Positions 1 to 64,000 of a stretch of 64,000 bases of DNA are shown here, piece after piece. The stretch lies in NCBI GenBank assembly GCA_033439295.1, contig JAVTLE010000016.1:2294001-2358000 (forward strand), given 5' to 3'. This DNA comes from Deuterostichococcus epilithicus. Its lineage: Eukaryota; Chlorophyta; Trebouxiophyceae; Prasiolales; Stichococcaceae. The notes beneath the pieces are model-generated. The model made no database searches and had not been told where the DNA came from. It saw only the letters and a program-made list of their open reading frames with translations. The position numbers and the translations under genes are program-made. How positions within the stretch are numbered: position 1 is the first letter of the stretch; every line of letters starts with the position of its first letter.

Positions 1-539
1 CAGTTGGTGCGTCATCGTATACCAGCTCGGGCATGTAATGGCACTGGAGGTACCGCCAGTCTCCCGTTTCGCGTGTGTTCCCGGCAGAGAATTTCCATCT
101 GCCAAGTGGGCAGAAGTTCTTCTTGGGACAAGGGTCGGACGTCTCCAGTACCCCTGCTGAACATTACACATTCCCCATTCCCCTACTAGTTGCTCATGTC
201 CCGCTGAGCCAAGGGACGTAATGCCGTGCGAATGCTACCCCAGTCCCCCTCGCCCCCTCGTTTCCATGTGTACCTGAGTATCTCCCCTGAGCACAGCACG
301 CAACGCACACCATGCTTTGCCGAGCTGCATAGATTTCTTACCGCGCCCAGCGTCCCTGGATCGCCAAAGCTGCTGTCAAACTCAGAAAGCGCAAGGCCCA
401 CGGACCCCAGCCGCGGCAGCGAGTGACGAGGCGCGCCTTGGTTCAGCATAGCTGAAATGCTGGGACCTTGCTGCTAGCGCAAAAGTCAGCTGTAGGGGTG
501 ACTTGACATCTAGTCCTACCTTCAGACATCCTTAGAGCA
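1..539. other. Upstream region, no gene recognised
   Basis: Only short overlapping frames without recognisable protein features are present. The 3' part is presumably promoter and 5' UTR of the RPA1 gene that starts at 540. I see no repeat or RNA gene in it. Confidence 0.4.
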
Positions 540-3500
540 ATGGCGTACCAACTGGACGCGGGCAGTGCCTCGCGGCTGCACGGCGGTGACGCAGGCTTCA
601 GCCCAGTTATGCAGTGTGTGGGTGAGTGCTGGTTGAGCTGACACCGCGCGACACTGTGTCTCTGGGCTTGTCAGAATCGTATGCGTTGGCAGTTCGCTGC
701 TGTCATGTTCGTTGGTCTGTATTCACCGCCTGCAGCTGCCCTCTCAAAGTCAAAGTTGAGCAGGGCAAGTCTCCGTCCGGCCGCCTCACGCTTGGGGAGT
801 TTGCAGCACGTTGCCGCTCTCATTTTGAACCCAAAGCGTGCTGCATAGCCCTCACTGGTCGCTTCGCCGGCAATTTGCGAGTTTGCCAGACTCAAGTTTC
901 AAGACCAGGCCACCGTGGTCTGTCTCTTGGGAAAATCTGCACTAGTCGCTACAACCGTGCCTAGAGACCGCGCTCGTGAGATGGTCGCACTGCCTGCAGG
1001 CGTCAAGCGGCTGAACACCAATGCCGGTGCCAGTGCCGAACGCTTTCGGCTCGCGCTGTCAGACGGCGAGCAGTATGTGCAGGTCAGGACCGCCATCAGA
1101 TTGATGCGCACTGTGCATCACTCACATGTACAGGACTGAAGGCACACCACCAACGTGTTGGCCCCTCAACATGTTGTGCTACATTAACCTCGTGCTGTCT
1201 GGTCGAAATCTTGCAGCGTGCACGCATGGCGCCGCGCCGTGGCTGTGAGTGCCCTACCTGAGGGAATAGCACGTAATTTTGCAGGTCATGATGGCGACGC
1301 AGCTTAATGAGATGGTGCGCAGTGGCGAGATCGCCAATGGCACCGTTCTCCGGGTGGAGGAGTGTCTGGCCAACAATGTCAGCAACAGCAGGTGTGTGCT
1401 GTCACCATCGCCTATCAGCTAGCGCACCCCCTCTCGTTGCGAGGCTCAATGCTCAATTGAGGAGTTCTTTAGGTGGAGGTCGTACCAGAGAGGTCAGGCA
1501 GTCAGGGTGCAATGCAGCCCCGCAGTAGGCCAGCTCGTGGGTGGCGCTTTCTGTGTAGCTCTTCCTGTGTGCCATCTGCACTCCCACTAAGCACCTTTCG
1601 TGTGATGGCACAGGGTGCTCATTGTGCTCAACGTAACGCCAATGGGCCCGAGCGACCCCATCGGCAATCCCAACCCTTCACGCGTGCCCGACCCACCTGC
1701 AGGCAACTGTTGTATATTATCACACCGGATTTTCCCCCTGGGAGCGGCATGTTCTTGAATTTGAATTGAGCCGTTTCGGACCTCCGCCAGATCGTGACAT
1801 CACGACCTGCTGCTACTGCAGATGGCGTCGCCCCGGCCGTCCCGCCGCAGCAGCAGGCAGGCGGCTATGGCGGCGGCAATGCAAACAGTGCCACCGCCAA
1901 CGGCGGCATGTATGGCGCGCCTGCACCGGCACCTGCGCCCGCGCAGCCCATGTATGGAGCGCCTCAGCCGGTCGGCGGCGCCCAGAATGGCGGCGCCCAG
2001 AATGGCGGCTATGGGCAGGGAGGCAGTGGCTATGGCGCCGGCGGCGGCGGCTATGGCGCCGGCGGCGGCGGCNNNTATGGCGCCGCCGGCGGCGGCTACG
2101 GCAACGCGAACGGCGGCGGCGGCGGGGGCTATGGCCAGAATGGCGGCGGCGGCCCAGGCGGCTATGGCCAGAACGGCGGCGGCGGCCCGGGCGGCTATGG
2201 CCAGAACCAGCCGGTGCCGAACTACAGGCGAGGACACCGTCGGCACTGTGTAGCACTGCACCTGTTCCTGCTTCAGCGGCCGATGCTGCCGCTGTGCAGC
2301 ATGGCCGCATCCCCAATCATCGGAATGTACTCAGTCTCTGAGCAGTCAAATCACTCAGTCTCCTGACACGCCACGGCCACATAAGTCATGACGCGTGACC
2401 TCGCCCCTGCCGCAGGGCTGGCAACTCGGTGGTCGCGCACGACCAGGCGCCGCCGCGCATCGTGCCCATCAACTCGCTGAACATGTACCAGAGCCGGTGG
2501 ACGATCAAGGCGCGCGTCACGCAGAAGGCGCCCAAGCGGACCTGGCACAATGCACGCGGCGAGGGTCGCGTCTTCAGTGCGTCCCCTCCGATGCACATTG
2601 CAGCTCGATGCTTTGCTGCTCGCATGATGCAGCTGTGTAGCCGATGAGTCGGCACTTGATGGCACCGCATGCTGGCTCTCGAGTGGTTGTGGATGTGTCA
2701 GGCTTTGTTCGTACTGCTGTTTCCCGCATTGAAACCTCTTTGGCAACTCGAGCCTCGTTCTGCTGAGTTCGAAGTCGGCACGCCTGCTGACTGTCCGGTG
2801 GCAGATACTTCATCTGCAAGCTGCGTCCAGCATTTGGAATTTGCGCTCAGCAGCTTCTGGTTCGTATCTCTCCAACCTGATGGCAGCACGCCTGTCCGGC
2901 TGCAGGTTTTGCACTGGGCGCCGAGGCCGGCGAGATCTTGGTGCTTGTCATCGGAACAATTTTTCGACTTTCTAGCCAAGTTTCTAGCCAGCAATGCGTC
3001 GTCATTGAGTCACTGCAGTGGCCCTTTTCACTCGCAGGCTTCACCTTGCTGGATGCTGAAGGTGGTGAGATCCTGGTGTCCGGCTTCAACGAGGTGGCGG
3101 ACAAGTATGACCAGATCGTGCAGCGCGGCGTCATCATCACGCTGTCCAAGGCCAGCGTCAAGAAAAAGCGGCCGGGGGTGCGCTTTGCCAGGCCTACTCC
3201 GCAGCACCCCTGCATCTGGGCCCTAAGAGCTGCCTGCCTCCAGGGGACGAAGATCGACTGGAGCCACTTCGCAGGTTCTCCGACTGGGACCTCTGCCTGT
3301 TCAGGGAAGATCCCGTTTGAAAATGACCAAGGCGGTTGCTGTGTTGCCGCGCAGGGCTTGCAACATGATGCGCCGCGAGCTACAGCCTGATGCTCTTTGT
3401 TGCTGCCTCTGCCAGGTGCCCCGTTCAAGGCAGCCTCGTGTTGTCCACTGCAGGGCTTCAACACGACGCGCCACGAGTTCGAGATCACGCTGGAGAGCCA

Positions 3501-6500
3501 GTCGCACATCGAGGTGGTACCCGAGGACCAGGAGACAGCCGCCATCCCTGCCATCCAGTACCACGTTCGTCTTTGAATCTTTGCACATTCCATTGACAAA
3601 TGGCAGAAATGTTCCTCTGCCCACTTGCACCATCCTCTGCTGCGCTACCATCCCCATCATGCAGTGCAACGTGCGTCTTTCGCGAATGCACAGTGAAGGA
3701 GCTGTCCAAAAAAGCATGCTGCTCGGGCCCAGACGCGATACTTGAGGCCCATCGCTACTTGGGCTCCAAGTACCGCGTCTGCGATCCGAGCAGCATATCT
3801 CTCTTGGACAGCTCCTTCACTTTGCACAACATGATTCCCCTGCCCGACTTTGCCTGGCTGATTTGCGCTTTGGTCAACTGGTGCTGCAAGGCTCTGCCAA
3901 AATCCGTGTGGACGCTGGTTGGGATGATCGCTCGATGACCACTCCTTCATCGAGCACGACTGCGTGACAGAAGCTCTTTCATAAGTGCATTTGAGACTGG
4001 GGCGCGTGCCTGCACACACGCATCCGCCGCGTGCGCTGGCGAGCAGCAGTGCACTCAGCACACTGCTGCTGGCTTCATGTGCGCCTCATCCAGTCGTCCA
4101 AGCTACAATAATTACGTCATACCGCACAAGACCGCGAGCCACCAGCTGACTGATCCATTTGACAGCCGACGGACTGGACAGCTGACTGGCTTTACAGCTG
4201 ATTGATGCCCCCCACGTGCCCAATTTCCGCAGTCCACGCGCATCAAGGAGATCGAGGCGGACCCATTGCGCGATGTGACTGATCCGGCATGCGCCTGACC
4301 CACCCCACCCGCCGCCCCGCAGTTCAAGCGCATCGAGGAGATCGAGGGCATTCCCGCCCGCACCAACGTGGACGTGCTGGGCGTGGTGCACGCATGTGAG
4401 GGCGCAGTGGCACTGCAGCTCAAGTCGGGCGCCGACGCGCAGAAGCGGTCCGTGACCATCAAGGACGCCTCCAACAAGCTCGTCGAGGCGAGTGCCCGCA
4501 TGTGTCTGCGGAGCAGCGCAGGCGGCGGCGGGCCGTCGTGTGTCAGGGTGGCAAACGCCCCACACGGCGCTGTCCAAGCCCTGCACGTCGACTGTCAGCT
4601 GGGCGCAATGCCGGGCGTCCGTGCTGCCATGCTGCAGCGTGCGCCAGCCGCCTGGCCCCACTTCCTGTCCATCCCCCACTGCCGCGGCTGACATGCCCGC
4701 GCTGCGTGGCCGCGCAGCTGACGCTGTGGGGCGAGTTCGTGAACGACCCGGGGGCGCTGCTGGAGGCGGAGGTGGCGGCGCAGCGGCACCCCATCATTGC
4801 CGTCAAGGACTGCCGCGTGGGCGACTTCAACGGCAAAACGCTGTCGACGCTCAACTCCAGCACCGTGCAGGTCGACCCCGATATCCCGCAGGCCGGCCAG
4901 CTGCGCGCCTGGTGCGTCGCTTCATCATCATCGCCGGCAGCGTGGGTGTCGGCAGCATCGAGTATGCACATCCGAGAGTCGAGGCCCGCTTTGCACAACG
5001 GCTATTGTCTGCCGGCTTGCGTCATGCTGGACTGAGCAGGCTCTCGTCACACCGACGCTTGCCGCGCTGGGGTGGCGGACTCGATGTGGATTTGCACACT
5101 CTCATGGATGCACGACCAACAAGTGGAAGGAAATCAGGGTGCACCGCCAACAGCTGAGGCGTGCGTGCACCAGGTACGACAATGGCGGACGGGACGCGGA
5201 CGCGGTGGCGCTGTCCGATGCGCGCGGCGGCGGCGGCGGCGGCTTCCACCGCCGCTGCACCTTCGGCACCATCAAGGACGAGGGCCTGGGCTCCAGTGGC
5301 ACGGCATTCATTATGGTGAGCTTTTCTGCTCATCAGTCATCAGAGCGAGGCTCCTGCCTCCGAGGCTCCTGCCTCCGAGGCTCCTGCCTAAATTCGACGG
5401 CGCAGAGGCTCCGGCACAGGCTGCGCACAGGCTCCATTGCATACTGAGGGGAGTCTGCATCATTGCAGGCCTCCAGCTCTGCGGCACAGCCTCTGCGAAC
5501 AATACCTGCGCACCCACAGTAAGCCATTGTGCACACCGAGCCAGGCTTGCATCTGGCTGAAGCGTCACCCACTGTGCAGGTGAACGGCACCGTCACCTTC
5601 GTGCGCAATGAGAACATGTCGTACCCCGCCTGCCCCCTGCCGTATGGCGGCAAGACGTGCAACAAGAAGTGCACCGACAACGGCAGCGGCTGGTGCGCCT
5701 CCTGCCTGATCATGCTTGCAGGCGCTGTGACTTTGCGCAGACCTGGCTGCTGTGCAATCGTGCCTGCAATGTTGACCTGCCCGCTCCGCCTTGCCACCCC
5801 CTCGGACGTCACGTCTTGACGAAGTGCTGGCGCCTGCTGCAGGTGGTGCGAGCGGTGCCAGTCGGTCTGCGAGCCGCAGCACCGCTATATTCTGGCCATC
5901 ACCGCCCAGGTGTGTGCGTTTCCCCCGCCTCCTCCCCCTGCGCGCTGCAAGGCGGCCCGGCCCATGCGGAACTAACTGCTGGCGGCCAGCCTGGAGCTAA
6001 TTCAGGCTCGGTATCTAGTCGCCCACGTCATGCTGACCAGGCCTCCAACCTGTGGTACCTTCGCCGTCGCAATTGTTGCGCCCCTTTTCCTGCATGTTGC
6101 CTCACAGGCCTCCCCTGCCTTCCCCTGTGCAGGACCACACGGGGCAGCAGTGGCTGACGTCGTTCGAGGAGACCGGGCAGCAGATCATGGGCATGAGCGC
6201 GCAGGAGCTCAAGGCGCTGGAGGGCTCGCCTGCCTTCGACACCGCCGTGCAGGCGCGCCCCCCTCCCTCGCGGCACTGGCCTCGAGCATCTCCCCAGTGC
6301 GCATCTGGCCGCAGAAGCAGCCCCTGAACCCTGCACTTGGCCATAGACGCGGCCTTCCCTCTGGCGTACTATCATGCGCCTCCATGCCCAGTACCAAAAG
6401 TCGAACCTCCAGCGATGGGATGCCCGCCGCACCCTTTGGATACCTCGCCGCTGAACCCCAAACCCTGAACCCTGCAGGCGGCCAACTTCCAGCAGCGGAT

Positions 6501-7642
6501 GTTCAAGCTGCGGGTGGCGGAGGACAGCTACAACGACGAGACGCGCATCAAGGTGTCCATCCGCAACACGGAGCCGCTCGACTACGCCACCGAGGCCGGG
6601 GTGCGGCCCCCGATGTCTTCTCATGAAGGCTCTCGACCTATGAAGGCTTTCGATGTACCTGAACGGCAGGCTGGTGCTCGTGTTCAGACGCCGCCAGCCA
6701 CCTGTGCGTCGAGCCGTAACACGGAGCCCCTCGGCCGTGCACCGAGGACGGGATGCGATTTCGCCAGTCAAGTCTTTGCTTTGTGCATCTCCTGTTGCCA
6801 GGAGCAGGGCCCATGTGTGCATGGACGTTGCTCACAGTCATGGACAGTATTTATCTGCAGAGAACTTGCTATGCAAACGCTAGCTTTCTGGCTGGCCTTG
6901 CATGCCTGCAGTCAAGGAGACTGCAGGTCAGGATCTCAGCTGTGTTGTGTGAGAAAGAAACAGTGTCGGATTGAGACTACGTTTGGGTGCTCTGCAGATA
7001 CTGTTGGGCGACATCGCCAAGCTGCAAGCCGGCGAGCCCATCATGCAGCCGCTGCCCGCGGGGCCAGCGCGCCAGGGCTTTGGCGGCAACGCAGCTGGCG
7101 GCGGGTTTGGCGNCGCCNGCNNGCCNNCTGGNGGCGGCTTTGGCGGCGGCGNNCCCGGGGGCGGCGGCGGCGGCGGCGAAGGTGTTGTGTGCCAATTAGA
7201 TTTTGCTGGCATGTCGCAGACGCAGCCAGGTGGCGTGCCCTTCATTGTCGGGCGCTGACGGTCGATCCTCGTAGTAGTTGCATTGTGGACTCTAGGGCTG
7301 ACACCAGCAATGGCTTCCTGTCAGTAGGATACATGGTGCTTGCAGCCGCTCGCCTCCCCTCAACGCATGCTTGCCTTCTCTCAACGTATGCATACCAACA
7401 GCTGCGGAAGACACACAGCTCTGCATGCAGCCGCTGGCTGTGCATCTTTACGATGGTTGTTTCATTTCGAAAGGTGGCGGCGGCTATGGCGGCGGCGGCT
7501 TCCAGGCCCCCGCACCCGGCGGCAATGCTGGCGGCGCAGCCGGTGGCGACGCCTGCTTTAAGTGCGGGCAGAGCGGCCACTGGAGCCGTGACTGCCCCAA
7601 CACCGGCGGCGCGAGCAACGTGGGCCAGTACCAGAGCGGCGA

Positions 7643-7693
<51 letters not shown>

Positions 7694-8400
7694 AGCTGGC
7701 GGCGACTGCTTCAAGTGAGTTGCAGCGTGGCTCGCGACTTTCTGGCGCTTCAGCTGCTCTTTCACAGCGTGCAAAGCAACACTGCAGCCTGTCGAGTGCG
7801 ATTGAACGAACGATTCTGCAGCATGGTCTACGGAGTGGCAAGGTGTGTATGCTCAGAACACGTGTGTGCACTGTCCAACTGGGTATGCCTGATTGTCTGG
7901 TGATTTCCCGTGTCTTTGGCGGCAGGTGCGGCCAGCCCGGACACTGGAGCCGGGACTGCCCCAACCAGGGCGGTGCCGGAGGCGGCGGCACCGGTGGTGG
8001 CGGGTTCGGCGGTGGCGGTGCGACTCTGCCGTTGACTGCATCATACACTGATGATGAGAGGCCGCAACCATCCGGCAACATGCAAGGGGCTGATAACATT
8101 CTGCCCGTCGACTGAGATGAACTCCAGCAGTGTCTTGACACAGGCCTCAAGGCCTGGCTCTCACCCTTGCTTCTGCGCTACACAGGCGGCGGAGGCGGAG
8201 GGGGCGGTGGAGGCCGCGGCGGCGACTGCTTCAAGTGCGGTCAGTCCGGTCACTGGAGTCGCGATTGCCCAAACCAGGGGGGCGGTGGCGGCGGCGGCTA
8301 TGGGGGCGGCGGCGGCGGCGGCCAACGCGCTGGCTTTGGCGGCGGTGGCTATCGCGGCAGAGGCGGTGGAGGTGGAGGCTATGGTGGCGGCGGCTTTTGA
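540..8400 (+). CDS. RPA1: Replication protein A 70 kDa subunit with three CCHC zinc knuckles
   Basis: Single-stranded DNA-binding subunit of the RPA heterotrimer, acting in the nucleus in replication, repair and recombination. Nineteen exons can be followed: 540-621, 1000-1082, 1285-1391, 1614-1702, 1822-2227, 2416-2576, 3038-3177, 3454-3564, 4323-4487, 4718-4911, 5174-5315, 5580-5692, 5843-5909, 6133-6252, 6478-6600, 6998-7181, 7474-7714, 7926-8017 and 8186-8400. Domains in order: RPA70N-like start ([22 protein letters not shown]); a Gly/Tyr-rich linker (exon 5); OB fold DBD-A ([17 protein letters not shown]); DBD-B ([10 protein letters not shown]); DBD-C with a four-Cys zinc site (YPACPLP, CNKKC, CERC); then Gly-rich spacers with three [14 protein letters not shown]-type knuckles. 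C-terminal knuckles are known in plant RPA1A/C-type proteins; three is many. Introns after exons 4, 5, 9 and 14 use GC donors. Two low-complexity stretches contain N bases, so exon 16 is incompletely read. Confidence 0.93.
2073..2075. other. Ambiguous bases in Gly-repeat coding region
   Basis: Three N bases interrupt a GGC-rich repeat in exon 5 of RPA1. The repeat length here is therefore uncertain. Similar N bases lie at about 7113-7153, 27127, 29812 and 56618-56633. Confidence 0.9.
2902..2955 (+). repeat. Intronic echo of RPA1 exon 7 start
   Basis: This intron segment resembles the acceptor plus first bases of exon 7 at 3034-3090. Both begin GCAGG, share a TGGnnGCnGA core and continue into GGnGAGATCnTGGTG. 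It looks like a decayed tandem copy of the intron-exon boundary. Confidence 0.6.
3351..3387 (+). repeat. Intronic echo of RPA1 exon 8 start
   Basis: GCAGGGCTTGCAACATGATG here matches GCAGGGCTTCAACACGACG at the exon 8 acceptor (3450-3485), and the similarity continues through GCGCCnCGAG. By eye about 28 of 34 positions agree with one inserted base. The copied AG could serve as a cryptic acceptor. Confidence 0.7.
3687..3827 (+). ncRNA. Long intronic hairpin, candidate small-RNA precursor
   Basis: In the RPA1 intron between exons 8 and 9, 3687-3751 and 3759-3827 form inverted arms of about 65 bases with a loop of about 7. The arms share GTGAAGGAGCTGTCCAA, ATGCTGCTCGG and CAGACGCG, with roughly eight mismatches or bulges. 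The shape fits a miRNA-like or hairpin-siRNA precursor. It could also be the relic of an inverted duplication or a small MITE; no terminal repeats or target-site duplication were recognised. Confidence 0.5.
3929..3954. repeat. Short inverted repeat
   Basis: GCTCGATGA and TCATCGAGC are perfect nine-base inverted arms around an eight-base loop, about 100 bases after the long hairpin in the same RPA1 intron. Confidence 0.6.
4228..4270 (+). repeat. Intronic echo of RPA1 exon 9 start
   Basis: CGCAGTCCACGCGCATCAAG followed by GAGATCGAGG resembles the exon 9 boundary at 4318-4352 (CGCAGTTCAAGCGCATCGAG then GAGATCGAGG). The copy lies about 90 bases upstream and retains the AG, so it is a potential alternative acceptor. 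Confidence 0.75.
5344..5390. repeat. Three-copy 15-bp minisatellite in RPA1 intron
   Basis: The unit GAGGCTCCTGCCTCC is repeated about three times head to tail in the intron after exon 11. Confidence 0.8.
6712..6756 (+). repeat. Intronic echo of RPA1 exon 15 end
   Basis: CGTAACACGGAGCCCCTCGG followed by CACCGAGGnCGGG resembles the 3' end of exon 15 with its donor (6561-6606: CGCAACACGGAGCCGCTCGA then CACCGAGGCCGGG). Here the copied edge is the donor side, and the original GT has become AT. Confidence 0.75.
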
Positions 8401-8439
8401 TGTGCACAGCCGTTGGTGTGTGTCCGCTTCGCCCACGTT

Positions 8440-8444
8440 TGTAA
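8440..8444 (+). terminator. TGTAA polyadenylation-type signal after RPA1
   Basis: TGTAA, the usual green-algal poly(A) signal, lies 40 bases after the RPA1 stop codon. This is a pattern match only. Confidence 0.45.
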
Positions 8445-8659
8445 GCTGAGTCTCCAGGATTTCGTTTTTGCAGTGGGGCCCCCGAGAGCGGGGATCCAGC
8501 CTTTCAAACGTTTTCATGTACTTCTAGGAGGGGGTTAGGCCATTAAGAGCAATTGGCAAAACAGGAAGAAGGCTGTCAGAGATGTTGACTGCGATCTGGG
8601 CAGCAGGTGCAGACTGGTGCATCGTGCGCCAAACACATTTTCGGTTCCAGCTCTAAGTT

Positions 8660-10490
8660 CTAGGGTGCCAGGCTGCTGGGGCGGCTGATGCCGTCGCTCA
8701 GCCGCTTGCGGAAACGCTCCTCCTTGTTCACCTCCCGCTCCACCCTGCAGCAGGCGAACGCTGCAAGATCAAGGCAGTAAATCGGTACCTGCCTACTCAC
8801 AACATTTTAGCCCAACCATTGACCCCCGCCGTGCTCTCAATCACCACCTTTTACCCTGACCGTTCACGCAGCGCCCCCACACTCCAGGGCATCCCTGCAG
8901 CACTGCTCCAGCACCGTAAGCAATGTCGACTGGTTTGGCATCCCTGCCGAACCGTGGGGCGTCCCTGCCGAACGTTCTTATAGTTACTGTGCCAGCTACG
9001 CACCGCTCGGCGAAGGGCGTGTGACGGGGCGCCAGCCGCTGGTCCTCCCGATACTTAGCTACCTTGTTGTCCAGTCCCGCCACCTGCAGGCAGTTTTCTT
9101 GCACTGGAGCCGTTGAGCTAGTCCTTTGTGGGAAGGACTGGCAGTGCATGCCTCGCGCCTGCACTTGCTGCAGTGGTCCATGCTGACGCCTACAAGTTTG
9201 TGCCAATGTCCCGTGGAATGTCTGTCACACCTGCGGCGTGTGCAGCCCGGTGGGCGTGGCCGCCAGCACGAAGTGGTGCTGGCTGAGGCCCGGCGTCGAA
9301 CACACGGTCTGCGCCGCCGAGGGCTGCGTGCTCGTCTGCAGCACACTCAGCCATCGTCACAGCACTGCTGTGTAAGCCCGTTTCAGGCACTGACAACAAG
9401 GATTTGCCCTGGAAGGCGCAGTGCTGAAACTGTCAGCACTGCTCAGTGCATCGGCGTGTAGATGTCGTCTCTGCATGCCCGATGCCTCTGCTCTCTCTCA
9501 GATATCAGAAAAGAGTTGCCCTCGGAACAGGCTGCAGCGCACAGGCATACCGAGGCAGACGGCGTCCGCGGCGCCAGCTGCAGCGGCGGCAGCACCAGCT
9601 GCGAGTGCTGCTGCTGCGGCGCGGCGCAGGGCAAGATTGCGTCCCACTCGGTCGCCAGCTGCCGCGTCGGGCCGCCGTCGTGCCTGCGCCCGCGCTGCTC
9701 GGCAACCGCTGGCCGCGGCGATGGTACATTCTCCTTGCCTGCCGCGCCCTGGCCGCTGACCGCCGATGCTGCATCCGCCTGACTCGCCATCTCCCGCTCA
9801 AGCCTGCGCATCTCGTAACAAGGCGATACAACAGCCAACCAGTGCAGGGGCCAATGGGCAGCAGCAGCGGACAGCTGCTCCAGCCTCTTTGCAAATTTCG
9901 TTTCTGTGACTGCAACGAAGAAACACTTGATGATGTACACATTGGAGAAGTTTACCGTCAGCCCCACCTGACTTCGAAGGGCGTGTTGCTCCAGCGCAGC
10001 GCCTTCTCATGCGGCGGCGCTGCGGCTGCCGGGCTGGGCGTCTGTAGCACAGTGGCAGCGCTGGCTGAGATCCGCTGCAGCTGCGGTTGCTGCGGCGCCG
10101 GCTGCCGCTGTGCGGCTGCAACAGCCGTGCAAGGCCGCTGCTCCAGGTCGCTGCGGTCGGCATCGCCGTCGCACAGCGGCAGCAGCAACGGGGAGTGGCG
10201 TGCAGCTGCGCTGTGGATCGCCAATGCGCTTCTGGCTGGCGGCGCCTGGTCTGCGCTGCTCAGAGCCTGCGCACGCACGATCAAACGTCACGCTGATAGG
10301 CTGAACGTCCCTTTGAGATCCGCAGGCTGCTGCGTCGGACGTTAGTTGAGTTATTGGGACTCTTTTTTCGACAGGGCACCATTGCCTGATAGGCCGGCTT
10401 CGGCTGGTTAGCGGTCTCCCCCGCCGCAGGCTTCTTCGGGGTGTGTTTGTCGCGTCGCTTGAAGCAGCCGAATATGCTCAGCAGCCCCAT
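8660..10490 (-). CDS. Unassigned protein, possible N-myristoylation start
   Basis: I do not recognise the family. Going leftwards on the minus strand, coding-like exons are about 10490-10360, 10264-9967, 9906-9545, 9340-9227, 9092-9006 and 8742-8660. The first begins MGLLSIFGCFKRRDK, which fits an N-myristoylation and palmitoylation start followed by basic residues. The middle is Ala/Gln/Pro-rich and probably disordered. The last exons are charged and helical (VEREVNKEERFRKRLSDGIS) and end with TAG. The first exon-exon joint is not resolved, because no good GT donor keeps the frame, so exon 1 could belong to a separate small gene. The locus converges on RPA1 (260 bp between stops) and diverges from the methyltransferase. 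Confidence 0.45.
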
Positions 10491-10816
10491 GCCACCACAG
10501 ACCATGAGTACAGCACCAAGCTTCAGGATGGTCAAGCTTCGAGGTGAGGTGCAATTGGGCAGACGATGAGATACGTCTCGCAGCATCCACAGCTACTTCT
10601 TGGGCAGATTTAAGCCTACGGATGTGTGAGCTGATGGGATGGCGAAGTCTGAGTCGGACACAAGTCCACCAGACCACAAGTCCTACGAGCAGCTCGTACA
10701 GCTTCATTTGTAAATTGAATTTACTCACGTGCCCTTGTTGCTGCGCCGAGCACCTGATCCTTCGCTACTTCGTGGCATTCTGTCACTTTCAGAGACGGGA
10801 GGACCTCAGGTTTGTC
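10491..10816. promoter_or_regulatory. Divergent intergenic region
   Basis: About 330 bp separate the putative minus-strand start at 10490 from the plus-strand start at 10817. It is probably a shared promoter. I see no specific motif. Confidence 0.35.
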
Positions 10817-13800
10817 ATGGCGAGGGCGGATGAAGGCGCCTTCATCGAGGCGCTCATAGCATCCGAGCGCATCAGGGACTGGCTGGCTGCCATCAAGCAA
10901 CCTGAGTCGGCGAAGTGTGGCATGTGCTGGATTATCACTGACTGCGAGTGATCTGGAGGTTTGATTGCCTGCTTGTTCGAGGATGGGCACTCATGCCACC
11001 GGCTGCCGCGGCGTCCGGAGCTCTGAAGGCTATCACGTTTTGTGCCTCCCAGGCATCGGGCAGCACTTCAGCAGCTTGAAGAGTGGGTCTTGCAACGCGA
11101 TGCCTACGCTGAGGAGGTGACGTGATGCGCTGTCGTGCCCCACATGCCCGTTCCACTGACGGCTGCGTCTGACGGCCGCACAATAAATAAGGCTTGATTG
11201 GTGGCCGCGTCGCTAACGCAGGCGCGGCAGGCGGGCGCTGTGCCCATCCTTACAGGCCTGCTCAAGCGCACAGGCGAGCGACGCTAACCTGACTCCAAGC
11301 ACGGTGTTGCTGCCAGCTCCGAGCCCTGCATGGCCCGGCTGACCGCTGAGCACCACTTGGACGCCGTGCGACCGGCCAGGGGTGTGTTGAACTGCAGATG
11401 ATGAACGCATGCAGACATCGGCGGCGCGGGTCATTGCAGCCTGCAGCGGCCCCTCGGCAATGCCGTCGATGGTGTGTTTCCCGACCCCGGCACGTCCCTC
11501 CTGTGCTGACTCGAAGCACAGCATCAAGCACTTGCATTGCAGCCAGTGTGAGCATGATCGGCGGTTGCCGAAAGTGCTGCGTATGGCCAACCAATGTCGC
11601 ACAGCTCACGGGGACCCCTTCCTGGTGCGCAGACCCGGGTGTTCAGTTATGGGAAGGCCAGCGTGGCAGTGTGCGAGGGGGCACTCGGGGACGGCCTCGG
11701 CGCTCGTGTGTGGCTGTCAGCGCAGGTGGGCCTCACATGCTACCGCACCATCCCACAGCCCTGGGGGGTGGCGCCTGGCGCCTGACTGAGCATCGCTGGA
11801 GGAGGCTCTGGTTGCAGGGGCGATGCATGTCATGCTTCCCATACACAACACAGCATCTCAGCATTTGACGCTTATGAGCGCCAGTATGTTTGCAGATTTT
11901 ATCAAGCCTGAGGCCGAACTCCGAGCCAGAACTGAACATCCCATGCTGCAGGCGTTGGCGCGCACGATGGTGGCGGCGCCGCAGCTGGTGACCGGCTGCA
12001 CCGTGCTGGAGGTTGGCGCCGGCGTCGGGCTGTCAGGGCTGCTGGCCGCCCGCCTTGGCGCCGCACAGGTGTCGTCATGATGTCCACGCCCTCACAGGCA
12101 TGTGGCGCTCATGTGAACCTGGCCAGCCCATGCGTTCGGCAGTGAGTCACCCACTGTCCGCCATCCATGGCTCGTAAATCGGTTACGGGCTGGCAGCCTT
12201 GTTGAAAAGCCGTTGCTTCCTGGAAGGATGTGAACAACACGGCCGCACCATGTCTGCCACGCGGGGCTGTGGCTGTGGCGGCCCCGATGACATGCTCACT
12301 TCTGGTGGCTCGCAGGTCACGCTGACCGACTATGAGGCGCCTGTGCTGCGGTGCCTGCGAAGCTCTGCGGACGCTACGGCGGCCCTCGACGGGGAGCGGC
12401 TGCCGGGCGGCATCCGCCCGCCTCAGCAGCAGCCGGCTTCAGGCTCCGTCACGCAGGCGGACCCATGCTGTCTGGACGCCAGCGCGGATCCAACGATGGG
12501 TCCCATGGTGGCCGGTGCCGCCGAGGCTGCCAATTGGGACCCTGAGGATGCCGATAGCTGCGAAGACTTGGACGAGTTCCTCGCGGACGATGGCGGCGGC
12601 GGCGGCAGTGGCGGCGGCGGCGGCAGCGGCGGCGGCGGCGGAAGCAGCTGGGACTGGGTGCGTGGCGCGCTGCCCTGCCTGCTGCTCTCTGCTGCAGTCA
12701 GCTCCCCGCCCGCTGCTCTCTGCTGCAGTCAGCTCTCGCGACCTAGGGCTTGGAAACCAGAAGCCTGCAGCGCATGTAATGGCAGTCTTCAGAGAGCCGC
12801 AACGGCTTCGGCTTTGTAGGATTGAAAATAGGACAAACAGTGGACCCAAGTCTTGGTACATCGTCCTCAGCCGTCGACCGGCGTCTGCGCGACAGGGTGC
12901 CGTCGCGGTCAGGCGCTTGGACTGGGGCGACGCAGCCGCAACTCTGGACAGCACCGAGCCGCGGCAACCCAGTGGCGGCGCAGCGGATCGGAGCGGCGGC
13001 GCAGCGAAAGGCGTGGGCGGGACCAGCGGCGCGGCCTGGACCGACGGCCCGCCCGATCTGGCGGTGGACGCGCAGTTCGAGGCGAGTGCCTCTGCCTGCC
13101 GTGTGATGCACAAAATGAGTGAAAGTATCTCCGTACATCCGGTCCTCGTGAACCGGAGTTGCCCAGGGAAAACGCCGGCACAAACGCCGTTCCGCGGGCG
13201 CAGCAGCCAGCCCAGCTGCTTGCTCCTCTCCTCCTTCCCGAGGCGATGCCCATGCCAGGGCCAGGAGTCGCTGAGGGCGTGCCATCTCAACGCGTCGCCC
13301 CGCAATGCATGCCCACGGGGTCGTCGGCAGGCATCATCTATAAGGGCGTGCCCCCCAGCGGTTTATCCACCCTCCTGCCCTGCATGCAGGCAGTCATCGG
13401 CAGCAACAGCACGTGGGAGTGTCCCTCACCAACCGCAGCGTTCAGGACATCCAGACTCTGACAGATGCAGTGCCATCACCATGCAGGTGATCATAGGCAG
13501 TGACGTGGTGTACGAGCTCCGGCACGTGGCGGGGCTCGCGGCGGCGCTGGCGCGGCATCTCGCGCCGGCCGGCCGTGCGCTGCTGTGCTGCCCCGTCCGC
13601 GAGCAGGCACGCCGGCGCTGCGATGTTTTATCTTTGCAGCACCTGCTTATCGATCGTGTGGGCGGCGGTACTGCGCTGCTGTGCTGCATCCGTGAGCAGG
13701 CGCGGTGTCGCTGCATTCTGGTCAGGATCCACCCCACTCCTCGATGCTGTGGGTGGCGGTGGATGCTTGTTGCTATGGTCATGAGGCCGCTGGCTGAATC

Positions 13801-14265
13801 TTGTCGAAAGTCATCTCTGGTGGGTCTCGATACAGGAGGTGTTGGATGCGTTCACCGAGCAGCTGCGTCTGCGGAGGCTGTCGCTGCACATGCAACATGT
13901 GGTGCCGCTGCTGCGCGACGGCGGCATCGCGGACCAGTCCCGCGGCTACGAGGTGGGAAGCTGGAAGCAGCTTTTGATCTGTGAGAGGACAGCCTGTTGC
14001 GCAGCAGAGCCTGATGCTTGCACATCGCTGCATGCGGGTGCATGGCCGCATGCACTCGAAGTCAATACTGGCTGCGGCGCACTGAGCCTGCATTGACTGA
14101 GTCGGAGCCCTGCATCGCCACTGAGGATCTGATACGCAGCAGGAGACCCGCACAGGGGCATCTCTGGGCTTGCAGGGCGGGTTCCGGCTGTTCGCCATCC
14201 AGCACGAGGAGGCGCCACCATTTGTGTGGCCGTGGAATGCCATGCTTGGCTGGCAGGCGCTGTGA
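10817..14265 (+). CDS. Methyltransf_16-type protein lysine methyltransferase
   Basis: Class I SAM-dependent methyltransferase of the METTL21/Methyltransf_16 kind; the substrate cannot be told. Well supported exons are 11633-11725, 11952-12068, 12316-12657, 12896-13081, 13487-13606, 13836-13952 and 14176-14265. Visible motifs are a GARVW entry, the SAM loop VLEVGAGVGLSG, VTLTDYE (motif II), RRLDWGD, the catalytic-region IIGSDVVYE, and the end FVWPWNAML. An insertion in the Rossmann region carries an acidic stretch and a Gly/Ser run. N-terminal exons near 10817-10910, 11055-11118 and 11217-11275 encode a helical region, but their phases do not join cleanly to 11633, so the start is tentative. 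Introns after 13081 (GAG|GCGAGT) and 13606 (CAG|GCACGC) have GC donors. Confidence 0.8.
12681..12735. repeat. Direct repeat in methyltransferase intron
   Basis: Two identical 24-base copies containing CTGCTCTCTGCTGCAGTC lie at 12681-12704 and 12712-12735, just after the donor at 12658. Each contains a good polypyrimidine-CTGCAG acceptor look-alike. Confidence 0.85.
13327..13418 (+). repeat. Two intronic echoes of the methyltransferase VIIGSD exon start
   Basis: At 13382-13418 CATGCAGGCAGTCATCGGCA matches the boundary CATGCAGGTGATCATAGGCA at 13480. A weaker copy, GCAGGCATCATCTATAAGGG, lies at 13327-13350. Both keep the acceptor AG upstream of the true exon. Confidence 0.65.
13673..13718 (+). 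repeat. Intronic echo of a methyltransferase exon end
   Basis: GCGCTGCTGTGCTGCATCCG followed by TGAGCAGGCGCG copies the exon end and GC donor at 13577-13622 (GCGCTGCTGTGCTGCCCCGT then CCGCGAGCAGGCACG). The copy lies about 95 bases downstream, and its donor is also GC. Confidence 0.8.
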
Positions 14266-15021
14266 CAGTATTTCTGGCCCCGCAGCAGTTAATGAAGTCT
14301 CGCGGATGGTAAGAAATAAGGTTATGACAAACAAGTTGCCTTCAAGGATTTTGTGTGGCCGTGCGCATATTTGCAGCGTCAATGGATTGAATCCTAGGTA
14401 CCTCGTAGTCAACAGCGGCAGTCTCCGCTGCGCAAGTAATACCTACACCGGACCCAGCACCAATGCAACTCAGGTGCTACTAGGCAGTCTCTACAGATAG
14501 CTAGCTCGCACAGTGTCACTCAGCAGTCTCTACAGATAGCTCGCAAAATTCAGCGCCATGTGCGCAGGTTCACAGCTTTCGGTTCAATGAAATACCTCTA
14601 GGGTGGTCCCATGCTGTTTGTCTCGTCCCATGCAATTTGTTCCGGCAGTGAGCTTCATGTCCTAGCTCCGCCCCCCGGCCCATGAAACCCTCTGCAGCGA
14701 TGCCAAGAGCTATGCTCCTACAATGCACTGCGCTTCCGCACGCGCGCCATGGTCATGCATTGAGGCGCCTACCATGCGGCACCCAGGCACAACAGCGCAA
14801 CGCCCACCTGTACCTGCAGACTCGCAAACGTTATAACGGTCAGGAATTTGCCCACACTGCCCAGCCATTCAGAAAATAGCGATCGTGCGCACAGGTCAAA
14901 CTGGGCAGATATGTTGTCTGCTTCCGCAAGTCCGTCCGTAGATTAGCATTTCGAGAAGGAGACAGCAGCGCAGCCAAAAGGCACACAGTGTGCTTGCAAG
15001 CGAAGCCACACCCGCAGCCAC
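14266..15021. other. Intergenic, with a short direct repeat
   Basis: No gene is recognised. An 18-base direct repeat (CAGTCTCTACAGATAGCT) lies at 14485-14502 and 14524-14541. A frame at 14887-15010 without stops (starting VKLGRYVVCFRKSV) may be an upstream exon of the next locus, but it has no clear support. Confidence 0.4.
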
Positions 15022-16560
15022 ATGCCGGGGTCCGCGCCGTATCCAGCAGCCTGCGTCTGCGCGTTCCTCACACCGGACGGCGGCGGCGGCGGCGCAACGC
15101 TGGCGTCCGCCGCGCTCGCGGCTGTGGCGTTGGCGGTGACGTTGCAGGCGCTGAACAGCAACGAGCTGCGCGGCAGGCGGCAGAGCGACCGTTAGTGCTA
15201 CTGACGGCAGAGCGAGTTGGTTTCACCGCCACGGTTGCAAGATGCGGCGGATGTCCCTCTTCCGAAGTGAGGCGTGCATGCCCAGCAAGGAGCGCCATGC
15301 ATGGGGGAAAGAGTGGACTCACAATTGGCCACCGTACAGCAAATTGCCCTCGATGCTCGTTCTGCAGGTGTTGGGTATCTGCGGCCGCAGCGAACCCGGT
15401 TTTAATCCCATCCTCAGCAATACTCATCAGACAACAGAGCCGTTGAGGCAACGAACCAGCGACGTGCCCATTGACATCCAACGATAGCAGCGGCGGCAAG
15501 AGGGTGGCTCAGGCGCAGAAGTCCGAGTAGGGCCGCAGCAGTTAGCAAGCTCGCTGAATTCTCAGCACACCGGCGACTCACCCTGCCCAGCAGGCCGGAG
15601 CAGCTGGATGGACAGCTGCTGGTCGATGCGCTCGAGAGGCACGTCTGCGCCGCCGCCGAGTCGAACGCCACATCCGACAAGCAGCCCAGATCACTCTCTA
15701 CGTCTGAGAGTGGATTACGATTCTCTAGCCAGAAGACACGATGGGTCACTTGATTACACTGCTGTACATGGGGTCATGGTTAGGATGAGCCAGACCTGGG
15801 CAGATGTAATGCGAGCAGGGCAGCTCGGCAAGCGCATGCCTCACTGGAGAGACATGGCGCCTGCACTGAGTGTTCCAAACAAGCGCACCTGTCTGATAGC
15901 TGCTGGACAGCGGCGAGCCCACAGGCGACAGCGCCCGTGCATTGCAGACTTCCGTCAACGCCAGCACCGCCTGCGTGCAAGCGAGGAACAGTTGGCCCAA
16001 CAGCATAGCAACCTGGTGCCTGGACGTGAGCCTGCCATCACGTTTCGTCTGCGAGACACGTGCTGGGATGTGAGAGGAGCGGGCAGGGGGCTGGACACTC
16101 GCCTCTGCAGCTGCCTGGTTGCCCGCCAGCTGCAAGCAGTCTGCACCAGGTGCAGCGGCAGAGTTATGTGAGAGCCAACATGTTGGAGAGCAGCATCTGA
16201 CAGAAGTGCGCCAATCTGAGCCCACGACTCGTTCATGGAGGGCATACCATGCTCACCTAAGACTTTGCTGCTGCCCCATGCGCTCCGACATACGCTGCCG
16301 CAGAACTGCAGCGTATGTAAACAATGAGATTACCACACAATCGATCCAGCGAGATCAGCGAGAGGGTGCCGCCATGTCTGGGTTGAGGCGCAGAGCGCGA
16401 CAGAAGAGCAAACACCACCTCCACTTCTGCGGGAGCAGTTTGAGCCGACAAAGGCTGTCGGCGGCGCTCGACGCCATGCTACTCACCGCAGCGTCGCTGC
16501 TGGCTGAGCACGAGCACGTGCTGGTGATGGAACCGAGGCATCGACCTCCTGTTGCACACA
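15022..16560 (+). CDS. Possible multi-exon gene, unassigned
   Basis: Several fragments look coding but no family is recognised. The first begins MPGSAPYPAACVCAFLTPD and has a hydrophobic Ala-rich stretch, ending near 15190. Others are at about 15573-15664 (RPEQLDGQLLVDALERHV), 15949-16015 (FRQRQHRLRASEEQLAQQ), 16107-16195 and 16392-16530 (LSRQRLSAALDAMLLTAA). The last four are helical, perhaps coiled coil. Splice phases were not confirmed and start and stop are guesses. The opposite strand also has long open frames here, so this is a weak call. Confidence 0.25.
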
Positions 16561-18077
16561 GCTTTTCGCCGTCTTGTGCAGCTATCGTGCGTATGGAGTA
16601 TAGGAGCGATGCGGCCAGGATGAGTAAAATCCAGCTCCGAGCGCCCATGGGGCCCGCAACGTTGCCCAGTCCCCAAGATCTGCCTCGTTCAATCCCAGTC
16701 AACAATTCACATATTGGTGTGAGTTTTCCGAGGCGATCCTTGCATGCAAATGTGGATGCGAGCACTTCCCGCAAGTACTGCGATCTGTTCCCAAGACCAA
16801 CAGAAGCTGGTCAGTCACTTCAGGACTGCCACGTGGCTAGCCAGGCATTACAACAGCTGGCTGCAGAGACGACGTGGTGGAGATGACACTTGCTTACTAT
16901 CTGGTTACGCCGGAAAGTCGTTCGAGATGGGTGATGGAATGAGGCCTCGTTAGAAGCCTCACTCAAGACTTTGTGTGTGCGACGGCGGCGGCGGCAGGGG
17001 AGAAGAGGAGCTGCGGCAAACATCAGTTATGGGTGGTCGGCATGTGCTTGAGAGTGGGAAGTTTCACTTCAACCGTTCAACGTCAGCTGATCTCCGTACA
17101 CGCTCGCATTGCTTGCTAATATAAAAGAAATTGGCATGTACTGTTTACAGACTGCGCACCAGAACAAGCTTCAACGACAGGACTGGTACACCGTGTCGCT
17201 CGCCTAGAAGGATAGCAAGGCAAACCTCCCCGCTTCCATGAAATCCAATCTCGTGTTGCCCCTATGCAATACCATGGCTTGATGCAGCGTGCGGCATGGC
17301 AGATGAAACCCAGCTCTGCCGCCCGCTCGCCATGCAAGCACACGCAATGTGGCATGCACATCAAAGAGGCGCACTCAAAACCACAGCGCACTCGAAAACC
17401 AATGGCCGATAAGAAAATCATGCATCATGAAACCCCGAAGGAGCGTGAGAAACCACGAGCAAGAGCTAATAGAGTTTGACGCAAACCATGGGGGGGCTAG
17501 CCATTTCTGTGCCGGCGTGTTGCGGCCTGCACACGATTCCGAAGTTTAGGCGGCTGCAGCTAGTATGTCTGGTGTATTGCCTCTGCTGTGCTGGTGCCGC
17601 CTTCGCAGATCCTGTTGGATCTGCGACTGTGACATCAGCCAGCGAAGGCATGATGTGGAAGGCATGGCCCGCAGACGAGCGGGCCAAGGTTGTGGTAGGG
17701 GTGCTGCCAAAAAAATATGGACGCCGATGCCCATATCGCATTGCGGCGTCTGCCCAAGCCAGCCGGCAGTTGGCAGGTTGAGGTCTCCCATGCTGCAACG
17801 GACGGCTAGCAAAAGCTGGGTAGCCAAGGCCGGGCCTTTGCAAAACTGCCGCCCCGCGGCCAGCCTCGATCATTGTTGTTGCGGACGCTGCTGCTGCTGC
17901 TGCTGCTGCTGCTGCCGCCACCGCCGCTGATGCAACAACAAGATTCGACCAGAATCTACCATTGCAAGGCCCCGACGACGCTGCGGAAGCCTGTCTAGGC
18001 TGCCGCGTTGCCTGCCGGGGTCCTAGACACTGACGCTGTACTGATATAGCGAAAGCGAAGCTGCGGCGGGAAGCCGC
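16561..18077. other. Mostly non-coding stretch
   Basis: The region is less GC-rich and lacks convincing exons. A plus-strand frame at 17485-17781 has a signal-like hydrophobic segment (LVCLVYCLCCAGAAFA), but it overlaps an equally open minus frame and has no family match. A (CTG)n tract lies at 17888-17914. Confidence 0.35.
17888..17914. repeat. (CTG)n microsatellite
   Basis: About nine CTG units in a region without a confirmed gene. Confidence 0.85.
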
Positions 18078-21000
18078 TCACAACAAAAGCAGCGCTGCAG
18101 CTGCAACCGACAGCAGCGGCAGGGTGCTTGACACCTGCAGCATGTGTGCGAACTGACCATCAGACTGGGAGCATCAGCAGATGACGGACGAGGGCCCTTG
18201 TTTCGGATTGGGGCCTGTAGTGCTCCCAAGGTGGTGAGGAGATGGCCTCCTCTCTGCCGGCTGGCACGAGGCAACGGATCCACAGGCAATGACTGCACAA
18301 GCGTCACCGAGTTCAAAAATTCAAGACGCACCACGCTGCTGAAGGCTGCCTGGTCGGCGACTGGCGCCGCTGCCGTGAGCAGCGGGTCAGTGCCCGCGCT
18401 GGTGGCTGTCGCCGTCGTGGCGGCTGTGGCCACCACCGGCCCGCCCGCAATGCTGGCTGCCGTGTCGGCCACCACCGGGCCGTTGACGCTGTAGCTTATC
18501 CGGCACGCGGTGAACACGCCCTGCCATGTGTCGCCGTAGAATGTATCCTGCGCCATTGTGTTGCGGCATGCTGGCGCAAACTGCGCGGCACAAGGAGGCC
18601 CACCTGTCAGTGGTCACCTGGGTTTTTGTCAGCTGACGTAATGTTGCAGTCACGTCAAGAACTGGGAGGAGCATCCCCTTGTGCAATCCTCATGGACTGG
18701 AAACGAAGCGGCGTCAAGCTGCTGCCTGACGCCCGCAGAATCGCAAACTTCAGCATGTTGCTGACAGTGTGTCCATGCTAGTATGGCAGAACCGGCGCAC
18801 CAGCGCAAACTGGGCTGCGCACGGCTGCGTGCAGGCGTTGCTGTTGGTGGTGGACGTCACACACTGGCTGGCCGTCGCCATGTTGAGGCGGGCCGCGCTC
18901 GCTGCGCAGCCGAAGGCGCCAATCGCCGCTGCGATTAATCAAAACAAGGACAAGTCAGCACGAGTCTCTGGCCCACTTACGAGTTCAGGGCAGCTTGCGG
19001 AGGTCGGACGTTTGTCAGCGAGTTTGCTCTGCCAGGCAGCATCATGGACTGCGGTACAGGAGGTGTGAAACCATGGAAAGCACGAAAGTGGCTGTGCGGC
19101 AGCGCACATGACACTGCGCCGGTGGTGGCAATCGCTGTGCCGGTGGTGCCGGCGCCGCCCGTCGTCGCCTGTGGGTTGGCACCGCTTGCTGCAGCACTGG
19201 CCGCCGCGGCGGATGCGGCTGTGGTAGTGTCAACTGGCGTTGACACGGCGGCAGCCGTGCCTGCCGCCGTCGAGCCAACAGGCACTGTGCCTGCGACGGG
19301 TGTGGCGGCAGTGGAAGCAACGCCGCTGCCAACGCCCACCGTGGCGGGCGTGGCGGCAGCAGCTGCTTCAGTGGCGGGCGCACCGGCGCCGCCTGACAGA
19401 CTCTGCGCCGGCGCGGTGCTGACAGCGACTGTGGCCGGCGTCGCTGAGGCGACCGGAGCGGCAGCGACGGTGGTGGCAGGCGTGGCAATCCCACCGAGGC
19501 CGCCATCCCCGGTGGTGGCGGCGGGGGCGTTGGGAATCGGCGGCAGCCCGCACTTCACGTTCAGCGATTGCACATTCTGCCCACAGCAGCAAACGGAATT
19601 CAGTGAAAGGCGCAAGCTGGGCAATGGAGCTGAGCAATTTGACAGCCGCGCCAAGCAGTGAGGGGATACTTTGCAGCGGCACAGGTGGTGCAGCAGAGTG
19701 CGCCAGCGACTCACATTCAGCCAGTAGTTGTTGCCCCCTTGGCCCAGGCATGTGATGACGTCCAGGCTGCCCCAAGATGCCTGGCACGGGGACTTGCAGA
19801 ACTGCATTCGAGCAAGAAGGAGGGTTACTCTGCAGTATGATCGCGATTCCGGAGTCTTGCCGATCGACACGGTCGCCATCGGCAAACGACGAACGACGGT
19901 CACAGCTGCGTCGGACGCAGTGCAAATGGGTGCTGTTACGGGATTTATGATCAGCGTTATGTCTTGAACTGCACGACGGGTTCAGGCTGACGTGAACCCC
20001 TGGAGCTACAGAGCCGGACGCGGTGTGCAGCATGTGCGGCCCTGGCGTCAGAGCTGCAGAGTATAGACTGTGTTCCGTCGCCTGGGTTTGCGGGGCACTC
20101 ATACTAATCACGGCATTATACCCAGCACGACCCCGAGTGACCCCGAGTCCGCGACGGCCAGGTGCAACCGCTCGCGCAGGTCGCTGTGACCGCCGCGCCC
20201 TCGGCAGGCGTCCAGATTCTCGAGGAGTCACAGCTGCACGCAGTGCCTGGCGCTCAAGCCGGATAAACGCGCGCCACTAGGCATGATCCTAGCAGTCCGA
20301 AAAGGCGGCGCGTTCCACCCCCGCAAAGCGACGTCCGGGGGTGGCGCCAACGCGAGACGCATTGTGCAGCCATTTAGTGGCGCTCTGGGGGCCGAGCTGC
20401 CGGGCACGGCCGCCAGGCGGGGCCGGCGGAGCCCCTCGTGTTTCCAGATCCCGACCCCCGAGGGACCACAGGAAGGCGCAACCACGTGAGCCCTACTCAC
20501 AGACACCCCGGCGTAAGACCGTCGCCGCTGGTGCCATTGCGGCATGAAGGGCGTCAGATCACGCCTGGGGCGGCATGCCGTGCAGACCTGCCCGGAAGGA
20601 CTGCGGCGGAGATTGCCGCGGAACAATTATAGGCAGTCGCGACCCCTCAGTCATTAGGCCCCCAACAAGGTACAGGTGCTGCGCAGGTGACCTCTCGGTC
20701 CAGCCGGTGGGTATTGCAAGTCCGAGACCGTGACAGGCGGGCTGCGCACAGGACAGCCGCTGGCAGCCCGCCGCTTGCGGCCTGAAAGGACCATCGCAGC
20801 TGGGGGCGTGACCCTGTCACCGCCCCCGCCCCGCCCGGATGCTGCCATCGTTGCCAGATCAACAGCACAAACGAGCGATAATGACCACCACAATACAGAC
20901 CGGCGCGTCTCCAGCTGCAAACCGGGTCTCGCAGGTCTCGGACATGCACGCGAAACTGAACCTCGTGGAGTCAGAGGCAGGACGCCGCGAGACGGCAGGC

Positions 21001-21339
21001 CGGCCGGTGCAATGAGAGCACCGGACTGCGCGAGACATCAATCAGCTGTAGATGCGGGCTATTGACAGCGGCGCGGCGGGCCGCTGACTAAGCAGAGGCT
21101 GACCCCTTCTGCAGGGCCGGCTCCAGAGCTGCTGCGAGACAGAGTAGAGTCGGGCGTCTCACCGTGGGCGCCTGCGTCGGGAAGCAGCTGCCGCATGATG
21201 CCACCACGCCGGAGAAGCAGGAGACTTCCTCGCAGGCCTGCGCCACGGAGACGGCTGAGACGCCCGCTGGTCTGACCAAGCAACAAACGACGCCCAGCGC
21301 CACCGCTGCACCAAGCTGGCTCACGCTCCGCCTCGCCAT
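18078..21339 (-). CDS. Secreted Cys-rich, Ala/Thr-rich, probably GPI-anchored protein
   Basis: An extracellular or cell-wall-type protein of unknown function. It starts MARRSVSQLGAAVALGVV at 21339, a typical signal peptide, followed by CEEVSCFSGVVASCGSC. Further Cys-bearing exons lie at about 20250-20130 (VTATCASGCTW), 19815-19710 (CKSPCQASWGSLDVITC), 19580-19090 (a long Ala/Thr/Val-rich, mucin-like tract), 18925-18780 (CTQPCAAQFALVRRFC) and 18615-18300 (CAAQFAPACRNTM). The last exon, 18134-18078, is VSSTLPLLSVAAAALLLL then stop, which looks like a GPI-attachment tail. Recurrent CxxPC/CAxxC patterns suggest a repeated Cys-rich unit. There may be further exons between 20950 and 20640. Intermediate boundaries are approximate. 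Confidence 0.6.
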
Positions 21340-21846
21340 CGCGCCCGTCCGCCCACTGACGCCTTCAGATGCACGCTAATGCCGGTGCTTGAGAGGCTGT
21401 GAGGCTGCAAGTACGCTTGTCGCAGGGGCCATTCCGGAGTAGCCGAATAGTACAAGAGGACTCCCAAGTAGGCTTTGCGCGGGAACAGCTGATCCTTACC
21501 TAAGCCCTATTTCTTTCTTGCCTAAACCCCCTGGTTTATGTAAGATGGCCCATCCTTTGGACCCGTTGCACCCTGCAGCCCTGCACTCCTGCTGCACGAA
21601 GGCCGCCTCGTGCAACGCCGACATTTTGTATCTGCTTGCCGCGATTGTACAGCACCTCGCCGTCTCTGTTCAGCACGCTGGCAAGTTGTCGATCAAACTG
21701 GACGACAGGCAGACCTCCGCAGCCCGCGGAAGGGTGGGCCGTCAGCGCAGCTGGCAGTATTCCGGCAAGTGCACCTGACCACAGACTCCAGTGTCACGAC
21801 TCAGCTCCGCGTCGGTGCGCAACCAGCGCCGGTCGGAGCCGATCGG
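21340..21846. promoter_or_regulatory. Divergent intergenic region
   Basis: This lies between the start of the secreted protein (minus, 21339) and the ceramide synthase start (plus, 21847). It is pyrimidine-rich in places. No specific element was recognised. Confidence 0.35.
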
Positions 21847-24800
21847 ATGGGCGCCGCTGCGGCTGGAGCTGCGCGTCCCGCGCCGCTGCTCAAGGAGCTA
21901 GGCTTCCTTGCGGACACGCCGCTGGTGCACTACGCGGATCGCTACTTCGGCGAGTATGCGGACTACGGCTTGGCGCTCGCGATCGCAATTGTGCTGCCGT
22001 TCATGCGCGGCGCCCTGGATCAATTCGTATTCAAGGTACGGCAAAGTGTGGCTTCAAGCGTCACCACACGTGGACACGGTTGTGTGCACTTGAAAGAGGT
22101 CGTTTGGAAGGGCAGGTGCCGAGCGCTGGCACACTGGGCCTACCAAGTCACCTGTGCACTCTTTGCCACACGCAGCCGCTGGGGCGGCAACTTCTCTGCG
22201 GCAGCAGCGTGACGCCCACCAAACAGCAGCGGGCGCTCATCTACAAGTGGAAAGGTGTGTTGATGTTTTTCCCTTTGCTGTACTGGCTGTGCCTCCGCCG
22301 GGACCCGCACCTGCCGCTCGTCCCTCCTCCCCTCCAGAGCATCCACCTCCAGGACGCTCCTCCAGGGCACCTGAGCGCATGCCTGCCAACCGTGAGGATT
22401 TGGATATCACCGTGCAGAGTCATGCTGGAAGGCGTTCATCTACCTCTCCATGGCCGTCGCCGCCTTTGCGGCCAGCTACCAGGAAGCGTGAGTGGCAGTC
22501 CCTTTTCAGTTTCAATATCCTTCTGTTCAGCCCAGCTGCGTTTGTGTGCAGACACAGCAGCCAGCCCTCATATGCAGTGTGCCGCTTGTATGGCGCGCCC
22601 CTCGGCCCGCTGGCTGCCGAGCGCGTCAGCAGGGGAGGCTCACCACTGCAGAGTCTGCCGCTGCCGCTCCTGGGGCGGTGATTGTCAGGTTCCTACGACC
22701 GCCCCGCCGCGCAGCCGGTGCTGCGCAGCTTTGCCATCGTCAGGAGGCGGCTCTAAATGCACCACATCCCTCCAACTTGTGAGCCATTTTTGTCGACACC
22801 CCGTCCCCCGCGCCGAAACTGCAGATGGTTCACGCGCCGCCGAGCGCTGTGGGAGGGCTGCACGCAGCTGCCCTGCAACTACGATGTGCCGAAGGCCGTG
22901 CGCCTGGTGTACTGCCTGGAGATGGGCCACTACCTGCAGGCGCGCCGCTGGACCCTTAGAAAGCCTGCGCTGCTCCCGGCTGTCCACATAGAGAACACAC
23001 AGTGACACGAGTGTCGTGGCTGGGATCGGAGACTGCGGCCGGCCGGTTGCTGGTGCCGGGTGGCGTCAGCATGTTGGGGGCGCTGCGAAGCATGGCAGCC
23101 GGCCACCGGCAGGCCGACACAGCCGGCGGCGCGTGCCGGATGTGAGGCAGACGCTGGGCAGCGGGCAGCCAGTGTCCAGGCAGCGATCCAATCTTCCCCC
23201 CCCCCACCCCACCCCCAGGGCTTGGAGCCTTGACTCGTGCTGCCGTAGCGCCTGGACGCTCTCGCTCCTCCAACAATCCCGGAGCACGCTGCCTGAGTGC
23301 ACCGACCGAGTGTGCCGACCGCACGCCCTGCGCACCTCGCATGCGCAGGCGACGCGGCCTCCACTGTTTGGGGTGTGCGCCGCAGCGCAGGCGGTCCTGC
23401 CGCTGCTAGGCAGGGTCCATTCAGGGTACTCCGCTGACGCGCAGGCGATCCCGTCGCTGCTGTTTTGGGAGGTGCGCCGGAAGGACTTTGCGGAGTCGCT
23501 GGCGCACCATGTGGCCACCCTCATCCTCATCGTCTACTCCTATTATCTAAAGTACGCCCCTGCTGCTTCACCCACTGGATGTGAGAAAATCAAGAGCCCG
23601 TTCACACCGCCAGAGAGGCCGTTTCTCCTGCCAGTTTCCCTCCCGGCGATCGCTTCTGCCCGCACCAGCCGGGCAGGTGCCGGGTGTGTGTGCGGCCCCT
23701 GCGGTCGTAGCACCAACACCGCCTGCCGGCGGGGGGCGGAGGCTGCGCCCTGCCCCCGGACTCATTCAGATGTATTCAGTCAGATTGTATTCATGTTTCT
23801 CGCATACTTCTGCCTGGTCTCCTGCTGACCCTCCTTCCCTGCATGTGCTCAGCCTGACCAAGGTGGGCGCGGTGGTGTTCCTGTGCCATGACGTCAACGA
23901 CATCTTCCTGGAGGGCGCCAAGATGTTCCGCTACGTCAAGTGGCGCACGCTGCCCAACGTCCTGTTCGTCATCTTCGTGCTGTCCTGGATCGCCAGTCGC
24001 CTGGTCATATTCCCCACCTGGGTCATCCGCTCCACGCTGCTGGACACCCTGGTGCGATACTCCTTTCCATCAGAAAGCACCTTTGCAGGCCATCGGCGGC
24101 CTGCCCCTGCCCTCGCCACAGCTCACGGTCAGCACGTTCTTGTGTGGCCCAGCTGGCACGGGGCCTGGGGTGCCGCCGCACTGAGCAGCGAGTCCACGTC
24201 CGGTTGTGCTGAATCGGCGCTTGATGCGATGTCAATTGTCTCAGAGGCCAGAGCTCGTGGACTTGATTGCGCACCGACAAATGACATCAGTCATACAATG
24301 TATAGCATTGCAACCCCGCATTGATGTGCGCAGAGTGTGGCCAGGGAGAACAACGTTAATGTGCACCCACACTACGAGATCTTTAACGGGTTCCTCATCT
24401 TCCTGCTCATCCTTCACATCTACTGGTGCGCGTTCGGTCTGCTGTCTGCCTTCCCCACTGCAGCTTAGGCAGAAAGGCTGCTCGAATTCCACCCTGCATC
24501 GCCCAACGCCAGCGTTCCGGAACAAGGCGCACTTGCACAGCACTGCACCAGGGCGGCACTGCCCAAGCTCCCAAGGCAGCTGTAGCGCTTTCGACACACT
24601 GTAGGGGCGGCAACAGTCCAGCGCATGCACCTCGAGCGACATAACGAGGTGCATCATACAGCGCCCCTCAGTTCAATTGTCATCAGACGCTGTTGGCCCA
24701 TCGCCTTGCGTGCATGCGCGCAGGACGTGGCTCATCATGAAGGTGCTGGTCAAGGCGCTGACCAGCAAGGACGTGGACGACGTGCGGGAGTCCGACTCCG

Positions 24801-24987
24801 ACGAGGACGACACCAAGGACGACTGAGCGCTCCGCTTTGCGCGCGGTCTGTGCCGCGCCGCTGATGCTGGCGCCATGCGCGCAGGTCGTTGATCATCAAG
24901 AAAGTGCTGGTCCAGGCGCTGTCCACCAAGGGCATGCACGATGTGCGGGAGTCCGACTCCGACGAGGAGAACGTCAAGGACGACTGA
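21847..24987 (+). CDS. LAG1: LAG1-type ceramide synthase with alternative last exons
   Basis: N-acylates sphingoid bases in the ER membrane. Exons 21847-22035, 22176-22254, 22419-22487, 22825-22939, 23444-23551, 23853-24051 and 24334-24425 join in frame, followed by 24724-24826 or 24885-24987. The TLC/Lag1 domain shows KESCWKAFIYLS, the EAWFT entry, LLFWEVRRKDF, the double-His LAHHVATLILIVYSYY, and the Lag motif CHDVNDIFLEGAKM; several membrane segments are evident. Both last exons are 103 nt, join at the same phase (YW|T or YW|S), and end in acidic Ser-Asp tails (RESDSDE...KDD stop). The intron after 22939 has a GC donor (CTGCAG|GCGCGC). Confidence 0.92.
23342..23415 (+). repeat. Two intronic echoes of ceramide synthase exon 5 start
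   Basis: The exon 5 boundary at 23438-23480 (GCGCAGGCGATCCCGTCGCT then GTTTTGGGAGGTGCGCCG) has two degraded copies upstream. One at 23381-23415 reads GCGCAGGCGGTCCTGCCGCT. One at 23342-23383 reads GCGCAGGCGACGCGGCCTCC, then GTTTGGGGTGTGCGCCG. Unit spacing is about 40-60 bases. Confidence 0.75.
24724..24826 (+). CDS. Ceramide synthase alternative last exon A
   Basis: Preceded by GCGCGCAG. It encodes a final membrane-helix edge (TWLIMKVLVKAL) and an acidic tail ending DDTKDD. Roughly 84% identical by eye to exon B over 103 bases; the similarity runs on past the stop. Confidence 0.8.
24885..24987 (+). CDS. Ceramide synthase alternative last exon B
   Basis: Preceded by CATGCGCGCAG, the same acceptor context as exon A. 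It encodes SLIIKKVLVQAL and a tail ending EENVKDD. The frame and stop are intact, so it is a usable alternative to exon A rather than a dead copy. Confidence 0.75.
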
Positions 24988-25822
24988 GCGCCGCTTTGCG
25001 TGTCGTCTGGCTGCGCCGCTGGTTCTGGCGCCAACCCCGGAGCCGGCGGCGAGCTGTTGGTTGCAAGACACCCGCCCGACGCCTGACGGCCGTTGCTGCA
25101 ATGGGTCGGAGCTGGATCATCTTGTGGAAGGGCTAATTGGATCATCGGCAGCGCATCCCACAATGCAAGGGCACAAACATGCAGCCAGATTGGCCAGCCT
25201 TGATCGAAGCGCACTGTCCAAAGCTGGGAGACCTTCGAAACTTGGTTTTCACAGAGACCGGGCTTACATACCTGTTTATAATGCCGCTGACAGCTTAGTG
25301 GTGATGGGCTTGTTGCTGTGTATCGAAAACGGTTTGGCATCGTTGTGTGGCAAATGCAGGTGAACCTAGTCTTCAGATTTGGCTGCGCAGAGTTTGACGG
25401 CAATCGTTTCGGCACCTCACTATCAAGTCCAAGTCCCACCTCCTATACACCTACCTTTTTATTTATGACTATTCGCGCTCGCGGGAGTTTCTCACACAAA
25501 TCAAATGTGGGACGAGTGTGCCTCAATCCGTCGCTTCACCTAGCAACTAGCAGCCGACCAATTGTGTCAGGCTGCTCGCCTGACATTGAAGCAACGCATC
25601 AGACGTGGTGTGATACAGCTGAAGTAAGACCCCGCCGGAGTTCGGCCCGGGCGTGCTGGCGCTGAGGGATGCTATTGTGAGACGGCTCCGATGCAGATAG
25701 CAGTGCTTGTTGTTGCCCCGAGAACGATGCTTGAGTCGAGCCACAGCGCCATGTAGAGGAAGGCATGCACCGCCGTCCATGGCCCTTCGTGACCACGACT
25801 GAGGCCAACCGCCATGCCAGCC
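24988..25822. other. Intergenic, nothing recognised
   Basis: Lies between the ceramide synthase 3' end and a small minus-strand gene. Local AT content rises (25260-25500), as expected for 3' UTR and intergenic DNA. No repeat or RNA gene was seen. Confidence 0.4.
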
Positions 25823-26183
25823 TCAGAACATCGTGTACCTGGCGTCATGCAGAAGGACGACCTCAGGGAGTAGCGCTCGAGCGTCAAGATCTTCGAGCGG
25901 CTGCCTGCACCGCCCATGCAAGTAGCACGCAATGCTCGTCCTGTGAAAGCAGGGCTATGGGGAAAGCACCACGCAGCTGGAGGCTGCCGCAGCATTGGGG
26001 CGTATACGCTGCCGGCTCGATTGAATGCAAGGTCCCGCTGAACCAGTCCCGCTGAAGCAGCCGAGATTCAAGTGGCCGTGTCAATGTCAAGAGATAAGGA
26101 ATTCGTTGAATTCGTCCGCACGTGTAGGTGGAGGCCTTGGCGGGCGTCGACATGGGCTTCAGCAGCGCCTCCAGGTCAGCCAT
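25823..26183 (-). CDS. Small two-exon gene, unassigned
   Basis: Family not recognised. Exon 1 (26183 to about 26121) begins MADLEALLKPMSTPAKAS. A GT donor (AC|GTGCGG) and acceptor CACAG join it in frame to exon 2 (about 25940-25823), which contains RQPLEDLDARALLPEVVLLH and ends ARYTMF stop, giving about 60 residues. The joint keeps phase, which is the main support. The gene sits head to tail with, and just downstream of, VIP1 on the same strand. It could instead be part of a larger gene or 3' UTR noise. Confidence 0.35.
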
Positions 26184-26571
26184 CGTCGGGCAGCTGCCCT
26201 CGCCCGTCTCCTCTGCAGCAGCAGAAACGAGGCTCTTGCCATTGGATTTGCCGTTAGGACATCGACACCTTGGAAGCATGCCTCGTCTGCGGGCCGGCCG
26301 CGAGCGGTCAGAGTCCTGGGCCCAATGGGCGGCGCCTCCCCAGAAGGCCGGGCCACGCAGCGCTCTCTATCCGGCAGCTGCGTTGGTTTCACGCCGGCGT
26401 GCGGCACGGCAGGGGTGCCGGGCGTGCGGAAGAAACAGGGATGCACGCCGCAACGATGGCTCATGGGCCGCCACGGAGGGCGGGTGCACCCGCCTCCTGA
26501 GTCGGGCAGCCGGTGGCCGGAGTGCTGTGACTTTGAATAAATGATGTTGATAATACAGAAAGCATCCATCA
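26184..26571. other. VIP1 3' flank
   Basis: Presumed 3' UTR of VIP1 on the minus strand and 5' region of the small downstream gene. No coding evidence. Confidence 0.4.
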
Positions 26572-38863
<12,292 letters not shown>

Positions 38864-39311
38864 CGCAGGGTTAACCCGCAGCTGTGCACATGCGCAGCGG
38901 GGCAGCCCGCTTGATGGTTTCGCCTTGTCGGATCGTACTTTATTTCGCAATGCTGAGTGGACCGTGAGCGCTTCTGTGCGCGCATGGAAGATGCTTTCGG
39001 TTCCTCGCCCCGAGCTGAAATGCTCATCCACTCTTCACTGCAACAGGTGGATTTCAGCGGCGTAAGCCAGGCAGCAGAGCAGCCGAAGTCAAGCTCCCAG
39101 CAGATCGGTAGCGGCAACCTGTATGTGCATTACAGCCCCAAGGTGCCTTAATGGCTAGCGCATGCGCCAATTGGGCGCCGCCGCATGCACCACAGCGCTG
39201 CCGCCGCATGTCCAAACGCTCCCACCCATCAGCCTGAAACCAATCTACCTGATCAACAGAGGAACAAAGAATGGCGGCGCAACAAATGGCCCGAGCCCGA
39301 GCCCAAGGTCT
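38864..39311. other. Intergenic between NFU and VIP1
   Basis: Holds the NFU 3' UTR and VIP1 promoter, both on the minus strand. On the minus strand a TGTAA lies near 39135, about 180 bases after the NFU stop, and is a possible poly(A) signal. Confidence 0.4.
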
Positions 39312-42300
39312 TCAGTTTTCGAACACGACCGACTTGATGTCAGGGAATTTGTCCTTGATGGCCGCCTGCACGCGTAAGAATACGACAGATAAACGTCAAT
39401 GGATGCAACATTGCCGCTCCCAGCAGGCAGTGTCCAGCAGGGACCATTCTTGCATTTCTGCAGCGCTGCACGAGCTGCCGGCCAGCCAGTGGAAGTCACG
39501 ACACGGCACGCCGGCAGGCGGCCAGCTCACCTTGACGCCCATTGCGATGGGCGGCGGGCCGTCGTACTTGACGGTGCACTTGCCGCCCTTCACCTCTCGC
39601 ACCTGCGCACGCCCACGTCTGCAACTCAGATGTGAGGGCATCTCTGCGCAAGCCTTCGGGTCGAATGCATCGGGGACCCACCGATGGTGCATGTCTGCGT
39701 CCTGCTGCGGGTGTGATGGACACAAAGGCGTTGAATCTGAGGAGTCTCACTGTCGGAATTGGTGAACATGAAGGGCGCACGAGACAATGGAGCCGCTGCA
39801 ATTGGAAATGACGGGGCGCCACACGTACAGCTGCGAGACCATGCATGGATGAACACGACAGTGTACATGGTCCCAGATTGATTCCTGGTGCCGCACCACG
39901 ACGGAGCCGCCGTAGTTGGAGATCGCAGGCCGCAGCATGTCTAGGTGCGCGTCCACGCTGGCCATGGTGGCCGACGTGTCAATGGCGCCGACCTGCTGCA
40001 CCTCCTTCAAGGCGTCGCCAAATGCGCTCTGTGGGCCAGTTCAAAGCAGCGCTCAGTGATCAGCAGAAAACCCGAAAGCAGTCCACCTGCTGTACCTGTG
40101 TTAGTGCGCTCTGCGGCAAGAGGGGAGAGACGCTCAGCGGAAGCGGCACCGGACAGCACAAGAGGTAAGGCGCCGTCGATGCCACCTGCCATGGACCCTA
40201 AAACCCACGAGTGACATGCTTGTAGACCCCTCGACTTCTGCAGCCGTGTGCACCTTGACAACCATGTCAGCCACACGTGGCTCCTCAGTGTGCCTGATGC
40301 AGACAGCCCGCAGGTGTGGGTTGCCTTGACAGAAGTGCGGCTCAGGGAGCCACCTTGAGGGCGCGCTCGATGCCCATCTTCATGGTGGCTGTCGACGATG
40401 CACAAGTGCCGCAGGCGCCCTGGAATGTCGTGGAGACTGCGTCAGCAGCAGTCGTCGGGACGGGCTTTGCCATGCTGCGCGGTGCACAAGGGTGTAGTGC
40501 ATGAGGGCGGGCCGCACAAGGGCCAGTCAACGCCCTCAGCGCAACAGCTGCCCTGTGCACCCGCGGGCAGTGAGAGGGCATGCCAGGTGCCGCAGACCCG
40601 CGAGGTTCATCCAGTCAGGGTCCAGCGGTTCACGTTGGTTCCCGGTGGGGATGCTCATGCAACAACACATGCGACCATGACGCCGCAAGGGACCAGACTG
40701 GGGGGTCAGAGCATTCGAAGGGCCGCAGGACGGCTCAAGGAGCTGCACCTCCAGCTGCAGCATGACAACTCCGTTGGTAACACCCGCCACCGAGACGTTG
40801 CCGCCGTCGGCTATCAAGTACGGCCGGACCTCCTCCAGCGCGCGATCGACACTGTCCACCGTCATCTCCACTGCTGGCGCCGCCTCGCCATTGCCTGCAG
40901 GAGCAGATTGACTCGTGAAACTCACTACCGCTTCCTCTTTGAAGGTGGCACCATCTTCAATGCACAGTGCACGTGTCCACCTTGATCTCCGCCGCAGGCG
41001 CCGCCTGGCCGTCGACTGCGAGGACTTCGAAGACAGGGTTGCAAGAAACGATATGGGAAAGGACTCAGCATATGACTGTTATCTCCAGCGCTGGCGCCGT
41101 CTGCATTACCCCTGGAGGGGAAGACCCTTGGCAGAGTGCGCAAGCATCGCATTGCTGAGGTCCTTGCAGTGCATGCTGTCAAACTCATGGCAGAGGCCCT
41201 GTGGTGCGGAGGATGCCAGGACGAGGTCTGCAGCTGCGGGGCGCACCGATGGAGCGGTGCACGTTGACGCGCGAGAAGGGGCTGTCGATGGGCGCCGCCG
41301 CCGCCGCCGCGGCCACCGGCTCGGCCGCGGGCGGCGCCACCGTCTCTGCTGTCTGCCCGTCAATGACGCTGCTCCAGTCGTCGCCCTCCACTGCCCGGAT
41401 GAGGTCCAGCCTGCAGAAATGGCTTTACAGGGTTCGAAGCCTGTGGCATGCCATGTCGAATGGTGCCATGTTGAACGCTGTGTCTGCAGCCTCACCCACC
41501 TCGCTCCCCCTTTGTCTTGAGAACACCCCTGCCAACTGCGCAGAGCTGGCACAGTATGTACATCAGCTGCTGCACCGCCAGTCACGCAGCAAGGCAGAGT
41601 ATCTATCCAGACCGACTGTACATGAAGAACCCAAGCTGCAGGAAAGCCCCGCGGGGGTGGGCACCTGCGCTGCTTGGCGTCGCGCGTCTCGCCCGGCACC
41701 GCATCGCCCAGGTTCTCGCCCATGGCCTTCCGCATTTTGAGCTTCTTCTCCTCGTACGCTGCCCGCTCCGCGTCAGACATCGTGGCGGTGCTCACGCCCG
41801 TCGCCCACAGCTCTGCCTCCACGCCTGTGCGTGTGTGGCGGTTGCCTGTTTTCGTGTTCTGATCTCCACGAGCAGGTGGCTGAGAGGCATCGTGGCGGTG
41901 CTCGTGCCCGTCGCCCACAGCTCCGCCCCCACGCCTGGCTTCCGTGACCGAATTTGCCAGTCGCAGAGCGGCACGTAGAAGCTCCCTGCGCTTTGTCGTG
42001 ATACACCTGCTGCGCTGCAGGAGCTCGCGCCCCGCCCCGCCTGCTTGCGCTCGGCCCCCGCGTCTGCCTGCCGCCCAGTCACCATCTCACTGCAGCAGTA
42101 CACTGCGTACGGAACACAACGCTGCCACAACACATGAGCGGAGGCCCCACCGTTGCCAGGCGGCGTGGTGCCAGCCTCCCGCATCCAGTTGGCCGCCTCC
42201 CGCTCCAGGTTGGACCGCGTTGCCATGGCCTTGTTAGCGAACACCATGGCCTTAACGTGCGCGCAGCGCTCGTCGCCCACACGCTCAAGGTGGCCCTGCG

Positions 42301-43123
42301 GGTGTCGAGTCAGTGCAGGTGAGGTTGGTGCGGCCGCAGGCCTTGACAAGAGAGCATCGGACGAAAGGAAACGGATGGGTCTCGAACTGCCTGCGCTGCT
42401 TCGCTGACAGACCCAGAAGATGTGAAGTTACCCTGACAGATCCAGGAGGTTCATAATGTCAATCGTGCTCATGTGGTGCTGCCGCCCCCACCTTGACGGC
42501 CAGCACGATGTTGCGGGCAAAGCCGACATACTGCAGCTCCCGCCGCACGTCATACAGTGCATACACGCCCACAGGCTTTTCACCATCGCGAGTGTCCAGG
42601 TACTCCGCCACCGGCAGGACGGTCTGCCCGTCGTCCTCGCCCTGCGTTTGAGGAGTTTGCTGCGCTTGTGGCGCTGCGCTGATCATTCCAGCAAGCGCAA
42701 TGGTGTAGCCGAGTCTGGACACTCATATGCTTCCCTGCAAAGCAACGGACAGGCAGCTGCATGGTGCAGTGAGCCGCGGCAGCGCACATGTCTGATGCTG
42801 TACTGCCGTGTGTCGTGCTCCTCGGCGCCGCCGTCGCCATACAGGAAGCCGTGCAGCCCCTTGTGACCCTCCGGCACCGCGGCGTCCGTGACGACGCCAC
42901 CCAGCGACGCCAGGCGTGCCTTCTCCGCATCAGTGGGCGATGCCGCCGGTGCGTCAGCTCGGCTGGCTTGAACTGCGGCAGAGCGCTGTCTTCTCGAGGT
43001 ATGAACGCTCAGATCGCGTCCAGTGTGCCTGGCAGGCGTCCATGCAGGGAGTGCGGGCCGGCCAGATGTGCTGCACGTGTTTGCAACGCAAGGTTGCGGC
43101 CCAGCCCGCGCTTGCGCGTTCAT
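39312..43123 (-). CDS. NFU: Plastid NFU Fe-S scaffold fused to a GIY-YIG-like domain
   Basis: The start at 43123 (MNAQARAGPQPCVANTC) is Arg/Ser/Ala-rich, like a chloroplast transit peptide, and runs to GLHGFLYGDGGAEEHD. The next exons (about 42645-42494 and 42305-42150) encode GVYALYDVRRELQYVGFARN and VFANKAMATRSNLEREAANW, the pattern of the GIY-YIG-like domain known at the N-terminus of plant GRXS16. Linker exons follow (near 41780 and 41413). Then comes NifU domain 1, VEEVRPYL-type with LIADGGNVSV and the cluster-ligand motif CGTC (GACGTCASSTATMKMGIERA, about 40430-40362). A second NifU-like domain without CxxC follows (HLDMLRPAISNYGGSV, about 40015; AAIKDKFPDIKSVVFEN stop at 39312), as in plant NFU1-3. 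It should assemble or carry Fe-S clusters in the plastid. Whether it is one transcript rests on frame continuity and the absence of an internal start or stop. Confidence 0.82.
40970..41112 (-). repeat. Two intronic echoes of NFU exon 6 start
   Basis: On the minus strand the exon 6 boundary near 40901-40858 (GAGGCGGCGCCAGCAGTGGA, then GATGACGGTGGACA) recurs at about 41020-40970 (CAGGCGGCGCCTGCGGCGGA, then GATCAAGGTGGACA) and, weaker, at 41112-41074 (AGACGGCGCCAGCGCTGGAG, then ATAACAGT). Three graded copies are spaced about 100 bases apart. Confidence 0.75.
41888..41937 (-). repeat. Recent intronic echo of NFU exon 4 start
   Basis: The 50 bases here match the exon 4 boundary at 41778-41827 at 46 of 50 positions. 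The copy keeps a CCAG acceptor on the minus strand and an open frame through the copied part, so it could be used as an alternative acceptor. It is the least decayed echo apart from the ceramide synthase last exon. Confidence 0.9.
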
Positions 43124-43452
43124 GGCGACCCTTTAAGGCGGCCCTTTATGGCCGATCGATGATATGTACTGCCGAATGAATGCGAAATATAACGCTGCAG
43201 AGCCACCAGTTGCATTTACAATAGACACTTGAGGTGATCTTTCTGCAGCCAGATCGGCTTTTGTAACTTTGCGCCCCTGCCAGCAAGGGTCGACATTGCT
43301 GGAAAGGGACTAATGTCCGCCGCAGAACCAACTCTCATCTTCCACCACTTGTGGCCTCCCGGTGCTCGGTGCCTCGCTCCTTCGCGATTGATACCCGTTT
43401 CGCACACACAAAGCAGCCACTTGCGTCGTGTCGATACCGACAGCGAGCCAGC
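43124..43452. promoter_or_regulatory. Divergent region between NFU and aldolase
   Basis: About 330 bp between two start codons of plastid-targeted proteins, probably a bidirectional promoter. It is locally AT-richer than the genes (for example 43150-43260). No specific box can be named with confidence. Confidence 0.4.
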
Positions 43453-46325
43453 ATGCAGACCGCAATGACCAGCACCTTCGTGGGTGCGCCCCTCGCCGCG
43501 CGCCCCCAGAAGGCATCGGCTCCCCGCAGCCGCGCCCAGGTTGTGCGTGCCGGCAAGTACGATGAGGAGCTGCAGCAGACAGCGGTGAGTGCCCTCTCTC
43601 CACATACTGGATGAAGCCGGCGTCTTGGCGGGCGCTGTAGCCGCCGTTCGTGCTCTAGGAGTGACTGGGAACAACTGGACACTTATCCGGCGCAGTCGGC
43701 TGACGGACACATGCGTTGCTGATGCAGAAATCGCTGACGGCGCCCGGCAAGGGCCTGCTGGCTATCGACGAGTCGAACGCCACCGCAGGCGAGCCCTTGA
43801 CCTGACCTTTCTCGGATCATCATGGCACCTGCAGCACCATGCACGGACCTGCCTCTCACCTGCCGTCCCGCCCCCTTCTGCAGCGGACAGCGATACTGCG
43901 TCAAGGCCAGCCTGCATGGCGGCCGCCCAGCCAGGGGACAGAGCATCTTTCACCAACCACCATTGCCTTTTCACCAGTGACCGGTACCCTTCTGCTGAGC
44001 TTCAGGCAAGCGCCTGGACTCCATCGGTGTCGAGAACACCCAGGAGAACCGCCGCGCGTACCGCACGCTGCTGCTGGGCGCCCCTGGTGCGCAGAGTGTT
44101 CAGCTTAGGGATGGCACCTGATCTGTGGCGAGTGGGACCACGCAAGCCCGGCACCGGCCCGGGCGCCTGTGCTGGGTGCTCATGCGCATGCTGGACATCA
44201 GAATGGGTGGCGAGCTGCCGCAGTCATGCACAGTCGATGTTAGCGCGCAACCCTCGCGCTTTCGCTTGGTGCTGGCGGAGGAACTTCTTCTTTGTGGCTG
44301 CATGCCGCTGCCAGTCTGCAATTGCAGCTATTTGTTTCCGATGGGCCTTTCTGTGTGGAGTGGGCTCGTTCGTAGCCTGCCATGCAGTGGGCAGGCATGC
44401 ACCTACTGCTCTCGGCGCCGTGTCGTTACGCGCCCTCCGCCCCTTCCCCCTGCAGGCCTGGGTGAGTACATCTCGGGCTCCATCCTGTTCGAGGAGACTC
44501 TTTACGACAACGCTGCCTCGGGCGAGTCCTTCGTCGAGCTGATGAAGAAGCAGGGCATCATTCCGGGCATCAAGACCGACAAGGGCCTGGTGCCGCTGGT
44601 CAACTCCAACAACGAGTCCTGGACCCAGGGTCTGACCGGCCTGGCCGACCGCTCGGCTGAGTACTACAAGCAGGTACACTTCTGGGCCTACATGCCACTG
44701 CCAACAATTGAGCCTCTGCTGCAGCAGCCCTGCTGTTTGCGATTTGATCTGCATTTTCTACTTTGGCGGCCGGGAATCGCACTTCATGCACCCCATGGGT
44801 TGCCAATCTGGTGCTGACCACAATGCAACGCGATGCACCCCGCAGGGCGCCCGCTTCTGCAAGTGGCGCGCGGTCGTGTCCATCCCGGCAGGCCCCTCCC
44901 CGCACGCTGTGACCGAGGCCGCCTACGGCCTGGCCCGCTACGCCGCCATCAGCCAGTCTGCCGGCCTGGTGCCCATCGTTGAGCCGGAGGTGCTGCTGGA
45001 CGGCGACCACGACATTGACCGCACCTTCGAGGTACAGTCAGGGTTCAGGGTTAAAGTGGTATCAACCTTTGATGAGTTTGACAAGGATGTGGTCTGGCTT
45101 GCCTCCTTGCAGCCCCTGACGTCACACGGTTCGGGGGCTGTGCATGCTTGGCGCGCCGGCTGTTGCCGCGCCACCAGGTCTGCTGATGTGACCATGCTCA
45201 CAACGGTCTGGCCGCAGCTTTGCATGCTGCCGTGTGCCACTGCCAGCGGCCAGGGCCACGCTTGCTCGATGCGCCTTCGCCTGACTTCGACACCTGTGTC
45301 TGCCCGACACCAGGTGGCGCAGGCAGTGTGGGCCGAGACCTTCAAGTACCTGGCCGACCAGAAGGTGCTGTTCGAGGGCATCCTGCTGAAGCCCAGCATG
45401 GTCACCCCGGGCGCTGAGTCCTCCAAGCGCGCCTCCCCCGACGAGGTCGCCGACTACACTCTGAAGCTCATGCGGCGGCGCGTGCCCCCGGCCGTCCCCG
45501 GTGCGATGCTTTCTGCCGCCTCTCATGTGTGGACAGCGCCGCACGGACCTATCAGTGACGTGCTGGAGCAGTGCCACGGGCAAAATCTGCAGTTTCACGC
45601 TGCGGCAGCATTCTATGATCTGATCTGAAGCCCTGGCGTCCGCTCACCGGCACACCTCAAAGGCTTTTTTCTTGCTGGCTGACATGGCCCCCCCTCCTAA
45701 CTGCGCGCAGGCATCATGTTCCTGTCGGGCGGCCAGTCGGAGCTGGAGGCGACGCTCAACCTGAACGCCATGAACCAGACGCCCAACCCGTGGCACGTGT
45801 CGTTCTCGTACGCCCGGGCGCTGCAGAACACATGCCTGAAGACGTGGCAGGGTGAGACCACTGCTGCACCTGTTGCTCCTTTCCGAGAAACTGTCCTCGC
45901 AGCGGTGCCCTGCAATTGCTTCCCTTGCATCCACTCCTTGACAGCAGCAGCTGCGCTGCTTGCCCGCTGATGCGACAGGATGCACACCAGAAGCCATGGA
46001 GTCCCACCGATTGCTCTGCAGGCGAGGAGGGCAACATCAAGGCCGCGCAGGAGGCGCTGCTGAAGCGTGCCCGCGCCAACTCGGCGGCTCAGCTCGGCAA
46101 GTACGACCCGTCTGTCGAGGTGAGCTTGAGGAGACGCGGCTGCACAAAAGCATGTGATCGCTATTCTTGCCTTCCGACTGAAACGGCCCAGTGCTCTGCC
46201 TCCGCTGAGGAGGATGGAAGTGCGCCGCAGTGCACCGCTGCGCGCCACCGATGCGAACTATTGTGTTTCAACTCCAGGACGAGAACGCAGACCAGCGCAC
46301 GTTCGAGAAGGGCTACGTCTACTGA
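43453..46325 (+). CDS. FBA: Plastid class I fructose-bisphosphate aldolase
   Basis: Cleaves or forms fructose-1,6-bisphosphate in the Calvin cycle and glycolysis. Nine exons join in frame: 43453-43584, 43728-43788, 44006-44086, 44456-44673, 44846-45031, 45314-45500, 45711-45851, 46022-46119 and 46278-46325. The N-terminus ([20 protein letters not shown]) is a transit peptide. Class I motifs are [37 protein letters not shown], the Schiff-base region [15 protein letters not shown], and [19 protein letters not shown]. The end is FEKGYVY, with the usual C-terminal Tyr. The intron after exon 2 has a GC donor (GCAG|GCGAGC). Confidence 0.96.
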
Positions 46326-47121
46326 GCCACAGGATTGGCTTTCTGGCTTGGCTCAGCCGCAAGCCGGGCGGTTTTGACACTGTCCGGAGGCAGCGTGTAC
46401 CAAGTCCAGAGGGCGGCTTGCATAATCGCAGCCTGGGGCCACCACAAGCTGCGAAGCCTAGGACCTGCCGCACCATGTGAGGCGTCGGTCTAGGAGCCTT
46501 GTTTCTGGGGCAACTCTGTGATTGCGTGGCTAGGACGACCTGCTCTTCAGCCAGGGTTTCGAGGATTAGTTTGACCAGCAAGCGCACACTTGTACCCTGT
46601 TGATGTGCACACCTTGAGGACACTGCATTGCTACCTGACACACCTCTGCTTTGACCTGAAACTACCTGGGACAAAACGCCGCAGCACACACCCAGATCCC
46701 TATTCTGCCAACTACCATGATCCTGCCCTGCGCTTGCACGCCCTGCTCGTGGTGATGCGGTGCCAATGCATATCCCTTGAACGGTGCCATAAGGGCCCTG
46801 GTCGTGATGGCGTTGCCAGTGTCATTGCTCTCAGATAACATCGTGGCTGTCAGAGGTTCTGATGAGCACACTCACGAGCTCGGTTGACAGTTAAGAGCTG
46901 TTGCACCTTTACATTCCATCTAGGGTATACATATTATCAGCCGCCAACGCACGGTGAGTCATTGCTGCAACAGAGCACAACATCCAGCGCAGCGTTCATT
47001 TCTGTCTCTGGTTTATTCCACTTGTCAGCATTCAAACATTCTGGTGTAGACCTGAGATACAGAGAAAGCCGGGGGAGAGCGTCTGCAGCGTAATTTAGAC
47101 GCTCAGCCTCCGCCAACTGCG
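46326..47121. other. Intergenic, nothing recognised
   Basis: The aldolase 3' region and upstream region of the protease. Short frames only; no repeats or RNA genes recognised. Confidence 0.4.
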
Positions 47122-50100
47122 ATGGCAGCTCGGCTGCCTTTGACAGCGGTGCTGCTCCTTGCAGCAGTGCCGCTGTTCAGTCTGTTGGCATCAGCAGAAT
47201 CTCAGCAGATTGCTGCAGCAGCGGACGCCATCGAGCTTAGCATCGAGCGGGCGCAGGTGCACCCCCAATCATGACGAGCAAGTCTGTCAAGCTTTGTTGT
47301 GCAGTCCGACACGACGCGTACCATTCATCACCAAAATGATTCCCGATATATCGCTGGCATGTTCAACAGATCAATGGGTGGCATGGCAGCGCAACTGTCA
47401 CCTTGGTTGCACGTGACTCATTCTTCTGACGCTCCTTCTGTCCGACAAGTTTGCGAGTGGTGTACTCCTGGGGCAGCAGAATGCCATGTACCTCTTCATC
47501 CATGCGGCAGGTCGGTCACTGCGGCAAAGTTCACGGACTGACTGTCTTGCTGCAGGCTGACTTGCGAGGCACATTCAGCAGGTGGGCGGCACAGCACGGT
47601 CGCACCTACCTGGAAGATCCGCAGGTGAGCATACCATGTGCAAATCACATGTTACTGCCAGTCAATCGCCCCTAGCGAGGCGGCAGCAGGCTGCACGTCA
47701 TGCTAGTTCCTTCAGCTTCCGCCTGCATGCCTTGCAGGAGACAGAGCAGCGCTTTAGGAACTGGTTGGTCACCCTGGAGCACGTCTTGGAGCACAACCGC
47801 AAGCAGAGCACCATGCGGGTGGGGCTCTCTGCTGGCCATTTGCATCGGCTTGTTTATATCAGCTGCTGTCTGATGCACCATCCGGGCATTGGTCCTGCCG
47901 CTGCTGTGGACACACTCACTCAGCCGAAGTGACAGCACCTGAACACGTCTGCCGCAGCTACACCTCGGCGCATCCGCGGATCTGACAGACGAGGAGTTCC
48001 GGGCGGGGTACCTGGGGCAGAAGTCCAGCGGCAACCCCATGCTCAGGTGCGCTTGTCGACTGCCAGTTGCTATGCAACATGCTTGGTGTTCCAAAGACGG
48101 GAGGCTGTCACACACCAGCAGCGTGCAGGTCGGAGGAGGTCAGTCGGCCTGTGCAGAAGTCACCTCATGCGAGGCCAGCGCCATGCAGGATACCATGGGA
48201 ACACATCCTCATGCTCAGACCTCTTGCTGCAGGGCGGCGAAGCAGCTGGCCCCCGAGCAGTTCCGCTACCGCCACGACACAGAGCTGCCTGAGGAGGTGG
48301 ACTGGCGCAAGGCGGGCATCGTGGGGCCCATCAAGAACCAGCACATGGGCGGCGCGCCGGTGCGCATTGCCGCAACACTCACGTGTTCAAGCGCCCCTTG
48401 CGGCAAGCAGCGGACTTGTGCGTCTGCGCTGCTCGTGGCGTGGTGCTCCTTGCAGCAGGATGCAGTGGCGCCGGCGCCCCATGCACACCACGCCGAGCAG
48501 GATGAACCACCTGCAGCACCTGAGAAAGTTGCGTGATCAGGTTTGGTGAGTTGACGCTCACACCTTACATGCACTGCAGTGCGGCTGCTGCTGGACGTTT
48601 GCCACGACTGGCATTGCCGAGTGCATCAACGCGATGTACACTGGCGAGGTGGTATCCCTGTCGGAGCAGCAGCTCATCTCCTGCGACCACGCCAAGCCGT
48701 ACGAAGATGCGGTGAGTCTGGGGGTTTCGGGATTAGGGTTCGCCCTCCTTTCCAGCTTCAGTTCCGTACTGGTTCGCCGTTCTAGGCGTCCTGCACATGC
48801 GGTGACAGGTGTCGTCGCTGACAGGGCTGCAAGGACGAGTGGCCAGTCATTTCAAACCAATGTCTATGTGCGCCGACCCCGTGCCCAGATGTTGACAGGC
48901 TGCGCACTTCCTGCACTACAGCTGAGTCCAGCTGATGCTGCACGAGGAGGGGTTCCGACCTCTGCGACGAACGCGCACCGATGGCAAGTTGCGAGGGGCT
49001 GCCGCTTTCCAGCTTCTCCCAGCAGGGCGACACCACGTCTTTCCTTGGGGCCCCCTCGGGGCGCCGCCTGAGGCAGAACCTCGAACGTGCCGCAGGGTTG
49101 CGAGGGAGGAGACTTCGGCGGCGGCTTGCACTACATCATAGCGCATGGGGGGATCAACACCGAAGCTGACTATCCCTACGTCGCTCACGATGCGCCCTGC
49201 AATAAAACGAAGGAGGCTCGGTGCGCCCTGCTCTCCTCTCATGTTGCCCCTCTCTGCTTGACTGTGCCCGAGAGAAACCAGGACTCAGGACGCAGCGCCA
49301 CAATACATACACGAACAGTCAGATCACTCGATGAATCTGCGAGAAGGAGGCATTCGGTGTTGGCAGCATCGGCGAGGTCTGCTCTGCTGGGCTGATCCGC
49401 CGAAGCATGTCTCTGCTGTGCAGCAAGGTGGTGACGCTGGACGCCTGGGAGGTTGTCCCGCCCGGCAACGAGTCCGCCCTCATGCAGGCGCGCCCGCAGC
49501 AGCAGACTGCGCCGCACGCCGCATAACCATGCGCGGCAGCGCGTCGTGCCGCCCTGTGTGTGCCGCCCCAAACGCCAAGGTCCAGGGCAGGCGTGGTGTG
49601 GCTGCTCCGTGCATTACATGAGTCTGGGCCCGGTGCGCGCAGGCTGTGGCGAGGCACCCTGTGGCCATCGGCGTGTGCGTCGGACCCTACATCAAGAACT
49701 GGCGCGCGTGCGTCTCTGTGTTGCCCTAAACCCTACACTCCTGCATGCTTTGGCCAAGCGACTCGTGAATCTCTGACCTTGCGTGCGAGCCAGCTGTGTG
49801 CCGCACCTGGGCTCAGATCAGACAGCCCCGGTAGCCTGCTGAAGTCAGCCAGCGGGCGACTGGACCCCTTGCGGTGCACCATTACCGGGTCATTCTCGTC
49901 AGCACCCGTGTGTGACGCTGAGCCCCGCTGCCGCAGGTACAAGGGCGGCATCTTCGACGGCGGCTCCTGCGAGACGCCTATCGACCACGCAATGGTGAGT
50001 GGCCCCTTCGTGCCCACCTCGAGGGTTGACGAAATGTGGGGTTGCAGCTGCAGGTACCGCCGCATGGCAGGAGAGCCTCGCCTGTGGGCGCGCCAATGTG

Positions 50101-50854
50101 CGCAGTGCGCAGCGGAGCGGAGCGTCTGGCTGTCGGAAGCGCCTGTGTCGTGGCCGTGCCTGCGCTACCGAACCAGCAGATCAACAGCGCCGGGTTTGGG
50201 CTTGGGCGTGCTGCAACTCCCCCGCGCCTGAGGCGCTGAGCCGTCGCGCCTGTCTGCGCAGGTAGTGGTGGGATACGGCAGCGAGGACGGCCGCGACTAC
50301 TGGCTCGTCAAGAACTCCTGGAACACCGAATTTGGCGAGGAGGTGGGCACTGGCATTGATTGCGGTGTCTGTACACAGCGGTATCCCCGTGAGGGCTTAG
50401 GAATTCCTCGCGCTGCTCAGCTTCCCTGCTGCGCGACTGCCGGCGCGCGGGATACAGGGCTGATGCAGCCTTGCTTGGCGGAGGCTCTGAGGAATAAAGC
50501 GCCAGGGGCTAGGGCCCGAAGCCTGGCGCGCCGCCGGCCGCAGCCTGGGCGCCGCAGCCCCTGAGCGCCCAGCTGGCTTGCGGCGCGGCCATGCTCATTG
50601 CGTCCCTTTCTGACCTGCTACACTCCTCGAATCCCACGACTCGCACTAGCATTGCGAATCCCCGTACGCAGGGCTACATGAAGTTCCCGCGCGACACCTC
50701 CAAGTTGGGCTTCGGCTACGCCTCCATTGCGCACGAGCCGGCGTTCCCCATCAAGACCAGCCCCAACCCGCCGACGCCGGCGATGCAGCAGCGGCTGCAG
50801 AGGGCGCTCGGCCGGGGCGCGGGCGCCGCCACGGCCGCAACCGCCAAGGCGTGA
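47122..50854 (+). CDS. Papain-family (C1A) cysteine protease
   Basis: Secreted or vacuolar protease with a signal peptide (MAARLPLTAVLLLAAVPLFS), an I29-type inhibitory propeptide (FSRWAAQHGRTY, ETEQRFRNWLVTLEHVLEHN, LTDEEFRAGYLG) and a peptidase C1 domain. Catalytic residues are visible: the oxyanion Gln in KNQHM (about 48335), the Cys in CGCCWTFATTG (48581-), the His in TPIDHAM (about 49985) and the Asn in VKNSWNTEFGEE (about 50320). The conserved GCEGGDFGGGLHYI is at about 49097. Twelve exons, the last ending in an Ala-rich tail. The intron after 49487 has a GC donor (CATGCAG|GCGCGC). At the exon 5-6 joint the nearest GT donor adds four residues (GGAP) before CGCC; without them the donor would be non-canonical. 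Confidence 0.9.
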
Positions 50855-51787
50855 GCTTTGGCTTGCCACAATGTAGCGATCCTGGCGCGCACTGCAACTC
50901 CTCGGAGCAGTTGGGATCGTGTCTCTGTATCAAACTGCAGTTGAACTTTCCTGGGGCGGACAGCATTCTTTTCGAACGACATGGACGGCACTGGCTCAAG
51001 CGGAGCGCACTTAAAGATGGATGGGGGGCAGCGGCTGTTGGATGGGACAGACAGCAGAGCAGAACGCAGCAATTTGGGGCGGTCAGTAATGGGAGACTCA
51101 GCCAGCAGAAGGGCGCTCTGCCCACTGCTCGAACCATACTTTTTGAGAGCTACTGAGCTGACACATTGGCATTTTGAACCACTGCGCCCATTGCGGTGGC
51201 CACAACATCGCCGGTCGGCGCCGACGTGAACTCTGTGTGAGCTTGGTGTGCAGATCTGATGTTGAAAATTGCGGCGCGGTCTCTTATTATCACACATAAG
51301 ATTTTCAACAGGCAGCATACGAATGGGCTGCAGTCTGCTCTTGAATCCTTGAGAGGTCCGCATGCACTCCTTCCGGAGCCTGATACCTAAACAGTTATCA
51401 GATCCGCATGTCAGGCTTGCACAGGATCCGGCTTGATGGGTTGTGAGGCTCGCCAGGCTGCAGTCAGGTTGCCCCGCACGCAACACAAGCTGGAGGCTAC
51501 ATTCCACCAGCAGCAGTGGGTGCGCCGCTTCGTTCCCACCAAGGTTCTACTACGTCCTCCCAGAAACAAGGAAAGCAGGCATGCACAAGACAACGGGCGT
51601 CTTCATATTATTTCGGTGCGCTTCAAAGAGGACAGCAGGGGGCCAACAGGTGCGACAAATGCTGGCAGGCGCACACGCCACGTGCGCGGCGCATCCCCAG
51701 GTCTCCATGGAAAAAGTACTATCAGTTTCAATTAGCTAACAAATTCAGTCCTTCAATGGCCATGAAGCTCCCTTCATTCTGCTGGAT
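50855..51787. other. Convergent intergenic region
   Basis: Between the stop of the protease (plus) and the stop of the 5'-nucleotidase (minus). No gene, repeat or RNA recognised; several open frames on both strands lack features. Confidence 0.4.
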
Positions 51788-58338
<6,551 letters not shown>

Positions 58339-59433
58339 GCCGCCTGCCCTGCGCCAGGAACATGGAGGAGGAGGGTTTCGCCGGACGCCATCATCACTGC
58401 ATGGCTGGCGATGCATTATCAGAGCCGGCTATACGGCTTCGCGTCTAGACCAGCATACTGGTAGGCCCGCTTGAGCGCTGCTGATGGGCTGACACGGCAA
58501 AAGTCCGTCGTCAGCCAATTCGGCTGTCGCCACATCGCGCGGTAGTCACGATTTCAGTGGCACCACAATTCAGAGCCCCATATATCTTGAAGACGGCCTT
58601 GAGCCGTACAGACACGAGCTGCACCTCTTGTCGAGAATATGCCGGGCCAGCTGTGATCGGGCAGGAGCAAGAACTGCACAGCAGGCAGCGCTTCAGGCCG
58701 TCGCTTGTAAGCTGTGATATGATAGCGCGCTAATGGGCGCCACATGTGCCGCGCGTACGTATGCTCAGCCACCAAACTGTAGCATCAAGCGCATATATGC
58801 TGGCGCGAGCATATACACGTGCTCGGACGCATGCAAATTACAGCACGACCTCCAGATGCACCCTTCCAATCATTAAGATGCGTCCCGACAAAGCCTGCCA
58901 TCGCGCGTGCGTTTTGGTTTCAGCGAAGCACAGTGCAGACTGCATCCAGAGACTCGCGGCAGCGGCTGCCCGCCCGAGTCACAATCAGCAGCATCCCCAG
59001 TCACAGATGGAACGGTAGGTCACCTTCGAAGTGTAGGTCTCGAAGCGTATGCGCCGTGCACCTATTGGATGATGTTTTGGTCGGTACACGGGCGTTGATA
59101 CAGATCAAGTTGGCGGCTGTTCACCCTCAGTAGGCTCTGGGCATGAGTTGCCAGGGAGACGACCCACGTCGTGGGCGCGCAACAACAGGAGTGAAGTTGA
59201 AAGGGGGTTTCAGACCGTTTTTGAGGCTGACCTGTGCTTAGTCATCAGCAGCTCACGTGCGCTTTGTCTTGGTTTGTGCGGGCCCCGCACTTGGATATTC
59301 TTTGAGACACACAGCACAAATCACGCTGTTACAGACCTCAGTTCCAACACCAATAGCAAGCGGGTTAGCGTCCGGTGAAACTTGCAACATTGTCTAACTT
59401 AAGTAACAACTCAGTCTAGCCCCATCGAATGCA
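58339..59433. promoter_or_regulatory. Divergent intergenic region, about 1.1 kb
   Basis: Between the nucleotidase start (minus) and the putative methyltransferase start (plus). AT-richer patches (58730-58860, 59280-59410) fit promoter DNA. No element identified. Confidence 0.4.
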
Positions 59434-62400
59434 ATGCTGCCACGGCCCAGCCTACAGGCATCAGCTGCAAACATGCACTCTCCGGATCAGCTGCGTGCAT
59501 CGATCCAGAGCGGCAACATGGCTGAAAGGTCTGCACTCGGCAAGCGTGGGACCCCTGCGGCCAAAGCGGTGGCAGCGGCGCCGCACTGCTGCAGCTTGCG
59601 AGCTAGATCCACAGTGCATGCCGGAAGCAAGGCCTGGAGCAGACACCGGCTCGGCACACACTGGCAATGAGCCGACAATGTGCGCCGCTGTGGCTGCGCA
59701 CGCGCGGCACTCGGCGTGGCAGACTGCTTTGGAATCCGCCTGCAGGATGTGCCAACGCGCACGGCATGACATTGATCGCGTCCATAATCTGCACGTTGGA
59801 CTGCAACGCCCGTCCGAAGCATTCTGCCGTCGGAGCATATACTTTCTCCTTGCCGACTCGCAGGTGGCGGCGCGTGACCAACCTGGCGAAGTATGGCAAC
59901 GAGAACGGCTTCTTCATGGGGCCGTGCCACTGGCAGGTGCGGTGCCGAGCCACCTGCTCAGCCTGCAGCCGACAGCCTCGAATGGATGTCATGGTTTGCG
60001 GGGCGGGCAGCATGCCGCTAAAGGAAACCTGAATCGCTGGTGCGGAGTTGACACAGCATGTGGGTTTTGGTGCAGCTGCTCGTGGACAATACGCCGGGCG
60101 TGCTGCTGCATGAGGAGGGGTCCATATACAACGCACGCATCAGCGTCCGGAAGCACGGCGAGTTCAGGGTGAGGACTGGTTTGCCATTGCCGTGGCGCTT
60201 TTGAACGTGTGCTCTGCTGGTGTGCAGTCGCCCGATTGACCGTGGCATCCTTTCCACAAGCACCACACAAGAAGGTTTCCAAGCATCAGGCTCGAAGGCG
60301 TCACGGCGGTCAGAGGAAAGCGTGCTTGCCGCGGCGCGATATCGAAAGCTGTGCTACTGCCAGTGGGTCCGTGGCCTCACTCTGAGGGCGCCCCTGGCGA
60401 CCACGGCAAGTGCACCGGCGAGCACCGACGTCAACGACAGCATGGGAGGCTTGCAAGCGCTGTGGCTGTGCCGGGCGATGCCATGTCATTCGGTGCAGGC
60501 ACTGCGGCTGGCGGACTGCCTGCACAGCGTCACGCTCACGGCGCCGGCGCTGAGCGGGCGCGACACCGCGATCGTGGACCAAGTGCCATTTGGTGCGCAG
60601 AAGTGGCAGACAGCTCCTGAAGACCACCTGGAAGTGCACCACAGGCTCATACCCTACTTTGCAGGTCGTGCCAGAACCCGCTGGGCTGATGTTCCTACTG
60701 ATCGGGCTGTCCGTCTCATGCTCTCCGATCATCCCGATCGGATCGGGGCTCCGATCATCATCCATCTTCGACCATCAACCAGCGACTTTTGTAGGCTCGT
60801 CATGACGGACGCTTGGGCTAACCAGTGGCGCTGATGGTGGCGTATCCGGCCAATGCCCGCAGGCTATGTGCGGGCGATGGCAGCGGCGGCAGCTGCATTC
60901 GGGCGGTTGACGGGCGCCTGGCCGGGCGAGCGCGGGGAAGGCAGCAAGGTGCGATGCAGCGGTGCCGATGAAGCAGCGACCTCGGACGCCCCTCGGTGAA
61001 TGGAACTCCGGCTTGGTGTCGGGCTGCCAGGCCGCAGGCTGTGTTGCCTGGCAACGTGATCAAGGGAAGAACCCCATCGGCTGCCCCCTCTCGCTAAGCC
61101 CACCCCGTGTTTCTGCGCAGGCCACCAACCTGGCGGTCTGCTTGGGCGTGGGCGGCGGCGCGCTGCCGGCGCTGCTGGCGCATCACTACTATAAAACCCT
61201 CATCCAGGAGCGCGCCTGCCGCAAGTCCCCCTCCTGTCACAAGCACACCGTTTTGGACAGGCGGCACACAATGGAGAGAGGATGCACCAGCGCCTCGCGG
61301 TTGCCGGCCAGTTGACATTGTGGTTGTCGGGTCTGTCATAGTTCGAACGACTATCCCGATCCCTGGCCGGCCTCCACGCAGGCAGTGGACATCGACAGAG
61401 TCATTCTGGACGTCGCAAAGCGCTTCATGACTCTGTCCGCCCCGGTGAGTTGCATTTTGAGTATTTAGCCTGTATCATACGACACAGCTGGCTGGCATCC
61501 CGGCGCAGCATCATTTCACCTGCTTTGCAGTGGGCCATGGAGCCGCCGTGAGGCTGTACGCTCCATGCTGGCTGTCGGCTCGCAGTATCTCGTGTGTCAG
61601 GACCTGCCACGTCGCCTGCATAGGTAGACATTGTTGTTGAAGCATTTGGACTTCCGTGCGTGACAGGAGCTACAGGGGAAGCAGAACCTATGGGTGCGGG
61701 AAGGGGACGCCGGCGCTGCCATCGCCGACCTGCTCGAACAGGCGAGTCTCTGCTCTGTAGGCCCCGCTCCTTTCATCCATCTTTCTGCTCTGCGTGTCAG
61801 TACCCTGCCGCGGTTGCTTGCTGCTGCTCGCGCCCTTCTGTCCATGCTGGCCGCATCGCCGCTGCTGGACGGTCCTGCAATCGAGGCAGTGCTGCGTGTG
61901 CAGTCGCAGACGCCCATGCGCTCCCTCTGAGCAAGCACTTTCCGTGACGTGCCCTGGCCTCTCGACCTGAATCTGGAGAGAAAGCTCCATCTTGAACCTC
62001 TGTCGCAGGGCATCCAGCCGGAGGTCATCATGCTCGACTGCTACGACGGCCAGGGCCGCATTCCCGCCAACCTGACAGGCGCGGCGGCCCCTGAGCCTTG
62101 ACCCACCTTCTAGAGCCTGTCACGCACACCCGCCTCGAATGGACTGCCGCCCTGCAGCTGGGCACACGTGGACTACCTTCTGTGCGTGGCGACGCTCGCG
62201 CCGACCCCATCGGGCCGCCGGCGCCCTGCCGCCGGCTGCTGCCCGGCAGGCACGCCATGCGTGCGACCCCTGAGGATCCCTGCAGATGCCCTCCCCCGCG
62301 ACTCCTGCAACGAGTCCTGCACCGTACTCGCAGGCCCGGTGTTTCTGGGCGCCTGCGTGCGGGCGTTGAGGCCAGGCGGCCTGCTGGTGGCCAACCTGTT

Positions 62401-63437
62401 CAACAACGATGTCGGGTCGCAAGCCCGTCTGCGCTTTGCCGCCTACGCGGAACAGGTGCATAAACAATTGTCAGGCTCTCGGGTTGGAGGCTGGACCATA
62501 TTCTGATGCCAGACTTGTTGGCTTCGCTCTCGCGTCTGGGTGCGTGCGGCGGCGGCCTGTGGGCTGCACTGGGCGTGTGTGGGGACGAAGGGTTGGCGTG
62601 TGCCCAGTACGCCGCCTGCTGCGGAGCGTGATCTGAGGGCTCAACCCGGGGGGCAGGCAGCCGCCGCCGGTCGGCTACCTGCTGCAGCGTTCGACAGGGT
62701 TGCTGTACCCGCCTGATAGCTTTCTGACTGGGTGCACGTACGGTTCCCCAGGGTCTTTGAGAGGCACCTAACCCGAACACATGTACCGCCTGTGCTACCA
62801 GGTGCAAGCCATCATTGGCGCCGGCAACGTGTACAGTGTTAAGGCGGTGCAACAGGAGGTTCGGTCGCAGCCTTCTCGCCCTCGCCAAATTCAGCGCCTT
62901 GATTTCAGAGGACTCTGGATCATCCGACCTGCATCTGTGACCTGCCCGTGTGGCCTGCACAGCTGAGTGGGCTGAGTTGAAACTGGCGTCCCACTCATAT
63001 GCAGCAGAGGAGTGAGCGCCAACATAAACAGGGCTCTGACCTTGCGACGCGATGTGCAGGTGAACGTCATCTTGATAGCGGTGAAGCCGGGGGGCCCTGA
63101 CCACGCCGCCGCGCCGCGGCAGTCGTTTGCCGGCAAGCAGATCGCCCAGGTGGGGCTGTCGCCTCGTTCCCTATACCCGGAACAGCAAGGCAGGGCTGTC
63201 ATCCATTGGCTGGGTACTGCGCGTGTGCAGGCGGCCACGCGCTAAAGGGCATGCATCATCGAGTCAGTGAGCGCACAGATGCACCCTTCTGCTGGACCAA
63301 TTGTCTATGTACCTGAGCAGGCGGCAGAGGCGGCGGGCGAGGAGGCTGGCTTTAAGTTCAGTGCCGCGGCGGAGCTGCAGGACTGTTTCCACGTGCACGC
63401 GGACAGCGTAGAAACCTTCCGGGAGACCAGGGCGTGA
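59434..63437 (+). CDS. Spermidine-synthase-like methyltransferase (METTL13-type?)
   Basis: A class I SAM-dependent fold of the polyamine-synthase-like type. Its start may be 59434 (MLPRPSLQASAANMHSP). Exons in order: VTNLAKYGNENGFF (to 59937); LLVDNTPGVLLHEEGSIYNA (60073-60168); a poorly resolved part; [18 protein letters not shown] (60872-60952); NLAVCLGVGGGALPALLAHH (from 61123, the SAM or dcSAM loop); VDIDRVILDVAKRFM (to 61444, acidic motif II); NLWVREGDAGAAIADLLEQ (to 61741); EVIMLDCYDGQGRIPANL (about 62012); VRALRPGGLLVANLFNND (to 62457); VQAIIGAGNVYSVK (from 62810); VILIAVKPGG (63060-63149); and the end at 63437. The loop-acid-DCYDG-LRPGG order resembles the C-terminal domain of METTL13 and plant relatives, but the substrate is unknown. 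The exon near 60370-60620 and the joint 61200/61380 are unresolved. The intron after 61741 has a GC donor. Confidence 0.65.
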
Positions 63438-64000
63438 ACACCAGGGGTGTGTTATCGTCAGCCAGTCGGCGGCGTGGGTGTGGAGTCTGAGGCGTGGCAG
63501 GCGTGGAAGGGAGTGGGAACACGCGACTGCTGCGAACGGCTTTGCGTCTTTGCGCAATTTGCGCACCAGTTTTGAGCCAGATATTATGTTATATCTATGC
63601 TTTGACGTGCCCAAATTGTCTAGGCAGGTACATATCTGCTTGGTCCATGCTTTGATTTCAGAGGCTAAGAGAATCATGCATGACAAGCAACTAGAATCAT
63701 TGAAGCACACCTCTCCGAAAACTGCTAGCGGTAACCGCAGATGTTGACGGTGCGCTGAGTACTTCAATGTGCAAAACGGAAAACTGCAACAGAGAAAAGT
63801 ACAAAAACCAAGGTTGAAAAACCATCGTTCCAGTTGGAACTCAGCCGCCGCAGAATACATAGGCAGCCGATGAGACTCAGACGGGGTGAGATGCCATGCC
63901 ATGCCATGCGCGCCTGCCCTACAGCCATTTCCCCCCGAGTCCTGCCCCCACTTCTACTTCTGTTGCTGATCACGAGTCGCACTGCTGCTTCGTGACGTTT
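63438..64000. other. 3' flank, nothing recognised
   Basis: AT-richer DNA after the methyltransferase stop. A 212-codon minus-strand open frame (63264-63902) overlaps the last exon and has no family features, so it is not called. Confidence 0.4.

Follow-up and report, generated by a model that had tools for sequence, protein, structure and literature searches.

Repair-mediated proximal duplications are ascribed to synthesis-dependent strand annealing in the available text of Pace et al. 2009 (PMC2671141), which presents them as closely linked short duplications said to cover exons and intron splice sites. The figures given there concern insertions of at least 50 bp (proximal median, 147 bp), with pairs within 50 bp dropped and 753 of 1,136 lying within 3 kb. 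Intron gain by tandem genomic duplication is a recognized mechanism and the subject of PMC3443670 and PMC4974935. A partial search of the literature returned no description of the pattern reported below, in which introns hold decayed copies, here called echoes, of the exon edges next to them.

The window is a 64,000-nucleotide stretch of the Deuterostichococcus epilithicus genome (contig JAVTLE010000016.1, positions 2,294,001 to 2,358,000), and the sampled sequence comprises 304 kb with 577 predicted introns. Exon boundaries were taken from a gene finder trained on this sequence without RNA support; NFU and VIP1 were fused into a single model, and the edges were therefore allotted to each gene by eye. 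For the own-intron echo test, 292 of the 577 introns were retained, unselected for echoes, after exclusion of those with a flanking exon of <45 nt or a weak coding score. Low-complexity sources were removed before counting, and the initial filter was strict (14 of 294 local segments survived). At spacings of <60 bases, an ungapped offset count replaced the BLAST spectrum, because a 31-nt tandem (12673/12704) was absent from the BLAST segment list. Controls for window edges consisted of 2000 draws per edge from 215 introns outside the window. Exclusion of spacings of >260 left 28 echoes for analysis of junction contact, while the codon-position set, which has no spacing limit, holds 29.

Intronic copies of adjacent exon edges are real and lie far above chance expectation. 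When exon positions 0 to +40 were compared with the upstream intron of the same exon, an ungapped score of at least 16 was reached in 10 of 284 cases, with 0.0 expected from other introns. For the acceptor window (−10 to +30), 10 of 285 own introns reached this score versus 0.10 expected from other introns, and for the donor window (−40 to 0), 7 of 285 did so versus 0.25 expected. The signal is maximal at the exon edge and fades within ∼60 bases: at the same cutoff, intron-interior sources gave 0/274 (−60 to −20) and 1/265 (−80 to −40), and an exon-interior source (+60 to +100) gave 1/220, with 0.25 expected. Thirteen of 16 re-tested window edges exceeded all 2000 control draws; these edges were chosen by hand, and their P values are therefore post-selection. 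The original prediction, that introns hold decayed copies of the adjacent exon edge, is thus borne out by own-intron hits far in excess of the other-intron expectation; it had named echo scores no higher than those between unrelated edges and introns of matched GC content as the contrary outcome, and own introns score higher. The echoes of the window are as follows, with coordinates, strand, identical over aligned positions, and, for edges with such counts, control draws scoring as well.

2914..2943, plus strand: RPA1, weak acceptor-side echo; source 3049-3078, acceptor 3038; 22/30; 39/2000 controls as good
3351..3379, plus strand: RPA1, acceptor-side echo; source 3450-3477, acceptor 3454; 25/29; 0/2000
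3648..3680, plus strand: RPA1, donor-side echo; source 3542-3574, last exon base 3564; 26/33; 0/2000
4227..4257, plus strand: RPA1, acceptor-side echo; source 4317-4347, acceptor 4323, spacing 90; 28/31; 0/2000
6322..6343, plus strand: RPA1, echo mainly of the intron end; source 6463-6484, acceptor 6478; 19/22
6708..6757, plus strand: RPA1, donor-side echo; source 6555-6605, last exon base 6600; 40/51; 0/2000
23343..23382, plus strand: ceramide synthase, acceptor-side echo; source 23439-23479, acceptor 23445, spacing 96; 31/41; 0/2000
23378..23407, plus strand: ceramide synthase, second echo of the acceptor 23445 edge; source 23432-23461, spacing 54; 24/30
32588..32641, minus strand: VIP1/PPIP5K, acceptor-side echo; source 32483-32538, acceptor 32535; 44/57; 0/2000
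32715..32752, minus strand: VIP1/PPIP5K, second, farther echo of the acceptor 32535 edge; source 32496-32533; 28/38
33377..33408, minus strand: VIP1/PPIP5K, acceptor-side echo; source 33292-33322, acceptor 33316; 24/32; 0/2000
35819..35854, minus strand: VIP1/PPIP5K, donor-side echo; source 35975-36010, last exon base 35981; 28/36; 0/2000
36599..36655, minus strand: VIP1/PPIP5K, donor-side echo; source 36702-36759, last exon base 36709; 41/58; 0/2000
39784..39844, minus strand: NFU, donor-side echo; source 39898-39958, last exon base 39897, spacing 114; 42/61; 0/2000
40974..41019, minus strand: NFU, nearer exon-start echo; source 40853-40898, acceptor 40894, spacing 121; 37/46; 0/2000
41075..41102, minus strand: NFU, farther echo of the exon start with acceptor 40894; source 40858-40885, spacing 217; 23/28
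41885..41937, minus strand: NFU, exon-start echo; source 41775-41827, acceptor 41824, spacing 110; 48/53; 0/2000

Among the copies named in the original prediction, those in NFU (41885-41937 as well as the pair farther along) and the paired ones in ceramide synthase stood, while that near 2902 in RPA1 is weak and the two lysine methyltransferase edges tested lie at chance level (566/2000 and 533/2000 controls as good). The three donor-side copies counted earlier become at least five in the window. Detection of the RPA1 echo at 6322..6343 depends on the source used: with 16 nt of intron included, 0/2000 controls were as good, and with 6 nt it went undetected, the best match being at chance (470/1000, from a pool including own introns). 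The gene finder called as exon part of the ceramide synthase echo at 23343..23382 (23349-23372) and the region of the RPA1 echo at 4227..4257 (4233-4274).

Echoes are confined almost entirely to one strand and a narrow range of distances. Across 954 exon edges, 29 gave a direct echo with a score of at least 18, compared to 2 inverted echoes and 0 in reversed controls. Parent and echo are spaced 69 to 221 bases apart over 32 strong echoes, and 82 to 172 in 30 of them (spacings of ≤260 retained). The same distances emerge from all ungapped repeats with scores of at least 18, which number 73 per 100 offsets at spacings of 105 to 120, 13 at 180 to 210, and 1.8 both at 400 to 620 and at 2000 to 2600; a second peak at 15 to 45 (47 to 60 per 100 offsets) consists of ordinary short tandem repeats. 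The 67 local pairs at this score with spacings of ≤400 comprise 41 intron-exon or exon boundary pairs, 12 intron-intron pairs, and 14 others. Although 69% of the sequence is predicted to be intronic, intron-intron pairs are rarer than exon-intron pairs, a deficit for which faster decay accounts in part. A 20-kb stretch (C6) held 1 such pair, and echo density may accordingly vary. Spacers showed no excess similarity to their own neighborhoods except in one repeat-rich intron. Recurrent short local duplication of exon edges, as originally claimed, was found, and in longer introns: echo-bearing introns (n = 30) have a median length of 394 nt versus 261 nt for other introns of at least 100 nt, a difference that detection bias may explain in part.

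Once present, echoes decay nearly uniformly with respect to codon position (95/515, 90/509, and 125/512 substitutions), with small indels; this is neutral-like, as expected without coding constraint, and the third-position excess is attributed to the exon side. Spacing modulo 3 (0, 1, and 2) is distributed 11/14/7, showing no frame preference. Two tandemly arranged gene copies (C14 index 3.7-8.0 kb and 21.9-26 kb) share one donor echo, which by eye is conserved no better than the surrounding intron; one member carries ∼100 to 160 nt of additional intron with an acceptor echo that is absent from the other, with edges too decayed to read.

As the best explanation, we favor short-range same-strand copying combined with a selection filter, a reading to which we give about even chances. 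From the directly observed local excess, shared strand, spacing limit, exon-edge peak, near-uniform decay, and mostly unrelated flanks, we infer both a copying process and a role for selection. Introns would repeatedly receive copies of nearby DNA, ∼25 to 90 recognizable bases long, on the same strand and mostly from ≤∼180 bases away. The copies probably arise when the polymerase switches templates as a break is repaired or DNA is replicated, in the manner of repair-mediated proximal duplication. Selection would remove copies that land in exons or make a complete competing splice site, while copies in intron interiors would persist and decay neutrally. Copies with a conserved exon as parent stay recognizable because mutation is free on one side only, so exon-edge echoes would be what remains to be seen. 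Several observations run against this explanation, among them the deficit of intron-intron pairs and the single local pair in C6. A simulation of random local copying without a filter placed 46% of echoes within 5 nt of a junction and gave 23% with an intron-flank score of at least 10, compared to 18/28 and 0/24 (1/24 corrected) observed. Repair insertion would also be expected to yield inverted copies, and these are nearly absent (the 2 versus 29 direct above).

Where echoes stop relative to the splice junction bears on this question. The 18 echoes that reach to ≤5 nt from the junction are 64% of the 28, and 7/28 start >12 nt inside the exon. Four of these seven exon-internal echoes are doubtful (repeat-rich or low-complexity) and were kept in the counts; another, at C14 index 36248, has an internal gap that hides a straddling alignment from the contact test. 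Perfect junction anchoring of the strong echoes was entertained and was weakened once these exon-internal sources were permitted. With a selection filter added to the copying simulation, 0 of 12 parameter sets fit contact, flanks, and exon-part length jointly. Filtered copies of 80 to 160 nt with ≤20 nt of intron gave P values of 0.57 for contact and 0.13 for flanks, with an exon part of 92 nt versus 53 nt observed; for copies of 50 to 120 nt with the same intron limit, the values were 0.12 and 0.06, and 69 versus 53 nt. The frequent stop at junctions is thus only partly explained.

One alternative that addresses this stop directly is splicing-aware copying, in which exon RNA ending at the junction (a free 5′ exon, or a 3′ exon plus the last intron bases) would template insertion into an intron, so that the copy ends there. 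Echo identity is at background on the intron side of the junction in a position profile, most echoes make junction contact, the copies are on the same strand only, and an exon-only edge-copy model matches the flank data (2% with a score of at least 10). A pure edge model nevertheless predicts 92% contact rather than the observed 64%, and 7/28 echoes start >12 nt inside the exon; identity drops already across the first ∼10 exon bases; and the intronic AG, absent from a spliced exon, is present in 6/12 of the better acceptor echoes. Upstream-exon sequence was not seen beside the two echoes inspected by eye (NFU 41824 and RPA1 3038), and selection can imitate much of the junction-limited pattern. 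We know of no process that copies exon RNA into introns in this manner and regard the explanation as unlikely. The broader proposition, that junction-respecting copying from splicing intermediates or exon RNA continually feeds this lineage's introns from their own exons, is slightly less probable again.

The mechanism first proposed, tandem duplication of 80 to 180 bases straddling the splice site, with splicing at the outer sites concealing the event as the intron lengthens, accounts for both the involvement of exon edges and the longer echo-bearing introns. Such a duplication must copy the intron side too, and similarity between intron flanks is therefore expected. In a straddling simulation, 84% of detected cases had an intron-flank score of at least 10, versus none of 24 observed (one if C14 index 36248 is scored in an alternative alignment, at 15.5). 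Twelve paralogous-intron segments of comparable divergence are still alignable in a like flank test (mean score, 15.9). Overlap z against a real-intron null averages 0.62 (SE, 0.19; 29 echoes) compared to 5.5 for paralogous introns, and three of the echoes at least 85% identical to their sources (NFU 41824, C1 13448, and C14 37738) have intron-side scores of 6 to 7, the same as controls; the NFU 41824 echo has an overlap z of 1.7. An earlier flank test on 27 pairs gave 6.59 for own versus 6.33 for mismatched flanks, and the overlap test with a shuffle null gave a mean z of 1.02. A small residue of flank similarity, chiefly from acceptors, is inseparable from shared composition; six acceptors, 36248 among them, show weak overlap signals (z, 2.0 to 2.5). 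One clear straddling instance does occur, at C14 index 36248 (= L008:6248), where the two copies align over −36 to +55 apart from an internal gap of 26 nt. The last exon of ceramide synthase underwent a full 161-bp tandem duplication including the acceptor (24713-24884/24874-25042; 143/172). For most echoes, the flanks are unrelated and support neither the earlier description of copies that span the boundary nor that of duplications that straddle the splice site, and straddling duplication, which does fit C14 index 36248, is improbable as the general source.

The spare splice sites that echoes were originally said to leave are partly in evidence: AG stands at the exact place in 6/12 of the better acceptor echoes (detected on the exon part only), well over dinucleotide chance, whereas GT does so in just 2/12 donor echoes. 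Could these be functional decoy or alternative sites held by selection? Four of 10 echo donors score at least 4.5 (real median, 5.1; shift of ≤2 allowed), and 5/12 echo acceptors exceed the 5% quantile for genuine acceptors when shifts of ≤3 are allowed. However, AG retention is no higher than the approximately two thirds expected if a copied AG had decayed at a rate of 18% per site, a branch-point-like motif lies upstream of 5/12 echoes, a share between those of random intronic CAG (489/1556) and real acceptors (149/263), and the donor GT count, the near-uniform substitutions, the small indels, and the lack of frame preference point the same way, which makes retention by selection very unlikely. 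Relics of whole-exon tandem duplication, as in mutually exclusive exons, are equally hard to credit. Six pairs have both copies across predicted exon boundaries (for example, ceramide synthase at 24.7-25.0 kb and C14 index 177773 and 46224), but the exon parts of the 28 echoes are 25 to 82 nt where exons are mostly 110 to 220 nt, far edges are abrupt, reading frame is not kept, and codon-position counts are near uniform. The last exon of ceramide synthase is an exception, being duplicated completely. Birth of introns when an exon segment containing AGGT is duplicated in tandem would likewise yield exon copies cut at a splice site, but it puts the head of the downstream exon at the intron start and the tail of the upstream exon at its end, the opposite of the echoes, and with that arrangement found in 1/832 tests at a score of at least 18, it is scarcely credible. 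Chance similarity between exon edges and introns was ruled out by the own-intron, strand, and control-draw tests.

To our knowledge, intron lengthening without transposons is poorly documented. The echoes suggest that introns grow partly from their own exons, through repeated copying ∼100 bases away. If echo copying is as frequent as its visibility at ∼3% of exon edges (29/954) implies, many introns may consist mostly of decayed local copies. The exon would then serve as both built-in clock and template for this measurement, and any genome of this type would allow one to measure how introns grow and how cryptic splice sites are born.

For introner elements, in which one element recurs in many introns, the comparison covered the sampled 304 kb, where echo sources had no matches in other introns. 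Internally symmetrical stwintrons, in the available text of PMC8469720, also involve introns with nested splice-site sequence; they form proliferating families with terminal inverted repeats, whereas the echoes are direct copies that resemble their own exon edge and not other introns. Gain of introns through tandem genomic duplication, as far as the accessible part of PMC3443670 describes it, likewise duplicates exon sequence into an intron with a sharp splice-site edge, but the echo arrangement is reversed and a new intron is not evident here. With repair-mediated proximal duplications, judged from the portion of PMC2671141 at hand, the echoes share short, closely linked duplications that take in exons and splice sites, with the parent lying near its copy on the same chromosome; they differ in their recognizable length of ∼25 to 90 nt, spacing of mostly 82 to 172, same-strand orientation, and concentration at exon edges.

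The original prediction placed echoes, that is, decayed copies of the neighboring exon edge, in the introns of RPA1, a lysine methyltransferase, ceramide synthase, VIP1, and NFU. For 16 edges picked by hand in the window and compared with 215 introns from outside it (2000 draws), 13 beat every draw, and the RPA1 edge at 3038 was weak (39/2000). The two methyltransferase edges were at chance against the outside introns, and the methyltransferase echoes are therefore not confirmed. Pfam confirms RPA1, a TLC-domain (ceramide synthase-type) protein, an NFU protein, PPIP5K/VIP1, a Methyltransf_16 protein, and an aldolase. NFU, VIP1, and their neighbors were merged into a single model by the gene finder, and edges were assigned to genes by eye. 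Other features of these genes are as follows.

12673-12734, methyltransferase intron: head-to-tail 31-nt repeat, 94% identical, resembling an intron 3' end (CTGCTGCAG)
13576-13760, methyltransferase: pair of segments, 68% identical
24713-25042, ceramide synthase: last exon and acceptor fully tandem-duplicated (unit 161, 143/172 identical); each copy has its own terminal stop and resembles an alternative last exon
7554-8280, end of RPA1: three CCHC zinc-knuckle-like motifs within long glycine-rich stretches (by eye)

The wider sample comprised the window (C14:2294001-2358000), 200 kb next to it, and 20-kb stretches of contigs C6 and C1, a total of 304 kb (GC, 60-62%) or 0.65% of the 46.8-Mb, 21-contig genome. 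C14 indices are counted from the start of fetched stretch L005 (2094001), which puts the window start at 200001. Gene structures are predictions made without RNA by a finder employing codon-aware Markov exons and splice-site weight matrices on both strands, trained on the sample via conserved peptides. It returned 609 exons and 577 usable introns, with a predicted donor consensus of AG/GTGCG (across the 304 kb, G at +3 in 81% and C at +4 in 47%) and acceptor consensus of GCAG/G. Donor sites are usually GTAAGT or GTGAGT, unlike the consensus predicted here.

Throughout the 304 kb, direct repeats at spacings below ∼180 bases outnumber those at 2 kb many times over. Their spacings form two peaks, one at 15 to 45 bases, made up of short tandem repeats, and a broad second peak at 105 to 180 bases, for which exon edges are the main site. 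The 20-kb C6 stretch gave only one local pair. Two further local repeats were seen: a roughly 34-nt unit in three head-to-tail copies within a predicted intron (L016:1074-1179, by eye) and a complex repeat (spacings, 105, 194, and 299) with copies in a predicted exon and intron (L014:8077-8438). Edges were tested by matching 40-base source windows to their own intron (ungapped score of at least 16), with other introns trimmed to equal length as the control.

Source windows at acceptors that match their own intron (other-intron expectation, 0 to 0.25)
At or near the exon edge: -10..+30, 10/285; 0..+40, 10/284; +10..+50, 8/284
Deeper exon: +40..+80, 3/267; +60..+100, 1/220; +80..+120, 0/175
Intron interior: -60..-20, 0/274; -80..-40, 1/265; -120..-80, 1/239

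Donor edges behave alike (last 40 exon bases, 7/285 versus 0.25 expected). Gapped alignment yielded 64 edges scoring at least 15 (39 acceptor and 25 donor), the weakest of which include chance and low-complexity matches. Enrichment is confined to the direct orientation: at scores of at least 18, 954 edges gave 29 direct, 2 inverted, 0 reversed, and 0 complement matches. Introns with echoes are longer than others and are clustered (6 adjacent pairs versus 1.5 expected; P, 0.002); the clustering may reflect no more than conserved genes keeping echoes recognizable.

On the acceptor side, the intron typically leads into the echo (25 to 82 exon bases starting at or near the exon start), followed by an unrelated spacer ending in a normal acceptor and then the exon; the donor side is the mirror image. 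Spacers of 32 to 107 unrelated bases are present in 26/28 echoes, donor cases included. Since CTGAC is found in 5 of 14 acceptor-side spacers listed and 5-mers enriched at real acceptors lie mostly around -24 to -34, the echo is usually outside the functional intron end. The AG is exactly placed in 6/12 better acceptor echoes (6/21 of all), and a branch-point-like motif lies upstream of the echo AG in 5/12. The GT is exactly placed in 2/12 donor echoes, and in 5/12 it lies no more than 2 nt away.

Substitutions between exon and echo by codon position number 95/515, 90/509, and 125/512, with small indels on either side, and spacing is a multiple of three in 11/32 echoes, without preference; the echoes look neutral and not coding. 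A useful internal clock for intron decay is provided by tandem paralogues at C14 index 3.7-8.0 kb (L005) and 21.9-26 kb (L007), which by eye look like a dehydroquinase-shikimate dehydrogenase gene; their predicted exons are 88.7% identical. One donor echo is common to both and thus older than their duplication; judged by eye, its conservation does not exceed that of the surrounding intron. Roughly 100 to 160 extra intron bases with an acceptor echo are present in one paralogue and absent from the other, a difference that may reflect either gain or loss.

Because exon and echo differ at ∼18% of first and second codon positions, intron copies of equal age are expected to be roughly 65 to 70% identical, matched by the paralogous introns (about 70% in aligned columns, a few unpredicted exons included). 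In a 60-nt test, 12 segments of this paralogous-intron control averaged 15.9 (7 to 23), and 26/27 echo flanks, the intron side of the junction, scored 5 to 10; C14 36248 scored 15.5. Identity in 21 acceptor and 12 donor echoes drops across the first ∼10 bases of the exon; on the intron side it is no higher than background. With flank scores also at chance, most echoes are copies of exon edges that include no more than a few intron bases. The set is nevertheless mixed: as we read its alignment, the young echo at C14 index 36248 straddles the junction (36 intron and 55 exon bases, less a gap of 26 bases, then a 48-base spacer) and is among six acceptors with weak overlap signals, and young exon-internal copies are present too (C14 index 73135, -86..-29). 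Four simple models were simulated and run through the same detector as the real echoes.

Simulated and observed echoes (contact, echo within 5 nt of the junction; flank, score of at least 10)
Straddling tandem duplication: contact, 93%; flank, 84%
Random local copying: contact, 46%; flank, 23%
Random copying, copies with >12 nt of intron being selected against: contact, 32%; flank, 3%
Exon-only edge copies: contact, 92%; flank, 2%
Observed: contact, 64% (18/28); flank, 0/24

In a grid of 12 sets (copy length by tolerated intron part), 80- to 160-nt copies including no more than 20 nt of intron fit contact and flanks, with an exon part of 92 nt versus 53 observed; 50- to 120-nt copies were marginal. 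We favor an account in which short DNA would be copied locally, on the same strand, into nearby introns, with a selective filter then acting on the copies, because every process it calls for is known elsewhere (Pace et al. 2009, PMC2671141) and it can accommodate both straddling and internal echoes. It explains least well why junction edges with short copies are in excess and why inverted copies are lacking; these two features give room to a splicing-aware copying process, which we consider unlikely. Straddling tandem duplication, originally proposed as a recurrent route to longer introns and taken here as 80 to 180 bases, is not supported by the flanks of most echoes, as the 0/24 obtained by exon-only detection (more fairly 1/24, a gap in C14 36248 hiding its flank) stands against 84% simulated.

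Among the open-access papers searched, no description of exon-edge echoes in introns was found. The related phenomena they yielded were proximal repair duplications, tandem genomic duplication, stwintrons, and exon duplications, and we call exon-edge echoes a form of local short duplication, itself known.
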